A stretch of 64,000 bases of DNA from an uncultured Bacteroidia bacterium (GTDB taxonomy: Bacteria; Bacteroidota; Bacteroidia; Bacteroidales; UBA932): assembly GCA_902788095.1 (NCBI GenBank), contig CADAIT010000013.1:1-64000 (forward strand), in the 5' to 3' direction. Below are positions 1 through 64,000 of the stretch, piece by piece. Each line of letters begins with the position of its first letter. Position 1 is the first letter of the stretch. The translations under genes were made by a program, and so were the position numbers. Below the pieces are notes generated by a model. It saw only the letters and a program-made list of their open reading frames with translations. It searched no databases and had not been told where the DNA came from.

Positions 1-152
1 GTTTCTCTAAAGAAACTGACGCTCGTTTAAATTAGAAATTGTTGTTACAACTTCCGGTACTTGCTTGTACTTCCTTTCAGTCTTTTCAATGAGCTTTTTA
101 ATTTTCAACCGCCCTTGCGGGGGTTAAAAATCCCGCTCGTTTCCGAACGGGA
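1..152 (-). other. Structured 5' leader running off the left edge (possible rRNA operon leader)
   Basis: Downstream of the minus-strand promoter at 156-186 there is no open frame of note but several hairpins. One has a 9-bp stem with a GAAA tetraloop (131-152), one has a CCGC/GCGG stem near 108-127, and there is a GTTTCT/AGAAAC hairpin at the very edge. The minus-strand sequence at 81-95 (AGCTCATTGAAAAGA) resembles a boxA antitermination site. Structured leaders with a boxA-like site are typical of Bacteroidetes 16S rRNA leaders, so an rRNA operon may begin just left of the window. The 16S gene itself is not visible, so this is inference. Confidence 0.45.
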
Positions 153-155
153 TTG

Positions 156-186
156 CAAAGGTACGACTTTTTTTCGAACCCACAAA
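156..186 (-). promoter_or_regulatory. Consensus Bacteroidetes promoter facing left
   Basis: On the minus strand TTTG (183-186) is followed after exactly 19 nt by TACCTTTG (156-163), a perfect match to the Bacteroidetes primary sigma consensus TTTG-N19-TAnnTTTG. It drives the leader at 1-152, away from msrA. Confidence 0.8.
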
Positions 187-296
187 TTTTTTCCGGGAAA
201 ATTTTCAAAAAATATCACTTTCCCGGAAGGAAGATTCTTCGCTTCGCACAGAATGACAAAGCGCGGAAGAACAAAACAAATTCAAACATAATGTAT

Positions 297-304
297 TATC
301 TTTG
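297..304 (+). promoter_or_regulatory. -7 box (TATCTTTG) for the msrA fusion gene
   Basis: TATCTTTG lies 43 nt upstream of the ATG at 348. No clear TTTG is seen at the expected -33 distance, so the promoter is only half supported. Confidence 0.5.
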
Positions 305-347
305 TATCGTTATCGTACATGCGAATCTATAATTAAATAATGAATCT

Positions 348-1256
348 ATGGAGAAAACGATTTACTTTGCGGGCGGATGCTTCTGGGGCACACAGCATTT
401 CTTCAAACAGGTGGAAGGGGTGAAGGACGCCATCTGCGGCTACGCCAACGGAAACACGCAAAATCCCAAATATGAGGAAGTGTACACGGATACCACCGGT
501 TTTGCGGAGACGGTGGAAGTGAGGTATAACCCCGCCAGAATAAGCCTGGAAGAACTCACAGACCTGTTTTTCTGCATCATCGACCCGCTTAGCCTGAACC
601 GGCAGGGGCATGACGAAGGGACGCGCTACCGCACAGGCATATATTATAAGGAAGAGGCGGAGCGTACGGAGATTCAAAAGGTGTACGCGCGCGAGGAAGC
701 AAAAATCGGCGCTCCGCTGGTGGTGGAACTGGAACCGCTGCGGAACTTCTTCCCCGCGGAGGAACGCCACCAGGACTATCTGGACAAAAACCCGGACGGG
801 TATTGCCACCTCCCTTTCAAAGCTTTCCGCTACGTGAAGTTGTATCAGGACGCCAAACTCATCCTGGCCGATGAGACCGACTCCGTCGCCCGCATGGCGG
901 AACTTGCCGCCCTTATCCACGAGCGCATGGGCTTCTTCTGGACCGGCTTTTACCGGGTGCAGGGACAGCAGCTGGTGCTGGGCCCGTTCCAGGGACCGTC
1001 GGCCTGCCTGCGGATTGGCTACGGGAAAGGCGTCTGCGGAACGGCCTGGAAGGAAAACCGCACACTGGTGGTGCCGGATGTGGAGGAATTTCCCGGCCAC
1101 ATCGCCTGCAGCAGCCTCTCCAAATCCGAAATTGTGGTGCCGGTGCGCGAAAACGGCGCCGTCACGGCTGTCCTGGATATCGACAGCACGGAATTTGCAA
1201 CTTTTGATGCCACCGACGCACTTTGGCTGGAAAAAATCGTCGAAATTGGCAAATAA
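348..1256 (+). CDS. msrA: Fused MsrA / free-methionine-(R)-sulfoxide reductase (GAF)
   Basis: The 302-aa protein joins two methionine sulfoxide repair enzymes. Residues 1 to about 165 are MsrA (peptide Met-S-sulfoxide reductase), with the catalytic Cys11 in GGCFWGTQ. Residues 175-302 are a GAF domain of the fRMsr (YebR) type, which reduces free Met-R-sulfoxide. Its three family cysteines are present at 220, 230 and 254, with spacing 10 and 24 as in the E. coli enzyme (84, 94, 118), in ACLRI, GVCGTA and HIAC. MsrA alone is usually about 160-210 aa, so the length fits a fusion. The protein is probably cytoplasmic, since no signal peptide is seen. The stop codon is followed directly by the next reading frame. 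Confidence 0.92.
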   Translation: MEKTIYFAGGCFWGTQHFFKQVEGVKDAICGYANGNTQNPKYEEVYTDTTGFAETVEVRYNPARISLEELTDLFFCIIDPLSLNRQGHDEGTRYRTGIYYKEEAERTEIQKVYAREEAKIGAPLVVELEPLRNFFPAEERHQDYLDKNPDGYCHLPFKAFRYVKLYQDAKLILADETDSVARMAELAALIHERMGFFWTGFYRVQGQQLVLGPFQGPSACLRIGYGKGVCGTAWKENRTLVVPDVEEFPGHIACSSLSKSEIVVPVRENGAVTAVLDIDSTEFATFDATDALWLEKIVEIGK

Positions 1257-1260
1257 ATGT

Positions 1261-1268
1261 TATATTTG
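1261..1268 (+). promoter_or_regulatory. -7 box 3 nt before the S41 peptidase ATG
   Basis: TATATTTG ends 3 nt before the ATG at 1272. With the usual transcription start 4-7 nt after the box, the mRNA would be leaderless. No good -33 TTTG is seen, and read-through from msrA is also possible. Confidence 0.4.
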
Positions 1269-1271
1269 TTC

Positions 1272-4200
1272 ATGAAAAAACTTGTTCTTACCCTCATCGC
1301 CTGCCTTGCGCTCGCCACTGCAGCCAAAGCCCAGGAACGCCCCACTTGGATTCGTCGCAATGCCATCTCTCCGGATGGCAAAACACTGGCATTCAGCTAT
1401 AAAGGCGATATTTTCACCGTTCCAACCACCGGTGGAGAGGCGCGTCAGATTACGTCCAACCGCGCCTATGAAAGCGATCCGTTCTGGACGGCAGACGGTC
1501 AGAAGCTGGTATTTTCCAGCTGGCGTGAAGGCAGTAAGGACCTGTATATCAGTGGAAAAGAAGGCGGCGTTCCCACCCGCCTCACTACCCTGCCCGGCAA
1601 TGAGACACCGCTGGCCGTAACGGCCGACGGAACCATCTATTTCTCCTGGCAGGACTCCAACCTCATGAGCCCCGGTTTTGACGGCTTCCCCGGAGAACCG
1701 GGCCTGTACAAGACCGACCTGGACGGCAAAGCGCCGGAGCTGGTCACCTCGCTCACCATTTCTGCCATGAGCGTCAACGACAAGGGGGCCATCTTGTACG
1801 AGGACTGGAAAGGCTACGAGGATCCGCTCCGCAAGCACCATACCTCCTCCGTTACGCGCGACATCTGGCTGTGCCGGCCTGCGCAGGAGGGCACCATCGA
1901 CGCAAATGCCTCGTTCAAAAAGCTTTCCACCTACAAAGGTGAAGACCGCAACCCCGTTTTCGCGGCCGACGGAGACACGTTCTACTTCCTGAGCGAGAAA
2001 GACGGCAAAACGTCCAACGTGTTCTGCAGCAGCGTCTCGCACCCGGAAAACCAGGTTCAGCTCACCTTCTACGACAAAAACCCGGTGCGCTTCCTGTCCG
2101 TGGCCAAGGACGGAACGGTCGCCTATTCCTATAACGGAGACCTGTACACCCTCAAGGGCGGCAAGGTGAACATCACCCTCCACCGCGACGAAGACCAGAA
2201 AGACATCAACCCCCTCACCCTCAAGAGCACATCGGCCCTGGCGGTTTCGCCGGACGGAAAAGAGCTGGCGCTGGTGATGCGTGGCGATGTCTTTGTCACG
2301 TCCGTCGAATTCAACACCACCCGGCGCATCACCAACACGCCGGAACAGGAGCGCGGCGTCTGCTTCTCCAAGGACGGCCGCGAACTGTACTACGCCGCCG
2401 AGCGAAACGGCTGCTGGAGCATCTATAAAAGCGCCCTCGTCAACAAAGAGGACAAACTCTTCACCTATGCCACCCAGGTTAAGGAAGAGCGCGTGAGTCC
2501 GGAAGGCGAAACCTCCTTCCAGATGCAGGTCTCTCCGGACGGGAAATGGCTGGCCTACCTGCGCGACCGCACGGAACTGGTGGTTCTCTCCACCAAGGGC
2601 GGCACCCCGAAGAGCCTCCACAAGGGCATCAACTATTCCTATCAGGACGGGGACCAGCAATTCGCATGGAGTCCGGACAGCCGCTACATCCTGTGCAACT
2701 GGGGCGCCGACGGCGGATGGAACAATGAAGACATCGCCCTGGTGGAAGTGGAGAGCGGCACCATCACCAATCTCACCCAAAGCGGCTACTCGGACGGTAG
2801 TTTCCGCTGGGCCCTGGGCGGCAAGGCCATGACCTGGGAAAGCGACAAAAACGGCTACCGCAGCCACGGAAGCTGGGGCGCCGAGAGCGACATTTACATC
2901 ATGTTCTTCGACGGCAAGGCCTACTCCAACTTCGGGAAGAGCAAGGAGCAGAAAGAAATCGACAAACTGCTGATGGGCGAAAAGGCCGCCGAGAAAGCGG
3001 AAAAGAAGGCCGAAAAGGACAGCATCCAGCAGAAAGTCGAAAAAGTGGAGCTGGATTTGGCCAATCGCGAGGACCGTATCCGCCGCCTCACCCGCTTCTC
3101 CAACATGATGGGCGACCACTATCTCACCCGCGACGGCGAAAAACTGTACTTCACCCAGCGCCTGGAAAAAAGCTTCGACCTGTGCGTCCTCAACATAGAG
3201 AAAGGCGACATCAGCGTGCTCAAGAAGAATGTGATGGGGCAGTTCCTCCCCTCCCCGGACGGCAAATCGCTGTTTATCGGCCGGGGCGGCAATGTGGTGA
3301 AACTGGACCTTGCCAGCGGCAAGGACAAGAACATCAGTTTCTCCGGAGACTATGAGTTCAAGCCGCAGGAAGAACGTGCCTATATTTTCGAGCACTGCTG
3401 GAAGCAGGTGAAGGAAAAATTCTATGTGGAAGACCTCCACGGCGTGGATTGGCAGTATTATCATGACAATTATGCGCAATTCCTCCCCTACATCAACAAC
3501 TACCACGACTTCCAGGACCTGCTCTCGGAAATGCTGGGAGAACTGAACGGTTCCCACACCGGCGCCCGCTATCGTCCCGTCTCCACCCGCAGCCTGGGCC
3601 ACCTGGGCGTGCTGTACGACATCACCTACCGGGGTGAAGGCCTGCGCATTGCAGAAGTGCTGCCCGGCGGTGTGCTCTCGCTCACGGATGCGGACATCAA
3701 GGCCGGCGACCTCATCACCTCCATTGAAGGCCATCCCGTCAAGTCCGGCGAAGACTGGATGAAATACCTGTACGAGCGCAATGGCAAGAAGACGGTCATT
3801 ACAGTGAAGACCGGAGGAAAGGAAAAAACCTATATCGTCACGCCCAGTTCCTCGGACGCCAAACTGCTGTACAACCGTTGGGTCCGCCAGCGCGAGAAAA
3901 TGGTGGAGCGCCTATCCGGCGGCCGCGTGGGGTACGTGCACATCGAAGGCATGAACTCTCCCAGCTACCGCGAACTGTACCACAAGGCCCTGGGCAAGTA
4001 CCGCACCTGCGACGCCCTCATCGTGGATACGCGCCACAACGGCGGCGGCTGGCTGCACGACGACCTGGTCACCTTCCTGGGCGGAAAGGAATACTGCACC
4101 TTTACGCCGCGTGGCCAATATATTGGACATGAGCCGTTTAACAAGTGGACCAAAGCCAGTTGCGTGCTCATGGGCGAAGACAACTATTCGGACGCTTCCG

Positions 4201-4484
4201 GTTTCCCCTACGCCTACCGTTCCCTGGGCCTGGGCAAGCTCATCGGCGCTCCCGTTCCCGGCACCATGACGGCCGTGTGGTGGGAGACGCAGGTGAACCC
4301 GCTGATTGTATTCGGCATACCGCAGGTGGGCAACTGGGGCACCAAGGACCAGCGCTACATCGAGAACTTCCAGGTTGAGCCGGACATCACAGTGTATAAT
4401 ACCCCTGAAGCCACCCTGGGCGGCCGTGACCTCCAACTGGAAGCCGCCGTGGCAGAAATGTTAAAAGAAATCGAACAGAAATAA
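1272..4484 (+). CDS. Secreted tricorn-like S41 peptidase (TolB propeller, PDZ, S41)
   Basis: About 1070 aa. A signal peptide (MKKLVLTLIACLALATAAKA) supports the ATG at 1272 over the upstream in-frame ATG at 1257. The N-terminal half has repeated SPDGK-type PD40/TolB beta-propeller blades. A charged Lys/Glu-rich segment follows near residue 560, then a second blade set, a PDZ domain and a C-terminal S41 serine protease domain. Counted from 1257, the tricorn-type Ser-His pair is S766-H767 (NGSHTG) and the nucleophile with its adjacent Asp is S978-D979 (NYSDAS). Tricorn-type enzymes degrade oligopeptides, and here the action would be periplasmic or extracellular. The stop codon abuts the next ATG, implying an operon with the glycosyltransferase. 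Confidence 0.9.
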   Translation: MKKLVLTLIACLALATAAKAQERPTWIRRNAISPDGKTLAFSYKGDIFTVPTTGGEARQITSNRAYESDPFWTADGQKLVFSSWREGSKDLYISGKEGGVPTRLTTLPGNETPLAVTADGTIYFSWQDSNLMSPGFDGFPGEPGLYKTDLDGKAPELVTSLTISAMSVNDKGAILYEDWKGYEDPLRKHHTSSVTRDIWLCRPAQEGTIDANASFKKLSTYKGEDRNPVFAADGDTFYFLSEKDGKTSNVFCSSVSHPENQVQLTFYDKNPVRFLSVAKDGTVAYSYNGDLYTLKGGKVNITLHRDEDQKDINPLTLKSTSALAVSPDGKELALVMRGDVFVTSVEFNTTRRITNTPEQERGVCFSKDGRELYYAAERNGCWSIYKSALVNKEDKLFTYATQVKEERVSPEGETSFQMQVSPDGKWLAYLRDRTELVVLSTKGGTPKSLHKGINYSYQDGDQQFAWSPDSRYILCNWGADGGWNNEDIALVEVESGTITNLTQSGYSDGSFRWALGGKAMTWESDKNGYRSHGSWGAESDIYIMFFDGKAYSNFGKSKEQKEIDKLLMGEKAAEKAEKKAEKDSIQQKVEKVELDLANREDRIRRLTRFSNMMGDHYLTRDGEKLYFTQRLEKSFDLCVLNIEKGDISVLKKNVMGQFLPSPDGKSLFIGRGGNVVKLDLASGKDKNISFSGDYEFKPQEERAYIFEHCWKQVKEKFYVEDLHGVDWQYYHDNYAQFLPYINNYHDFQDLLSEMLGELNGSHTGARYRPVSTRSLGHLGVLYDITYRGEGLRIAEVLPGGVLSLTDADIKAGDLITSIEGHPVKSGEDWMKYLYERNGKKTVITVKTGGKEKTYIVTPSSSDAKLLYNRWVRQREKMVERLSGGRVGYVHIEGMNSPSYRELYHKALGKYRTCDALIVDTRHNGGGWLHDDLVTFLGGKEYCTFTPRGQYIGHEPFNKWTKASCVLMGEDNYSDASGFPYAYRSLGLGKLIGAPVPGTMTAVWWETQVNPLIVFGIPQVGNWGTKDQRYIENFQVEPDITVYNTPEATLGGRDLQLEAAVAEMLKEIEQK

Positions 4485-5207
4485 ATGGACAAGAAATTAG
4501 TGCTCATTCCCACCTACAACGAGCGGGAGAATATCGAGGAAATTGTCAAGGCCGTTTTCGGGCTGGAAGACCGGTTTCACGTACTGGTCATTGACGATGG
4601 TTCCCCGGACGGTACCGCAGCGATAGTAAAGGGTTTGCAAGAACGCTTTCCCGACACCCTGCATCTGCTGGAGCGCAGCGGCAAGCTGGGGCTGGGAACC
4701 GCCTACCTGACGGGCTTCAAATGGGCCCTGGAGCACGGCTATGACTATGTCTTTGAAATGGATGCGGACTTCTCCCACAACCCGGCGGACCTTCTGCGCC
4801 TGTACAAAGCCTGCCGGGAGGGCGCGGACCTGAGTATCGGCTCCCGGTACTGCAACGGCGTGAGCGTGGTGGACTGGCCCATCAGCCGCATCCTCATTTC
4901 CTATTTTGCCTCCGGATATGTACGTACCATCCTGCGGATGAAGGTATATGACACCACGGCCGGCTTCGTGTGCTACAGCCGCAAAGTACTGGAAACCATC
5001 GACCTGGATGCCATCAGAATGAAAGGATACGGCTTCCAGATTGAAATGAAGTACACCGCCTGGAAGCTGGGCTTCAAACTGAAGGAGGTGCCCATTGTCT
5101 TTACCAACCGACAAAAAGGCACCTCCAAAATGAGCGGAGGAATTTTTGGCGAAGCGTTCTGGGGCGTAATAGCCCTCCGCTTCCGTTCTATCCGCGGCCG
5201 GAAATAA
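4485..5207 (+). CDS. Polyprenol monophosphomannose synthase-like GT2 glycosyltransferase
   Basis: The 240-aa protein matches the Dpm1-like GT2 family. Residues 5-15 (LIPTYNERENI) and DDGSPDGT bind the nucleotide sugar. The metal-binding DAD motif is in EMDADFSHNP. Most of the protein is the catalytic domain, with no strong C-terminal membrane segments as in short Dpm1 forms. Members transfer mannose or glucose from GDP/UDP-sugar to polyprenol phosphate at the inner membrane. The donor sugar cannot be read from the sequence. It starts with no gap after the S41 peptidase, and its 3' end overlaps the convergent tex gene by 20 bp. Confidence 0.85.
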   Translation: MDKKLVLIPTYNERENIEEIVKAVFGLEDRFHVLVIDDGSPDGTAAIVKGLQERFPDTLHLLERSGKLGLGTAYLTGFKWALEHGYDYVFEMDADFSHNPADLLRLYKACREGADLSIGSRYCNGVSVVDWPISRILISYFASGYVRTILRMKVYDTTAGFVCYSRKVLETIDLDAIRMKGYGFQIEMKYTAWKLGFKLKEVPIVFTNRQKGTSKMSGGIFGEAFWGVIALRFRSIRGRK

Positions 5208-7335
5208 GCCGCAGCCCGATGCGTTTACGGTCCAGGTCCACGGAAAGGACCTGGACTTTTACGTGTTCATGGAGTTTGAGCACCTGCGAAGGAACCACCA
5301 TCCCCTTTCGTCCCATCTGCGAAACATGGATGAGGCCGTTTTCATGCAGGCCGATATCGACGAACGCGCCGAAAGCGGTGATGTTCGTCACCAGGCCGGG
5401 CAGTTCCATGCCGGGCTTGAGGTCCTCGATATCGTGAATGTCGTCCGCAAAGGAGAACGCCTGCGCGGCGGCACGGGGATCCCGTCCGGGCTTCTGGAGC
5501 TCCTGGATAATATCATTGATGGTGGGCAGGCCGAACTCCTTTTCCACATAATCCTGCGCCTTGATTTGCTTGCACAGTTCCGCATTCCCCACCAGTTCCC
5601 GGGTGCTCACGTGCAGCTTGCGGGCCATTTTGTCCACGATGTGATATGCCTCCGGATGCACGGCGGAATTGTCCAGCGGATTGTCCGCCCCCGGAATGCG
5701 GAGGAAGCCGGCGCACTGCTCAAAGGCCTTGGCGCCGAGGCGCGGAACCTTTTTGAGCTGTTCACGGCTGGTGAAATTGCCGTTTCCGTTGCGATACGCC
5801 ACGATGGCCTTGGACAGGGCCGGACCTATACCGGCCACATACTGCAGCAGATACGGGCTGGCCGTATTCACGGACACGCCCACGCTGTTCACGCAGCTTT
5901 CCACCGTATTGTCCAGTTTTTCCTTCAGCAGTCCCTGGTCCACGTCGTGCTGATACTGCCCGACACCCAGCGACTTGGGATCTATCTTCACCAGTTCCGC
6001 CAGCGGGTCCATGAGGCGCCGGCCGATGGAAACGGCACCCCGCACCGTCACATCGTATTCCGGGAACTCCTCCCGGCCCACCTCGGAGGCCGAATACACG
6101 GAGGCGCCATCCTCGCTCACGGAGAAAATACGTACGCTCTCCGGCAGGCCGACCATACGCACAAACGCTTCCGTCTCCCGCCCGGCTGTCCCGGAGCCAA
6201 TGGCAATGACTTCTATATCAAACCTTTCCACAAGGTCCGCCACCGTAGTGATGGCCTGGATTTTCTTGGCGGCAGGCGGATGCGGGAAAATGACGTCATG
6301 GTGCAGGAGATTCCCCTGCGCATCCAGACACACCACCTTGCAGCCGGTACGGAATCCCGGGTCGATGGCCATCACCCGCTTCTGCCCCACGGGCGGCGCC
6401 AGCAGCAGCTGTCGCAGGTTCTCGCCGAACACCTGGATAGAAGCCGCATCGGCCTTTTCCTTGGCTTCCCGCAGCACTTCGCCGGTGATGGAAGGATCCA
6501 GCAGGCGTTTCCAAGCGTCCTCCACGGCCTCGCGCACCTGCAGGCCGGCTTCCCGCTGGGGATAACCGTGCTCCTGGCAGAAGTCGTAATACATCTTGTT
6601 GGCGCATTTCTCCCCGTCCGCGTCGATTTCTACGCGCAGGAAGCCTTCTTCCTGGGCACGCAGGATGGCCAGCAGGTTATGGGCCGGGATTTTGCCGACG
6701 GGCATGGAAAAGTTGAAGTAAGTGCGGTATTTGGCAGCCTCCGGGGTGCTCTCCCCCGCCTTGGTGACCTTGGACACCACGCGACGGGTACGGTATATGC
6801 CGCGCAGGTTCTCGCGGATGACGGCGGTTTCACTCAAGCGCTCCGCAACAATGTCACGGGCGCCCTGCAAAGCGTCTTCCACATCCTTCACTTCCCCTTT
6901 CACAAATCTGCGGGCATCGGCCCTGGGGTCCTGTGACTTTCCCGTCCAAAGGAGGTCCGCCAGCGGTTCCAAGCCCTTGGCGACAGCCACGGTGGCACGG
7001 GTTTTCCGCTTGGGCCTGTAGGGCAGGTACAAATCTTCCAGTTCGCTGCCGTTCACGCAGTTTTCTATCTTCAGCTGCAGCTCCGCCGTAAGTTTGTCCT
7101 GCTCCGCGATGGTTTTGAGGATGGAGGCCTTACGCTTTTCCATCTCCTCGAAGACGTCGGCCCAATGCTTTACCTCCGCCACTTCCACATCCGTGAGGCC
7201 GCCGGTGCGCTCCTTGCGATAACGGCTGATGAAAGGAATGGTGCAGCCGTCCGCAAACAACTCCACACAATTTTCCACTTGCCAGGACTGGATACCCAGC
7301 AAACTTGCAATATGCTTGATATATAACTCTCTCAT
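5188..7335 (-). CDS. tex: Tex (YhgF-type) RNA-binding transcription accessory protein
   Basis: About 715 aa from the ATG at 7335. This start gives the normal Tex N-terminus (MRELYIKHIASLLGI); the open frame extends upstream but into the promoter. Visible parts are the N-terminal HTH/Tex core (FISRYRKERTGGL), the YqgF RNase H-like domain with AIDPGFRTGCKVV, the helix-hairpin-helix region (VAGIGPALSKAIVAYR and VPRLGAKAFEQCAGF), and a C-terminal S1 domain (GLVTNITAFGAFVDIG). Tex binds nucleic acid and associates with transcription in the cytoplasm. A -7 box lies 5 nt upstream of the ATG. Confidence 0.95.
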   Translation of the reverse strand: MRELYIKHIASLLGIQSWQVENCVELFADGCTIPFISRYRKERTGGLTDVEVAEVKHWADVFEEMEKRKASILKTIAEQDKLTAELQLKIENCVNGSELEDLYLPYRPKRKTRATVAVAKGLEPLADLLWTGKSQDPRADARRFVKGEVKDVEDALQGARDIVAERLSETAVIRENLRGIYRTRRVVSKVTKAGESTPEAAKYRTYFNFSMPVGKIPAHNLLAILRAQEEGFLRVEIDADGEKCANKMYYDFCQEHGYPQREAGLQVREAVEDAWKRLLDPSITGEVLREAKEKADAASIQVFGENLRQLLLAPPVGQKRVMAIDPGFRTGCKVVCLDAQGNLLHHDVIFPHPPAAKKIQAITTVADLVERFDIEVIAIGSGTAGRETEAFVRMVGLPESVRIFSVSEDGASVYSASEVGREEFPEYDVTVRGAVSIGRRLMDPLAELVKIDPKSLGVGQYQHDVDQGLLKEKLDNTVESCVNSVGVSVNTASPYLLQYVAGIGPALSKAIVAYRNGNGNFTSREQLKKVPRLGAKAFEQCAGFLRIPGADNPLDNSAVHPEAYHIVDKMARKLHVSTRELVGNAELCKQIKAQDYVEKEFGLPTINDIIQELQKPGRDPRAAAQAFSFADDIHDIEDLKPGMELPGLVTNITAFGAFVDIGLHENGLIHVSQMGRKGMVVPSQVLKLHEHVKVQVLSVDLDRKRIGLRLISGRG

Positions 7336-7340
7336 ATTTT

Positions 7341-7368
7341 CAAAAGTACGATTTTTTACGTAATTTTG
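7341..7368. promoter_or_regulatory. Face-to-face -7 boxes for tex (-) and the 7388 gene (+)
   Basis: Minus TACTTTTG (7341-7348) and plus TAATTTTG (7361-7368) are separated by 12 bp. A minus-strand TTG (7369-7371), 20 nt from the tex box, could serve as its -33 element and lies just outside the opposing -7 box. Confidence 0.65.
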
Positions 7369-7387
7369 CAACTCACACGCACCCGAT

Positions 7388-7669
7388 ATGGAAAATAACG
7401 AACACTGTGTTTCCCCCGACGTCACTCAGCAGCAAAGCCGGCAAGCGCCGGTCGAAGCGTCCTGGTGGTGGACCATCGTCAATATCCTTTTTCTGATTGA
7501 ACTGCTTCCGCTGGCCCTTCTTTTCCTGCTGCCGTTTTTACTCTTCCAGCGTGTGCCCAAACTGCAGAAACCTTTTCTCCTCTTTATCCGGTATTACGCC
7601 AAAGTTATACGCGAAACGGTCCGGGACATCCGCAGCCTTACCGCGCCTAATCCCGTGAGAAATCCCTGA
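7388..7669 (+). CDS. Small membrane protein of unknown function
   Basis: 93 aa that I do not recognise. A hydrophilic N-terminus is followed by one long hydrophobic stretch (about residues 26-53), long enough for one helix or a tight hairpin, and then a basic amphipathic C-terminus. This suggests an inner-membrane protein. It has its own -7 box at 7361-7368, which supports it being a real gene. Its last 23 bp overlap the end of the convergent ClC gene. Confidence 0.6.
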   Translation: MENNEHCVSPDVTQQQSRQAPVEASWWWTIVNILFLIELLPLALLFLLPFLLFQRVPKLQKPFLLFIRYYAKVIRETVRDIRSLTAPNPVRNP

Positions 7670-9425
7670 GTTCTTCCCGGTACGCGCTGAATATCTTTGA
7701 CTTGGACAAAAAGCCCAGATAGGTGCGTTTTTCGTCCACGACCGGCAGATTCCACGCGCCGGATTTTTCGAATTTCCGCATCACCGAATCCATGCCTTCC
7801 CGGGGATGAATGTATTCCGGTGCAGTACGCATGTAATTATATACGTGGCGTTTATCGTACAAATCCTGACGAAACATGTCCTTCCGGATATCGGACAGAA
7901 TGATATAGCCCTGAAAGCGTCCCCGGCTGTCCAGCACCGGGAAAAGGCTCCGGTTGGAAGACGAGACCGCTTCTACCAGCTCACGCAGCGTAGCGTCTAT
8001 GCGAAGCGGCAGGAAGTCCGTTTCCAGCAAATCCTCCGTTTTCAGAAGGGTAAGGACGGCCTGGTCGGAGTCGTGCGTGAGCAATTCCCCGCTGGCGGCG
8101 ATACGCTTGGTGTAAATGGAATATTTCTCGAAAATACGCGTTACGCCGTATGCGATGGCCGATGTGAGGATGAGCGGGACAAGCAGTTCGTATCCGCCCG
8201 AAATTTCCGCAATCAGGAAGATGGCCGTAAGGGGGGCCTGCATGACCCCGGCCATGAGACCGGCCATGCCCACCAGTACGAAATTGGAGACGGGCACCAG
8301 GTCCGGCTGAATCAGGTTCACGGTGCCGGAGAGCACAAAACCCGCAATGCCGCCCACGAAAAGCGTAGGGCCGAAGGTTCCGCCCACGCCGCCTCCCGCA
8401 TTGGTGAAGGTCATGGAGAACACCTTCAGCAGCATGACCAGCAGGAAGAAAATCGGAACGGCCCAGGACCATTTCAGAAAGTAGGACAACGGCGTTTTGC
8501 CGCCGAAATCCGTCGTTATGCCGTTGAGCAGGGGCGACAGGAAGTTGTATCCTTCCCCGTGCAAGGGAGGAAACAGGAAGATGAGGACACCCAGCATCAC
8601 CGACGAAATAAGCCAGCGCAGATAGGGATTCTTCAGCTTTCCCAGGTGGTCTTCCATATTCAGCGTAGTGCGGGTGAAATACAGTGAACTGAGCCCGCAG
8701 AATATGCCCAGAAGCATGTAGAACGGCACATTCCCGATATTGAACGGCACCACCGTGGCGGCAAACGGACTCGCCTGTCCCAGGCAGATATAACTGACCA
8801 ACGTGGCCGATATGGAACTGAGCAGCAGGGGCAGGATACCGCTCATGGACAGGTTGAACAGGAGGATTTCCAGCGTAAACAGCACGCCGGCCAGCGGTGC
8901 ATTGAAGATTCCCGCGACAGCGCCTGCCGCACCGCAACCCAGCAGCAGCGTCATGCCCCGATACGACATGCCGCAATACCGGCCCAGATTGGAACCGATG
9001 GCCGCACCGGTGTACACAATGGGCGCCTCCGCACCCACGGAACCGCCGAAACCGATGGTGAGCGCACTGGTCAGGAGCGAGCTCCAGCAGTTGTGGCTTT
9101 TGATTTTCGACTCGTTTTTGGAAACGGCCTGCAGCACCTTTGTCACGCCGTGGCCGATATTGTCCCGGACCAGGTAGCGGACAACAAGCATGCTCAGCAG
9201 CATGCCCACCCCCGGAAACACCAGATAGGGCCAGCGGGAACCCGGCACCAACTGTGCCAGGCCGTCCTGGATGGCATGGATGGCCAACTTGAGCCCGACA
9301 GCGGCAAAACCGCAAAGGGTGCCGGTGACAATGGACAGGACCAGAAGGGCCGTCGTTTCCGGCATCCTATGCAAAAGGCCCCTGACGGGGCCCCATATCC
9401 ATTTTATGCCACTCCGGTTTGCCAT
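7647..9425 (-). CDS. ClC-family chloride channel/antiporter with CBS domains
   Basis: 592 aa. The membrane part (about residues 20-440) has the ClC signature regions. One is GSVGAEAPIVYTGAAIGS, where the usual GREGP filter reads GAEAP but keeps the gating glutamate. Another is GGVGGTFGPTLFVGG. Residues about 450-590 form two CBS domains (TLRELVEAVSSSNRSLFPVLD and SVMRKFEKSGAWNLPVVD), which bind adenine nucleotides in other ClCs. It sits in the inner membrane; whether it is a channel or an H+/Cl- antiporter is not decided. It is followed closely (7 bp) on the same strand by the 9432-9800 gene upstream. Confidence 0.93.
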   Translation of the reverse strand: MANRSGIKWIWGPVRGLLHRMPETTALLVLSIVTGTLCGFAAVGLKLAIHAIQDGLAQLVPGSRWPYLVFPGVGMLLSMLVVRYLVRDNIGHGVTKVLQAVSKNESKIKSHNCWSSLLTSALTIGFGGSVGAEAPIVYTGAAIGSNLGRYCGMSYRGMTLLLGCGAAGAVAGIFNAPLAGVLFTLEILLFNLSMSGILPLLLSSISATLVSYICLGQASPFAATVVPFNIGNVPFYMLLGIFCGLSSLYFTRTTLNMEDHLGKLKNPYLRWLISSVMLGVLIFLFPPLHGEGYNFLSPLLNGITTDFGGKTPLSYFLKWSWAVPIFFLLVMLLKVFSMTFTNAGGGVGGTFGPTLFVGGIAGFVLSGTVNLIQPDLVPVSNFVLVGMAGLMAGVMQAPLTAIFLIAEISGGYELLVPLILTSAIAYGVTRIFEKYSIYTKRIAASGELLTHDSDQAVLTLLKTEDLLETDFLPLRIDATLRELVEAVSSSNRSLFPVLDSRGRFQGYIILSDIRKDMFRQDLYDKRHVYNYMRTAPEYIHPREGMDSVMRKFEKSGAWNLPVVDEKRTYLGFLSKSKIFSAYREELRDFSRD

Positions 9426-9431
9426 GGTTGA

Positions 9432-9800
9432 CTATTCTTCGTCCGACCCGGTGGAGTACTGGGCGATGTTGTCGTCCGGAAGGGTTTCCCCGGCGGCGTC
9501 CGAGGCATCTGCGCTGCCACCGGCCACGGCCTCGTTCTCTGCGTCCTCCTCGCCTTCCAGCCAACGCGCCACATCCTCCATATCGTCCGTTTTTACGTTG
9601 ATTTTCACCAGATAAATGGCATCGGCGGTTTCTATCGTCACTGCGTAGAAAGTAGTGCCATCCGGCTTGGGATACTTGATGAGGTCGTTCAGGTAATCAC
9701 TGAAGCCCCTCGGGTACTTTTCTGCGAATGCGGCGGCCAGGTCCGGGTGTCCGGACATTTTCTCGTAACTCACCACGTGTCTTTTCTTGCTGTCTGCCAT
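9432..9800 (-). CDS. Conserved hypothetical protein with acidic tail
   Basis: 122 aa. I do not recognise a characterised family. Residues 1-85 look like a compact alpha/beta domain (YEKMSGHPDLAAAFAEKYP, then TFYAVTIETADAIYLVKINV). Residues 86-122 are Glu/Asp/Ala-rich and probably disordered. It lies between the YgiQ-type gene and the ClC gene with gaps of about 6 bp on each side, so it is likely co-transcribed with them. Confidence 0.7.
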   Translation of the reverse strand: MADSKKRHVVSYEKMSGHPDLAAAFAEKYPRGFSDYLNDLIKYPKPDGTTFYAVTIETADAIYLVKINVKTDDMEDVARWLEGEEDAENEAVAGGSADASDAAGETLPDDNIAQYSTGSDEE

Positions 9801-9806
9801 ATCGGT

Positions 9807-11729
9807 TTATTTATGCTTAGGTTTTCGTGCTGCAATATTAGGACTTTGTTTTGAACTCTGCAAGGGCTTTTGCGATTTTTTCGCAGAATTTCTGAAGAAA
9901 AACGATTTTTGCCGCTGTTTTTTCTCCGGGTCGCGCTCGGTAAACACCGGCGTCATGTCACGCGGGTCCAGTCCCGTATAATACATCACGGACGAAGTGG
10001 TCATGGGCGTGGGCGTAAAATCCTGCACCTGATCCATCCAGATTCCCTTCAAGGCCGGATGCGAAGCCAGGTGTTCCATGTCTTTCATGGTACATCCCGG
10101 GTGCGAAGAGATGAAATAGGGCACCAGCCCCACGTGCGTGCCGGCTTCGCGGTTCACTTTGTCGAATTCCCTGCGCAAACGCTCGAACAGGCGGAAGCTG
10201 GGTTTGGCCATTTTCTGCAGGACATGGTCTTCGGTATGCTCCGGTGCCACTTTCAGTCGGCCGGACGTATGGTCCAGCACCAGCGTCTGCAGGTAGGATT
10301 GGGAACTGCTGTCCACGAAACCGTCCTCCGTAAGGAAAAGGTCGTAGCGAATACCGCTGCCGATATAGCTGTGGCGGATGCCCTTGGTGCCGTCGATACG
10401 CTTGTACAGCTCCATCAGACGGGTATGGTCGCAGTTCAAATTGGGGCAGCGCTTGGGGAACAGGCAGCTGCGTCGCTTGCATTTGTCGCACAGTTCCAGG
10501 TTCTTCCCCTGCATTCCGTACATATTGGCCGTGGGAGCGCCCACATCGGAGATATTGCCCGCAAAATCCGGCAGCTTATTCAGTTCCTTCACCTCCTTGA
10601 GAATGGATTTTTCGCTCCGGGACGAGATGAATTTTCCCTGGTGGGCGGCGATGGTGCAGAAGTTGCAGCCGCCGAAGCACCCGCGGTGGGTGTTCACGGA
10701 GAATTTAATCATGTCGTAGGCCGGGATGCGCTTGCCTTTGTATCGCGGATGCGGCAGCTTGGTGAAAGGCAGGTCCCAGAAGGAGTCCATTTCCTCGGTG
10801 GTGGCCGGCGGATAAGGCGGATTGATTTGCACGTACCCCTTCCCTACCGGCTCCAGGATGGTGTCCGGGTGCATCATGTTGGCATGGGTCTCTATCCAGT
10901 GGAAATTCTCCGCAAACGCCCGCTTGTCTTTGCAGCACTCCTCGAAAGAATGGAGCACAAGCTTTCCGGAGGAGGTATCTGTTCCGGAATCGTCGCTGCG
11001 CGACCCCTCCCATTCGCCGCGCGAAAATCGCGGCTCTGGGCCCCTCCCTCTTACACGGCCGAGGGTGGCCATGGATTCCGGAACAGATACCCCCTCCGGA
11101 AGCTTTCCACTTACGTAGAAGGCAATCTGGGGAATCTGCTGCATGCGGTGGCGGGGCCAGCCCTTCTCGATGCCCTTCGTAAGCTCCAGCATGGGGCGCT
11201 CGCCCATGCCATAGCAGAGATAATCGGCCCCGGAAGTATATAGGACGGAGGGCAGCAGGCAGTCTTTCCAGTAGTCGTAATGCGTGAGGCGGCGGAGCGA
11301 AGCCTCTATGCCGCCGATAATCACCGGAATATCCGGATAGAGTTTCTTGAGGATCTGGGTGTACACCGTGACGGCGTAATCCGGACGGGCGCCGGCCTTG
11401 CCTTCCGGCGTATAGGCATCGTCGTGACGCAGGCGTTTGGAGGCGGTATAGTGGTTCACCATGGAATCCATGGCGCCTGCATTGAGGCCGAAATAGAGCC
11501 TGGGGGCGCCCAGCTTGCGGAAATCACGCAAGTCGTCCCGCCAGTTGGGCTGCGGAATCACGGCCACCCGGTAGCCCCATTTCTGGAGCCAGCGTGCAAT
11601 GACCGCCGTCCCGAACGAAGGATGGTCGATGAAGGCGTCGCCGCTCAGCAGGATGATGTCGATATAGTCCCAGCCCAGCGCCTGCACCTCCTTCACGGAA
11701 GTGGGAAACATGTAGTCGTTATTCGACAT
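9807..11729 (-). CDS. YgiQ-family radical SAM protein with an in-frame repeat insertion
   Basis: 640 aa, UPF0313/YgiQ type. It has the N-terminal B12-binding-like Rossmann region, the radical SAM motif CxxxCxxC in RGCFGGCNFCTIAAHQGKF, and the extra C-terminal region. Its substrate is unknown. The start lies inside the upstream rlmI-like gene (11-bp overlap). Residues about 209-257 are odd: a 49-residue Gly/Arg/Ser-rich segment absent from the usual YgiQ layout. It is encoded exactly by the 147-nt palindromic repeat at 10959-11105, which keeps the frame and introduces no stop. The surrounding protein looks intact, so the insertion is probably tolerated as a surface loop. Confidence 0.9.
   Translation of the reverse strand: MSNNDYMFPTSVKEVQALGWDYIDIILLSGDAFIDHPSFGTAVIARWLQKWGYRVAVIPQPNWRDDLRDFRKLGAPRLYFGLNAGAMDSMVNHYTASKRLRHDDAYTPEGKAGARPDYAVTVYTQILKKLYPDIPVIIGGIEASLRRLTHYDYWKDCLLPSVLYTSGADYLCYGMGERPMLELTKGIEKGWPRHRMQQIPQIAFYVSGKLPEGVSVPESMATLGRVRGRGPEPRFSRGEWEGSRSDDSGTDTSSGKLVLHSFEECCKDKRAFAENFHWIETHANMMHPDTILEPVGKGYVQINPPYPPATTEEMDSFWDLPFTKLPHPRYKGKRIPAYDMIKFSVNTHRGCFGGCNFCTIAAHQGKFISSRSEKSILKEVKELNKLPDFAGNISDVGAPTANMYGMQGKNLELCDKCKRRSCLFPKRCPNLNCDHTRLMELYKRIDGTKGIRHSYIGSGIRYDLFLTEDGFVDSSSQSYLQTLVLDHTSGRLKVAPEHTEDHVLQKMAKPSFRLFERLRREFDKVNREAGTHVGLVPYFISSHPGCTMKDMEHLASHPALKGIWMDQVQDFTPTPMTTSSVMYYTGLDPRDMTPVFTERDPEKKQRQKSFFFRNSAKKSQKPLQSSKQSPNIAARKPKHK
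10959..11105. repeat. Cloverleaf-like palindromic repeat, copy 1 (inside the YgiQ-type gene)
   Basis: Outer arms 10959-10991 and 11074-11105 are an inverted repeat; the inner 18 bp (10974-10991 / 11074-11091) are perfect, and the outer part has one indel and one mismatch. The core is 10992-11073. It contains hairpin GTCGC-TGC-GCGAC (10992-11004), hairpin GCCGCG/CGCGGC (11016-11034) and a GGCC-CCCTC/GAGGG-GGCC hairpin in the conserved block 11038-11073. That 36-nt block is identical, in reverse complement, to 47419-47454. The 12 nt at 11001-11012 match 47467-47478. Confidence 0.9.
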
Positions 11730-12918
11730 ACAGCAGCAGCCCTTTCAGGTATTCTCCTTCCGGATGATAGATGTTTACGGAATGGTCGGCAGGCTGGTTC
11801 AGACGGTCCAGGATGCGCACACTGCGGCCGGACTCCGCGGCTGCGGAGAACACGGCCAGGGCGAAGGCTTCCTTGTCCACCACCTGCGAGCAGCTGAACG
11901 TGAACACGAAACCGCCCGGCGCCACCTTGGCGATGGCGGCCGCATTCAGGCGCTGATAGGCCCGGAGCGCATTTTTAAGCGCCCCGCGGTGCTTGGCGAA
12001 TGCCGGCGGGTCCACGATGACAAGGTCATACGCCCCGTCCGGAACCTTCTTTATGAAGTCGATGGCGTCGGCACAATAGGAAGTGTGCCGATCGGGCGTG
12101 AAGCCGTTGAGCGCCACGTTGCGGTCCACCATGTCCATGGCCCGCTGCGAGCTGTCCACGGAATCCACGTGCGCAGCGCCGCCGGCAAGGGCATAGACGG
12201 AGAAACCGCCCGTATAGCAGAAAAGGTTGAGGACGTGACGGCCTTCCGCCAGACGGCCTACGGCGGCGCGGTTCTCCCGCTGATCCAGGAAGAAGCCGGT
12301 CTTCTGGCCTTCCTGCCAGTTCACGAGGAATTTATTGCCGTTTTCAAGGACCACGAGTTCGTCTTTGGAGGTGACAAAACCATCGGCCTTATACAGATAG
12401 CCGTCCACCAGCTCCAGGCCGGCCTTGAACGGCGCCGTGCCGGAACTTTTGTCGTAAACGGCCTTCAGGCGCTCCCCATATACGGTTTTGAGCGCTTCGC
12501 AGATGGCCGTCTTGGCCCTGAACATGCCCACCGAATGGGCCTGGAGCACGCAAACGCCGTCGTAATAGTCTATTATCAAGCCCGGGAGTCCGTCCCCTTC
12601 CCCGTGTACCAGGCGATAGCAATTGGTCCGGGCACTCTGCGTCAGGCCGAAAGCGTCCCGGAGCTGAAAAGCCCGCAGCAGCATCCGCTCCCAGAAATCC
12701 GGCAGCGTAGGGTCTTCGTCAAAGCTCAGGATGCGCACGGCGATGGAACCAATCTGGTAATGCCCGCAGGCCAGCAGTTTGCCGTCTGCGGCGCAAACGC
12801 TCACCAGGTCTCCCTCTGCAGGATGTCCCACAATCTGGCCGATGGCACCGGAGAACACCCAGGGATGAAAACGCAAGAGGGATTCCTCCCGGCGGGGTTT
12901 GAGGATTACTTTATCCAT
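11719..12918 (-). CDS. rlmI: RlmI-like 23S rRNA (cytosine-C5) methyltransferase
   Basis: 399 aa, class I SAM-dependent methyltransferase of the RlmI/YccW family. An N-terminal PUA domain (VILKPRREESLLRFHPWVFSGAI) precedes a central EEHEE-like domain and a C-terminal Rossmann domain. The SAM loop is NLFCYTGGFSVYALAGGA, the acidic residues are in VDSVDSS, and the catalytic-type motifs are DLVIVDPPAFAK and FTFSCSQVV. RlmI methylates C1962 of 23S rRNA in E. coli; the same target is inferred here. It overlaps the genes on both sides by 8-11 bp on the same strand, implying an operon. Confidence 0.85.
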   Translation of the reverse strand: MDKVILKPRREESLLRFHPWVFSGAIGQIVGHPAEGDLVSVCAADGKLLACGHYQIGSIAVRILSFDEDPTLPDFWERMLLRAFQLRDAFGLTQSARTNCYRLVHGEGDGLPGLIIDYYDGVCVLQAHSVGMFRAKTAICEALKTVYGERLKAVYDKSSGTAPFKAGLELVDGYLYKADGFVTSKDELVVLENGNKFLVNWQEGQKTGFFLDQRENRAAVGRLAEGRHVLNLFCYTGGFSVYALAGGAAHVDSVDSSQRAMDMVDRNVALNGFTPDRHTSYCADAIDFIKKVPDGAYDLVIVDPPAFAKHRGALKNALRAYQRLNAAAIAKVAPGGFVFTFSCSQVVDKEAFALAVFSAAAESGRSVRILDRLNQPADHSVNIYHPEGEYLKGLLLYVE

Positions 12919-13546
12919 GGTCTTGATATCTTTCAGGGTACAGTTGCTCAGGCGTAAGGGGATGCTTCCGGGAACGCATCAGCTTCAGGTACATCTCCCG
13001 GCAGACCCAGGCGTCCGTAGCGGCGTAACGCTGCTGCGATTCGCTCAGCTGGACCGCTTCCCAGTTGGACAGCTGCTGCGCCTTGGAAATTTTCACGCCC
13101 AGAATGATGGCGGTCATTTTCTTCACGCTTTTGTCCCGGATGCCATATTCCCATACGATGTTCTGCAGGTCCACGAAACCCTTGGGGGAAAACTTAGTGA
13201 TTTTCTGCAGGCCCCGGACATCGTCCAGCGTAGCCGCTCCCACCTTAACGATGGACGGATTGGCCAGAATGGAAGCCAGCGGACGCGGCAGGCCCAAGGT
13301 CTTCAGGCGGAACAGGTAAGCTTTTCCGCCGCCGGAAAGCTGCAGCAGCGCCGTTCCGTTGGCCTGCTGCTCGGGAGAAAAAGTCGGACGGGTTTCCGTG
13401 TCGAAGCCCAGCACCTGCTGCCGCTTCAGGTATCGCAGCGCACGGTGAAAAGCGTCACCCTCCGCGTCAATGACCTCGATGGTTCCGGGGAAAGACGCCA
13501 GTTCCAGCGCCCCGATTTCTTCTGGGCTAACGGAAATTTTGTACAT
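12911..13546 (-). CDS. DEDDy 3'-5' exonuclease domain protein (RNase D/WRN-like)
   Basis: 211 aa, a single exonuclease domain. The DEDD metal-binding residues are visible as LGFDTETRP (Asp and Glu), VGAATLDDVRGL (Asp) and QRYAATDAWVCREMY (Tyr-x3-Asp, DEDDy type). There is no HRDC domain, so it is shorter than RNase D and resembles the stand-alone WRN-type exonucleases found in Bacteroidetes. It acts on RNA or DNA 3' ends, and the substrate cannot be told. It overlaps its upstream and downstream neighbours by 20 bp and 8 bp. Confidence 0.85.
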   Translation of the reverse strand: MYKISVSPEEIGALELASFPGTIEVIDAEGDAFHRALRYLKRQQVLGFDTETRPTFSPEQQANGTALLQLSGGGKAYLFRLKTLGLPRPLASILANPSIVKVGAATLDDVRGLQKITKFSPKGFVDLQNIVWEYGIRDKSVKKMTAIILGVKISKAQQLSNWEAVQLSESQQRYAATDAWVCREMYLKLMRSRKHPLTPEQLYPERYQDHG

Positions 13547-14645
13547 AGGTATCTTGAACGTAGGATGCGGCCACTTCTACCAGGACCGGATATCCCAGTT
13601 CGGACTCTTCGGTTTCGAAATAATGCAGGGAGGGACGTGCTATCCGGTGCGTAAACAGGCGCTGCGAGCGCAGCAGTCCATACGTGGCGGAAATCAACAC
13701 CTGCTGCGGTTCCAGGAAGCGGAAGTTCCCGGACAGCATGTTATCGAAGGCACTGTCTTCCTCTGTCCCCTCCCGACGGATAAGCGCCAGCTCCGACTCC
13801 AGATAGGCAAGGTCGAAGGCGTAATTGTCCACAATCAGCACGTCCATCTTCCGGCCGGAGGTCTGGTACTGACGCAGCAGATTCCGGAATTCCGTCCGGA
13901 TATCCAGCGCCTGTTCCGGAGTAATGACGCTCAGACGGGCATCGGCCCACGCTTTCCTGGCGAAAACGGATTGCCAGGCCCCGCTCCTGCGGGTGGCGCG
14001 GTCCGTCCATACGGCGATGTCACGGGCACCGGAAGCGTACGCCTGCTCCAGCAGTATATCTACCGGCGAGAGCAGGATGCCTTTCCCGCCACAAAGCTTC
14101 AGCAGCGCATCCACGTCCCGATAACCGAACTCCGCCTGCATGGACGAAGCGAAAATCACTATTTTGGAACGCATCTTGGGCAGCAGCGCGTCGGGGGTGG
14201 CCGTGGAACGGACACAGGTGCTGTCCCAGGCAAAAATGGCATTGCGCACAGCTGCCTCCCGCAGACTGTCCGTCCTTTCCGGTACATCGTTCCCTTCCAC
14301 GATAAAGTGTCCGTAAGGTTCGTTGAAGGCATCCAGGATGACGTCGAAACGCTCTCCCGCGAAATCCGGCAGCGAATCCCGCAGGGCACGTCCGTCAATG
14401 TTGTCTACGGCATCGATGGTCTGGAAACGGCGTGCCAGCGGAAGAACGTCCTTTGACTCGCCGACAATGGCAATGGAGCCGTCCGGGCCGAATTTGCCGG
14501 CCTGTGCTACCAGCCCGCCTGTTCCCGTGGAGTCCGATGCGATGGATAGGACCAGCGGAAGTTCGGACTCGGATACCTCCGTACCCCGCTTGCAGGATGC
14601 GAATAAAGCCAAAGCGGTGATTCCCAGTATGACGATTCTTCTCAT
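13527..14645 (-). CDS. Lipoprotein of unknown function
   Basis: 372 aa. The N-terminus MRRIVILGITALALFASCK has a signal peptide and lipobox with Cys18, so it is a lipoprotein. The rest alternates beta and alpha segments (IVIFASSMQAEFGYRDV, DVLIVDNYAFDL, QQVLISATYGLL), resembling a periplasmic-binding-like two-domain fold. I do not recognise the family. A -7 box (TATTTTTG) lies 10 nt upstream of the start, so it heads the run of four overlapping minus-strand genes down to the YgiQ-type gene. Confidence 0.75.
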   Translation of the reverse strand: MRRIVILGITALALFASCKRGTEVSESELPLVLSIASDSTGTGGLVAQAGKFGPDGSIAIVGESKDVLPLARRFQTIDAVDNIDGRALRDSLPDFAGERFDVILDAFNEPYGHFIVEGNDVPERTDSLREAAVRNAIFAWDSTCVRSTATPDALLPKMRSKIVIFASSMQAEFGYRDVDALLKLCGGKGILLSPVDILLEQAYASGARDIAVWTDRATRRSGAWQSVFARKAWADARLSVITPEQALDIRTEFRNLLRQYQTSGRKMDVLIVDNYAFDLAYLESELALIRREGTEEDSAFDNMLSGNFRFLEPQQVLISATYGLLRSQRLFTHRIARPSLHYFETEESELGYPVLVEVAASYVQDTYVQNFR

Positions 14646-14695
14646 AGTGCTTGCTCAAAAATACGAAAGCTGAATGCAAAAGTACACAATTCCTG

Positions 14696-15325
14696 CTACT
14701 TTTCCAATCCCAGTACTTCCTTGATTTTGGGAATCAGAAGGGAATTGAGGTATTCCGGCTCCATGAAATGGCCGCCGTCGTATTCCATGTAGGTGCTTTT
14801 GCCAAAATATTTTTCCCAGAGGTCCGTACGTACCACGCCGGAAGCCTTGTAGTGGTCCTGCTTTCCAAAAAAAGCGTAATAGAAGCCCGTCGGCTCGATA
14901 CTGGCGAAGGCCGCCTCCGCGTGCGCCTTGTATTTGCGCAGGATTTCGGGCGTGAATTTCAGTTTCTGTCGGTCGCCTTCCTTGACGGGAAAACGAAGGT
15001 GCAAGTACCATCGGCCCAAGGCGAAACGGGCGATGCGCGCCGCCTTGCACAACCACGCGGGCGCACCCAGCGAGGGCGACACAAACAAATGCGGAATTCC
15101 CTGAATACGAAGCGCTTGAATAGCGCCCAGCGATTCGCCGATAAGCAGCTGCGGCTTCAGTTCTTCCACCCAGGAAGCAATTTGCCTGCTGCCCAGTTCC
15201 GGGTCGAAGTCGTATGTGCGCACAACTACCTTTACCTTGCGCTCGTCCATGTGGATGCGCAGATGATTGGGGATGCGGCTGTCCCCGCCGCCTCCCATGC
15301 CGTGGATATAGAGAATGGTTTTCAC
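14696..15325 (-). CDS. YqiA-like alpha/beta hydrolase (esterase), GTG start
   Basis: 209 aa. An N-terminal KTILYIHGMGGGG strand and oxyanion loop is followed by GESLGA (G-x-S-x-G nucleophile elbow) and a C-terminal GGHFM (likely catalytic His). This is the small UPF0227/YqiA-like esterase layout. The start is GTG at 15325, as no in-frame ATG fits. A TAATTTTG -7 box ends 5 nt upstream, so the mRNA may be leaderless. No signal peptide is seen. The substrate is unknown. Confidence 0.75.
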   Translation of the reverse strand: MKTILYIHGMGGGGDSRIPNHLRIHMDERKVKVVVRTYDFDPELGSRQIASWVEELKPQLLIGESLGAIQALRIQGIPHLFVSPSLGAPAWLCKAARIARFALGRWYLHLRFPVKEGDRQKLKFTPEILRKYKAHAEAAFASIEPTGFYYAFFGKQDHYKASGVVRTDLWEKYFGKSTYMEYDGGHFMEPEYLNSLLIPKIKEVLGLEK

Positions 15326-15330
15326 GGTTG

Positions 15331-15358
15331 CAAAATTAATATTTAATCTTTACTTTTG
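15331..15358. promoter_or_regulatory. Face-to-face -7 boxes for the esterase (-) and C1B peptidase (+)
   Basis: Minus TAATTTTG (15331-15338) and plus TACTTTTG (15351-15358) are separated by 12 bp. A plus-strand TTG at 15328-15330 lies 20 nt before the plus box as a possible -33 element. Confidence 0.7.
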
Positions 15359-15381
15359 TGAGAATTTATAAAAGATTCGGC

Positions 15382-16581
15382 ATGAAAAAAATCATCATTT
15401 CCGCAGCCTTCGCTGTTCTGGTCGCCCTCAGTGCCGGCGCCCAGCGTCCTGCCAGCCCTGTACAACCGGCGGACTACCAGTTCACCACCGTCAAGGAAAA
15501 TCCCATTACTCCCATCAAGAACCAATACCGCAGCGGAACCTGCTGGTGTTTCAGCGCATTATCCTTCCTGGAGTCGGAAGTCATCAAGGCCAAGGGCATC
15601 AAAGACCCGGCCCTGTACCCGGATTTCTCCGAAATGTTCATTGTGCGCAAGGCCTATGCAGAACGCGCCCAAAAGTTCGTGCGCCTCAACGGCAAACTCA
15701 ATTTTGCCGCCGGCTCGGATTTTGGCGACGTACTGGATGTAGCCAAGAAATACGGCCTGATGGACCAGAAGGCTTACTCCGGCCTGCAGTACGGCTATGA
15801 CCTCCCCGTGCAGGGCGAGCTGGACGCCGTTCTCAAAGGCTATGTGGATGCCGTGATAAAAAACCCCAACCGCAAACTCACCGCTGTCTGGGCCAAAGGC
15901 ATGGAAGGCATTCTGGATGCTTACATGGGCGAAATTCCCGGGCAGTTCACAGTGAACGGTGCGACATACACCCCGGAAAGCTATCGTGACGCCCAGGGCC
16001 TGAACCTGGACGACTATATCGGCTTCACCTCCTTCACGCACCATCCGTTCTACACCTCCTTCGCCATCGAGGTGGAAGACAACTGGCGCTGGACCCCGTC
16101 CTGGAATGTTCCGCTGGATGAATTCATGGCCATCATCGACCAGGCCATCAACGACGGTTACACCGTAGCCTGGGGCGGCGACGTCTCCGAAGCCGGTTTC
16201 ACGCGCAACGGACTGGCCATTCTTGTGGACACGGAAGTCAAAGCAAGCAGCGGCTCGGACCAGGAGCGCTGGGTGGGCAAGGCCGAGGAAAAACCTGCCG
16301 AAAAGGTGGCCGTGAAAGAAATTGAGGTGAACCAGGAGAACCGCCAGCTGTGGTTCGACGAGAAAACCTCCACGGACGACCACGGCATGCACCTCTACGG
16401 CATCGCCAAGGACCAGAACGGCACCAAGTACTACCTCATCAAGAACTCCTGGGGAGAAAGCGGAGAGTACAAGGGTATCTGGTACATGAGCGAGCAGTTC
16501 TGCAAGGGTAAAACCCTGAACATCGTCGTGAACAAGAAAGCCGTTCCCAAGGAAATCCTCAAAAAACTGGGGCTTAAATAA
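15382..16581 (+). CDS. Secreted C1B cysteine peptidase (bleomycin hydrolase/PepC-like)
   Basis: 399 aa with a signal peptide (MKKIIISAAFAVLVALSAGA), which favours the ATG at 15382. The papain-like catalytic Cys is C54 in SGTCWCFSA, with His in DDHGMHLYG and Asn in LIKNSWG. The layout matches bleomycin-hydrolase-type aminopeptidases, which are normally cytoplasmic. Secreted versions are common in Bacteroidetes, where they probably degrade peptides in the periplasm or outside the cell. Its stop overlaps the pssA start (TAATG), so translation is probably coupled. Confidence 0.9.
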   Translation: MKKIIISAAFAVLVALSAGAQRPASPVQPADYQFTTVKENPITPIKNQYRSGTCWCFSALSFLESEVIKAKGIKDPALYPDFSEMFIVRKAYAERAQKFVRLNGKLNFAAGSDFGDVLDVAKKYGLMDQKAYSGLQYGYDLPVQGELDAVLKGYVDAVIKNPNRKLTAVWAKGMEGILDAYMGEIPGQFTVNGATYTPESYRDAQGLNLDDYIGFTSFTHHPFYTSFAIEVEDNWRWTPSWNVPLDEFMAIIDQAINDGYTVAWGGDVSEAGFTRNGLAILVDTEVKASSGSDQERWVGKAEEKPAEKVAVKEIEVNQENRQLWFDEKTSTDDHGMHLYGIAKDQNGTKYYLIKNSWGESGEYKGIWYMSEQFCKGKTLNIVVNKKAVPKEILKKLGLK

Positions 16582-17297
16582 TGAGCCTGAAGAAATACAT
16601 TCCCAATGCCATCACTTCTATGAATGCCCTTTCGGGCACCATAGGAGTGGTGTTCGCATTGCAGGGACACCCGGATTACGCTTTCATCTGCATGCTGGCC
16701 GCGTCCGTCTTCGATTTTTGCGACGGCCTGGCCGCCCGCCTGCTCAACGCCTACTCTCCCATGGGCAAGGAGCTGGATTCCCTGGCGGATATGGTAAGCT
16801 TCGGCGTGCTGCCTTCGGTGATCCTCATCGGCACCATGCAGCTGAAGGGGGCGGACAGCTGGACGGAAGTTATTCCGGTATTCCTGGCCGTGATGAGCGC
16901 ACTCCGGCTGGCCAAGTTCAACGTGGACGATCGCCAGACCTCGGACTTCATCGGCGTCGCCACCCCTACCGCAGCCATTATCTGCGGTTCCCTGTGCTAC
17001 TTTTCCCTGCATAACGACGCCCTGGATGCGCTGGTGGGAAGCCCGTGGTTCCTGCCCGCGGTCGCCGTGGTGCTGGGGCTGCTCCTTGTGAGCGAGATTC
17101 CCATGTTCGGAATGAAGGTGGCCAAGGGGCACAGACTGCTGGACGCCAAGCGCATCGTCTTTCTGTGCGCCATCGTCCTTATACTGGCATGTACGGCCTT
17201 TTTCCGGCTCAACTGGAGCCTGGCCGTACTGGGCGTCTTTGTTTTTTACATTCTGGAAAACCTGGTAATCAGAGTGATTCCAGGTCCTCGTCCGTAA
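16581..17297 (+). CDS. pssA: CDP-diacylglycerol-serine O-phosphatidyltransferase
   Basis: 238 aa, polytopic. The CDP-alcohol phosphatidyltransferase signature D-G-x2-A-R-x8-G-x3-D-x3-D is seen from DGLAARLL to ELDSLAD. Multiple hydrophobic segments follow. It makes phosphatidylserine from CDP-diacylglycerol and serine at the inner membrane, the first step to phosphatidylethanolamine. The start overlaps the peptidase stop by 1 bp, and the 3' end overlaps the convergent S4 gene by 29 bp. Confidence 0.93.
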   Translation: MSLKKYIPNAITSMNALSGTIGVVFALQGHPDYAFICMLAASVFDFCDGLAARLLNAYSPMGKELDSLADMVSFGVLPSVILIGTMQLKGADSWTEVIPVFLAVMSALRLAKFNVDDRQTSDFIGVATPTAAIICGSLCYFSLHNDALDALVGSPWFLPAVAVVLGLLLVSEIPMFGMKVAKGHRLLDAKRIVFLCAIVLILACTAFFRLNWSLAVLGVFVFYILENLVIRVIPGPRP

Positions 17298-17715
17298 GGC
17301 CGAACCTGGCAGCTACATCGTCCGGGATGTCATTGAAATCAATGGCATCCCAGATTTGTTCTATCTCCCGGCGGTCCTTTTTGGTGGGACGTCCGGCGCC
17401 GCGGTCCCGCGAAAGGAAGAAACTTTCCACAGGTGCACGGAGTTTGTCCAGCTCGACCTGCGGTGTGAGATTCTCGGCAAAATTGGGAACCAATTTGGCC
17501 CCCACGCGATGTTCGGTGGGCTGCACGACCTTGTAAACGAAGGTTATGGCACCCTTGCGGACATGCAGGATGTCACCGGCCTGCACCAGTTTGGAGGGCT
17601 TGGCATTCACCTGCCCCGTCTTCACCCTACCGCCTTTGCAGGCATCGGCCGCCTCGCTGCGCGTCTTGAACGCCCGGATGGCCCACAGGTATTTATCGAT
17701 ACGGACGTCTGCCAT
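17269..17715 (-). CDS. S4-domain RNA-binding protein (Hsp15-like)
   Basis: 148 aa. The N-terminal S4 domain (RIDKYLWAIRAFKTRSEAADACKGGRVKTGQ) is typical of Hsp15/HslR, which binds 50S subunits carrying stalled nascent chains. The C-terminus is basic (RDRGAGRPTKKDRR). Its ATG overlaps the manA stop (TAATG on the minus strand), so it is probably translated from the manA mRNA. Confidence 0.88.
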   Translation of the reverse strand: MADVRIDKYLWAIRAFKTRSEAADACKGGRVKTGQVNAKPSKLVQAGDILHVRKGAITFVYKVVQPTEHRVGAKLVPNFAENLTPQVELDKLRAPVESFFLSRDRGAGRPTKKDRREIEQIWDAIDFNDIPDDVAARFGLTDEDLESL

Positions 17716-18647
17716 TATTCTTCCACGGGTGCTGAAACGATATCATTCTCTGAACGGGGATCCATGCGCACCTCCAGAAGCATCGTGTCCTTTTCCGCCG
17801 GAAGGAGGAAAAAATCGGAGACCTCGGCGGGCACCAGGACCACTTCGCCGGTTTTGAGCCCGTAATTGGTTCCATCGGCCTGTACCACGGCGGCGCCTTT
17901 GACGCAAACGTACAGCAGGAAGGTGTCATCCTCGTCACGATGGCTCTTGAGCGCGTCCGTCAGCGGAATGGCGTTTACCGTAAACTGCTCCGTCGCGTCG
18001 GTTCCGGCCGCATGCCCGGCGATTTTTCCCTTCAGGTCTATCAGGTCGAAGGCCTCCTCCAGGTGGAGTTCGCGGTCCGTTTTGCCCCAGTCGTACAGAC
18101 GGAACCAAAGTTCCGAAGATTCGGCGATTTCCAGCAGCGTGACATCCTTCGCCGCATGTACCAGGCCGGGCCGGACAAGGTAACATTCCCCCACCCGGGG
18201 CGTCACGGAATGCAGGAGCGGCTCCACCTTGCCCGTCATGCAGGCGCGGTAGAACTCCTCCGCACTCACCGGACGCTTGAAGCCCATATACAGACGGGCA
18301 TCCGGTCCGGTCGCTTCCACGTACCAGAGGGCCGTTTTTCCGAAGGCATCGTAGCGCTGCCCGGCGGTTTCATCGTCAGGGTTCACATGCAGCGAATTGC
18401 GGCCTCTTACGGTGAGGCGTTTGACCATCACCGGAAACTGCGTGCCGTACCACGCAAAGGCGGTCTCCCCCACCAGACGTTCCAGGTATGTCTGCATGAT
18501 GTCACTCAGGCTGTTGCCTTTGAGCCAGCCTTCGCAGGCCATCGAATCCACAAAGCCCAAATCCGCCAATTTGTATTCTACGGTTCCCCAGGGCATTTCC
18601 TGCACGTCCGGCAGGAACTTCAAGGGTGTCAGTTTCTGGTTTTCCAT
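17715..18647 (-). CDS. manA: Class I mannose-6-phosphate isomerase
   Basis: 310 aa. This is a type I phosphomannose isomerase cupin. The metal-site region SLHVNPDDETA (cf. QVHPND) and the PGLVHAAKD strand are visible, followed by the second cupin (AVVQADGTNYGLKTGEVVLVPA). It interconverts mannose-6-P and fructose-6-P in the cytoplasm, feeding GDP-mannose synthesis. It is first in a two-gene unit with the S4 protein. Confidence 0.88.
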   Translation of the reverse strand: MENQKLTPLKFLPDVQEMPWGTVEYKLADLGFVDSMACEGWLKGNSLSDIMQTYLERLVGETAFAWYGTQFPVMVKRLTVRGRNSLHVNPDDETAGQRYDAFGKTALWYVEATGPDARLYMGFKRPVSAEEFYRACMTGKVEPLLHSVTPRVGECYLVRPGLVHAAKDVTLLEIAESSELWFRLYDWGKTDRELHLEEAFDLIDLKGKIAGHAAGTDATEQFTVNAIPLTDALKSHRDEDDTFLLYVCVKGAAVVQADGTNYGLKTGEVVLVPAEVSDFFLLPAEKDTMLLEVRMDPRSENDIVSAPVEE

Positions 18648-18671
18648 AATTCTTGTCTTCTGTCAATCGTG

Positions 18672-18711
18672 CAAAAATACGTAAAATTCCGTACTATTTT
18701 TCTTATCTTTG
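18672..18711. promoter_or_regulatory. Divergent -7 boxes for manA (-) and the 18734 gene (+)
   Basis: Minus TATTTTTG (18672-18679) and plus TATCTTTG (18704-18711) face each other across 24 bp, twice the usual spacing of the other divergent pairs here. Confidence 0.55.
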
Positions 18712-18733
18712 CAAGAATTTGATTTATAGAAAG

Positions 18734-19750
18734 ATGTTTTTCTCCCTCAAAAAGAAACTGATGGGCAAAGCCATCAGCAGAAGGAACCTGCAACATCCCT
18801 TCAACCTGGACCTTGCAGACAATTACACGCTGGATGCGTCGGCCGACCCTGTCGTCAATAATTCCTATTATTTTTCCGCTCACGACCAAAACCTTTCCTT
18901 TTTTGCACGTCTCGGCAAAAGAAGTTCGCAAGACGAGACGTGGTTTGTCATTTTCCTGGACGGAAAACTCTACTCGCTCAAGCAGGAACTGTTTCCCGCC
19001 GGCCAGGCGCCGGTCAAGGTGGAGCATGAAGGAGGCAAATGGACGGTTTCTTTTGAGGGGATTCTGAACGAGAGCGACCAGGTGCGCTTCCGGGGAACGT
19101 TCGTAGCCCGTCATGCGCCCATTGACTTTACCAGCGACATGCCTGCAGAACGCATGGCCACCGGCATGGCGAACGAAAAATGGAGCAAAGCCTTTTTCGC
19201 GGAGCTCCAGACCATCAGCGGCCAGTGCCATTATGAGCAGGAAGGCATGCTGGAAGGGACGTTTACCCTGAACGGGGAAAAAACCGACTTCCAACTCCCC
19301 TGCGTGCGCGACCATTCCTTCGGGAAGCGGGACTGGAACTATATGAACAACCACCTGTGGCTCATGGCGGTTTCCTCCCCTGTCCAGTTCAATTACTCGC
19401 TGGTTTCCTATCCTGCGTTGAGCGTGCTGGAAGTCGGCAATTACCGGGATATGGACGGGCAGCACTACATGCAGCTGGCCGATTTGGATTTCCGTCAGGT
19501 GGCCCGGGGAAGCGTCCCCGCAGAGCTGTCCCTGAATGTCCGCCTGGACAATGACCGCACCGTTTCCGTGCAGGCCCGGGTGCTCGCAGGCGTTACCTAC
19601 CGTTTTCAGGACGGGCAATACATCCTGCATGAGAACATCGCGGAATTCACCATTGACGGAATCACGTGCCGCGGCATCCTGGAAATCGGTTTCAACCGGG
19701 ACAGCGGCAGGTATTTCAACCAACGGAACTTAACGGAAATCAGAAGATAG
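18734..19750 (+). CDS. Lipocalin/CrtC-like protein paired with a PEP-utilising enzyme
   Basis: 338 aa from the ATG at 18734. Extending the frame upstream would run through the promoter. There is no signal peptide. The sequence is beta-rich, with a characteristic CVRDHSFGKRDWNYM motif like the DHSxGxRDW box of CrtC/tocopherol-cyclase-like beta-barrel proteins. The family assignment is tentative. The stop is followed immediately by the ATG of the PEP-utilising enzyme, so the two probably work together, perhaps one binding the substrate or product of the other. Confidence 0.6.
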   Translation: MFFSLKKKLMGKAISRRNLQHPFNLDLADNYTLDASADPVVNNSYYFSAHDQNLSFFARLGKRSSQDETWFVIFLDGKLYSLKQELFPAGQAPVKVEHEGGKWTVSFEGILNESDQVRFRGTFVARHAPIDFTSDMPAERMATGMANEKWSKAFFAELQTISGQCHYEQEGMLEGTFTLNGEKTDFQLPCVRDHSFGKRDWNYMNNHLWLMAVSSPVQFNYSLVSYPALSVLEVGNYRDMDGQHYMQLADLDFRQVARGSVPAELSLNVRLDNDRTVSVQARVLAGVTYRFQDGQYILHENIAEFTIDGITCRGILEIGFNRDSGRYFNQRNLTEIRR

Positions 19751-22087
19751 ATGACCCTTTTTGAATTAGGGAAGCTCCCCGAACAAGCATACGCAAAGGT
19801 GGGCGGAAAAGCCTCCGGCCTGGATTTACTCATAAAAAAAGGCTTCAACGTTCCCAAAGGATTTGTCCTTACCGACCTCGACACCCTTGACGAAAATGCT
19901 GTATATAAGGCGTTTGACGCTTTGAATGTCTCCAAGGTTTCCGTACGGTCCTCCGCCTCCAACGAAGACGGTACAAGCGCTTCCAACGCCGGCCAGTATG
20001 ATACCTTCCTGTTCGTGGACCGCGCCCGCCTGATTGAGAGCATTCGCAAATGTGTGGCGTCCCTGGAGTCCGGGCGGGTGCAGGATTACGCCCGGCACTT
20101 CCAGCTGGGGAAAGGCAGCATGAACGTGGTGGTGCAGGCCATGATAGACAGCGAAAAGGCCGGCGTGCTCTTTACGGCAGCCCCCGGCGCCGGACACGCC
20201 ATCCTCATCGAGGCTGTGCAGGGCCAGGGCGAGAACCTGGTTTCCGGCCAGGTGAGCGCGCATCGGTACGAAATTTCCCGCAAATGCTACAGGCCTTCCG
20301 GCGACGACTTGCTCTCCGAGGCCCAGGTCCGGCAACTCTACGAGGCCGGGAAGCGGATTCGTGAAACCTTCGGCGAAGACAAAGACGTCGAATGGGCCGT
20401 CCGGGGCGAAACGCTGTATTTCCTTCAGATGCGTCCAATCACCACCGAAATAATTGACATTGAAGAATTTGACCGCGAGGACGACTTGAGCGGACATCTT
20501 TTCACCAAACGGAATGTAGGCGAGATGCTGCCGGGCGCCGTGACGCCCCTCACCCTTTCCACCTCGGTGAAGGCCATCGACTACGGCATGCGCTATATGC
20601 TGGCCGAAGCGAGCGTGTATAAAACCCCGTTCCAGGAGGCTCCGCTTCGGCTCATTTCCTCCATTTCCGGGCACTTGTTCTTTGACATGAACCTGCTCTA
20701 CAACATGCACGCACGGGTGAGCATCGCCAGTCCGCAGTCCATGAACCTGTCCATCATGGGCGAATACCACGACCATCCGCCGGTGGAAGCGCCGTACGCC
20801 AGCGCAGCGGTACGGGCCGTCAATTCCGTCAAGTTCCTCAGATACGTATATTCCGGGCACAGCGCCCTGGGCAAGTTCGACAAGTTGCTTACGCGCGTCC
20901 ATTTTGCCGATACGGCCGATTACAAGGAACTTTATGCCAGTATCGACCAGAATCTCGCGCTGCTGGACGAGAGCCTAATCTACCACTATGCTGCGTCGTC
21001 TTATTCAGGCAGTGCCTCCAGTACCCTGTACCAGCTGGTGGATGCGTATTTCCCGGACAAACAGCAGTACCAATCCTTCCTGTCGCACCTTTTAAGCAAT
21101 ATCCCGGGCATTGAGAGCGCCGATATCCTGGAGCGTCTGCAGGAACTGGCGGGCCTGATTAAATCCGACAGGGCGGAAGCGGTGCATTTCAGCGCAGACG
21201 AACTGCTCGCACATATCAAGGGAAACCCGGTGTTGCTGGAGAAGTACCAAGCCTTTCTGGCGCACCACGGTCACCGCTGCATCAAGGAGGCCGAACTGCG
21301 GAACAAACCCTGGCGGGAGGACGAGACGTCGCTCATGAACTACCTTTCCAGCATCATCAAGTCCCCGAAAAGCCTGGTTGCCAAAGAAGAAGAACTGGAT
21401 TACAAGAAGGAGTTTGCCTTTGTCAAGAATCCCCTGCTCAAGGCCGCGTGCATCACTTTTGCCAAAAAGTCCCGGCAGGCGGTGGTGGACCGCGAATACA
21501 CCAAATCCTGCCTCATCAAAATCATCGACCTGTTCAAGACACAGTATGCACGGCTGGCAGCGTTGCTGCTTTCGTCGGGCTTGCTGCCGGATACGGATCT
21601 CATTTACTTCCTCACCCACAAGGAGATAGGCCGGCTCATTGAAGGTGCCGATTTGACCCCGCTGGCCCTTCGCCGGCGCAAGGCGCACCAGATTCAGCAG
21701 GAGCTGACATTTGACGACGTCTATATCGGAAAACCGGTGGCCGATACCTTTGACGCGGAAGAAAGCGAGGGCGTGCTGCGGGGCGTCCCCGTTTCCAACG
21801 GCAGCTGCGAAGGCATCGTGCACATTGTCAATTCGGCCGAAGATGCCAACCGGCTGCAAAAAGGCGAAATCATGGTGGCCAAATTCACGGACATCGGCTG
21901 GACGCCCTACTATTCCATCGTGAACGGCCTTGTGACCGAGATTGGCTCCGCCCTCTCCCACGGCGCCGTGGTGGCACGGGAGTACAACCTCCCCGCCATC
22001 GTCAATGTCAAAGGCGCCACCAAAGTACTGAAAAACGGCGACCATATCACCATGGACGCCACGAAAGGCACGATTGTTATCGATTAG
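19751..22087 (+). CDS. PEP/pyruvate-utilising dikinase, rifampicin-phosphotransferase-like
   Basis: 778 aa. The N-terminal ATP-grasp domain (GGKASGLDLLIKKGFNVPKGF, then VSVRSSASNEDG) is that of PPDK/PEP synthase. The middle domain begins NVGEMLPGAVTPLTLS, as in rifampicin phosphotransferase (RPH). The C-terminal swivelling domain carries the phosphoryl-transfer His737 in ALSHGAVVARE. RPH is about 860 aa. Most such enzymes in non-actinobacteria have unknown substrates, and the middle domain is too diverged to name one. The gene forms a tight pair with the 18734 gene. Confidence 0.8.
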   Translation: MTLFELGKLPEQAYAKVGGKASGLDLLIKKGFNVPKGFVLTDLDTLDENAVYKAFDALNVSKVSVRSSASNEDGTSASNAGQYDTFLFVDRARLIESIRKCVASLESGRVQDYARHFQLGKGSMNVVVQAMIDSEKAGVLFTAAPGAGHAILIEAVQGQGENLVSGQVSAHRYEISRKCYRPSGDDLLSEAQVRQLYEAGKRIRETFGEDKDVEWAVRGETLYFLQMRPITTEIIDIEEFDREDDLSGHLFTKRNVGEMLPGAVTPLTLSTSVKAIDYGMRYMLAEASVYKTPFQEAPLRLISSISGHLFFDMNLLYNMHARVSIASPQSMNLSIMGEYHDHPPVEAPYASAAVRAVNSVKFLRYVYSGHSALGKFDKLLTRVHFADTADYKELYASIDQNLALLDESLIYHYAASSYSGSASSTLYQLVDAYFPDKQQYQSFLSHLLSNIPGIESADILERLQELAGLIKSDRAEAVHFSADELLAHIKGNPVLLEKYQAFLAHHGHRCIKEAELRNKPWREDETSLMNYLSSIIKSPKSLVAKEEELDYKKEFAFVKNPLLKAACITFAKKSRQAVVDREYTKSCLIKIIDLFKTQYARLAALLLSSGLLPDTDLIYFLTHKEIGRLIEGADLTPLALRRRKAHQIQQELTFDDVYIGKPVADTFDAEESEGVLRGVPVSNGSCEGIVHIVNSAEDANRLQKGEIMVAKFTDIGWTPYYSIVNGLVTEIGSALSHGAVVAREYNLPAIVNVKGATKVLKNGDHITMDATKGTIVID

Positions 22088-22112
22088 AGGCTGTTGTCTT
22101 GACGAAAATGCG

Positions 22113-22120
22113 TATATTTG
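22113..22120 (+). promoter_or_regulatory. -7 box for the serpin operon
   Basis: TATATTTG ends 9 nt before the ATG at 22130; no convincing -33 element is seen. Confidence 0.5.
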
Positions 22121-22129
22121 GTCGAATAA

Positions 22130-23374
22130 ATGAATACCATGCATAAACTGACTGTACTCGCCGCCTTGTCGGCACTCACCCTTTTCTCCGCTTCCTGCAA
22201 CAAGACGGGAGCCGACGAGAAGAACAACCCCTACAAGCCGTTGGAGCTTTCCACCAAATCGGCCGGGTTCGTCCGGAAGGGAAACACTTTCTCCTTCAAT
22301 TTCCTCGAACGCATCAATGCCTCCACGGACAAGGATTACGTCATTTCTCCTTTGAGCATGCAATTCCTCCTGGGAATGATTCTGGACGGCGCCCGGGGAG
22401 AAACGGCCGATGAGATATGCTCGGTCCTCGGCTACGGCGCCGGAGACGTGAATGCAGTGAACGAATACTGCCTCTCCATGCTCCAGCAACTGCCTTCGAT
22501 GGACAAGAAAACCACGCTGAACATCGCCAATGCCATTTTCGTGGATGACGGATGGCCCCTTCTAGACAGCTACAAGAGCACCGTCGGGCAGTATTACAAG
22601 GCCGAAGTTTCCAATCTTGACTTCTCCGACGCTTCCGCATCGCTCAATGCCATCAACGGCTGGTGCAACAAGCAGACAAACGGTATGATTCCCAAGGTAC
22701 TCGACGAGGTATCGACCAACATGCTGGCTTACCTGCTGAATGCCATGTACTTCAAGAGCCAGTGGAAGGAAAAGTTTGAGAAGAGCGCCACTTCCGACGA
22801 GACGTTCACCGACGAGTCCGGGGCTGAGCGCACGGTGAAGATGATGAAGCAGAACAAGAACTACGACTATTCCGAAAATGACATCTACAAGGCCGTCCGC
22901 ATGCCATACGGCAACGGTGTATTCTCCATGTTCGTATTCCTGCCGAGGGACGGTTACGTGCTTTCCGACGTCATCGCTTCCCTGAAGGCCTCTTCCTGGG
23001 ACGAGGTCCGTCACGAAATGTTCTCCTGCGACGTGGATCTCCGGCTCCCCAAGTTCGAGACCAAATTCCACGTCAAACTCAATGACATCCTTTCGAAAAT
23101 GGGGATGCCCCTTTCCTTCGACAAGGAGAAGGCCGATTTCAAGGCCATGTCCGACTACGCCCTCTGCCTGAGTTTTGTCCAGCAGGACGCCGTCATCAAA
23201 GTTGATGAAGAAGGCGCCGAGGCTGCCGTCGTATCCAGCGCCGGCATGATAAAAGAGACAGCCGTCGGTCCGGGCGCGCACGTTGTCTTCCATGCCGACC
23301 ATCCCTTCCTTTACCTTATTGCCGAATCCAGCACCGGCGCCATCCTGTTTGCAGGAAGATATAGCGGAAAATGA
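22130..23374 (+). CDS. Serpin lipoprotein (serine/cysteine protease inhibitor)
   Basis: 414 aa. A signal peptide with lipobox FSASC (Cys23) makes it an outer- or inner-membrane lipoprotein. The serpin core is clear: NFLERINASTDKDYVISPLS, LNIANAIFVDDGW, LLNAMYFKSQWKEKF, MPYGNGVFSMFVFLP, and the hinge KVDEEGAEAAVVSS with a small-residue-rich proximal part, typical of inhibitory serpins. The breach segment HADHPFLYLI follows. By simple counting from the hinge, the scissile region lies near IKET, so the target protease cannot be fixed. Similar serpins (miropin type) protect Bacteroidetes from host or own proteases. An ATG 9 nt further in is an alternative start. Confidence 0.92.
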   Translation: MNTMHKLTVLAALSALTLFSASCNKTGADEKNNPYKPLELSTKSAGFVRKGNTFSFNFLERINASTDKDYVISPLSMQFLLGMILDGARGETADEICSVLGYGAGDVNAVNEYCLSMLQQLPSMDKKTTLNIANAIFVDDGWPLLDSYKSTVGQYYKAEVSNLDFSDASASLNAINGWCNKQTNGMIPKVLDEVSTNMLAYLLNAMYFKSQWKEKFEKSATSDETFTDESGAERTVKMMKQNKNYDYSENDIYKAVRMPYGNGVFSMFVFLPRDGYVLSDVIASLKASSWDEVRHEMFSCDVDLRLPKFETKFHVKLNDILSKMGMPLSFDKEKADFKAMSDYALCLSFVQQDAVIKVDEEGAEAAVVSSAGMIKETAVGPGAHVVFHADHPFLYLIAESSTGAILFAGRYSGK

Positions 23375-24039
23375 AAAAAATAATGATTGCAGCCGTACTG
23401 CTGGCCATCTCAGCAGGTCAGGCCACGGCACAGAAGCACAATGACTCTTCTATGCATGTAAATGACATATTGGACAAGCTCAACGGGCAAGACGTGGTTT
23501 TGTTCGTAGCCGACAAGGATGAGATTTCGCCTTCAGAAGTTCCTTTCCCTGTGGTATTTACCGGCATGGGAAAGATGCGGATGTTCAGCGCCCTGGTAAA
23601 GTGGCACGAGACCCTGCCGGAAGGACGGCGTCCGATCGTCCTGAATATCGGCAGTGCCGGGTCGGCGAAATATCCCATCGGGACCATCGTCCCCTGCACC
23701 CGTTTTGTCAACGGCGGTTGCGAACTGGTGGAGGATTGCATAACGCTGCCCGGAGAGGGAGCGAGCGTCTTTTCCGGGGATTACTTCATGAGCACCCAAA
23801 CTTTCAGCCCGGAACAGGTGAAGGAACTGTCCCGGCAGTACGACCTTTTTGACATGGAGGCCTACGCCGTCGCCCTTTTCTGCCAGATGCATGACATCCC
23901 GTTTTACTGCCTCAAGGCTGTATCCGACAACCTGGACGGGAACCTGAAGGACTGGCGAAGCATCCTTGCGGATATCCGCGCCCGGTTTACGGAATTGCTT
24001 AACCGGATGAAGAAAGACGGCGGTAAGACGGAGTTCTGA
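23371..24039 (+). CDS. Exported MTA/SAH nucleosidase-like phosphorylase-superfamily protein
   Basis: 222 aa. MKKIMIAAVLLAISAGQATA looks like a signal peptide. The remainder has the nucleoside phosphorylase fold landmarks of MTAN: VFTGMGKMRMFSAL, LNIGSAGSA, FDMEAYAVA (catalytic-site Glu) and KAVSDN (catalytic Asp). Cytoplasmic MTAN cleaves methylthioadenosine and S-adenosylhomocysteine. An exported form would act on nucleosides in the periplasm, and the substrate is unknown. The ATG overlaps the serpin stop (ATGA), so the two are coupled. Confidence 0.8.
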   Translation: MKKIMIAAVLLAISAGQATAQKHNDSSMHVNDILDKLNGQDVVLFVADKDEISPSEVPFPVVFTGMGKMRMFSALVKWHETLPEGRRPIVLNIGSAGSAKYPIGTIVPCTRFVNGGCELVEDCITLPGEGASVFSGDYFMSTQTFSPEQVKELSRQYDLFDMEAYAVALFCQMHDIPFYCLKAVSDNLDGNLKDWRSILADIRARFTELLNRMKKDGGKTEF

Positions 24040-24067
24040 CTTTTCAGCTTGCAAGCGAACGGGGTAG

Positions 24068-24096
24068 AAAAAAGGTCGCCCGGAGACCGGGTGACC
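24068..24096 (-). terminator. Rho-independent terminator of rnpB
   Basis: On the minus strand a GGTCACCCGG/CCGGGCGACC hairpin (24074-24096, one G-U pair) is followed by six T (24068-24073). Confidence 0.85.
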
Positions 24097-24097
24097 T

Positions 24098-24440
24098 GAA
24101 AGTTGGCAGGGCCGTAAGCCGCTTTCTGTTTTTGAATCTGTCATTTATCTTCGCAACCTACCCCCCGGCATCAGGCGGGCCGCCCTCAACTGCCGGTATA
24201 TTTGGTCTTGCAGGCCCGGGCAACGTACCCGCTGCAAGTCGCCTTGCAACGTCGTGGGCTCTTACCCCGCGTTTTCACCCTTACCGGAGAAAAAAAAACA
24301 AAAACACCGGCGGTAATTTTCTGTTACGCTGCTTAAAGATTACTCCCTACTGTGCTTTCCACAGCCGGGTGCCCTTTCCTGTGCGGACTTTCCTCAGGGC
24401 CGAAACCCCGCGACAGATCGTCCTGCCAATATTACATTGG
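24098..24440 (-). ncRNA. rnpB: RNase P RNA
   Basis: The minus strand carries the conserved RNase P blocks in order: GAGGAAAGTCCGCAC (CR I), then GGGTGAAAACGCGGGGTAAGAGCCCAC across the P10-P12 region (read in two parts, GGGTGAAAACGCGG and GGTAAGAGCCCAC), then ACAGAAAGCGGCTTACGGCC near the 3' end. P1 is formed by TTGGCAGG (complement of 24422-24429) pairing with CCTGCCAA (complement of 24103-24110), a perfect 8-bp helix. It is the catalytic RNA for tRNA 5' maturation. The ends given are approximate. A terminator follows directly. The plus-strand open frame across this region is spurious. Confidence 0.95.
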
Positions 24441-24445
24441 AACTG

Positions 24446-24453
24446 CAAAGTTA
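24446..24453 (-). promoter_or_regulatory. -7 box of rnpB
   Basis: Minus-strand TAACTTTG lies about 6 nt before the predicted RNA 5' end and overlaps the end of the eda remnant region; no clear -33 TTTG is seen. Confidence 0.65.
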
Positions 24454-24457
24454 CAAA

Positions 24458-24575
24458 TTATTTTTGAAACCAGGCCAGAGACTTGGCACAACGCTCGGAA
24501 ATGGACGCCCAGTCCCCTGCTTTCACCATTTCCCTGGGGAAGAGTTTTGAGCCCATGCCCACGGCGGCGACCCCG
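24458..24575 (-). pseudogene. eda: C-terminal remnant of KDPG/KHG aldolase
   Basis: The last 38 or so codons before the stop at 24458 read like the C-terminus of bifunctional 2-keto-3-deoxy-6-phosphogluconate/4-hydroxy-2-oxoglutarate aldolase (GVAAVGMGSKLFPREMV...). The preceding codons (24576-24706) have no aldolase similarity, so the catalytic lysine and most of the barrel are missing. It is a truncated leftover next to rnpB and not a working enzyme. The assignment rests on motif recognition only. Confidence 0.6.
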
Positions 24576-24589
24576 CTCCGGCAAGGCCG

Positions 24590-24745
24590 ATGAGGACGGC
24601 CGGCCACCAGGGGCTCATGGCACCCAAGGGCTGGGCGGCCATCCGCACGCTTTCGGAATACATTGTCTTCCACCGCAAACCCGAGCGGCAGGATAATCAC
24701 ATGCACATGGACCTCCTCACCCGCTACAACGTGGAGGATTACTGA
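24590..24745 (+). pseudogene. Probable 3' fragment of an unidentified gene
   Basis: A 51-codon plus-strand frame ends at TGA 24743-24745 and has protein-like composition (APKGWAAIRTLSEYIVFH, then ERQDNHMHMDLLTRYN). It starts right beside the eda remnant, with no promoter or family start. It looks like the end of a larger gene cut off by a rearrangement. I cannot name the family, and it could also be a small intact gene. Confidence 0.35.
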
Positions 24746-24772
24746 ATTGCTGCCGTCCGGCAGGCTTCCGAT

Positions 24773-25228
24773 TTACAAGATATTTTTCAGAGCAGTTTCC
24801 ACGGCGTCGTATTCGTAGCCGCGGGACAGGCCGAATTTCAAAAGTTTCAGGCGACGCTGCGGGTCCCCTTCCAGGGTACGGGCCTTGGCGGTCAATACAC
24901 GCGTGAGTTTATCGGCCGCGGCTGTTGGCTCCACGTCCGCCAGTCCGGCGGAAATCGCAGCCTCCGGAACACCCTTTGCACGTAGCTGAAAGCGTATTTT
25001 CACCGGCCCCCACCCCTGCAGTGCGGCTTTTTCACGCGCAAAGGCCGAGGCATAACGGACATCGTCCACATACCTCTCTTCCACCAGCGAGGCAAGCACT
25101 TTTTCGGCGGCCTCAGCGTCTCCGTCCAGCGCTTTCAGGGCTTTGCGGTACACATCGGAGCGGCAATACTCCGCCTTTGCACATTGCTTCTGCAGACGGG
25201 AGAGGACAGCGGCGGTTTCCATCGGCAT
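24773..25228 (-). CDS. recX: RecX regulatory protein
   Basis: 151 aa, with the three-helix RecX repeats (RSDVYRKALKAL, LVEERYVDDVRYASAFAREKA, WGPVKIRFQLRAKGV). RecX modulates RecA filaments. It is not next to recA here (recA is at 31999). It ends a minus-strand run after the patatin gene with a 7-bp gap. Confidence 0.88.
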   Translation of the reverse strand: MPMETAAVLSRLQKQCAKAEYCRSDVYRKALKALDGDAEAAEKVLASLVEERYVDDVRYASAFAREKAALQGWGPVKIRFQLRAKGVPEAAISAGLADVEPTAAADKLTRVLTAKARTLEGDPQRRLKLLKFGLSRGYEYDAVETALKNIL

Positions 25229-25235
25229 ATCGGCA

Positions 25236-27656
25236 TTAAAAATTATAGCCCAACGACAGGTAAAAGCCCACCTTCTTGCTTAAATTGGACCAGTGCAACG
25301 TGGCTTTCAGCGGTCCTACGATGGAATTGTAGGCATAACCGAGGCCCACGCCGCCCAGCCAGTCCCCATTTGCGGCGCTCTCGTTGAAGCCGTCGAACGT
25401 ATAGCCGGCGTTCCCCATCAGCGACACATAGTGGTTTTTCAGGATACGGACACGGGCGTCCAGGCGCAGCAGCGCGAGTTGGTTCCGCACCACGACGGCA
25501 TCGTTGATGCCGATAAAAGGAATCTGATGCTCCATGTATCGGCCCGGAAGTTCACCGCCCAGCACGTTGGCAAAAACCAGCGAGGTCTCCGGGCCGAAAA
25601 TCATCCGGAAATTGAATTGGGGGATGAGGGTGAATCGGCCGAAACTCACGGGGAATTTGCCGTTCAGCGAGGCAATCACATGCACGGGAAACTGGTTTGC
25701 GTCCCATTTTCTCACATCCGTGAAGGAGTCGGCACGCAGCCCCACCGACACCCCTTTTGTGGGGAAATAGCCGTCGTCCATGGTTTCTGCGCGGCCCTCC
25801 ACGAACAGGCCCAGGTAATCCTGCACGACGCCGTCTCCCACATAGTAATCCAGGCCCGTATCACCGGTGGACAGCATGCGGAACACCTTGGTCAGGCTGT
25901 TTCGAAAGCCCAATTTCACATCGAAGGCCGACCAGTGCATATTGGAAAAATACACCTCCTGGTTCGAGTTGATGAGCTCCAGGTTGAAATTGGCTTTCTG
26001 CGTGACAAAACTGCTCCTGCCGAGGTAGCGGACGTCGGCCCGGACATTGAAGGTGGAGAAGTCGGGCGCGTTGTACGCATACATCACATCCAGATACGGG
26101 TTCACGCTCACCCGGGCGGTCAAGTCCAGGGAGGAGCCGTTCATGGCATGGGTGTTCAGGCCTACGTTGAGAAGCAGCGACACGATGTCCTGCGTATCCA
26201 TGCGGGCGCCGAAGCCAATCTGGTGCATGGGGCCGCGCTTGCACAGGATACGCAGGTGAAAAGGTTCCTGCGTCCCCCGCAATTCGTAAGTCACATAATC
26301 GTATGCACCCTTTCCGAAGATGACGGCGATGTCTTCCTCTATCTCCTGCTTGCTCACCTCCCGGCCCGGTTTCACACGCATTTTGGAGCGCAGGTACTCG
26401 GCCTCATTTTCATCTACGCCCACAATGTCTATCCGGTCTATCAGCACGGCCTGGTATTCCAAATCCAGCGCCGGTTTCGCATTCAGCTTCCGTTTGGCCT
26501 TGCCCAGGCGGTGACGGACCGCATCCAGCTGGGGTTTCATGGCTTCGGCGGCTTTGTAGCCCCGATTGTACATGGTATCCACCGCCGCCCGGTTGAAGCT
26601 GAGCATATTGTATCCGTCAAGATTGGGGTGGATGCGGACATCTACGCTCTTGACATTGTGTTTGAAGGCATCGTCGCCGAACAGATTCATGGTGGAGAGC
26701 ATGATATCGGCCAGATTCTGTATTTCCTCCGCCTTCGCATTGCTCTCGGAAAGGTCGATGCCGATGACAATATCCGCACCCATCTCCCGGGCGACATTGA
26801 CGGGAAAATTGTTGCGCATGCCCCCATCCACCAGCACCATGCCCCCCGTTCGCACGGGAGCGAACAGACCGGGGATGGACATAGTGGAGCGCATGGCCAG
26901 GTTCAGGGAGCCCTCGTGCCAGATTTTGGCACGGCCGGACGCCATGTCCGTTGCTACGCACGCAAAAGGGATGGGCAGCTTGAAGAAGTCCGTAGAGTCG
27001 CTATAACAAACTGTCTTTGAAGTAATTAACTGGTTTACATTCTGGCCGAACACAAAGCCGGAAGGAAGACTGCCCAGCAGGCTGTTCCGCGCAAACGAAC
27101 TCATGTCTTCCCCATCCTTCCTGGCGCCCAGCTGCAATTGGCGGTTACGGCCCGCGGCAAAAGGCATGTCGCCCTGAATGAAGTTTTTATAATCGTCCGC
27201 CTTGTAATAAAATGGGAAGGACAAGATGTACTTTTCCTTGTAACGGATACGGGAATACGGAACATACTTTTTGTCCACCCTGTCGCTCAGCACCAATCCC
27301 CAGTCCATGTTCCTGAACAGGGAGTCCAGATAGTCCGCTTCATAGCCCAGGGCGTACATGGCACCCACCAAGCCGCCGATACTGGTTCCCACGACCATGT
27401 CTATGGGCAAATCGTATTGTTCCAGGTACTTGAGTACACCCACCGAGGCGGCGCCTTTCGCTCCACCGCCGGACAGCACCAGGGCTACCGTAGGCCGGGT
27501 TTTGCGGATTTGCGCCATCCGGTAGCGGATTTGGCGGACGGCAGCGGCATCACGTTCATCCAGGCCGAAGGTCGAGGATTCCGGTTCTGCGGGAGTCTGG
27601 CCGAAGGCGGAAAGGGTCAGCAGCAGGGCGGCAAAGGCTGTAAAAAGTTTCTTCAT
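25236..27656 (-). CDS. Patatin-like phospholipase with outer-membrane barrel
   Basis: 806 aa. A signal peptide (residues 1-19) precedes the patatin domain: oxyanion loop SGGGAKGAA (62-70), nucleophile S92 in GTSIGG, and catalytic Asp277 in VDGGMRNNFPV. Residues about 400-480 look like a POTRA-type domain (IDIVGVDENEAEYLRSKM). The C-terminal part alternates hydrophobic strands ending in YLSLGYNF, an aromatic-terminated Omp85/BamA-like barrel. This is the layout of PlpD-like (type Vd) proteins. It is likely a lipase displayed at the outer membrane. Its ATG overlaps the rlmN stop (ATGA). Confidence 0.9.
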   Translation of the reverse strand: MKKLFTAFAALLLTLSAFGQTPAEPESSTFGLDERDAAAVRQIRYRMAQIRKTRPTVALVLSGGGAKGAASVGVLKYLEQYDLPIDMVVGTSIGGLVGAMYALGYEADYLDSLFRNMDWGLVLSDRVDKKYVPYSRIRYKEKYILSFPFYYKADDYKNFIQGDMPFAAGRNRQLQLGARKDGEDMSSFARNSLLGSLPSGFVFGQNVNQLITSKTVCYSDSTDFFKLPIPFACVATDMASGRAKIWHEGSLNLAMRSTMSIPGLFAPVRTGGMVLVDGGMRNNFPVNVAREMGADIVIGIDLSESNAKAEEIQNLADIMLSTMNLFGDDAFKHNVKSVDVRIHPNLDGYNMLSFNRAAVDTMYNRGYKAAEAMKPQLDAVRHRLGKAKRKLNAKPALDLEYQAVLIDRIDIVGVDENEAEYLRSKMRVKPGREVSKQEIEEDIAVIFGKGAYDYVTYELRGTQEPFHLRILCKRGPMHQIGFGARMDTQDIVSLLLNVGLNTHAMNGSSLDLTARVSVNPYLDVMYAYNAPDFSTFNVRADVRYLGRSSFVTQKANFNLELINSNQEVYFSNMHWSAFDVKLGFRNSLTKVFRMLSTGDTGLDYYVGDGVVQDYLGLFVEGRAETMDDGYFPTKGVSVGLRADSFTDVRKWDANQFPVHVIASLNGKFPVSFGRFTLIPQFNFRMIFGPETSLVFANVLGGELPGRYMEHQIPFIGINDAVVVRNQLALLRLDARVRILKNHYVSLMGNAGYTFDGFNESAANGDWLGGVGLGYAYNSIVGPLKATLHWSNLSKKVGFYLSLGYNF

Positions 27657-28699
27657 GTCACGTTGTGTTTACCGGCCAGCAGGCCGCAGGCGGCAAAAAT
27701 ATCTTCTCCGCGGGAGGCGCGGATGGTGGCGGTAACACCGCCTTTTTCCAACTGCTCCCGGAACGCTTCCATTGTCTGTGCAGAAGCGCTTTTATAGGGG
27801 AAATCCGGAATGGAATGGAAACGAATCAGGTTTACGCGGCACTCCATGCCCCGCAGCAGCTTCAGCAGTGCGTCCGCATGGCGCGGAGTGTCGTTCCAGG
27901 TGTCGAACACGGTGTATTCAAAGCTGACCCGACGCTGGCCGGTGAAGTCGAACTGCTTGATGAGGCGCACCACTTCCGTGATGGACCATGCTTTTTGCAC
28001 GGGCATGAATTCTTCGCGCTCCTCGGGGAAAGGATTGTGCAGGCTGACCGCCAGATGACACTTGCTTTCCTGCAGATATTGTTTCAGCTTGGGTAAAACG
28101 CCTATGGTGCTTAAAGTAACGCGTTTGGGACTCCAGGCCACGCCCCAGGGTGCGGTCAGGATGTCGATGACACGTTTCACCTTGTCCCAATTGTCCAAAG
28201 GCTCGCCCATGCCCATGAAAACGGCGTTTGTGAGGTCTGCGGCTTCTTCTATGGCAAAGAACTGGCTCAGGATGTCCGCCGTGTCCAGGTTGCCGTGGAA
28301 ACCTTGCCGGCCGGTCATGCAGAATTTGCAGCCCATCTTGCACCCGGCCTGGGAGCTCACGCACAGGGTCTTGCGCTCATGGTCCGGAATCATCACGGCC
28401 TCCACGTAAAAGACTTCTTCCGCCGTGCCCGCTTTGAGCGCGCACCGCACCGGAAAGAGATATTTCCGGGTTCCGTCCTTGGAGGTTTGCACATCGACAG
28501 GCTGTATCATCCCTACTTCGTACCGCTGCGCCAGCACTTCCCTGCCCTGCTTGGACAGGTTGGTCATTTCATCTATGCTGCGAACCCGCTTTTGATACAG
28601 CCATTGCGCCATCTGCTTCCCGGCAAAGCCCGGCAAGCCCACTTCCAGCGCAATGGCCTTCAGTTCCTCTGGCGTTTTTCCCAATAAACGTTCCTTCAT
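27653..28699 (-). CDS. rlmN: 23S rRNA/tRNA adenine-C2 methyltransferase RlmN
   Basis: About 348 aa from the ATG at 28699. The radical SAM cluster is CKMGCKFCMTGRQGF, and GMGEPLDN is the typical SAM-binding region. A C-terminal Cys that would form the methyl carrier is present in the last 20 residues (FAACGLL). RlmN makes m2A2503 in 23S rRNA and m2A37 in tRNA. The start is fixed by a perfect promoter whose -7 box ends 6 nt upstream of the ATG. The stop overlaps the patatin start, so lipase and rRNA methyltransferase share an mRNA. Confidence 0.95.
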   Translation of the reverse strand: MKERLLGKTPEELKAIALEVGLPGFAGKQMAQWLYQKRVRSIDEMTNLSKQGREVLAQRYEVGMIQPVDVQTSKDGTRKYLFPVRCALKAGTAEEVFYVEAVMIPDHERKTLCVSSQAGCKMGCKFCMTGRQGFHGNLDTADILSQFFAIEEAADLTNAVFMGMGEPLDNWDKVKRVIDILTAPWGVAWSPKRVTLSTIGVLPKLKQYLQESKCHLAVSLHNPFPEEREEFMPVQKAWSITEVVRLIKQFDFTGQRRVSFEYTVFDTWNDTPRHADALLKLLRGMECRVNLIRFHSIPDFPYKSASAQTMEAFREQLEKGGVTATIRASRGEDIFAACGLLAGKHNVT

Positions 28700-28705
28700 A
28701 TTCTG

Positions 28706-28736
28706 CAAATTTATAAATATCCCGCCTAAAAACAAA
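28706..28736 (-). promoter_or_regulatory. Perfect consensus promoter of rlmN
   Basis: Minus-strand TTTG (28733-28736), 19 nt, TAAATTTG (28706-28713). The box ends 6 nt before the ATG, which predicts a leaderless or nearly leaderless mRNA. Confidence 0.85.
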
Positions 28737-28753
28737 TCCCTTCTGCCCCGGGA

Positions 28754-29677
28754 TTACTTTGCCGGGACGATGCGGCAGCGGGAAAGGGCGTCGGCATGAT
28801 CCGGGGAAAGGACGCGGGCTTTCAGCAGTTCCTCCACCGTACACGCAGACGGTGCGTGATGCGCACGGAACAGGACAATGCCATGGGCCTCGCTGCGGGA
28901 GATGTGCGGATGTCTGGCCAAATCGGCCTCGGGGAGTGTCCACAGTGCGAAACCGGGCACTTCTGAACAGGTAATGAGGTCTGAGAGACCGGCGTACTTT
29001 TCCGCATCGAAGCGGTAGATTTCCATCAATTGCTCCGGAGTGGAATAGCCGCCCAACCGTGTGCGGTACTGTACAATTTTCCCCGCGAAGTACGGTCCGA
29101 TTCCGGGCAGGTCCAGCAGAGCCACGCTGTCGGCCTTGTTGATGTCCAGACGGGGAATGTCGATGTACGGTTCCAGCCGGGCATATACGCTGTCCGCCAC
29201 CACGTAACTTTTGGCAAAGTCTGAGGGGCGACGGAATCGGCCGCCTTTAAGCCTGTAGTTTTCAATTGATTGCGCCTGCTTTTCCGAGAAGCCCAGTCGT
29301 TGGAGGTCTTCTGCCGAGACGGTATTGGGATTAAAGCGGAACGTTTCCGCCTGCGGCCGGGGAAGTTTTGCCCGCACGGCCTTGACGGCGGCGGAGTGCG
29401 GTGCGTTCCGCCGTTCGGTGCGGGGAGATTTCCCGGCATCCCCGCCATGCCGACTGGCCGGGCGGCCCTCGCCAGACCGTCCGTCCGGGGGAAGTTCCTC
29501 CGGCGGGGCGTACACATAGACCGTATCCGGCTTGTCCCGGTTGGCGGCGATGCGTGTGACTGCGGCCTTATGTACAAACAAGGCCACTTGGTAACCGATA
29601 ATCAGGAAAACCAGGGCGATGGCGCCCGTTACGAAACTGGCATTAAGGCCGCTCCGTTTCTTCTTCCCCTCTTCCAT
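28754..29677 (-). CDS. Membrane-anchored helix-hairpin-helix (ComEA-like) protein
   Basis: 307 aa. A single N-terminal membrane helix (about residues 13-36) is followed by a low-complexity Pro/Arg/Gly linker and then three HhH-type DNA-binding repeats (NTVSAEDLQRLGFSEKQAQS, LDINKADSVALLDLPGIGPY, SRSEAHGIVLFRAHH). ComEA proteins bind incoming DNA in natural transformation. In Bacteroidetes the role of such proteins is less certain. Its 5' end overlaps rsmI by 35 bp. Confidence 0.82.
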   Translation of the reverse strand: MEEGKKKRSGLNASFVTGAIALVFLIIGYQVALFVHKAAVTRIAANRDKPDTVYVYAPPEELPPDGRSGEGRPASRHGGDAGKSPRTERRNAPHSAAVKAVRAKLPRPQAETFRFNPNTVSAEDLQRLGFSEKQAQSIENYRLKGGRFRRPSDFAKSYVVADSVYARLEPYIDIPRLDINKADSVALLDLPGIGPYFAGKIVQYRTRLGGYSTPEQLMEIYRFDAEKYAGLSDLITCSEVPGFALWTLPEADLARHPHISRSEAHGIVLFRAHHAPSACTVEELLKARVLSPDHADALSRCRIVPAK

Positions 29678-30377
29678 AACGCTTCTGTTTACTGGGTTTG
29701 ACCGGCTGGGCGCCGGCCACTACAATCACAATTTCTCCTTTGGGCTCGTGCTCGCGGAACCACGCCGTCACTTCCGCCAGCGTGCCCCGCTTGTGCTCCT
29801 CATGCAGCTTGGAAATTTCCCGCGCTACGGAGCAGCGGCGCTCCGCCCCGAAGTACTGCATAAACTGTTCCAGCGTCTTCACCAGCCGGTAGGGCGATTC
29901 GTAAAAAATCATGGTCCGACTTTCTTCCGCCAAAGCCAGCAGCAGGGTTTGCCGGCCTTTTTTCTGCGGCAGGAAGCCCTCGAAAACGAAACGGTCGCAG
30001 GGAAGACCGCTGGAAACGATGGCGGGAATGCAGGCTGTGGCACCGGGAAGTGTCTGTACCTCAATCCCTTCATCCGCACAGGTGCGGGCCAGCAGGAAGC
30101 CGGGATCCGATATGCCGGGTGTGCCGGCGTCCGACACCAGCGCCACATTCAGCCCGCCCAGGATGCGTTCCTTGACCAGTTCCACCGTTTGATGCTCATT
30201 GTATTTATGGTGGCTCTGCAGGGGCCGATGAATGTCAAAATGCTTGAGCAGCACGGACGTCGTGCGGGTGTCTTCCGCCAGAATGAGGTCCGCCTCCCGG
30301 AGTACACGGACAGCGCGCAAAGTCATGTCTTCCAGGTTGCCGACGGGCGTGGGAACAATATAGAGAATTCCGGCCAT
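29643..30377 (-). CDS. rsmI: 16S rRNA C1402 2'-O-methyltransferase RsmI
   Basis: 244 aa, a tetrapyrrole-methylase-fold enzyme. It has the family motifs LYIVPTPVGNLEDMTLRA, EDTRTTSVLL, VALVSDAGTPGISDPG and LPGATACIPAIVSSGL. It methylates the 2'-OH of C1402 in the ribosomal P site. No -7 box is obvious between it and the divergent tdk promoter. Confidence 0.95.
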   Translation of the reverse strand: MAGILYIVPTPVGNLEDMTLRAVRVLREADLILAEDTRTTSVLLKHFDIHRPLQSHHKYNEHQTVELVKERILGGLNVALVSDAGTPGISDPGFLLARTCADEGIEVQTLPGATACIPAIVSSGLPCDRFVFEGFLPQKKGRQTLLLALAEESRTMIFYESPYRLVKTLEQFMQYFGAERRCSVAREISKLHEEHKRGTLAEVTAWFREHEPKGEIVIVVAGAQPVKPSKQKRYGRGEEETERP

Positions 30378-30383
30378 AAATTA

Positions 30384-30414
30384 TTTGACTTTATTTCATA
30401 ATGTGCTATCTTTG
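30384..30414 (+). promoter_or_regulatory. Perfect consensus promoter of tdk
   Basis: TTTG (30384-30387), 19 nt, TATCTTTG (30407-30414). The ATG at 30447 is 32 nt downstream of the box. Confidence 0.88.
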
Positions 30415-30446
30415 CACATGCGATAACACAAAACAAAGGTAAGGAA

Positions 30447-31025
30447 ATGTTTTTGGAAAACACAAAAAAATCGGGCTGCATTGAGGTTATTTGCGGTTCT
30501 ATGTTCTCCGGTAAAACGGAAGAACTCATCAGAAGGCTCAAACGCGCCCAGTTCGCGCAGCAGAAAATAGCCACTTTCAAGCCCACCATCGACAAGCGTT
30601 ATTCAGACCTGGACGTGGTCTCGCATGACTCCCACTCCATTTCCTGCACGCCCATCAAAACGCCTGCCCGCATGCTGCAAATTCCTGCCGATGTTCAAGT
30701 GGTCGGCATCGACGAAGCCCAGTTCTTCGACGAGAGCATCATCGACGTATGCCAGGAACTTGCCAACCGCGGCGTGCGCGTCATCATTGCCGGCCTGGAC
30801 ACAGACTATCTGGGCAAGCCTTTCGGCCCCATGCCCGGACTGATGGCCATAGCGGAAGACGTGCAGAAGGTACACGCCATTTGCGTGAGTTGCGGCGCCC
30901 TGGCCAATCACTCACACCGCCTGTCCGCCAGCAGGAAACTGGTGGTTCTGGGTGAAAAAGACACTTATGAGCCCCTGTGCCGCGAATGCTACCAACAAGC
31001 GCTTAAAGAAGACAACAATGAATAA
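30447..31025 (+). CDS. tdk: Thymidine kinase (type II)
   Basis: 192 aa. The P-loop is GSMFSGKT (17-24), with DEAQFFDE (catalytic Glu region) and the zinc cysteines in CVSCG and the C-terminal CRECY. It phosphorylates thymidine to dTMP in the salvage pathway. The 3' end overlaps the next ATG by 8 bp. Confidence 0.95.
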
Positions 31026-31635
31026 GATTAGCCTGTATGCGGCCATTGCCGCAGCTGCCGTTTTTGGTTTTTCCGCCTGCCAGAAAACGGAAGATACGCC
31101 TGCCCCGCAGGAGGAAGTTCAGGTGGAGGAGGAGCCTGCCGTAAAATCTGCGGCCAGAATCCTCAACAGCACCGCTGAGGATCCGGAAGTGCAGGAAGCT
31201 GTCGGAAAACTCCTGCTGGACATCTCGAAAGGCAAGGACTGGCACCACATGGCCCTTTCCGTCGCCCACGAGGATGAGGAAGGAAATACTGTCAATTACC
31301 TCAGTGGAGAGCTAGGTGTCGTCAGAGGTGAAACGCATCTGTTGGAAGTAGATTTGGACCTGATGGTACGCGACCTCATCCCGATTACAGGCACATTGGA
31401 TCTCATTACGATTGTTCCCAACTATACCAAGGCGCTTCTCGCAAAAACGGATTTGGACTGCGACTATTACCTGTTGCAGGCCAACGAAGGAATCAAGATT
31501 AAGGTAATGGGCTTCTTGGAAGTCCTCTTCATGCGCACGGAAGACGAAGAAGGGTCGCGGATTGTGGACCTCTTCCTGCTTGAACCCGGTTCAGAACCGA
31601 TACCCCTGTCTAAAGTCCTGGAACTGTTGAGCTAA
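31018..31635 (+). CDS. Small lipoprotein of unknown function
   Basis: 205 aa from the ATG at 31018. A signal peptide with lipobox GFSAC is followed by an acidic Glu/Pro-rich linker, then a globular domain with beta strands ([39 protein letters not shown]). I do not recognise the family. It starts inside tdk and ends at a strong terminator, so it is the second gene of a tdk operon. Confidence 0.75.
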
Positions 31636-31655
31636 TCAGCTTGGGAATACCCGTC

Positions 31656-31683
31656 AACCTCCGGTTTTCGCCGGAGGTTTTTG
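31656..31683 (+). terminator. Terminator of the tdk operon
   Basis: AACCTCCGG (31656-31664), loop TTTTCG, CCGGAGGTT (31671-31679), then T-rich sequence. Confidence 0.88.
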
Positions 31684-31950
31684 GTTCACTTTGCCCCCCT
31701 CACTTTCCCGCTGCAGGATTCTCCCTGCGCAGTGATTGGGACTGCTGACCTTGCTGCCTCTGATGCCCCCGTCCATCCGCTTTCCGAATACTGCTGGTAG
31801 CTGGTAAAAATTTAACCGGCTAACTGCAAAAAGGGCCGATTTTGCTGGAGACTGGCCAATTTTTCGCCAGCTAACCGCACTCTCCTTGCGCCAGGGTCCA
31901 CGGGTTTACATCCGGCCCTCCGAGCCCCGGTATGACAGAAGGTGGAGGAT
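31684..31950. other. Non-coding gap between tdk and recA operons
   Basis: I see no gene here. The stretch holds an imperfect inverted repeat (AGCTGGTAAAAATT near 31799-31812 against AATTTTTCGCCAGCT near 31859-31873) and a doubled GCTAAC(T/C)GCA motif. It may be decayed repeat sequence. Confidence 0.4.
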
Positions 31951-31977
31951 AAAAAAAGGAGAGCGCAAAGCTCTCCT
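31951..31977 (-). terminator. Terminator of recA
   Basis: On the minus strand the hairpin AGGAGAGC-TTTGC-GCTCTCCT (31957-31977) is followed by seven T. Confidence 0.9.
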
Positions 31978-31998
31978 GAATGGTTAAACAGGCGGCCC

Positions 31999-33024
31999 TT
32001 AGTCCTCCACGTGGGACATGGCCTCGCGGATGCGGGATTCGATTTCCTCGGCCAGCTCCGGATTGTCCTGCATGAGCTTCTTGACGGCTTCGCGGCCCTG
32101 GGCCAGTTTGCTGTCGTTGTAGCTGAACCAGGAACCGGACTTCTGGATAATCCCCAATTCCACGCCCAGGTCCACGATTTCACCGCTGCGGGAAATGCCT
32201 TCACCGAACACGATGTCAAACTCGGCCTTTTTGAAAGGCGGAGCCATCTTGTTCTTGACAACCTTCACTTTCACGTGATTGCCGAGGGCATCGTCGCCAT
32301 CCTTGATTTGCGTGGTGCGGCGGATATCCAGGCGCACGGAAGCGTAAAACTTGAGGGCGTTGCCGCCGGTAGTGGTTTCCGGATTGCCGAACATGATGCC
32401 GATTTTCTCACGCAGCTGGTTGATGAAAATGCAGCAGGTATTGGTTTTGGCGATGTTGGCCGTGAGTTTACGCAATGCCTGTGACATGAGGCGGGCCTGA
32501 AGGCCCACTTTGTTGTCCCCCATCTCGCCTTCAATCTCCGCACGCGGAGTGAGGGCGGCTACGGAGTCGATGACCACAATGTCCACCGCACCGCTGCGGA
32601 TGAGGTTATCTGCAATCTCAAGGGCCTGCTCGCCGTTGTCCGGCTGCGAAATGAGGAGGGTGTCCAAATCGACGCCCAGCGACTTGGCATACGTGCGGTC
32701 AAATGCATGTTCCGCGTCGATGATGGCAGCGATGCCGCCCGCCTTCTGCGCCTGGGCGATGGCATGGATGGCCAGGGTGGTTTTACCGGAACTTTCCGGT
32801 CCGTAAATCTCGATGATGCGGCCTTTGGGATAACCGCCGATGCCCAGCGCATGATCCAGCGAGATGGAACCGCTGGGGATTACCTGGGAAGCGTCCCATT
32901 CGGGCTGGTCTCCCAGTTTCATGATGGTACCTTTTCCGTAATCTTTCTCAATCTTGTCGATTGTTGCCTGGAGAGCCTTCAATTTGGCGGCGTTCACCGA
33001 GGCGCCTTCTGCTTCTTTTGCCAT
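31999..33024 (-). CDS. recA: Recombinase A
   Basis: 341 aa, normal length. Walker A is GPESSGKTT, with [19 protein letters not shown], the L2 loop [20 protein letters not shown] and the C-terminal acidic tail. It forms ATP-dependent filaments for homologous recombination and SOS induction. A TATCTTTG -7 box lies at 33072-33079, giving a leader of about 42 nt. It is transcribed alone. Confidence 0.98.
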
Positions 33025-33071
33025 ACTTTTCTAATAAATTAAAATGATGCGGGCATCCTGAACCGCATCTA

Positions 33072-33079
33072 CAAAGATA
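33072..33079 (-). promoter_or_regulatory. -7 box of recA
   Basis: Minus-strand TATCTTTG; an A/T-rich TTTG lies 22 nt upstream, slightly too far for a consensus -33. No LexA-type palindrome was recognised. Confidence 0.5.
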
Positions 33080-33113
33080 AGAAAACTGCGCGAATTCCCA
33101 GCAAAAAAATGCA

Positions 33114-34913
33114 CTAAATCTCAGACAATTCCAGCCAGCGCATTTCGGCGGCATCCAGTTCCTCCTGCAGCGTTCCATAGCGGGCCGATGCTTCCTGCAG
33201 TGCCGCCGCATCCAGCGTTCCGCTCGAAAGCCGGACCTCCAGCGAGGCCTTTTCCGCCTCCAGGGCCGACAGACGCTCCTCCAGCGCCTTCAGTTCCTGC
33301 TGCTCCTTCCAGCTCAGTTTCCGCTTCTTGGGAGCCACGCCCGCTTCGGCCGCTATCCCTTTGTCATGCTGAGCGGGGCGCTGCGAAGCCGGAGCGTCTT
33401 TTTTCTGCGCCGCCTCGTAGTCCTTGATGAACGTCCGGTACTCCGTATAATTCCCTACGAAGTCCTTCACGATCCCATCGCCGCAGAACACGAACAGATG
33501 GTCCACCAGGCGGTCCAGGAAATGCCGGTCATGGCTCACGATGATGAGCGAGCCCTTGAACTCCATCAGGTATTCCTCCAGGATTTCCAGCGTGACGATG
33601 TCCAGGTCGTTGGTAGGTTCGTCCAGAATGAGGAAATTGGGCTGCTGCATGAGAATGGTAAGCAGATACAGGCGCCTGCGCTCCCCTCCCGACAGCCGCT
33701 CCACGGGATTCTGCAGCATGTCGTGCGGGAAGAGGAAGCGGCTCAGAAGATGGGTGTCGTTCACGGTTTCCAAGACTGTCTGCCCGGGTTTGAACTGCAT
33801 GCCGCTCTGGTGATAATAACCAATCTTGAGGGAGGTTCCCAGGTCGATGACACCCTCCAGTTTTCCGCCGAGCTCCGGCTTCCAGCCACCCGTGATGAGG
33901 TTCAGGAAGGTCGTCTTTCCGGCCGCGTTCCGGCCGACGATGCCCACCCGTTCGTAGCGTTGGAAATTGTAAGTGAAGTGACTCAGGTAGCACTTGCTCT
34001 CCCACCAGAAGCTCACGTCCCTGCAGTTGATGACCTTGTTGCCCAGGTACGTATTGGAAGCCTTCGTTTCCGACAAATCCACTTTCTGCTGGACGTAGCT
34101 GTCATCGGCACGTTCTTTTATGTCCCAGAAAGCCTGTTTGCGGTATTTGGCCTTGCCGGTGCGGGCACAGGGGCTTGCATGCATCCATTCCAGCTCCCGA
34201 CGGTACAGGTTGCGCACCCTTTCCGTCTCCGCGTTGTAATTGTCTATCCGTTCCTGGCGCTTTTCCAGGAAGTTCATGTAGTCGCCCCTGTAAATATAGA
34301 TGCTGCCGCGGTCCATCTCCATCACCGTGTTGCACACGCGGTCCAGGAAATAGCGGTCGTGCGTGACCATGAACAGGGTGCAGCGGCTGTGTTTGAGATG
34401 GCTTTCCAGAAACTCGATGGCGTCGATGTCCAGGTGGTTGGTGGGCTCGTCCATGATGTAGAAATCCGCCTCCGAAGCCAGCATTTGCGTGAGAGCCACA
34501 CGCTTCACCTCCCCGCCCGAGAGGTCCCGCATGGGTTTTTCCGGGTCCGTGAGGCCGAACTGCGTGAGGAGTTGCGTCACCCGGAGTTCATACTGCCACA
34601 GATGGTCCGGGTCCAGGTGCTCCGTCCACGTCCGGGAACTGTCCATGATTTGCCGAAAGATGCTCTTCCCGGGGTCATAGGCATATTCCTGTTCCAGGAA
34701 GGCGATGCGGATGTCTTTCAGGAACAGCACTTTGCCGCCGCTGTCAGAAGCGTCCGCCCCTGCCAGGATTTTCAGGAGCGAGGTCTTTCCTGTCCCGTTG
34801 GGCGCAATGAGCGCCACTTTATCGCCCTCATTGATATTGAAGCCGATATTCTTGAACAAGACTTTGAGGCCGTAGCTTTTGGAGATGTTCTCGATTTGCA
34901 GGTAACTTGCCAT
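33114..34913 (-). CDS. ABC-F family ATPase (Uup-like)
   Basis: About 599 aa from the ATG at 34913 (MASYLQIENISKSYG). Two ABC domains are visible: Walker A APNGTGKTS with LSGGEVKRVAL and DEPTNHLD, then GRNAAGKTT with LSGGERRRLYL and DEPTNDLD. The charged P-site tRNA interaction linker and a C-terminal Uup-type coiled coil (ALEERLSALEAEKASLEVRL) are present. There is no membrane domain. ABC-F proteins act on the ribosome or nucleic acids and are not transporters. The -7 box ends 7 nt before the ATG. Confidence 0.92.
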   Translation of the reverse strand: MASYLQIENISKSYGLKVLFKNIGFNINEGDKVALIAPNGTGKTSLLKILAGADASDSGGKVLFLKDIRIAFLEQEYAYDPGKSIFRQIMDSSRTWTEHLDPDHLWQYELRVTQLLTQFGLTDPEKPMRDLSGGEVKRVALTQMLASEADFYIMDEPTNHLDIDAIEFLESHLKHSRCTLFMVTHDRYFLDRVCNTVMEMDRGSIYIYRGDYMNFLEKRQERIDNYNAETERVRNLYRRELEWMHASPCARTGKAKYRKQAFWDIKERADDSYVQQKVDLSETKASNTYLGNKVINCRDVSFWWESKCYLSHFTYNFQRYERVGIVGRNAAGKTTFLNLITGGWKPELGGKLEGVIDLGTSLKIGYYHQSGMQFKPGQTVLETVNDTHLLSRFLFPHDMLQNPVERLSGGERRRLYLLTILMQQPNFLILDEPTNDLDIVTLEILEEYLMEFKGSLIIVSHDRHFLDRLVDHLFVFCGDGIVKDFVGNYTEYRTFIKDYEAAQKKDAPASQRPAQHDKGIAAEAGVAPKKRKLSWKEQQELKALEERLSALEAEKASLEVRLSSGTLDAAALQEASARYGTLQEELDAAEMRWLELSEI

Positions 34914-34920
34914 AGACGGG

Positions 34921-34949
34921 CAAAGATACGGATTTTTTGCGTAACTTTG
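34921..34949. promoter_or_regulatory. Face-to-face -7 boxes for the ABC-F gene (-) and mnmA (+)
   Basis: Minus TATCTTTG (34921-34928) and plus TAACTTTG (34942-34949) are separated by 13 bp of the form CGGATTTTTTGCG. The spacer closely resembles that of the tex promoter pair (CGATTTTTTACG). Each box ends 7 nt from its ATG. Confidence 0.7.
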
Positions 34950-34956
34950 TACCATT

Positions 34957-36429
34957 ATGGACAAGAGCAAAATAAAAGTGTGCATCGGCCTTTCCGGCGG
35001 CGTGGATTCGTCGGTGGCGGCGTGGCTTCTCAAGCAGGAAGGCTACGACGTCTTTGCCATGTTCATGCAAAACTGGCACGACGCCGACAGCACCCTCCAC
35101 GGGGACTGCGAGTGGGAGGAAGACCGCTTCGTGGCGGAAATGGTGGCCCGCAAAATCGGCATTCCCTTCTATTTTGTCGATTTGTCCAAGCAGTACCGCC
35201 AGCGCGTGGTGGACTACATGTTTGACGAATACGCCAAAGGCCGGACGCCCAATCCGGATGTGCTGTGCAACCGCGAAATCAAGTTTGACGCGTTCTGGGA
35301 CGTGGCCCGCAAGTATGGCGCGGACTACGTGGCCACCGGGCATTACTGCCAGGTGGAGGAGATTCCCGTTGCCTCGAAGGAATCCCGGAGCGAAGCGACA
35401 CAGGGGGTCTGGGGGATTAGGCCCCCAGTCCGTGAAACGCTTGCTGTGCCTTCCAAAATCCATCGGATTTTGGAAGGCGCGGACCCCAACAAGGACCAGA
35501 CCTACTTCCTGTGCCAGCTCACGCAGGAGCAGCTGAGCCACGCGATGTTTCCTATCGGCCACCTTACCAAGCCGGAAGTGCGGCGCATTGCCAAGGAGGC
35601 GGACCTTCCGTCTGCGGAAAAGAAAGACTCGCAAGGCATCTGCTTCGTGGGCAAGGTGGACCTGCCTACTTTCCTGAAGCAAAAGCTGGCCTCCGTGGAG
35701 GGCGATGTCGTAGAGGTTCTCGACCCTTATTACACCACGGACCCGCTGTACACGTGGCAGCAGGAGACGCTGACGGGGCTCCTGAAGCCGGGTTTGGCTC
35801 TGGACCGCACGGTGCATTATGCACCGGAAGAAAAGATACTGACCAGCGACGGCAACCCTCTGGGAGTGAGCCCTTTCCGCGAGGAAGCAATAGCCGCCCT
35901 GCCGGATGAAGATTTGGCCCGCCTGGCCACGCCCCTGCATTATGACCTGCAGTTTGAAACGGAAACCTATCGGTCCGGGAAGCACCATGTCAAGAAAACG
36001 CGTTACAAGGAGAATCCCTGCGGGCGCATTGTGGGGCGGCACGAGGGCGCGCAGTTCTATACCATCGGCCAGCGAAAGGGGCTGGGTATCGGCGGGCATG
36101 CCGAGCCCGTCTTCGTGATTGCCACGGACACGGAAGCCAACCGCATTTACGTGGGCGAAGGCCATCACCACAAGGGTTTGAGCCGATTCTGCCTCCGCGT
36201 CGCCCCGGAAGAGATTCACTGGATTCGCCCGGACCTTGTGATGCAGCCAGGCGAGCTGCGCCGCTACCGCGTGCGCATCCGCTACCGCCAACCCCTGCAA
36301 AGCGCCACGCTTGTGATGCGCCCGAGCGGCCTCTACATCCTCTTTGACGCCCCTCAGCGCGGCATCTCCCCCGGCCAGTTCGCCGTCTGGTACGATGGCA
36401 CCGAAATGCTCGGCAGCGGGGTGATCTGA
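34957..36429 (+). CDS. mnmA: tRNA-specific 2-thiouridylase MnmA with an in-frame insertion
   Basis: 490 aa against about 360 in E. coli. The PP-loop SGGVDSS (15-21), the catalytic Cys region in NPDVLCNREIKF, KDSQGICFVG with the second Cys, and the C-terminal GQRKGLGIGG barrel are present. It makes s2U34 in tRNAs for Lys, Glu and Gln. Two stretches explain the length. A long insert near residues 240-345 is a usual feature of Bacteroidetes MnmA. A segment of about 35 residues (about 137-172), between ATGHY and GADPNKDQ, is encoded by palindromic DNA (35368-35478) and looks like a later insertion. The frame is kept throughout. Confidence 0.93.
   Translation: MDKSKIKVCIGLSGGVDSSVAAWLLKQEGYDVFAMFMQNWHDADSTLHGDCEWEEDRFVAEMVARKIGIPFYFVDLSKQYRQRVVDYMFDEYAKGRTPNPDVLCNREIKFDAFWDVARKYGADYVATGHYCQVEEIPVASKESRSEATQGVWGIRPPVRETLAVPSKIHRILEGADPNKDQTYFLCQLTQEQLSHAMFPIGHLTKPEVRRIAKEADLPSAEKKDSQGICFVGKVDLPTFLKQKLASVEGDVVEVLDPYYTTDPLYTWQQETLTGLLKPGLALDRTVHYAPEEKILTSDGNPLGVSPFREEAIAALPDEDLARLATPLHYDLQFETETYRSGKHHVKKTRYKENPCGRIVGRHEGAQFYTIGQRKGLGIGGHAEPVFVIATDTEANRIYVGEGHHHKGLSRFCLRVAPEEIHWIRPDLVMQPGELRRYRVRIRYRQPLQSATLVMRPSGLYILFDAPQRGISPGQFAVWYDGTEMLGSGVI
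35368..35478. repeat. Palindromic insertion inside mnmA
   Basis: It contains hairpin CTGGGGG/CCCCCAG (35409-35415 / 35422-35428) and a near-perfect tight hairpin with 14-bp arms (35448-35461 / 35465-35478) and a 3-nt ATC loop. The right arm coincides with codons that align to the normal MnmA sequence, so the left arm looks like an inverted copy of native sequence. No second copy of this unit is in the window. Confidence 0.7.
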
Positions 36430-36521
36430 GCCCGCTCCTTTCTTGTCAGACCGATGCCATTGACCGAGTGTATCTCATACCCGAGTGATAGCTAACTACC
36501 AGTCCCACAGTCACTTTCACT

Positions 36522-36558
36522 ATAATCCTCGTTTCATTTTTGAACGAGGATTATCTTG
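36522..36558 (+). terminator. Terminator after mnmA
   Basis: ATAATCCTCGTT (36522-36533) pairs with AACGAGGATTAT (36543-36554), 12 bp perfect. A short T-containing tail follows. The core sequence recurs after nth at 59069. Confidence 0.65.
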
Positions 36559-36603
36559 TTATTACCTGTGTATTAGACACTTAGCTGCCACACCCATTTG
36601 CGC

Positions 36604-36697
36604 GAAGGTACACGCCCTGGACCTTGGCGCAAAGAATTGGCCGAAAAACCTGCGTGAAGGTCCCGGCCGTGGACCTTGCCGCAAATTTTTGTATCTT
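36604..36697 (+). repeat. Tandem pair of about 40-nt imperfect repeats upstream of lplA
   Basis: GAAGGT...TGGACCTTGGCGCAAA (36604-36633) recurs 52 nt later as GAAGGT...TGGACCTTGCCGCAAA (36656-36685), 15/16 identical over the 3' half. The second copy runs into the lplA -7 box. Otherwise the 36430-36700 gap holds only the mnmA terminator. Confidence 0.6.
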
Positions 36698-36699
36698 TG
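36692..36699 (+). promoter_or_regulatory. -7 box 4 nt before the lplA ATG
   Basis: TATCTTTG ends 4 nt before ATG 36704, which predicts a leaderless mRNA. No clear -33 TTTG is seen. Confidence 0.55.
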
Positions 36700-36703
36700 G
36701 GCC

Positions 36704-37645
36704 ATGAAGTATGTGGTGAATACCTGCACGGAGCCGCAGTGGAACATGGCGCACGATGAGTTTCTTCTGGAGGAGCTCACGGAAACGGTGTTTTGCCTGT
36801 GGCAGAACCGGCCGTCGGTGATTGTGGGGCTGAACCAGAATCCCTACGCGGAAGTGGATGTGAAATACCTGGAAGCCAACAATATAACACTGGCCAGACG
36901 CGTCACGGGCGGCGGTGCGGTGTACCATGACTTGGGCAATCTGAACTACAGCATAGCCGGGGCTATCGCTGAAATGGAGGAAAAAGTTTCCCTCATGGCC
37001 CGTACGCTGCAGCGCTTCGGCGTTCCCGCCACGCTGTCCGGACGCAATGACATCCTGGTCGATGAGCGGAAGTGCTCCGGTTACGCCAAACGCATGAGCA
37101 AAAACCGGATGATGATTCACGGCACCCTCATGTGGGATGTGGATTTGGAAGCCCTCACCCGTGCCCTCGCCGTTCCGGGCAGCAAACTGGCCGCCAAGGG
37201 CATTGCCTCCGTGCGCAGCCGTGTAGCCAATCTCAAGGACTATCTTCCTCAATTTCCATCGCTTGCGGCTTTTCAGCAAGCCTTGCAAGAAGTGCTTGCC
37301 GACGGCAGTCCGGAATTGCAGCTTACGCAGGCGCAACGGGCGGAAATAGACCGGCTTGCAGGCCAGAAATTCCGCACCTGGGAATGGAACTGGGGCCATG
37401 CGCCGCAAGCCAGTTTCCGCAGCAGCAAAGAGTTCCCCTGCGGGACGGTGCAGGTGGATTATACACTCAAGAACGGCCTGTTCGAGAGCCTCCTTTTCGG
37501 CGGCGATTTCCTGGGCGACAAGCCCGCCGCCGAATTGGCCGGGATGCTCATTGGGGAGCGCCCGCAGCGCGTTCTTACGGCCCCGGTTTCCGACTACTTT
37601 GACGGTCTGAGCCCCACAGAACTCTACACCCTCTTCCTGTCCTGA
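36704..37645 (+). CDS. lplA: Lipoate-protein ligase A
   Basis: 313 aa from the ATG at 36704. The frame is open upstream but runs through the promoter and repeats. Family landmarks are NPYAEVDVKYLEANNITLARRVTGGGAVYHD (lipoate loop; RRVTGGGAVYHD is the signature), the lysine region CSGYAKRMSK, and the C-terminal accessory domain. It attaches lipoate to the E2/H subunits of 2-oxoacid dehydrogenases and the glycine cleavage system using ATP, in the cytoplasm. It is probably a single-gene unit. Confidence 0.93.
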   Translation: MKYVVNTCTEPQWNMAHDEFLLEELTETVFCLWQNRPSVIVGLNQNPYAEVDVKYLEANNITLARRVTGGGAVYHDLGNLNYSIAGAIAEMEEKVSLMARTLQRFGVPATLSGRNDILVDERKCSGYAKRMSKNRMMIHGTLMWDVDLEALTRALAVPGSKLAAKGIASVRSRVANLKDYLPQFPSLAAFQQALQEVLADGSPELQLTQAQRAEIDRLAGQKFRTWEWNWGHAPQASFRSSKEFPCGTVQVDYTLKNGLFESLLFGGDFLGDKPAAELAGMLIGERPQRVLTAPVSDYFDGLSPTELYTLFLS

Positions 37646-37699
37646 AAACAAGAAGAGTACCGGGCTCCCAACACCCTCCCCGTGTCAAAAAAGTCTGAT

Positions 37700-37731
37700 T
37701 TTGCCCCGCGACGAAAAAATCACTATATTTG
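37700..37731 (+). promoter_or_regulatory. Promoter of the 37752 gene
   Basis: TTTG (37700-37703), 20 nt, TATATTTG (37724-37731). The ATG at 37752 follows after 20 nt. Confidence 0.7.
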
Positions 37732-37751
37732 TAAGAGTAAACGAAAGAATT

Positions 37752-38180
37752 ATGGCACGTCCTGGTAAAATTTTAGGCTTTACGGGTCTTACAATCACCC
37801 TGATTATCCTGCTGGCCCTTTGCGGCTTCGCTTATTTCAAGTATTTCTGGGTATTCTCAGACGGCACCAAAACCGGCGAACTGAACTCCCTCACCTACAC
37901 CGGCTATGTCTTCAAGACGTATGAAGGCGAGATTATCCTTACCGGGTACGGCAACAAAAACGCCAGCGGCACCGTCCAGTCCAAGAATTTCAAATTCTCC
38001 GTGGCCGATAAGGAAGTCGCTGAAAAACTCTCCAGCATGACCGGACTCCGCGTTACCGTTCATTACAAAGAGTACAAGGGAGCCCTCCCCTGGCGCGGCT
38101 ATGAAAACGCCATTGTGGATTCCGTGGAGGAAGACACCGGCACGACTGTAGTGCCGGACAGTGACCCCTTTTTCCTGTAA
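37752..38180 (+). CDS. Small membrane-anchored protein of unknown function
   Basis: 142 aa from the ATG at 37752. One N-terminal membrane helix (about residues 7-30) is followed by a beta-rich extracytoplasmic domain (LNSLTYTGYVFKTYEGEIIL, LRVTVHYKEYKGALPWRGYE). Proteins of this type are common in Bacteroidales; I know of no tested function. It has its own promoter and lies 6 bp before the DPP4 gene, so it probably leads an operon with DPP4 and the OB/TonB gene. Confidence 0.75.
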   Translation: MARPGKILGFTGLTITLIILLALCGFAYFKYFWVFSDGTKTGELNSLTYTGYVFKTYEGEIILTGYGNKNASGTVQSKNFKFSVADKEVAEKLSSMTGLRVTVHYKEYKGALPWRGYENAIVDSVEEDTGTTVVPDSDPFFL

Positions 38181-38186
38181 CAGACC

Positions 38187-40139
38187 ATGAATAAGCTATT
38201 TACTGTAGCAGGCGCCCTCTTCGCCTGTACTTTGCTCTTTGCCCAGAACACCGTGCTGGACATAAAACCCGCCCATGACGGAAAAGACCTCAGCATGGAA
38301 GAAGCCATCTTCAGGGGCGTGGGCTATTCCCGCATCCCGCCTCTTTTCCTGCAGGCAGACGGCACCGTCTCCGACCAATTTCCGGCCGCCGCCAAAGAAC
38401 GCTACACCCTCTTCACGGAAAACGGCAGCCTTCTTGCCAAAGACAACGAGCGCGACGAAAACTTTGTCATCGCCCTTTCAGAGGGCCCGGACCTGGTTTA
38501 TGGTGAAACGGTGAGCCGCAATGAATTCGGCATCAATGCAGGCTGGTATATGAGCCCCGACAGCAGCAAGGTGGCTTTTTACCGGAAAGACCAGCATAAA
38601 GTAACCTGGTTTCCCCTCCTGGACATCGACACCCGCACCGGAGAACTGCGCCAAATCAAATACCCGATGAACGGCATGGATTCGGAGGAAGTGGCCGTGG
38701 GCGTGTATGATTTTGCCAGCGGGAAAACCGTTTATCTTCAAGTAAACGACTTTACCCCGGAACGGTACATCACCAACATTTCCTGGAGTCCGGACAGCCG
38801 GAACCTTTATGCCCAAATCCTGGACCGCAGCCAGCATCATGCAAAACTGAACCAGTACTGCGCCGCCAACGGCGAGTTCGTGCGTACCCTCCTCACCGAG
38901 GACAATGACGCCTGGGTGGAACCCCTGAATCCCATATACTTCATCAAGGGCCGTACGGACCTGTTCATTTACAGGACAGACAACCGGGACGGTTACCGGA
39001 ATCTCTATCTGGTGGATACCCTGGGCACCATCCGCAGGCTTCCTACGGCATCAGCCGACCTGGAATACATGGACAACGACGGCACCAACGTGTATTACAC
39101 CTCGGCGGAAAATTCGCCCGTGCAGAACCACCTGTACAAGATGCGACTGAAACTGCCGGCCAAAAACGCCGTCAAGAAGGCCCAATTCTACAAGCCCGTG
39201 CAACTGACCAGCGGCCGCGGCTGGCACCATGTCCGCCTTACCCCGGACTGCAAGTGGCTGCTGGATGCCTGGTCCAACACTTCCACGCCTTATCAGGTGT
39301 ACCGCCGCTCCACGGACGGGAAAGTGGACGAGAAAGTGTACGAAGGCACGGATCCGCTTGCCGGATATGCCTCCTGCCAGGTGGAATTGGGCACCGTTCC
39401 CAGCGCGGACGGCCAGTTCCAGAACTATTATCGGCTCATCTACCCCAAGGACTTTAATCCGGAGAAAAAATACCCCGTCATCCTCTATGTCTATGGCGGT
39501 CCGCACAGCCAGATGGTACAGGACAGTTGGCTGGGACAAATCCGCATGTGGGAGATGCTCATGGCGCAGAAAGGCTATCTGGTGTACGTGCAGGACAACC
39601 GCGGCACGCAAAACCGCGGCTCCGCCTATGAAAAAGCCATCAACCGGCGTTGCGGCCAGGCGGAGATGGAGGACCAGATGGTGGGCATCAATTGGCTCAA
39701 GAGCCTTCCTTATGTCGATTCCGCCCGCATCGGCGTGCACGGCTGGAGCTACGGCGGCTTCATGACCATCAGCCTGCTCACCACCTACCCGGACACCTTC
39801 AAGGTGGGCGTAGCCGGCGGTCCCGTCATCGACTGGAAATGGTACGAAATCATGTATGGCGAACGCTACATGGATACACCTGAAACCAATCCCGAAGGTT
39901 TTGCGGCCACCAGCCTCATCGGCAAAGCCAAGGAGCTGAAGGGCAAGCTTCTCATCTGCCAGGGCGCCATGGACGACACCGTGGTATGGGAGCACAGCCT
40001 CAGCTTCATCCAGCAGTGCATCGACCTGGAAATTCCGGTCGATTACTTCCCCTACCCCACGGCCAAACACAATGTCTTCGGCCGCAACCGCATCCACCTG
40101 ATGGACAAAGTGACGCAGTATTTCGAAGATTACCTGTAG
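38187..40139 (+). CDS. Secreted dipeptidyl peptidase IV-like S9 peptidase
   Basis: 650 aa, somewhat shorter than the usual 700-730. A signal peptide (MNKLFTVAGALFACTLLFA) precedes the beta-propeller (residues about 30-390) and the alpha/beta hydrolase domain. The catalytic Ser is in HGWSYGGFM, Asp in GAMDDTVVW and His in TAKHNVFG. S9B enzymes release Xaa-Pro dipeptides in the periplasm, and Bacteroidetes often use them to degrade host proline-rich proteins. It is followed after 1 bp by the OB/TonB gene. Confidence 0.92.
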   Translation: MNKLFTVAGALFACTLLFAQNTVLDIKPAHDGKDLSMEEAIFRGVGYSRIPPLFLQADGTVSDQFPAAAKERYTLFTENGSLLAKDNERDENFVIALSEGPDLVYGETVSRNEFGINAGWYMSPDSSKVAFYRKDQHKVTWFPLLDIDTRTGELRQIKYPMNGMDSEEVAVGVYDFASGKTVYLQVNDFTPERYITNISWSPDSRNLYAQILDRSQHHAKLNQYCAANGEFVRTLLTEDNDAWVEPLNPIYFIKGRTDLFIYRTDNRDGYRNLYLVDTLGTIRRLPTASADLEYMDNDGTNVYYTSAENSPVQNHLYKMRLKLPAKNAVKKAQFYKPVQLTSGRGWHHVRLTPDCKWLLDAWSNTSTPYQVYRRSTDGKVDEKVYEGTDPLAGYASCQVELGTVPSADGQFQNYYRLIYPKDFNPEKKYPVILYVYGGPHSQMVQDSWLGQIRMWEMLMAQKGYLVYVQDNRGTQNRGSAYEKAINRRCGQAEMEDQMVGINWLKSLPYVDSARIGVHGWSYGGFMTISLLTTYPDTFKVGVAGGPVIDWKWYEIMYGERYMDTPETNPEGFAATSLIGKAKELKGKLLICQGAMDDTVVWEHSLSFIQQCIDLEIPVDYFPYPTAKHNVFGRNRIHLMDKVTQYFEDYL

Positions 40140-40140
40140 C

Positions 40141-40815
40141 ATGAAAAAATTCTTTTTCCTCCTGGCCCTGCTGCCGACCTTCTGCCTGGCGCAGCCCCGG
40201 CAGTTAAGCGTGAAGGAATTCCTTAAACTACAAGCTTCGGATACCACCAGCTACCTGGTGCAAGGCGTCGTAGCCAAGGTCCGCAGCACCTCCAGCGGCA
40301 GTTTTTACCTGGAGGACCGCACCGGAACCCTGCTGGTGTACGGCCTACAGGACCCGGCCCGCCCCGGCAAAAATTTCAGTCAGATGGACATCGTCAAAGG
40401 AGATACCCTCACCGTTCTGGGCCGGTTCACCATATATGGCGGCACCACCCTGGAAATGAAAGACGGACGCCTGATCAGAAAGGCCGACGGTCCGGACCAC
40501 AATCTCTCCTTCTACGACCGCCTGGAACGCAAGCCGTCCTTCAAGGGAAAGGTGGGTCAGGAAGGCCTGGAAGCCTTCAAGACCTGGGTGCAACAAAAAC
40601 TGAAACCCGCCTCTGACGGCGCTACGGGAACGGTGAAAGTCCGCTTTGTAGTAGGCCGAAACGGTGGCGTACAGGAAGTGCAGGCCGTGAAAGGCGGCAC
40701 CCCGGCCATGCGCGCCGAAGCAGTCCGAACCATACAAAGCGCGCCCAAATGGAAACCGGCCATCTCCGACGGCTCCCCCGTCCGCATGCCTTACACCATC
40801 GAAGTCCACTTCTGA
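40141..40815 (+). CDS. Periplasmic OB-fold / TonB C-terminal domain fusion protein
   Basis: 224 aa. After the signal peptide (MKKFFFLLALLPTFCLA), residues about 25-110 resemble the OB-fold found in Bacteroidetes exported proteins (SYLVQGVVAKVRSTSSGSFY, DRTGTLLVYG). Residues about 140-224 are a TonB C-terminal-like domain (VKVRFVVGRNGGVQEVQAVKG, PKWKPAISDGSPVRMPYTIEV). There is no N-terminal anchor helix, so it would be soluble in the periplasm and could not act as a normal energised TonB. Its role is unknown. It is last in the DPP4 operon. Confidence 0.75.
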   Translation: MKKFFFLLALLPTFCLAQPRQLSVKEFLKLQASDTTSYLVQGVVAKVRSTSSGSFYLEDRTGTLLVYGLQDPARPGKNFSQMDIVKGDTLTVLGRFTIYGGTTLEMKDGRLIRKADGPDHNLSFYDRLERKPSFKGKVGQEGLEAFKTWVQQKLKPASDGATGTVKVRFVVGRNGGVQEVQAVKGGTPAMRAEAVRTIQSAPKWKPAISDGSPVRMPYTIEVHF

Positions 40816-40825
40816 TGCAAAAAAA

Positions 40826-40857
40826 TTTGGGGAATCAGAAATTATTCCTTATCTTTG
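40826..40857 (+). promoter_or_regulatory. Promoter of tRNA-Val
   Basis: TTTG (40826-40829), 20 nt, TATCTTTG (40850-40857); the tRNA begins 10 nt after the box. Confidence 0.8.
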
Positions 40858-40867
40858 CAATCCTTTT

Positions 40868-40942
40868 GAGGGCATAGCTCAGTTGGTTTAGAGCGCTTGC
40901 TTGACAGGCAAGAGGTCCGCAGTTCAAATCTGCGTGTCCTCA
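40868..40942 (+). tRNA. tRNA-Val (GAC)
   Basis: 75 nt. Acceptor GAGGGCA pairs with TGTCCTC (one G-U). The D arm is GCTC/GAGC, the anticodon arm CTTGC-TTGACAG-GCAAG gives anticodon GAC, and the T arm is CGCAG-TTCAAAT-CTGCG. The discriminator is A. CCA is not encoded. Confidence 0.97.
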
Positions 40943-40952
40943 CAAAAGTAAA

Positions 40953-40976
40953 AGGTCGCATCGGCGGCCTTTTTTT
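40953..40976 (+). terminator. Terminator of tRNA-Val
   Basis: AGGTCGC-ATCG-GCGGCCT hairpin (40953-40970, one G-U) followed by a run of T. Its end overlaps the stop of the convergent hrpB gene by 2 bp. Confidence 0.85.
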
Positions 40977-43455
40977 ATGAGGACTTCTTACCCCTGACGC
41001 CGCGGATGGGGGTGGCGGCGAGGGGGTCTTCCGGCCAGGCGTGCTTGGGATATCGGCGGCGCAGTTCTTTCCGCACTTCAAAGTAGGTTCCGTTCCAAAA
41101 ACTCCGCAGGTCCGAGGTGAGCTGCACGGGCTTATAGCCCGGAGACAGGAGTTCCATCAGGACCGGCGCGCCGTCCACCTGGGGTGTATCCAGCAGCCCG
41201 AAACATTCCTGCAGCCGCACGCGCAGAATCGGGGCTTCCGCGCCCTGGCGGTACTCAAGGCGGATATGGCTCCCTGTGGGGACGGTGATGTGGGTGGGCG
41301 CCAGCCGGTCCACCGCCTGCTGCTGACTATAGGAAAGCCTGCTCCGGATGACCTCGCAGAGATTGAGCCGTTTTAGTTCGGCGGCCGTCGTCGCCTTCCC
41401 GATAAAGAGCGGTCCCCATTCGCGGGCATCGGCACAAAGTGTGTCCATATCCACAGCAGGCAGCTCCAGTTCGGGATGACGGAGTGCGACAAAGGCAATG
41501 CGCTGCTGCAGGTTCCCCACCTCATCGTCAAAGGAGAGCAGGGAGGCGCCGTTTCGGACAATGGCATCACAAATGACTCCTTGCACCTTCTCCCGGACAT
41601 CACCGGACAGCGGTTTCGAAGAAAGAAGGATGGCGCCGATACGCCGCTCCCGCCGGGCCACAACCATTCCGCCCTTGGCGTCCCAGGAAACATTGTCCCG
41701 TTCCTGCGCGAAGGCCGCAAGGTCCTCCGGAGACAGGGGGCTGGCCAGAAACACCGTCCCGACTCCGCCGGAACGCGGGTGCATGGACGCAGCCACCAGC
41801 CATTCGGCCCCGGCAAGCGGATCGGCAGCATTTACGGCCACCAGTTCTCCGCCGGAGAGCTGGAACACCCCGACACCGTCCTTCCAGGCCTTTCCTATCC
41901 GCTCCGGATACGCCTGTGCAAGCAGCCGACCGGCATCGTAGGGATTGACCGGAGCGTCGTCCACAGGGGCTTGAACCAGGTCCGCGTACTGACGTGCCAT
42001 GCGCGCCATGCGGCTCCACTGCCGGGAGTTCCGTCCGCGACGGAGGGCATCTACACGACGGTCAACAGCCGCATCCTCATCCCCTGCCAACGGGTCCTTC
42101 TCCTCCAGCAGCGCCGCCAGGTCGGCCGCAAGGGCCTTTTCCGGGCCAGAACAGGCCGACAGAAGCATGGCCGCCATACGCGGATGGCATGGAAGTTTGG
42201 ACAAAGCTTTCCCCCGGGCGGTCACCCCGCCGGTTCCATCGATAGCCCCAAGGGACAGCAGCAGTTCCCTTGCATGGAGAAGCGCCGGACGCGGCGGCGG
42301 GGTAAGCCACGAAAGGCACTCCACCTCCCGCTCCCCCCAGACGGCGCTGTCCAGCACCAGCGGCGCCAAATCGGCCTCCAGGATTTCCGGCGTGCGTATC
42401 TTAGCCATGCGGGCCTCCGTTCCGGCGTTCCACAGACGGTAACAGATTCCCGGCGCAACGCGTCCCGCCCGCCCCGTCCGTTGGGTGGCCATATCGAGGG
42501 AAATCCGCACGGTTTCCAGGTGGGACAGGCCGCTCCGCGGGTCGAAGACCATCTTCCGGTACAGGCCGCTGTCCACCACCACACGCACGCCCTCGATGGT
42601 GAGGGAGGTCTCGGCGATGGGCGTTGCCAGGACCACCTTCCGCTCTCCGGGCCGGCTGGGCGCAATGGCCCGCGCCTGTTCGTCATTGGAAAGGAGGCCA
42701 TAAAGCGGATAAACAGCCGTCTCCCCGAGGGCGCCGGAAAGCAGTTCTGCCGCCTTCCGTATCTCCCCTTCCCCCGGCAGAAACGCCAGGATGTCGCCCG
42801 TATGCGCACGGTGCGCCTGAAGGACGGTCCTCGCCACAAGGGCGGCACAGCCAAAGGCATCGGCCTCCTCCTTCGCATGCACAATCTCCACGGGATACAT
42901 CTTTCCCTCACCCTCCACCACAGGGGCGTCCAGGGCCAACGACAGGGCCGATGTGTCGATGGTGGCAGACATGATGACCATACGAAGGTCCTCCCTCAGC
43001 AGGGAGCGGCACTGCCGCGTCAGGGCAAGGGCCTCGTCGGAAACGAGGCTCCGCTCGTGAAACTCGTCGAAGATAACCGTTCCCACCCCCTCCAACGCAG
43101 GGTCGTCCAGCAGCATCCGCGTTAGAATGCCCTCCGTAACAACCTCTATGCGGGTTTTCCGGGAAACGCGGCTCTCCAGGCGGATGCGGTAACCCACCGT
43201 CTCCCCAACCTGTTCTCCGAGGAGCCAGGCCATACGGGAGGCCACCTGACGGGCCGCCACACGCCGGGGTTCCAGCAGGATGACCTTCCCTTCCGGAAAC
43301 GCATCCATAATGGTGAGTGGAAGAACCGTGGACTTGCCGGCACCCGGAGTTGCCGTTACGATAACGCTCCCCTTCTCCGCCAGGACACGGTTAACCTCCT
43401 CCGCAATTCCATAGGCCGGGAGAAAGGCGATATCCGTATGACGCAAAATGGCCAA
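40975..43455 (-). CDS. hrpB: ATP-dependent RNA helicase HrpB (DEAH family), TTG start
   Basis: 826 aa. Walker A is TPGAGKST, motif II is DEFH in IFDEFHERSLV, with SAT (MSATIDTSAL) and the C-terminal QRxGRxGR-type motif (TQRTGRAGRVAPG). The HrpB-specific C-terminal region follows. The frame begins with TTG at 43455. The first in-frame ATG comes only after the Walker A motif, so TTG (or an unseen alternative) must be used. Its role in bacteria is not well defined. It sits 7 bp after the M20 peptidase stop on the same strand. Confidence 0.9.
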   Translation of the reverse strand: MAILRHTDIAFLPAYGIAEEVNRVLAEKGSVIVTATPGAGKSTVLPLTIMDAFPEGKVILLEPRRVAARQVASRMAWLLGEQVGETVGYRIRLESRVSRKTRIEVVTEGILTRMLLDDPALEGVGTVIFDEFHERSLVSDEALALTRQCRSLLREDLRMVIMSATIDTSALSLALDAPVVEGEGKMYPVEIVHAKEEADAFGCAALVARTVLQAHRAHTGDILAFLPGEGEIRKAAELLSGALGETAVYPLYGLLSNDEQARAIAPSRPGERKVVLATPIAETSLTIEGVRVVVDSGLYRKMVFDPRSGLSHLETVRISLDMATQRTGRAGRVAPGICYRLWNAGTEARMAKIRTPEILEADLAPLVLDSAVWGEREVECLSWLTPPPRPALLHARELLLSLGAIDGTGGVTARGKALSKLPCHPRMAAMLLSACSGPEKALAADLAALLEEKDPLAGDEDAAVDRRVDALRRGRNSRQWSRMARMARQYADLVQAPVDDAPVNPYDAGRLLAQAYPERIGKAWKDGVGVFQLSGGELVAVNAADPLAGAEWLVAASMHPRSGGVGTVFLASPLSPEDLAAFAQERDNVSWDAKGGMVVARRERRIGAILLSSKPLSGDVREKVQGVICDAIVRNGASLLSFDDEVGNLQQRIAFVALRHPELELPAVDMDTLCADAREWGPLFIGKATTAAELKRLNLCEVIRSRLSYSQQQAVDRLAPTHITVPTGSHIRLEYRQGAEAPILRVRLQECFGLLDTPQVDGAPVLMELLSPGYKPVQLTSDLRSFWNGTYFEVRKELRRRYPKHAWPEDPLAATPIRGVRGKKSS

Positions 43456-43462
43456 TAGACCA

Positions 43463-44824
43463 CTAAAAATACTTGTAGAACAGCGCCAGGGACCGCATGC
43501 CGGCCCAAAGCTGCCGAAGCAGGTAGCTTTCGTTCGGGGAATGGATGGTATCCCGCTCCAGTCCGAATCCCATCAGGAGCGGGTCCGTTCCAAGGATGGT
43601 CTGCATGTCCGCCAGAACAGCGATGGAACCGCCTCCCCGGGAGGGCACCGGCTCGATTCCGTACACCTCCGCCATGGCACGTGACGCAGCCTTGTAAGCC
43701 GGTGACGTAATGGGAATGAGGAATCCGTTTCCACCCTCGAAGGGAGTTACATCCACCTTCACGCCCTTGGGAGCGATGGACTTGAAATGCTTCTCGAAAA
43801 GCGCCGTAATCTCACTGGAACGCTGATTGGGAACCAGTCGCATGGAAATCTTGGCATGGGCCGTGGAAGGAAGGACTGTCTTGGCGCCCGTCCCGGTATA
43901 GCCGCCCCAGATACCGCAGACATCCAGGCAGGGACGGATGCCCGTACGCTCCATGGTGGTATATCCTTCCTCCCCGCGAACCTCGTCAATATCCAGGAAC
44001 GCCTTATATTCCTCAAGGTCGAACGGAGCCCGGGAGAGCATGGCCCGGTCCTCGGCCGATAGTTCCACCACTTTGTCGTAGAAGCCCGGGATGGCGACCC
44101 GGCCGCTTGCATCATGCAAGGAGGCAATCATCTCACACAGGACATTGATGGGATTCGCGACGGCACCCCCGTAGTGACCGGAATGCAGGTCTTTATTGGG
44201 ACCCGTCACCTTGACCTCCAGGTAAGCAAGGCCTCTCATCCCGCAATTGATGGAGGGAACCTTGTCCGAAATCATCGTCGTATCCGAAACCAGGATGACG
44301 TCGGCGCGGAGCATTTCCTTGTGGGCCTCCACCCATGCCGGGAGGGACGGACTGCCGATCTCCTCCTCGCCCTCGAAGATGAATTTCACGTTATGATGAA
44401 GGAGTCCCGCCCGCAGCTCGTGCTCAAAAGCTTTCAAGTGCATGAACAGCTGTCCCTTGTCGTCATTGGCCCCGCGTGCGTAAATGGCCTCCTCTCCCGT
44501 GGCGGGATCGTTGGCAATAACCGGGTCGAAAGGGTCTGTACGCCACTTCTCCAGCGGTTCCGGCGGCTGCACGTCATAGTGTCCGTAAACCAGAATCGTC
44601 TTGGGTGCGCCGATATCCTTAGATGCGAAGACCACGGGATGACCGGCCGTATCGTAAACGGCGGCTTTATCTACGCCCGCCTCCTCCAGCAGTTCTACAA
44701 GGCGCTCGGCGCAGCGGCGCATGTCGGCCTTGTGCTCAGGCTTGGCGCTGATGGACGGAATCCTGAGCAGCGAAAAAAGTTCCTCATAAAAACGTTCCTT
44801 GTTCTCCTGGATGTACTGTTGCAT
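43463..44824 (-). CDS. M20 family metallopeptidase (dipeptidase)
   Basis: 453 aa from the ATG at 44824. The zinc-site residues are seen in VYGHYDVQPP (His), ARGANDDKGQ (bridging Asp), FEGEEEIGS (Glu pair) and a C-terminal His region. The dimerisation lid domain lies between. It is a cytoplasmic di/tripeptidase of the CNDP/PepV-like type. A TATATTTG -7 box lies at 44852-44859. hrpB follows downstream and is probably co-transcribed. Confidence 0.9.
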   Translation of the reverse strand: MQQYIQENKERFYEELFSLLRIPSISAKPEHKADMRRCAERLVELLEEAGVDKAAVYDTAGHPVVFASKDIGAPKTILVYGHYDVQPPEPLEKWRTDPFDPVIANDPATGEEAIYARGANDDKGQLFMHLKAFEHELRAGLLHHNVKFIFEGEEEIGSPSLPAWVEAHKEMLRADVILVSDTTMISDKVPSINCGMRGLAYLEVKVTGPNKDLHSGHYGGAVANPINVLCEMIASLHDASGRVAIPGFYDKVVELSAEDRAMLSRAPFDLEEYKAFLDIDEVRGEEGYTTMERTGIRPCLDVCGIWGGYTGTGAKTVLPSTAHAKISMRLVPNQRSSEITALFEKHFKSIAPKGVKVDVTPFEGGNGFLIPITSPAYKAASRAMAEVYGIEPVPSRGGGSIAVLADMQTILGTDPLLMGFGLERDTIHSPNESYLLRQLWAGMRSLALFYKYF

Positions 44825-44851
44825 ACGGTGTTCTTTTAAGTGGTTATTGTA

Positions 44852-44859
44852 CAAATATA
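44852..44859 (-). promoter_or_regulatory. -7 box of the M20 peptidase gene
   Basis: Minus-strand TATATTTG, 27 nt before the ATG. Confidence 0.5.
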
Positions 44860-44888
44860 GCCATAATCGATTACCTTCGCAACAATCG

Positions 44889-45026
44889 CTTGCCGCGATT
44901 GCAGAAAATCGGCACTACACGGCACTCCAGCTGCAAACGCGGCTGGGATTTGGGCCGAAAGCATTGTTTTCCTTGCCGCGATTGCAGAAAATCGGCATTA
45001 CACGGCACTCCAGCTGCAAACGCGGC
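44889..45026. repeat. Palindromic doublet (two 55-nt units)
   Basis: 44889-44943 and 44972-45026 are 54/55 identical, in the same orientation, 83 nt apart. Each unit is itself an imperfect palindrome with arms GCCGCGATTGCAG and CTGCAAACGCGGC (one mismatched position). It lies in the gap 44860-45103, which has no gene. Confidence 0.85.
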
Positions 45027-45033
45027 AGCGGGA

Positions 45034-45056
45034 ACGGGACCCGAAACAGGTCCCGT
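45034..45056 (-). terminator. Hairpin downstream of the 45104 lipoprotein gene
   Basis: ACGGGACC-CGAAACA-GGTCCCGT forms an 8-bp stem but has no long T-run, so terminator function is uncertain. Confidence 0.45.
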
Positions 45057-45103
45057 CAGATATAATAAGTGCTGGCAATCAGAATATTCCGCACCAGGAG
45101 AGC

Positions 45104-45487
45104 CTACTCCATATTAAACGCATACTTGCGGAGGGGCTCCTTGACTTGGTCCTCTTGTTTCAGGGCGCTGGTGGAGATGACTTTCTGCAGAATCAGGGAA
45201 TAGCTGGCCGTAACCGTGTCCTTCACTTCCTCATAGAACGCATCGGCAGCACTGCCCGCTTTTTCCATGGTGGCGGCACGGTTGTACAGGAACGAATACG
45301 CCGACGACCCCGCACCACTGTATGCGGCCTGGTCCATGAGTTTGGCCATGTCCACGGCGGCCAGGCTGTCTTTCTCCTCGGCAAAGTCGCTCACTTCCGT
45401 GTGCAGATACACCCAGTTGTTCACGGTCTTGGAACAGGAGCCCAACAGAAAAACGGCAGTCAAAGCCAGCAGAACGTACTTTTTCAT
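45104..45487 (-). CDS. Small lipoprotein of unknown function
   Basis: 127 aa from the ATG at 45487. Signal peptide with lipobox LLGSC (Cys18). The mature part is mostly alpha-helical (SLAAVDMAKLMDQAAY, NRAATMEKAGSAADAFYEEV). I do not recognise the family. It follows clpX after 1 bp, so it is the last gene of the tig-clpP-clpX run. Confidence 0.75.
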   Translation of the reverse strand: MKKYVLLALTAVFLLGSCSKTVNNWVYLHTEVSDFAEEKDSLAAVDMAKLMDQAAYSGAGSSAYSFLYNRAATMEKAGSAADAFYEEVKDTVTASYSLILQKVISTSALKQEDQVKEPLRKYAFNME

Positions 45488-45488
45488 C

Positions 45489-46715
45489 CTATTTCTCCAG
45501 TTTGGCCTTGGCGTAGTCCAAGGTGAGGGTAAAGCTTTTTTTAGAGGACGACGGTGCCTCGAACATGGCATCGGCCATCACTTTCTCGCAAATGCTGCGA
45601 AGGCCGCGGGCGCCCAGTTTGTTCTTCAGGGCCGTATCTACGATGAGGTCCATCACGGCCGGCTCGATTTCCAGTTTGATGCCGTCCAGCTCGAACATTT
45701 TCTCATACTGGCGCAGGAGGGCATTCCGCGGTTCCGTAAGTATCCGCTTCAACGAATCCCGGTCCAGCTGGTCCAGGTAGGTGATGACCGGCAGACGGCC
45801 CACGATTTCCGGAATAAGTCCATAGGCCCTGAGGTCCATGGCATCCACGTATTCCAGCAGGTTATCTTTGTCGATACGCTGTTTCTCTTCCGCGCCGAAG
45901 CCGATAATCTGCGTATTCTTCCGCAGGGCGATGTGCCGCTCGATACCCTCGAACGCACCGCCGCAGATAAAGAGAATGTTCTGCGTATTCACATGGACGA
46001 ACTCCTGCTCCGGATGTTTGCGGCCACCCTTGGGCGGCACGTTTACGATGCTGCCTTCCAGCAGCTTGAGCATGGCTTGCTGCACCCCCTCACCGGAGAC
46101 GTCACGTGTAATGGAAGGATTGTCGCTCTTGCGGGCGATTTTGTCAATCTCGTCGATGAACACAATGCCCCGCTCCGCCTTTGCCTGGTCAAAATCGGCC
46201 TCCTGCAGCAGGCGTGTGAGAATGCTCTCCACGTCCTCGCCTACGTAACCGGCTTCCGTGAGCACCGTAGCATCCACGATGGTAAAGGGCACATCCAGCA
46301 TTTTGGCGATGGTGCGGGCCAGCAAGGTTTTGCCTGTTCCGGTGGGGCCTACCAGCAGGATATTGCTCTTCTCCAGCTCGACACCGTCATCGGCCTTCTC
46401 TATCAGGTTGTGCTGCACACGCTTATAGTGATTGTACACGGCCACAGCCAACACTTTTTTGGCGCGGTCCTGCCCAATCACATACTGGTCCAGGTAATCC
46501 TTGATTTCCTGCGGCTTGGGCGCTTTCCCCAGCTTGGGAACCGCTCCGGAGGCCTTTTTCTTCCCTCCTTCCAGCTCCTCTACATACTGGGCCGCCAGTT
46601 TTGCGCAGTCCGAGCAGATGTAACCGTCCATCCCCTGCAGAAGGAAAGGGACCTCTGCATCTGAACGGCCGCAAAACAGGCAGCGGCTACCGCGCGACGA
46701 TACTTTTTTAGCCAT
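45489..46715 (-). CDS. clpX: ATP-dependent Clp protease ATPase subunit ClpX
   Basis: 408 aa, normal length. The zinc finger has C12, C15, C34 and C37. Walker A is GPTGTGKTL, Walker B is [10 protein letters not shown], and the pore loop is GYVGED. A C-terminal small AAA+ domain is present. ClpX unfolds tagged proteins and feeds them to ClpP. Its ATG overlaps the clpP stop by 1 bp (TAATG), so the two are coupled. Confidence 0.97.
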
Positions 46716-47389
46716 TAGCGGGCTCTTTTACGAAGAATTTCATCCACCATGCCGTACTGAAGGGCTTCCTCCGCGCTCATCCAATAGTCACGTTCGCCAT
46801 CCAGGGCCACCTTCTCGTAAGGCTGTCCGCTGTGCTGGGCAATGATATTGAAGAGTTCCGTACGGGTTTTCTCGATTTCCTTGGCGGCGATGAGGATTTC
46901 CGTTGCCTGGCCCTGCGCTCCGCCGAGCGGCTGATGAATGAGCACGCGGGAGTGCGGAAGCGCGCTTCGCTTGCCCTTTTCACCGGCGCACAGCAGCACG
47001 GCACCCATACTGGCGGCCATACCCGTGCAAACGGTGGCCACGTCCGGCTGTACCAGCTGCATGGTGTCATAAATGCCGAGGCCGGAAGTCACCTGTCCAC
47101 CGGGCGTGTTCAAGTACATGGTAATGTCGGCATGGGAATCGTTGGAGGCCAGGAACAGCAGCTGAGCCTGGATAATATTGGCCACGTCATCGTCGATGGG
47201 AACGCCCAGGAAGATGATACGGTCCATCATCAGGCGGCTGAACACGTCCATCTGAGCCACGTTGAGCTTGCGCTCCTCGGTAATGGTGGGGTTGATGTAT
47301 CCGTCATAAACGGAGGTATAACGAGAGAGGGTCATCGACGATAACCCTCTCCCCTTCACTGCAAATTTTTCAAAATCTGTCATAATCAT
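46715..47389 (-). CDS. clpP: ATP-dependent Clp protease proteolytic subunit ClpP
   Basis: 224 aa. The catalytic triad is S127 (GMAASMGA), H152 (VLIHQPLGG) and D201 (ERDYWM). The N-terminal 35 residues are longer than the mature enzyme and may be a processed propeptide. It forms the barrel protease with ClpX. The gap to tig (125 nt) holds copy 2 of the cloverleaf-like repeat and no -7 box that I can see, so transcription probably comes from tig. Confidence 0.97.
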
Positions 47390-47405
47390 TAACGAAAGAA
47401 ATATG

Positions 47406-47502
47406 TTGTTTGAAAACCCATGGCCACCCTCGGCCGTGTAAGAGGGAGGGGCCCGCCGTGAAACGGTGGGAGGGGTCGGCGGAGCCGACGGTTTTCAAAC
47501 AA
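47406..47502. repeat. Cloverleaf-like palindromic repeat, copy 2 (tig-clpP gap)
   Basis: Outer arms TTGTTTGAAAACC (47406-47418) and GGTTTTCAAACAA (47490-47502) are a perfect 13-bp inverted repeat. The core is 47419-47489. It has the 36-nt block (47419-47454) shared with copy 1, hairpin CCGT-GAA-ACGG (47456-47466), the 12-nt block (47467-47478), and hairpin GTCGGC-GGA-GCCGAC (47475-47489). The arms abut the core exactly, as in copy 1, but have unrelated sequence. Confidence 0.9.
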
Positions 47503-47514
47503 AAATTTCTGTAG

Positions 47515-48831
47515 TTATTTGAGTTCACGGAATTTCTCCATGGATATTTTCTTGGTCTGGAGGCTGACTTCCTCACGGACGCGTGCGATGGCGGCGTTGT
47601 CTTCGCACTGCTCTTCCAGGCGGCGGTACTGGTTCTGGTCCTGCAGCACATTCTCCGCAGAGGACTTGATGATATTCTCCGGAACACCGCCCATCCCGTA
47701 CATGACATACTGATAAGCGACAAAACTCTCCGCCGCAGCCTGGATATCCTCACGGGACACCTTCAGGTTGAACTTCTGCATGATGTAGCCGCGTACCAGC
47801 TGCCACTTGAAGTCCTCGATGAAAGCGGGGAATTCCTTCTCCACCTGCTCGGCGCTGAATTTGCCCTCGTTGACATAGACGAGCCAGCGCTTCAGGAAAG
47901 CTTCCGGCAGTTCCAGCTTGGCCTTCTGCACGAAATACTTGCGGACGTCCGCGCCGAAACGGTAGTTGGCTTCCTGCTCATGGCCGGCTTTGATGCGTTC
48001 CTCAATCTTCTCCTCGAACTGCTCGGGCGTGGTAACCGCATCCTTGCCGAAAATCTTGTCGTAGGTTTCCTGGTTTTCCTCGGCAGCCACGTAGGTTTTC
48101 ACGTTCACCACGGTGAAGGTGAACATGGGATTCAGGCCTTCAAGCTGGGCTTTGTCCAACTTGAGCATGGCGGCACGGTCCGTCTCGTTGGTGAAGGCGG
48201 CGTTCACGTCCAGTTCAAATTTGTCCCCGACTTTTTTGCCGATGAAGGCGCCGCGGGCCTCTTCCGCTACGGAAGCGATGGCCACATATACACCCTCAGC
48301 CTTGTGGCTGTCGTTGGCGATATCGGCAATGATGTAGTCGTTTGCACCGGCCTTCTTGCCTTCCTGCAGGGAACCGTACTGCTGGAGCAGCTGCTCTTTC
48401 TGGGCTTTCTTCTCCGCGGCGGTAATGTTGATGTCGTAATAAGGAAGTTTGTCTTCCTTGTTCACCTCGAATGTCAGTTCAGGGGTCTGGGCCAGGTCGA
48501 ACTTGAAGGTGAAATCTTCACCGGCCTTCCAGGAAAGCTGCGGCTGGTCCTCGGACGGAAGGGGCTCACCCACCACGCGGATTTTCTCCTCACGGATAAA
48601 ATTGTCCAACTGCTCGGACACAATGCCGTTTACGCTCTCGTACAGGGCCTGGTCGCCGTACATCCGCTGGATAAGGCCCATCGGGGCCATTCCGCGACGG
48701 AAACCCTTGATATCCGCCTTGCGTTTGTATTCGTTCAGGCGCTTGTGAAGCGGCTGCTGATAATCTGCTGCTGCAATTTCGATGGTAACCTGATAGTTCA
48801 GGGCATCTGCTTGGTTTTTGCTTACGTTCAT
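47515..48831 (-). CDS. tig: Trigger factor
   Basis: 438 aa, the usual length. The N-terminal ribosome-binding domain carries the signature GFRRGMAPMGLIQRMYG (cf. GFRxGxxP). A central, rather degenerate PPIase-like domain and the helical C-terminal domain follow. It is a cytoplasmic ribosome-bound chaperone and peptidyl-prolyl isomerase. It is first gene of the tig-clpP-clpX run, with a promoter at 48866-48896. Confidence 0.93.
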   Translation of the reverse strand: MNVSKNQADALNYQVTIEIAAADYQQPLHKRLNEYKRKADIKGFRRGMAPMGLIQRMYGDQALYESVNGIVSEQLDNFIREEKIRVVGEPLPSEDQPQLSWKAGEDFTFKFDLAQTPELTFEVNKEDKLPYYDINITAAEKKAQKEQLLQQYGSLQEGKKAGANDYIIADIANDSHKAEGVYVAIASVAEEARGAFIGKKVGDKFELDVNAAFTNETDRAAMLKLDKAQLEGLNPMFTFTVVNVKTYVAAEENQETYDKIFGKDAVTTPEQFEEKIEERIKAGHEQEANYRFGADVRKYFVQKAKLELPEAFLKRWLVYVNEGKFSAEQVEKEFPAFIEDFKWQLVRGYIMQKFNLKVSREDIQAAAESFVAYQYVMYGMGGVPENIIKSSAENVLQDQNQYRRLEEQCEDNAAIARVREEVSLQTKKISMEKFRELK

Positions 48832-48865
48832 ATTGTCTTATGTTATATTTTCAAACAAGGGGCGG

Positions 48866-48892
48866 CAAAGTTAGTAAAAAAAAGCCGAAGAA

Positions 48893-48896
<4 letters not shown>
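48866..48896 (-). promoter_or_regulatory. Promoter of tig
   Basis: Minus-strand TTG (48894-48896), 20 nt, TAACTTTG (48866-48873). It overlaps the last codons of the pgpH-like gene. Confidence 0.7.
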
Positions 48897-52973
<4,077 letters not shown>

Positions 52974-52978
52974 TCATA

Positions 52979-53009
52979 CAAATATAGTGAAAATTCTACG
53001 ATAAAACAA
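52979..53009 (-). promoter_or_regulatory. Promoter of gyrB
   Basis: Minus-strand TTG (53007-53009), 20 nt, TATATTTG (52979-52986). Confidence 0.65.
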
Positions 53010-53033
53010 GCCCCCTGCCACAGACAGGAGGCT
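53009..53033 (-). terminator. Terminator after the outer-membrane barrel gene
   Basis: AGCCTCCTG-TCTGTGG-CAGGGGGCT (minus-strand reading, one G-U) followed by TGTTTTAT. The hairpin overlaps the -33 region of the gyrB promoter. Confidence 0.7.
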
Positions 53034-53053
53034 GTTTTTGCGACTCTTCTTGC

Positions 53054-54655
53054 TCAGAGGCTCAGCGTAGCGCCCACCGTGAAGTAAATTCCCTGTTCCG
53101 CGTACATGGGGACACGCTGGATGGTTTGATTCAGGAGGTTTCCTCCCTTGAGCCAGAGGCCCAGGCTGCGGGTCATCTGGAAATCGGCCTGCAAGCCCAA
53201 GTCCACATATCCGGGCACCTTGACCGGCCCGGGAAGGGACGAACGGCCCTCAACGACGACACCGGCGCGGATGCGGCCGCCCCAATTGTAGAATGCGTGT
53301 CCCGAAGCCTTGAACGGAGCCGGGGCAAAAAGCGTCTGGCCCTTCAGGTCCGGCATGGGCGTGTAGCCGTAATACACATTGGCGCCGATATCCAGCTTCT
53401 CGTTCTTCCAACCGGCATCAGCCATCGCGTAGAAGGTATGCAGCGGGCTGGCATAGCCCATGGAGGGCTGGATACCCTGAATGCCCCAGGTCCAGGCGTT
53501 TTCGTCCCACTTGTACCCCACGCTGACATCGTAATGGAAACGCGAGGCGATATGGCCGCGGGCACCCAGAGACGCGTTCAGACGGGTAACCATATTGTCC
53601 GTCGTCACCACCATGCCTCCGACGAAGGGATTCAGGCCCAGGAGCTTGTCGTAAGAAATCAGGTTGTCTCCGCCCGTGGCGCGGGCATAGAGGGTGGCCA
53701 CCTGCGGCGCAGCCTCGAAGCTGATATGCACGTCAGGGAAGATGACGCCTCCGGCGTGCGGGCAGAAGGTATTGGCGGAACGGAAAAGGAACGACAGCTT
53801 GACACCCAGCTTCATGCTGAAACGCCCGGTCGTGAGCAGATAATGCGGAACAAGGCCCACCTTGCCCACATAACCGCCCGGCTGGGAAACCGTTTCTCCG
53901 AACAGGCCCAACATGACATGATGGGCACCCAGGTTGGCGCCCAGGCTGCCGTCCGTCACCGTATGCAGCTCATGGAAGCCTTTCCTGCCGATATAGGCGA
54001 TACGCGTGGCGGCATCGTACGCAAAACCGCTTCCGGGTGCGCTTTTTACGCTGGCCCGAAGCTGCCAAATGTTGTTGGAGCAGTCCGTTCCGACCACATC
54101 CGAAGCCGTAATGTTCTTGTACTTGATATCGGCCGCAAACGTACCGCCGAGCCAGGTATAAAGGGCGTCAGCGCCCAATGCGGAGCGCAGGTTTTTCCCG
54201 GAGCGGAACGTGCCGTCGGACTTGAGCCAATTGTCCTGCTGGGTGATGTTGCGATACTTGCCGATAAAGGAGGCATGGTCGCCGAACACATTCAGGCGGA
54301 AATTGCCCTTGCGCACAGGCGTCCACACCACAGTGGCTTCCGGGTGGAAACCATAACCCGCGCCCAGACGCACAAAGAGGCTGCCTTCGTCCGAGAGGCG
54401 GGGCTGCGGCCTGAGCTGAACCAGATAAGGCTTGAACTCGTATGAGCCCTGATATGGCGTATTGCGTACGCTGTAGTCCATGTCCAGGTTGAAACTGTAC
54501 ACGGAATCCGGGACGGAGAGCAGCTGCGCGGGCTTTTCTATCCCGTCGGCCTCGCGGGCGTACGTATTGGTCACCTCCACTACGGGATTCAGATTCTGGG
54601 CAAACAGGCCGGCGCTGACAAAGAGCGCTGCGGCGCATATCATATACTTGTTCAT
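53054..54655 (-). CDS. Outer-membrane beta-barrel protein
   Basis: 533 aa. A signal peptide (MNKYMICAAALFVSAGLFA) precedes a run of alternating hydrophobic strands with periodic aromatic residues, ending in GIYFTVGATLSL, the typical C-terminal barrel strand. There is no plug domain, so it is not a TonB-dependent receptor of standard type, though VPGYVDLGLQADFQMTRSLGLWLKGGNLLNQ resembles the last strands of that superfamily. It follows the TPR protein after 3 bp, suggesting the two form one envelope complex. The substrate is unknown. Confidence 0.8.
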   Translation of the reverse strand: MNKYMICAAALFVSAGLFAQNLNPVVEVTNTYAREADGIEKPAQLLSVPDSVYSFNLDMDYSVRNTPYQGSYEFKPYLVQLRPQPRLSDEGSLFVRLGAGYGFHPEATVVWTPVRKGNFRLNVFGDHASFIGKYRNITQQDNWLKSDGTFRSGKNLRSALGADALYTWLGGTFAADIKYKNITASDVVGTDCSNNIWQLRASVKSAPGSGFAYDAATRIAYIGRKGFHELHTVTDGSLGANLGAHHVMLGLFGETVSQPGGYVGKVGLVPHYLLTTGRFSMKLGVKLSFLFRSANTFCPHAGGVIFPDVHISFEAAPQVATLYARATGGDNLISYDKLLGLNPFVGGMVVTTDNMVTRLNASLGARGHIASRFHYDVSVGYKWDENAWTWGIQGIQPSMGYASPLHTFYAMADAGWKNEKLDIGANVYYGYTPMPDLKGQTLFAPAPFKASGHAFYNWGGRIRAGVVVEGRSSLPGPVKVPGYVDLGLQADFQMTRSLGLWLKGGNLLNQTIQRVPMYAEQGIYFTVGATLSL

Positions 54656-54658
54656 ACT

Positions 54659-57577
54659 TTACTGCAATTTACGGAGTCTCACATCCACCTGATCCAGTAC
54701 GTCATCCTGCGGACCGGAGGAAGAATAACCGGAGCGTATGCTCTCAAAGGTGGCTTTTGCCTGTGCCAGATTGCCTTGCTCGGCAAAGCTGTCTCCCAGG
54801 ACGATGAAAGCCTTGGCCAGCCAGTAGTTTTGCCCGCCCGCCTTTTCCGCAAAGCTATATACCTTCTCCTGGATACCGTCAAACTGGCCGCGGTCGTACT
54901 GGTCCTGGATGATGAGATAGGCCGTCTCCGCACCTTCGTCGGTGGCAGGGGCCTGGGCCAGCTGCTGGAATTCCTCGAAGGCCTCGCTTCTGCGGCTGCT
55001 GCTCAAGAAGGACTTGGCGCGGACGTAGCGGGCTTCGCGCTGCAGGGCGGGATCCTCGGCACGCGCCACCGTATTGGCGTTCGCAATGGCGTCGTCCCAC
55101 TGGTGGGCGCGGAAAGCGGAGCGCATGAGGCCGATGGCCGCCAGTTCCATATTGGCATCCATCTTGGCATTCTCCTTCAGCTTGAGATAGGCCTGATAGG
55201 CCTTTGCATAGTTTTCCAGCTCGTATTGAAGCCGGGCAATCTGCATGCGGGCGCTTTCCTGCAGGGCGCCGTCCAGTCCGCCGTCCAAGGCGGCCTGGTA
55301 CAGGTCAACTGCCTGCTCACGCATGCCGGCGGCACGCTGGCAGTCCGCCAGATAGAACCGGGCCTTGGCGCCGTAAATGGCCTGCGGATATTTTTCCAGA
55401 TAGGCCCGCAGGGTGGTCTGGGCCTTGGCATAGTCTCCCGAGAGGAAAATTTGCTCGGCGCTGGAGAAATAGACATCCTCCTTCTGCGCCTCGGTACGGC
55501 CGGCGCCGCCCAGGCTGTTCACGTATGCCAGATAGGCTTCGGGGTCCTCCCGCGTACGGTAAATCGCTTCGATGGCCAGCAGGGCGTCTTCCGCGAATTC
55601 TCCCCCCTGGGCCACCACCTCCTTGTAACAGGCGATGGCTTCGTCGCTTCGGCCGGCATTGCGGTTGATCATCCCGAGCTCCAGCATGGCTTTGGCAGCG
55701 AGAGCCGGATCCGACGAGGCGCTGCGCAGGGTTCTGAAGGTGCGGACGGCATTGTCATCGTCCTTGACGGCGACATAGGCCCTGCCCAGTTCATACATGG
55801 ATTCGCCGTAATACGGAGCGGCGGGATTGGCATGGATGGCTTCTTCCAGGAAGTCCACTTTGCGGGCGTGGTCCTGCAGAAGTCCGCAGGCGACGCCGGC
55901 CCGGTAACGCGGATACAGGTTGTCCGGGTCCGGATAGTCCGTCATCTGGCGTTCGTAGGCCGTTACGGCCGTGCTGTATTTTCCGGTGAAGAAATAGCAG
56001 TCCGCCACCCGCGTTTCCGCGTCGGAGCCCATCAGGCGGGCGTCGCCCTCCAGGTAATTCCGGAACCACTTGAGGGCATTTTCATAATTGGCCTCCTTGA
56101 AGTAGGTATAAGCCGTCTGGTAGGAGATGAGCTGGCCTTCCGGACGGTTCTGCAGGGCCGACAGATTGTACAAATCCGTCAGGATGTCACGGGCCTCCGC
56201 ATATTTTCCGTCGCGGTACAGGGCCTCCGCCTGGTAGTATCGGGCCAGTTGATTGAAACCCTCCCTGCGGGGGCTGTAATAAGCGGCAGCCTTCAGATGC
56301 GGGACGGCGCTGCGCCACGAGCCGCTTTCCATGAGTTCGCGTGCACGGAGGAAATAGGCCTTCATGTAGTTGGCTTTCATGTCCTCACGGAGCTCGTCGA
56401 TGTGGTCGTACGCATCCACGGCGGCCACATAGTCGTGATTCTGCAGGGCCACCATGGCCATATAGGAATAAATCTGGTCGCCCTTCTTCAGGGTGTCGTA
56501 CCGCTTGAGATACTCCTGGAAAGGAGCCGTATCCCGGTTCAGGTCAAACGCCAGCTTGGCATAGTTGTACAGGGCGTCCTCCTGAATATCCGGCGTATAA
56601 CTTTGGGCCGACGCCTCCCGGAAAGCATCCATGGCCGCCACTTTGTTGCGCAGACGGATGTAACTGTAACCCAGCTGGTAAGAGGCCACCTGCCCCAGGG
56701 AGTCCGTGCGGTCCTCCATCCGGGTGAAATTGTCCACGGCGCCTTGCCAATTTTCCGTCAGGTAATTGATTTCGCCGGCGTAAAAAAGATCGTTCCGGTT
56801 CAGATTCCCCTTGTTGCGGAGGTTTTTCTCGTAATACGTGCGGGCCTTGTCCACATCCCCTTTGATGAGGTATGTTTCGCTCATGATGCGGGCCAGATGC
56901 GGTTGTCGGTCTTCCGGGACTTTGCCGAACAGGTCTTCGCCGTGGCGGAGCACATAGTCATAGTCCTTTTCGTTGAAGCGGCACTCCAGGATATAATAGT
57001 CGGCCAGACCGCTGAAACGATGGTCTTTCGCGGCCAGTTCGAACCAGGGAGCGGCCTCCTTGAAATCCTTGTTTGCGTAGCTGATATAGCCCAGCGTGTA
57101 GTAAGACGGGGCCGAATAGTCCGAGTACGGCAGGTCCTTCACGCGCAGGAACATGGACTCGGCGCGGTCCCATTCCCCCTGGGCAAAAGCGCAATACCCG
57201 AGCTTGTAGTTGTATTCCGCCCGCTGGGAGGGCTGGACCTCCTTGACGGAGATCTGACTGAACTGCCCGAGCGCCTCTTCATACTGCTCCTCGTCGAAAT
57301 AATCCAGGCCCAGCTGATAGCGGACCTGCGGGACCAGGATATTTTCGTGATAACGGGCGATGAACGCCTTGGCGTCGTCCCGGGAATGGGCGGTTTTGAG
57401 CTTTAGGGCGCAGAGGGCGCGATACCCCTCCGCCAAGGGGCTGTGGCTGTCCTGGACAAGGCGTAATGTCTCCGAATACATCCCTGCCCGGTATAGTTGT
57501 TTCACCTGACCGAAATCCTGCGCATGCAGGCCCGAAACCAGGGTTAAAGCGACGACGAGCGCTGAATATCTTTTCAT
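54659..57577 (-). CDS. Exported TPR-repeat protein
   Basis: 972 aa with a signal peptide (MKRYSALVVALTLVSGLHA). It consists almost wholly of tetratricopeptide-like helical hairpins (for example YEEALGQFSQISVKEVQPSQRAEYNYKLGYCAF, seen in repeated form through the protein). It probably lies in the periplasm or at the outer membrane as a scaffold or assembly factor for the barrel protein encoded 3 bp downstream. It has its own promoter, divergent from ftsE. Confidence 0.85.
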   Translation of the reverse strand: MKRYSALVVALTLVSGLHAQDFGQVKQLYRAGMYSETLRLVQDSHSPLAEGYRALCALKLKTAHSRDDAKAFIARYHENILVPQVRYQLGLDYFDEEQYEEALGQFSQISVKEVQPSQRAEYNYKLGYCAFAQGEWDRAESMFLRVKDLPYSDYSAPSYYTLGYISYANKDFKEAAPWFELAAKDHRFSGLADYYILECRFNEKDYDYVLRHGEDLFGKVPEDRQPHLARIMSETYLIKGDVDKARTYYEKNLRNKGNLNRNDLFYAGEINYLTENWQGAVDNFTRMEDRTDSLGQVASYQLGYSYIRLRNKVAAMDAFREASAQSYTPDIQEDALYNYAKLAFDLNRDTAPFQEYLKRYDTLKKGDQIYSYMAMVALQNHDYVAAVDAYDHIDELREDMKANYMKAYFLRARELMESGSWRSAVPHLKAAAYYSPRREGFNQLARYYQAEALYRDGKYAEARDILTDLYNLSALQNRPEGQLISYQTAYTYFKEANYENALKWFRNYLEGDARLMGSDAETRVADCYFFTGKYSTAVTAYERQMTDYPDPDNLYPRYRAGVACGLLQDHARKVDFLEEAIHANPAAPYYGESMYELGRAYVAVKDDDNAVRTFRTLRSASSDPALAAKAMLELGMINRNAGRSDEAIACYKEVVAQGGEFAEDALLAIEAIYRTREDPEAYLAYVNSLGGAGRTEAQKEDVYFSSAEQIFLSGDYAKAQTTLRAYLEKYPQAIYGAKARFYLADCQRAAGMREQAVDLYQAALDGGLDGALQESARMQIARLQYELENYAKAYQAYLKLKENAKMDANMELAAIGLMRSAFRAHQWDDAIANANTVARAEDPALQREARYVRAKSFLSSSRRSEAFEEFQQLAQAPATDEGAETAYLIIQDQYDRGQFDGIQEKVYSFAEKAGGQNYWLAKAFIVLGDSFAEQGNLAQAKATFESIRSGYSSSGPQDDVLDQVDVRLRKLQ

Positions 57578-57614
57578 GCTGAGTATGTTAAACCAACTAA
57601 ATCTGTCTAATTGA

Positions 57615-57644
57615 CAAATATACGAAAAAAATCCGTTATATTTG
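57615..57644. promoter_or_regulatory. Face-to-face -7 boxes for the TPR gene (-) and ftsE (+)
   Basis: Minus TATATTTG (57615-57622) and plus TATATTTG (57637-57644) are separated by 14 bp. Confidence 0.7.
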
Positions 57645-57665
57645 TATGGTTTTGGAATTATTCAC

Positions 57666-58358
57666 ATGGAATCTCTCATTCATTTTAAGGACGCCGATAT
57701 TCTGAACGGAGAAACGGTTGTGCTGTACAATCTGGACATGGACATCATGCCCGGAGACTTTGTGTATATCGTGGGAAAAGTGGGGTCCGGCAAAACTTCC
57801 ATCATCCGCACCATGACGGCAGAAAACAAGCTTCTCAAGGGAGAAGGCGAGGTATGCGGCTTCAACCTGCGTACCCTGAAAAGCCGGGACATCCCTTTTC
57901 TGCGGCGTTCCCTGGGCGTGATTTTCCAAGACTTCCAATTGCTTACGGACCGCAGCGTAGAAGCGAATCTGGAGTTCGTGCTCCTGGCCACCGGCTGGAA
58001 GGACCGCCAGCGGATAGACCGCCGCATCCAGGAAGTGCTGGAGGACGTAGGCATGCAGACCAAGGCCCACAAGATGCCGCACCAGCTTTCCGGCGGCGAG
58101 CAGCAGCGTATCGCCATCGCCCGCGCCCTGCTGAACAATCCCAAAGCCATCCTTGCCGACGAACCCACCGGCAACCTGGATGACGAGACCGCCGACGAGA
58201 TTCTCCAACTGCTGATGGACCTGAACCGGGAAGGCACCGCCATCGTCATGGTCACCCACAACCGCGCCATCTTCGAGAAATATCCCGGCCGCGTGTTCTC
58301 CTGTCTTTCCGAGCGCTGCCAGGAGGTGGTGGACGAAGGCATCGACATAACGCTATAG
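57666..58358 (+). CDS. ftsE: Cell division ATP-binding protein FtsE
   Basis: 230 aa from the ATG at 57666. Walker A is GKVGSGKTS, signature LSGGEQQRIAIARAL, Walker B ILADEPTGNLDD and the H-loop VTHNRAI. With FtsX it regulates septal peptidoglycan hydrolysis. ftsX is not adjacent here, as is usual in Bacteroidetes, so the partner must lie elsewhere. nth follows after 28 bp. Confidence 0.9.
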   Translation: MESLIHFKDADILNGETVVLYNLDMDIMPGDFVYIVGKVGSGKTSIIRTMTAENKLLKGEGEVCGFNLRTLKSRDIPFLRRSLGVIFQDFQLLTDRSVEANLEFVLLATGWKDRQRIDRRIQEVLEDVGMQTKAHKMPHQLSGGEQQRIAIARALLNNPKAILADEPTGNLDDETADEILQLLMDLNREGTAIVMVTHNRAIFEKYPGRVFSCLSERCQEVVDEGIDITL

Positions 58359-58386
58359 CCGCCTGCGGGCGAAGCAAGTGTACCCC

Positions 58387-59040
58387 ATGACCAAAAAAGA
58401 ACGATTCCACAGTATCTTCGGCTGGTTTGCGGAGAACCAGCCCGTCGCCCAATCGGAGCTGCACTACGACAACCCGTATCAGCTGCTGGTGGCGGTTATC
58501 CTGAGCGCGCAGTGCACCGACCGGCGGGTGAACCTGGTCTCCCCTCCGCTTTTTGAACGCTTCCCCACGCCCGCGGAGCTGGCATCGGCCTCATTCGACG
58601 AGGTCTATCCTTACGTTAAAAGCATCTCCTACCCCAACGCCAAAACCCGCCACCTGATTGCCATGGCGCAGATGCTCCTGGCCGATTATGACGGTGAGGT
58701 GCCCGCCGATATCGACGCGCTCATGCGCCTGCCCGGTGTCGGCCGCAAGACCGCCAACGTAATCGCATCCATCGTGTATGACAAACCGGTGATTGCCGTG
58801 GATACGCATGTCTTCCGTGTGGCGCATCGCCTGGGGCTCTCCAACGGAAGCACGCCCTACGCCGTGGAACAGGACCTGGAACGGCACATTCCCGTAGAGC
58901 AGCGGGCCGTCTCCCATCATTGGCTCATCCTGCACGGCCGCTACATCTGCACCGCACGTTCTCCCCGATGCGCCGCCTGCCCCCTCACCGCCTGGTGCCT
59001 GTCCTATCCCCTTCTTAACAAGACGGCATGTGACAGCTAA
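58387..59040 (+). CDS. nth: Endonuclease III
   Basis: 217 aa from the ATG at 58387. The HhH motif and catalytic Lys are in LPGVGRKTANV, and the catalytic Asp in AVDTHVFRV. The [4Fe-4S] ligands C-x6-C-x2-C-x5-C read CTARSPRCAACPLTAWC. It removes oxidised pyrimidines and cuts the abasic site in base excision repair. It is likely co-transcribed with ftsE. Confidence 0.96.
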   Translation: MTKKERFHSIFGWFAENQPVAQSELHYDNPYQLLVAVILSAQCTDRRVNLVSPPLFERFPTPAELASASFDEVYPYVKSISYPNAKTRHLIAMAQMLLADYDGEVPADIDALMRLPGVGRKTANVIASIVYDKPVIAVDTHVFRVAHRLGLSNGSTPYAVEQDLERHIPVEQRAVSHHWLILHGRYICTARSPRCAACPLTAWCLSYPLLNKTACDS

Positions 59041-59068
59041 TTGTTTGATTCTCATACAATTCCTATAC

Positions 59069-59097
59069 AATCCTCGTTCAGATTTTGAACGAGGATT
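59069..59097. terminator. Bidirectional terminator between nth and the methyltransferase gene
   Basis: AATCCTCGTTCA (59069-59080) pairs with TGAACGAGGATT (59086-59097), 12 bp perfect, loop of 5, followed by TTTC on plus. The core matches the mnmA terminator at 36522. Confidence 0.75.
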
Positions 59098-59124
59098 TTC
59101 AGCAAAATGCTGACTGTCAAATAC

Positions 59125-60333
59125 TTATTGATCACAGCAAACAAAGAGTTGCCTGGCAGAAAGGGTGTCTGTATGCAGGCCGAAGATGTGGATGCTGCCG
59201 CCGGACTTTACACGGAGTTTGGCACGAAGCTGATCGCTGGTGAGCGGAATGTTCCGGGCCGTTACTTCGGCAAGCGGATACTTTTTACCCAACTCCTTGA
59301 TGGAACGATTGTTAAGCGGGAGCACTTCCAGAATCCGATACCATTTTCCGAAAGGTGTGAGGTCCGCCACAGGCTCAGGGCTCAGGTAAGCGTGCGTATG
59401 CTGCCCCAGCTTCCGAAGGCCGAAGCGGCAGGGCCAGGTGAACGCACCGGCCTTGAGGAGGGCCTTGCCCGGGTCGAAGAGCCAGCGGGGAGACGCTTCC
59501 GCCGAGATAACTTCTCCCGGCAAAGAAGGGTCCGCCTGAAATGACGAGGCGTCCGGGATTTCCGCCACCGCGCCGGAAGAATAAACCGTCAGGACGTGCG
59601 GGCCGACGTATCCCCGCTCCAGCAGCAGAAGCAGTTCCTTGCACTCCCCCTCTGCACCCACCACGTGCACGGCTTTCACACAGCCCAGCAGCTTGCATAC
59701 CAAGGTGATATCGGCCATGGGCGATAGCTTCAGCAGGAGCAGCGGACAGGCGTCCAGCAACGCCGGCAGCAATGTCAGCACATCCGGCTGGCAGTCCTCC
59801 AGCCGGAAGACCTTGCGTCCGTCGGAGGCTCGCCGCGCCGGATCCAGGAACAGGATATCCGGACGGAAAGAGCCCAGGATGCTCCCCAGGGAGGCGGGCG
59901 TAAGTTCCGCGCAGGAAACGCGTACATTGCCGATTCCAAGCGCAGCGAAGTTGTGCCGGGCCGCTTCAGCGAGCTCCGGACGCATCTCGTTGTACAACAC
60001 CTGGCCGAACACCTGCGCAAACGCCCAGCTGTCTATCCCGAGTCCTCCCGTCAAGTCCGCCAGGCGGGACACGGCACCGGCTTCACGAGCCACCTGCGCC
60101 TTATACCGGGCGGTTTCCGACGAGGAACATTGCTCACCGGAGATGCGCAGCGGATAACGGAGCGACGGAACGGCATACCACTCCGGGACTTTGTTCTTCA
60201 ATTTCCGCCGTACTTCCAGCGTAGTCAAAGCCAGGTCAAAGTCCCCGACCTCGGTCACATACCTGTCCCGGGCAAGCGCCAGCTCCCCAGGATTATCCGC
60301 CTCATGGGCCAAAACAAAATCCGCCAGTTCCAT
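59125..60333 (-). CDS. Class I SAM methyltransferase with THUMP-like domain (PG1098-like)
   Basis: 402 aa. A helical N-terminus is followed by a Rossmann domain (RLADLTGGLGIDSWAFAQ as the SAM loop, DILFLDPARRASDGRKVFRLEDCQPDV as the catalytic-side motif). The C-terminal part has a THUMP-like ferredoxin fold (PLNNRSIKELGKKYPLAEVTARN). It resembles Porphyromonas PG1098, a putative RNA methyltransferase. The target is unknown. The -7 box ends 4 nt before the ATG. Confidence 0.85.
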   Translation of the reverse strand: MELADFVLAHEADNPGELALARDRYVTEVGDFDLALTTLEVRRKLKNKVPEWYAVPSLRYPLRISGEQCSSSETARYKAQVAREAGAVSRLADLTGGLGIDSWAFAQVFGQVLYNEMRPELAEAARHNFAALGIGNVRVSCAELTPASLGSILGSFRPDILFLDPARRASDGRKVFRLEDCQPDVLTLLPALLDACPLLLLKLSPMADITLVCKLLGCVKAVHVVGAEGECKELLLLLERGYVGPHVLTVYSSGAVAEIPDASSFQADPSLPGEVISAEASPRWLFDPGKALLKAGAFTWPCRFGLRKLGQHTHAYLSPEPVADLTPFGKWYRILEVLPLNNRSIKELGKKYPLAEVTARNIPLTSDQLRAKLRVKSGGSIHIFGLHTDTLSARQLFVCCDQ

Positions 60334-60337
60334 ATTG

Positions 60338-60365
60338 CAAAAATACGGAATAATCTTTATTTTTG
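60338..60365. promoter_or_regulatory. Face-to-face -7 boxes for the methyltransferase (-) and phosphohexomutase (+)
   Basis: Minus TATTTTTG (60338-60345) and plus TATTTTTG (60358-60365) are separated by 12 bp. A plus-strand TTG (60335-60337) lies 20 nt before the plus box. Confidence 0.7.
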
Positions 60366-60407
60366 TGAATCAAAAGACAAAACAACGAACGCTAAAACAC
60401 ACCTGAT

Positions 60408-62072
60408 ATGAAAGATTACAAACAAGCAGCACAAAGTTGGCTCTCCGGCAATTTCGATGAGCAGACCAAAGCAGAGGTAAAGCAGCTGATGGAAACAGAC
60501 CCCGTTGCCCTGGAAGACGCATTCTACCGCAACCTGGAGTTCGGTACCGGCGGCCTTCGCGGCATCATGGGCGCCGGAACCAACCGCATGAACAAATACA
60601 CGGTAGGCATGGCCACACAGGGGCTCGCCAACTACATCAAAGCGCATGTAGAGGGTGCAGCCAGCGTATGTATCAGCCACGACAGCCGCAATAATTCCCG
60701 CCTGTTCGCGGAAATATCGGCCCAGGTGCTTGCCAACAACGGCATCAAGGTATATCTGTTCGACAGCCTGCGTCCCACGCCGGAACTCAGCTACAGCATC
60801 CGCCTCAAGAAGGCCACGGCCGGCATCATGGTCACCGCCAGCCACAACCCCAAGGAATACAACGGCTACAAGGTATTCTGGTCCGACGGCGGCCAAATCA
60901 CCGCTCCGGTGGACAAAGACATCGTCGCAGAGGTCGCCAAGATTGAAGATCCGGCGGACGTCCGCTTCGAGCCCGTCGCCGGAGAGCCCCGCGCCGCCGT
61001 CGAAATCATGGGCGCAGAGGTCGACGAATGCTACCTCCGCGACCAGCTCTCGCTCATGCTGTCCCCGGAAGCCGTCGCCAAGCACAAGGACCTCAAGATT
61101 GTCTATACGCCCCTCCACGGCTGCGGCGTCAAGCTCATGCCGGAAGCCCTGAAACGCATCGGCTTCACCAACATCATCCATGTGCCGGAGCAGGACGTGA
61201 ACGACGGCAACTTCCCCACCGTAGCCTCCCCCAACCCGGAAGAGCCCGCCGCCATGGCCATGGCCCTCAAGAAGGCCGATGAAACCGGCGCGGACTTGGT
61301 GCTTGCCACGGACCCGGATGCCGACCGCCTGGGCATCGCCGTCCGCGACAACGACGGAAAAATGGTGCAGCTCAGCGGCAACCAGACCTGGAGCTTCCTC
61401 ACCTATTACATCCTGAAACGATGGCAGGAGCTGGGCAAGCTCGACGGCAAGCAGTACTGCGTCAAGACCATCGTCACCACGGAACTCATCGCAGCCATCT
61501 GCAAGAGCTTCAACGTCAAGTGCTACAACGTCCTCACCGGCTTCAAGTACATTGCCGAAATCCAGAAACTGCAGGAAGGCAAAAGCGAATTCATCTGCGG
61601 CGGAGAGGAAAGCTACGGCTTCAACCTGGGTTCCTTTGTCCGCGACAAATGCGCGCAGGTAGCCGGCTGTGCCGTGGCGGAATGTGCCGCCTGGGCTGCT
61701 GAGCAGGGACTCACCCTCTATCAGCTCCTCCAGAAAGTATATAAGGAATACGGCCTGTACGTGGAAAAGATGGTGTACATTATCCGCAAGGGAAAAAGCG
61801 GCGCCGAGGAAATCCAGCAAATCATGGCGGACTACCGCGCCTGTCCTCCCAAGGAAATCGCCGGCAGCCCGCTGGTCAAGGTTCTGGATTACAACAAGCC
61901 CGAGGAAACCGGTCTCCCGAAGAGCAATGTACTGCAGTTCTTCAATGCCGCCGGCGACGTTGTCACCGTGCGCCCTTCCGGGACCGAGCCCAAAATCAAG
62001 TTCTACTTTGGCGCCAAGGGCGACGACGCCCCCGCCAAGATTGAGCAGCTGAAAGCCCAGTTCATCAACTAA
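60408..62072 (+). CDS. Phosphoglucomutase/phosphomannomutase-type phosphohexomutase
   Basis: 554 aa, a four-domain alpha-D-phosphohexomutase. The phosphoserine loop is MVTASHNPKEYNGYK. The metal-binding loop is ATDPDADRLGIA. The sugar-binding loop is CGGEESYGFN, and the phosphate-binding loop is VRPSGTEPKIKFY. The length and GTGGLRGIMGAGTNRMN fit the PGM2-like bacterial group, which converts glucose-1-P and glucose-6-P (or the mannose or pentose forms). Exact specificity cannot be read. Confidence 0.92.
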   Translation: MKDYKQAAQSWLSGNFDEQTKAEVKQLMETDPVALEDAFYRNLEFGTGGLRGIMGAGTNRMNKYTVGMATQGLANYIKAHVEGAASVCISHDSRNNSRLFAEISAQVLANNGIKVYLFDSLRPTPELSYSIRLKKATAGIMVTASHNPKEYNGYKVFWSDGGQITAPVDKDIVAEVAKIEDPADVRFEPVAGEPRAAVEIMGAEVDECYLRDQLSLMLSPEAVAKHKDLKIVYTPLHGCGVKLMPEALKRIGFTNIIHVPEQDVNDGNFPTVASPNPEEPAAMAMALKKADETGADLVLATDPDADRLGIAVRDNDGKMVQLSGNQTWSFLTYYILKRWQELGKLDGKQYCVKTIVTTELIAAICKSFNVKCYNVLTGFKYIAEIQKLQEGKSEFICGGEESYGFNLGSFVRDKCAQVAGCAVAECAAWAAEQGLTLYQLLQKVYKEYGLYVEKMVYIIRKGKSGAEEIQQIMADYRACPPKEIAGSPLVKVLDYNKPEETGLPKSNVLQFFNAAGDVVTVRPSGTEPKIKFYFGAKGDDAPAKIEQLKAQFIN

Positions 62073-62105
62073 TCCAAAAGAACGCGGAAATATTTGACGG
62101 GGTTT

Positions 62106-62137
62106 CTTGCTTTTTTGCAGGAAATCCCGTATTTTTG
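62106..62137 (+). promoter_or_regulatory. Promoter of tRNA-Ala
   Basis: CTTG (62106-62109), 20 nt, TATTTTTG (62130-62137); the tRNA starts 14 nt later. Confidence 0.65.
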
Positions 62138-62151
62138 CAGTCCTTTCAAGC

Positions 62152-62225
62152 GGGGTATTAGCTCAGTTGGCTAGAGCGATAGGTTCGCAATCTATAGGTC
62201 AGGGGTTCGACTCCCCTATACTCCA
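62152..62225 (+). tRNA. tRNA-Ala (CGC)
   Basis: 74 nt. Acceptor GGGGTAT pairs with ATACTCC and includes the G3-U70 wobble that identifies alanine tRNAs. The anticodon arm ATAGG-TTCGCAA-TCTAT gives CGC. The T arm is AGGGG-TTCGACT-CCCCT. CCA is not encoded. Confidence 0.96.
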
Positions 62226-62226
62226 C

Positions 62227-62256
62227 AAAAACAGCAGGCATGGGCCTGCTGTTTTT
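62227..62256 (+). terminator. Terminator of tRNA-Ala
   Basis: AAAAACAGCAGGC-ATGG-GCCTGCTGTTTTT, a perfect 13-bp stem (62227-62239 / 62244-62256). Confidence 0.92.
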
Positions 62257-62294
62257 GCGAGTATAAATACCGCTCACGTTACCCCATCCCCAAA

Positions 62295-62467
62295 CCCCTT
62301 CCCTCGGGGAAGGGGCTTTAGTCGGCCTGCGGGCCTCCGATTTCGCCGCAAAAAAGCTTTTTCGTGGAGTAAATGCAGAACCCATCCTTATTGGGGACCA
62401 AATTTGAGGACGAGAGAGGTAAAATGGCCTTCCCATCCTTGTTTGGGGCTGTTTTTAAGGATGAGAG
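62295..62467. repeat. Repeat-rich gap between tRNA-Ala and lpxB
   Basis: No gene is seen in 62257-62479. It holds a perfect 9-bp hairpin CCCCTTCCC-TCG-GGGAAGGGG (62295-62315), a GGCC-TGCG-GGCC hairpin (near 62324-62335), and two 36-nt imperfect direct repeats (62381-62416 and 62432-62467), both starting CCCATCCTT and ending with GAGGA/AGGAT plus a GAGAG motif. Confidence 0.7.
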
Positions 62468-62479
62468 CCAGCCTGAGGC

Positions 62480-63631
62480 CTACATAAGGGAATCCACCAT
62501 GGCTTTGGCCACGGCATCGGAGGCGCCGGGGCCGCCGAGAAGGCGGCGGACTTCGGCATAGTCGGAAAGCATCCGCTGCCGATAAGCGGCATCCTCCGTC
62601 ATGCGGCGCATTTCCGCCAACAGGTTCTCCGGCGTAAAGTTTCCCTGCAGATATTCTTTGCACACGGAGCGGGCTGCAATCAGATTGACCAGCGACACGT
62701 AGGGTACGCGGATGATGCGGCGCAGGATAAAAGCGCTGACGGCAGCCACCTTGTAGCCCACCACCTGCGGCGTACCAATCAACGCCGCTTCCAACGAGGC
62801 GGTTCCGGAATTGATCACGGCCGCCTGCGCCTGCCTGAGCGCAGAATAGGTTTCTCCGGAGACCACATGCACGTATGCGCGTCCAGCCAGGTATTTCTCA
62901 TAATCCGCCATGGAGCAGGAAGGCGCCGCGGCCACCACGAAGTGCCAGGAAGGATTCTCTGCATGCCAGCAATCGGCAAACTGCATGAACGTGGGCATCA
63001 TGGCGGCAATCTCCATTTTCCTCGATCCGGCCAGCAGCGCAATAAACGGCGCGTCCGGGAGACCGCAACGCTGCAAAAATGCTTCGCGGGGCTCCCGCAT
63101 GGCCGGACTTTGGCCAATGATGTCCACCAGCGGATTCCCGGCATACGTGCAAGGCACCCCTTTGGATGCAAAGTAGGGAACCTCAAAGGGGAAAATGACA
63201 AAGAGCCGGTCCACCCAGGCCTTCAGCCTGCGGATGCGGCCCTCGCGGGAAGCCCACACCTTGGGAGCGATGTAATAATACACCTTCAAGCCCGACCGGT
63301 GCGCGAATTCCGCTATCTTGAAATTGAAACCGGGATAATCGACCAGAATCACCACATCCGGCTTCCACGCCACGATATCGGCCTTGCATGCCCGCACGTT
63401 CCGGCTGATGGCAACAGTTTTGAAAAGCACCTCCTGATAGCCCATCACGGCCGTTTCCCGGTAATGCTTCACCAGTCCCGTACCCGCCTGGTGCTCCTTG
63501 TAAACGGCCTCCATGGAGTCACCGCCCCAGAAACGGATATCGGCGGATGAATCCTGCGCGTAGAGGCCCTTCATGAGCTTGCTGCCATGCAAATCTCCGG
63601 ATGCCTCACCGGCGATGATGTAATACTTCAT
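62480..63631 (-). CDS. lpxB: Lipid-A-disaccharide synthase
   Basis: 383 aa. The N-terminal IIAGEASGDLHGSKLM is the LpxB signature, followed by VDYPGFNFK, YYIAPKVWASREGR and the C-terminal NSGTASLEAAL. It joins UDP-2,3-diacylglucosamine and lipid X in lipid A synthesis at the inner membrane. The start overlaps the surE end by 26 bp. Confidence 0.96.
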   Translation of the reverse strand: MKYYIIAGEASGDLHGSKLMKGLYAQDSSADIRFWGGDSMEAVYKEHQAGTGLVKHYRETAVMGYQEVLFKTVAISRNVRACKADIVAWKPDVVILVDYPGFNFKIAEFAHRSGLKVYYYIAPKVWASREGRIRRLKAWVDRLFVIFPFEVPYFASKGVPCTYAGNPLVDIIGQSPAMREPREAFLQRCGLPDAPFIALLAGSRKMEIAAMMPTFMQFADCWHAENPSWHFVVAAAPSCSMADYEKYLAGRAYVHVVSGETYSALRQAQAAVINSGTASLEAALIGTPQVVGYKVAAVSAFILRRIIRVPYVSLVNLIAARSVCKEYLQGNFTPENLLAEMRRMTEDAAYRQRMLSDYAEVRRLLGGPGASDAVAKAMVDSLM

Positions 63632-64000
63632 AATCCGTCATATCTGCATTGCACGGGACGATGGTGACCCACCCCTGCTTGAGCAGCAGGTGGTCCGCCT
63701 CCCCTGCTTCGGTATCGTCATTCACGAATTCTCCCAGCATGAAATACGCCCGCTCGCCGGGTTCTAGCTGCACGCGATGCTGACGCCACAGGAAAACATC
63801 CGTAAGGCCCAGTTCAGTAAGGCGTTCCTCGTTCCAAGCCTCAAATTCCTTTATCCAATGCCCTTTCCCCTGGCGCGCAAAGCGAACGCCCTTGATTCGG
63901 GAGAGCGGCAAGTCCGGGAAATTGACGTTGTAATACAGTCCCGGGCGGTCCTCCGGCCAATGCTCCAGCAGGTTCCGGATAATTCCGGGCAGCATTTCCT
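63606..64000 (-). CDS. surE: 5'/3'-nucleotidase SurE, 3' part (truncated by window edge)
   Basis: About 131 C-terminal residues are visible; the frame continues beyond 64000, so the N-terminal DDG-type metal site is not in view. GLYYNVNFPD and the segment KGVRFARQGKGHW, with a C-terminal VTIVPCNADMTDY, match SurE, a metal-dependent nucleoside monophosphate phosphatase. It is upstream of lpxB in the same operon, overlapping it by 26 bp. Confidence 0.88.
   Translation of the reverse strand, partial: EMLPGIIRNLLEHWPEDRPGLYYNVNFPDLPLSRIKGVRFARQGKGHWIKEFEAWNEERLTELGLTDVFLWRQHRVQLEPGERAYFMLGEFVNDDTEAGEADHLLLKQGWVTIVPCNADMTDYEVLHHRR

What the first reader, a model, noticed from the sequence alone, without database searches (positions are those of the whole stretch)
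10959..47502. Cloverleaf-like repeat family whose stems covary between copies
Two copies (10959-11105 and 47406-47502) share a 36-nt identical block and a 12-nt identical block. Around these, each copy folds as an outer stem plus three hairpins. One hairpin is built from shared sequence (GGCC-CCCTC / GAGGG-GGCC). The other two keep pairing while changing sequence (CCGT/ACGG against GCCGCG/CGCGGC, and GTCGGC/GCCGAC against GTCGC/GCGAC). The outer stem also differs completely (13 bp against about 32 bp) yet abuts the core at the same positions. Compensatory change with fixed sequence blocks is what a selected DNA or RNA structure looks like. I know of no named family matching it.
Basis: partly seen in the sequence, partly recalled or inferred. 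Interest (0 to 1): 0.9.

Follow-up and report, generated by a model that had tools for sequence, protein, structure and literature searches.

The report
Flipping pseudoknotted cloverleaf repeat family
Bacteroidales of one large genus known from metagenome assemblies carry scattered copies, many inside genes without breaking the reading frame, of a short DNA repeat that can fold into a knotted cloverleaf; each copy sits in its own stem and its core is found turned around at the same place in relatives, so it offers a natural system to test how such repeats move and keep their shape.

Summary
The own genome has 17 copies. A covariance model finds the element in 99 of 121 genomes of the genus but in 1 of 117 genomes of other genera of the order. 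Rfam has nothing. The outer stem, mostly 13-35 bp, differs between loci, yet at orthologous loci 61 of 83 changed positions are compensated. At 9 of 21 orthologous sites the core occurs in both orientations between similar arms. Eleven of 17 own-genome copies lie in open frames of at least 312 codons, including ygiQ (window copy 1); copy 2 lies between tig and clpP. Arms are not in general copied from the target. Best reading: a non-autonomous, probably mobile palindromic element acting as a folded single strand, whose stem is homogenised and whose core is flipped in place, as template switching does. Mobility, the agent of flipping and the mobilising enzyme are inferred.

The parts
10959..11106 (-). 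Copy 1, whole element (outer stem plus core), in-frame inside ygiQ
   Evidence: (model hit 10974-11091)
11074..11106 (-). Copy 1, 5' arm of outer stem P1 (element strand)
10959..10991 (-). Copy 1, 3' arm of outer stem P1
11054..11073 (-). Copy 1, hairpin P2 (CATGGCC / GGCCGTG) with loop A-CCCTC
11046..11065 (-). Copy 1, pseudoknot: CCCTC 11061-11065 with GAGGG 11046-11050
11009..11040 (-). Copy 1, hairpin 2 (P3: CCC / GGG plus variable stem)
10992..11004 (-). Copy 1, hairpin 3 (P4: GTCGC / GCGAC)
9807..11729 (-). Host gene of copy 1: YgiQ-type radical SAM protein, 640 aa, open through the insertion
47406..47502 (+). Copy 2, whole element, between tig and clpP
   Evidence: (model hit 47401-47507)
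47406..47418 (+). Copy 2, 5' arm of outer stem P1
47490..47502 (+). Copy 2, 3' arm of outer stem P1
47419..47438 (+). Copy 2, hairpin P2
47427..47446 (+). Copy 2, pseudoknot: CCCTC 47427-47431 with GAGGG 47442-47446
47452..47470 (+). Copy 2, hairpin 2 (P3)
47475..47489 (+). Copy 2, hairpin 3 (P4: GTCGGC / GCCGAC)

Best explanation
This is a family of dispersed, non-autonomous, probably mobile palindromic elements of about 100-150 nt, nearly confined to one genus. Its active form is probably one folded strand (ssDNA or RNA): a long outer stem closing three hairpins, the first with its loop tied downstream as a pseudoknot. Copies have landed between genes and in-frame inside genes. Once in place, the stem behaves as a hairpin in DNA: replication template switching copies one arm onto the other (arms stay complementary while drifting) and turns the core around between the arms, and slippage deletes the core. 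Shown: copy number, covariation of stem, P2 and pseudoknot, filled and core-less sites, copies in open frames, both orientations at one site, remnants of deletion, no general likeness of arms to target. Inferred: that presence/absence reflects movement, that template switching is the agent, that the selected strand form serves mobilisation, and that an enzyme acts in trans (a Y1/HUH transposase is only a candidate).
For: Copies: 17 in own genome; 99 of 121 genus genomes, at most 30 candidates scored per genome; 1 of 117 other-genus genomes. Structure: on 19 copies picked for a standard hairpin 3, 148 cells with changes on both sides against 41.0 in shuffles, covariation score 0.516 against 0.146, at most 0.103 when slid. 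P2 plus pseudoknot on 38 copies: 45 such cells against 13.9. Pseudoknot: six fully paired variants in 89 of 90 copies (104 rows, 7 unparsed, 7 dropped as repeated arms; the parse required CCC and GGG). Wobble in P1 of 215 copies, 5191 cells: G.T 98, A.C 27, other mismatches 71. Frames: 11 of 17 copies in open frames of at least 312 codons, with Pfam families in 9 of the 10 scanned, plus ygiQ. ygiQ without insert in 10 of 23 loci examined. Flips: both orientations at 9 of 21 orthologous sites; at L284/L429 the cores are identical and both flanks align inverted; at L198/L482 the cores are identical but only one flank aligns. Compensation, most different pair per site: 61 compensated, 22 not, of 83 changed of 520 positions. 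Deletion remnants, by eye, at the L294, L291, L293, L289, L009 and L012 sites. Sites L284 and L296 lack both arms in two relatives each.
Against: No recent insertion was caught between close strains; all comparisons are between species, so some core-less sites may be losses. No transposase is linked: none of 19 Y1 loci from 6 genomes holds a copy. Within genomes, copies whose 5' 36 core nt are at least 97% alike have arms only 55-70% alike, which simple copying plus slow drift explains poorly. At six orthologous G000/G005 sites that 36-nt stretch is 99.5% conserved against 86.5% for flanks, which plain neutral decay does not explain. Of 14 inverted ortholog pairs only 2 have identical cores and 12 are 46-90% alike, while 14 of 24 same-orientation pairs are at least 94% alike (pairs overlap), so pure flipping is not the whole story. 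In the larger set the outer three pairs of P2 are not Watson-Crick or G.T in 50, 59 and 91 of 211 copies, partly through bulges and register shifts. In copies outside the 90, L160 reads CCCAT/ACGGG and L035 has an altered loop, by eye.
Confidence: 0.55

Rival explanations
1. A structured RNA with a cellular function (regulator, terminator, stabiliser of mRNA 3' ends) that happens to be repeated.
For: Pseudoknot and P2 covariation and the G.T excess; the first 36 core nt more conserved than flanks at six orthologous sites; many copies of G118 and G121 lie next to gene ends (seen in the sequences, not counted).
Against: Copies lie inside coding genes, and the same site holds either orientation, so no fixed transcript strand; 11 of 17 own-genome copies are inside open frames; presence at a given site is patchy.
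Confidence: 0.15
2. An invertible switch (inverton) flipped by a site-specific recombinase, giving phase variation.
For: Both orientations at 9 of 21 sites. That Bacteroidales are rich in invertons is recalled; one search gave listings and abstract starts on invertons only.
Against: The arms differ between loci, so no obvious common recombinase site in them; hosts include ygiQ, TruB, DAP epimerase and MurB genes; a recombinase does not explain compensated arms or P2/pseudoknot covariation.
Confidence: 0.12
3. A REP/REPIN-type element moved by a RAYT (Y1) transposase.
For: Y1 family found in 46 of 61 genus genomes, 43 over the cut-off; element and Y1 co-occur: 44 both, 2 Y1 only, 6 element only, 9 neither, Fisher p 1.3e-5, not corrected for kinship or completeness; RVT_1 is in only 20 of 61 genomes and is not found in G000, G005, G061, G080 or G034.
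Against: None of 19 Y1 loci, some cut by contig ends, carries the element; the three of G000 have other repeats nearby; the element is longer and more complex than a REP; 6 genomes have the element without a Y1 match.
Confidence: 0.3
4. Arms are inverted copies of the insertion target, made anew at each insertion.
For: Arms differ between loci even when cores are near-identical; at L005 and L290 the outermost 12 and 7 nt match an inverted copy of flanking sequence seen in a relative; arms are slightly more like own than swapped flanks in all four comparisons (means 5.85-6.19 against 5.74-5.83, not tested).
Against: The excess is small (score 8 or more: 24 of 248 own, 73 of 980 swapped); both arms are absent from relatives at L296 and L284; arms share a weak common sequence. 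L005 can also be read as a deletion at GAGG.
Confidence: 0.08

Closest known systems
REP / REPIN elements with RAYT transposases
   Same: Dispersed palindromes, single-strand hairpins, many per genome, sometimes in-frame inside genes (passages of PMC3733652 and PMC6006769).
   Different: REPs are described as 20-40 bp (PMC3733652 abstract start) with a GTAG or CGTC tag; here 100-150 nt, a pseudoknotted cloverleaf, a locus-specific outer stem, and no Y1 gene found beside a copy.
CGTC-tagged repeats and Rickettsia palindromic elements (RPE)
   Same: CGTC repeats reported in Bacteroidetes among five phyla, apparently without a dedicated transposase, some inside genes, with varied stems; truB is a host gene in Rickettsia (RPE-1) as here (PMC3733652 passages; own truB copy).
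   Different: They are short tagged hairpins; no cloverleaf, pseudoknot or flipped core is described in the passages read.
Bacterial MITEs
   Same: Short, non-autonomous, inverted ends, many copies (recalled).
   Different: MITEs keep family-wide terminal repeats recognised by a transposase (recalled); here the inverted ends differ between loci.
Inverted repeats homogenised and flipped by template switching
   Same: Arm homogenisation and spacer inversion (PMC8604942, PMC8794818; passages).
   Different: In PMC8604942 the inverted spacers change 2-5 bases; here a conserved structured core of about 60-140 nt in a repeat family.
Intragenic invertons of Bacteroidales
   Same: Inversion between inverted repeats, some inside genes (recalled).
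   Different: No shared recombinase site seen in the arms; the core is a repeated structured unit.

Membership tests
REP/REPIN (RAYT-associated) | RAYT gene flanked by the same repeat in the genome | tested here: not met
   No model hit at E up to 5 in 19 Y1 loci, 87 kb, from 6 genomes
REP/REPIN (RAYT-associated) | Short single hairpin with GTAG tag | tested here: not met
   Consensus and fold are a cloverleaf; no GTAG in the consensus
CGTC-tagged REP / RPE | CGTC tag at the end of one short hairpin | tested here: not met
   A CGTC string occurs at the P4 foot, but GTC lies within the stem and the element is multi-hairpin
MITE | Family-wide terminal inverted repeats | tested here: not met
   Arms of copies with near-identical 5' cores are 55-70% alike, background 41%; a weak common sequence remains
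MITE | Target-site duplication | tested here: inconclusive
   No consistent duplication seen by eye; no insertion between close strains
Rfam structured RNA families | Score at or above a family threshold | tested here: not met
   Only RNase P and two tRNAs in the window; six matches at E up to 10 in four loci, all far below thresholds
Site-specific inverton | Shared recombinase site and mixed orientation in one strain | not testable with these tools
   No read data; arms share only a weak common sequence
Phage-borne element | Present in viral contigs | tested here: not met
   0 matches of one exact pattern in IMG/VR

The most novel reading that the evidence does not exclude
The core is a selfish single-strand cassette that overwrites older copies in place: a free ssDNA or RNA copy of the core replaces the core of a resident hairpin in either orientation, keeping the resident's private stem. 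This would explain near-identical cores with private stems, cores more conserved than flanks, and inverted cores that usually also differ inside. It would be a kind of concerted evolution that I do not know for REPs.
Probability: 0.18. Interest if true: 0.85.

Novelty: new variant of a known kind. Interest (0 to 1): 0.62.

Why it matters
It gives hundreds of natural instances (220 distinct copies with flanks alone) in which one structured core sits in different private stems, and in both orientations at the same site. That helps to separate two causes of covariation that are hard to tell apart: selection on a folded strand and DNA-level template switching. It also adds a large, unnamed repeat family, often inside conserved genes, in a lineage seen in many ruminant-gut assemblies (titles), with an open question about what moves it.

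Tried and rejected
Not supported as a general rule: arms copied from the target. RVT_1 as a required mobiliser looks unlikely: not found in five genomes that hold 11-17 copies, though some assemblies are incomplete. Y1 linkage not found. A dyad inside each arm was suspected; the statistic is weak (35.2% and 33.5% at the two best centres, others 18-33%), so it is not claimed. Viral contigs gave nothing. The G118/G121 flank search gave no relative with usable empty sites (only 2 candidates scored per genome). In one search two of 20 pairs were misregistered (clpP, L007) and one search replaces it. The P4 part is misregistered and not used. Hairpin 2 could not be scored by column (gapped; 74.6% of cells paired), so its pairing rests on reading the copies. 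The six sites leave out clpP, whose G005 copy is cut by a contig end. Alignment A2 holds 19 and A1 38 of the 44 copies printed. Paper searches that found no description of this family in the held library.
Full report
Check. Copy 1 lies in-frame inside a 640-aa YgiQ-type radical SAM gene; copy 2 lies between tig and clpP. Folding of the element strand beats all 200 shuffles as RNA and as DNA.

Family. A 66-nt query found 15 matches in the own genome, one of them the other arm of copy 1. A simple DNA query found the element in 20 of 61 genomes, all 20 in the genus. A covariance model from 19 copies finds 17 copies in the own genome, 11-17 in each of five relatives, copies in 99 of 121 genus genomes (at most 30 candidates scored per genome, so counts are minima), and in 1 of 117 genomes of other genera in the order. 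That one (L262) has a stem, P2, pseudoknot and P3 by eye but no P4. An exact pattern hit 119 stretches in named genomes before the scan stopped; the 80 titles listed are all Bacteroidales or Bacteroidia. One exact pattern in viral contigs: 0. Rfam: nothing near a threshold.

Structure. The outer stem P1 and hairpin P2 covary strongly: on 19 copies, picked for a standard hairpin 3, there are 148 cells with changes on both sides against 41.0 in shuffles, and the covariation score is 0.516 against 0.146 (at most 0.103 with the partner slid). P1 copies were picked by a stem finder, so the share of paired cells is biased upward, but not the variety of pairs. RNA energies give P2 in both window copies; DNA energies give a CC-CCCTC/GAGGG-GG helix. 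The pseudoknot occurs as CCCTC/GAGGG 75, CCCGT/ACGGG 6, CCCAC/GTGGG 3, CCCCC/GGGGG 2, CCCAT/ATGGG 2 and CCCGC/GCGGG 1, with one broken, in 90 copies (104 rows, 7 unparsed, 7 dropped for repeated arms; the three constant pairs were required by the parse). Among the unparsed, L160 reads CCCAT/ACGGG and L035 has an altered loop, by eye. In 211 copies P2's outer three pairs are not Watson-Crick or G.T in 50, 59 and 91, the third being often G.T (78); the fourth and fifth are Watson-Crick in 205 and 211; the two inner ones were partly fixed by the parse. In P1 of 215 copies G.T pairs outnumber A.C pairs 98 to 27 on the element strand, with 71 other mismatches in 5191 cells (copies are not independent). 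DNA homogenisation alone should make G.T and A.C equal, so the element strand itself seems to be read as a folded strand (inference).

Private stems and arms. Thirteen own-genome copies have stems of 13-32 bp with 0-2 mismatches, all different. In 15 of 20 G118/G121 copies the stem has no mismatch, and copies with near-identical cores have different arms (only L264 and L266 share theirs). Within four genomes, pairs whose first 36 core nt are at least 97% alike have arms 55-70% alike (background 41%); at six orthologous G000/G005 sites arms are 95.8%, that core stretch 99.5% and flanks 86.5% alike. Arms share a weak common sequence, so they seem to belong to the element. They resemble their own flanks only slightly more than swapped ones (62 copies; score 8 or more in 24 of 248 against 73 of 980 comparisons), and two sites (L284, L296) lack both arms in two relatives each. 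At L005 and L290 the outermost 12 and 7 nt look like an inverted copy of the flank; L005 can also be a deletion.

What happens in place. Among 220 distinct copies with flanks, 21 orthologous sites (52 copies) have arms at least 75% alike; 9 show both orientations of the core. At L284/L429 the cores are identical and both flanks align inverted, so the core itself turned round; at L198/L482 the cores are identical but only one flank aligns. The other 12 of 14 inverted pairs differ inside the core (46-90% alike), whereas 14 of 24 same-orientation pairs are at least 94% alike (pairs overlap). Taking the most different pair per site, 83 of 520 arm positions changed, 61 compensated and 22 not. Arm remnants without a full core are seen at L009 (G061), L012 (G005), L289 (G092), L291 (G003), L293 (G092) and L294 (G087); at L294, L291 and L012 short direct repeats such as CACCCTC bound the gap (by eye). 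Arm homogenisation plus spacer inversion is what template switching between inverted repeats is reported to do (passages, PMC8604942 and PMC8794818).

Genes. Eleven of 17 own-genome copies lie in open frames of at least 312 codons: ygiQ, and by Pfam TruB, DAP epimerase, a UPF0004/radical SAM protein, Methyltransf_4, GT2, MurB, an ABC transporter, an M20 peptidase and an ATP_bind_3 protein; one has no family, so its frame may be chance. In ygiQ 10 of 23 loci examined have no insert, and others carry copies with other arms and either orientation.

Mobilisation. A Y1 transposase is found in 46 of 61 genomes and co-occurs with the element (44/2/6/9, Fisher p 1.3e-5, uncorrected), but none of 19 Y1 loci in six genomes carries it, and the three in G000 have other repeats. 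A reverse-transcriptase family is present in 20 of 61 and not found in G000, G005, G061, G080 or G034. So the enzyme is unknown.

Against my reading. Nothing here shows a fresh insertion. The core's first part is conserved beyond its flanks, and arms of like-cored copies differ more than simple copying and drift would suggest. A core-overwriting process, or a function at each locus, remains possible; I state the former as the most novel case. Families considered are in the membership table. I found no paper on this family in six searches of the held library, which misses most subscription journals.

Noticed in passing
window 24099-24429 (-): Bacterial RNase P class A RNA; two tRNAs at 40868-40942 and 62152-62225.
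   Followed up: no
L110, L116, L119, L129, L130, L144: Several orthologous sites without the element in relatives hold another short repeat of the type CTTCGCTC..AATGACA (such as TCTCGACTTCGCTCGAAATGACA), as if the same places accept different repeats; L129 has it beside a copy.
   Followed up: no
L157, L162, L204: Long form of the element with about 55 extra nt between hairpin P2 and the 3' strand of the pseudoknot.
   Followed up: no
L219, L220, L221: The three Y1 matches of the own genome each have different palindromic or inverted repeats nearby.
   Followed up: partly
L052, L053, L054: At the same ygiQ position three relatives carry other inserts (for example CCCCCTG...CAGGGG stretches), so this loop looks like an insertion hot spot.
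   Followed up: no
L378: A second inverted repeat (GACATTCTCC / GGAGAATGTC) lies outside the arms, as if the palindrome had grown into the flanks.
   Followed up: no
L162 left flank: Two copies of a CTCGTCCTCAAAAACGGCCCAATTTCAGGACGAGAG-type unit lie next to the element.
   Followed up: no
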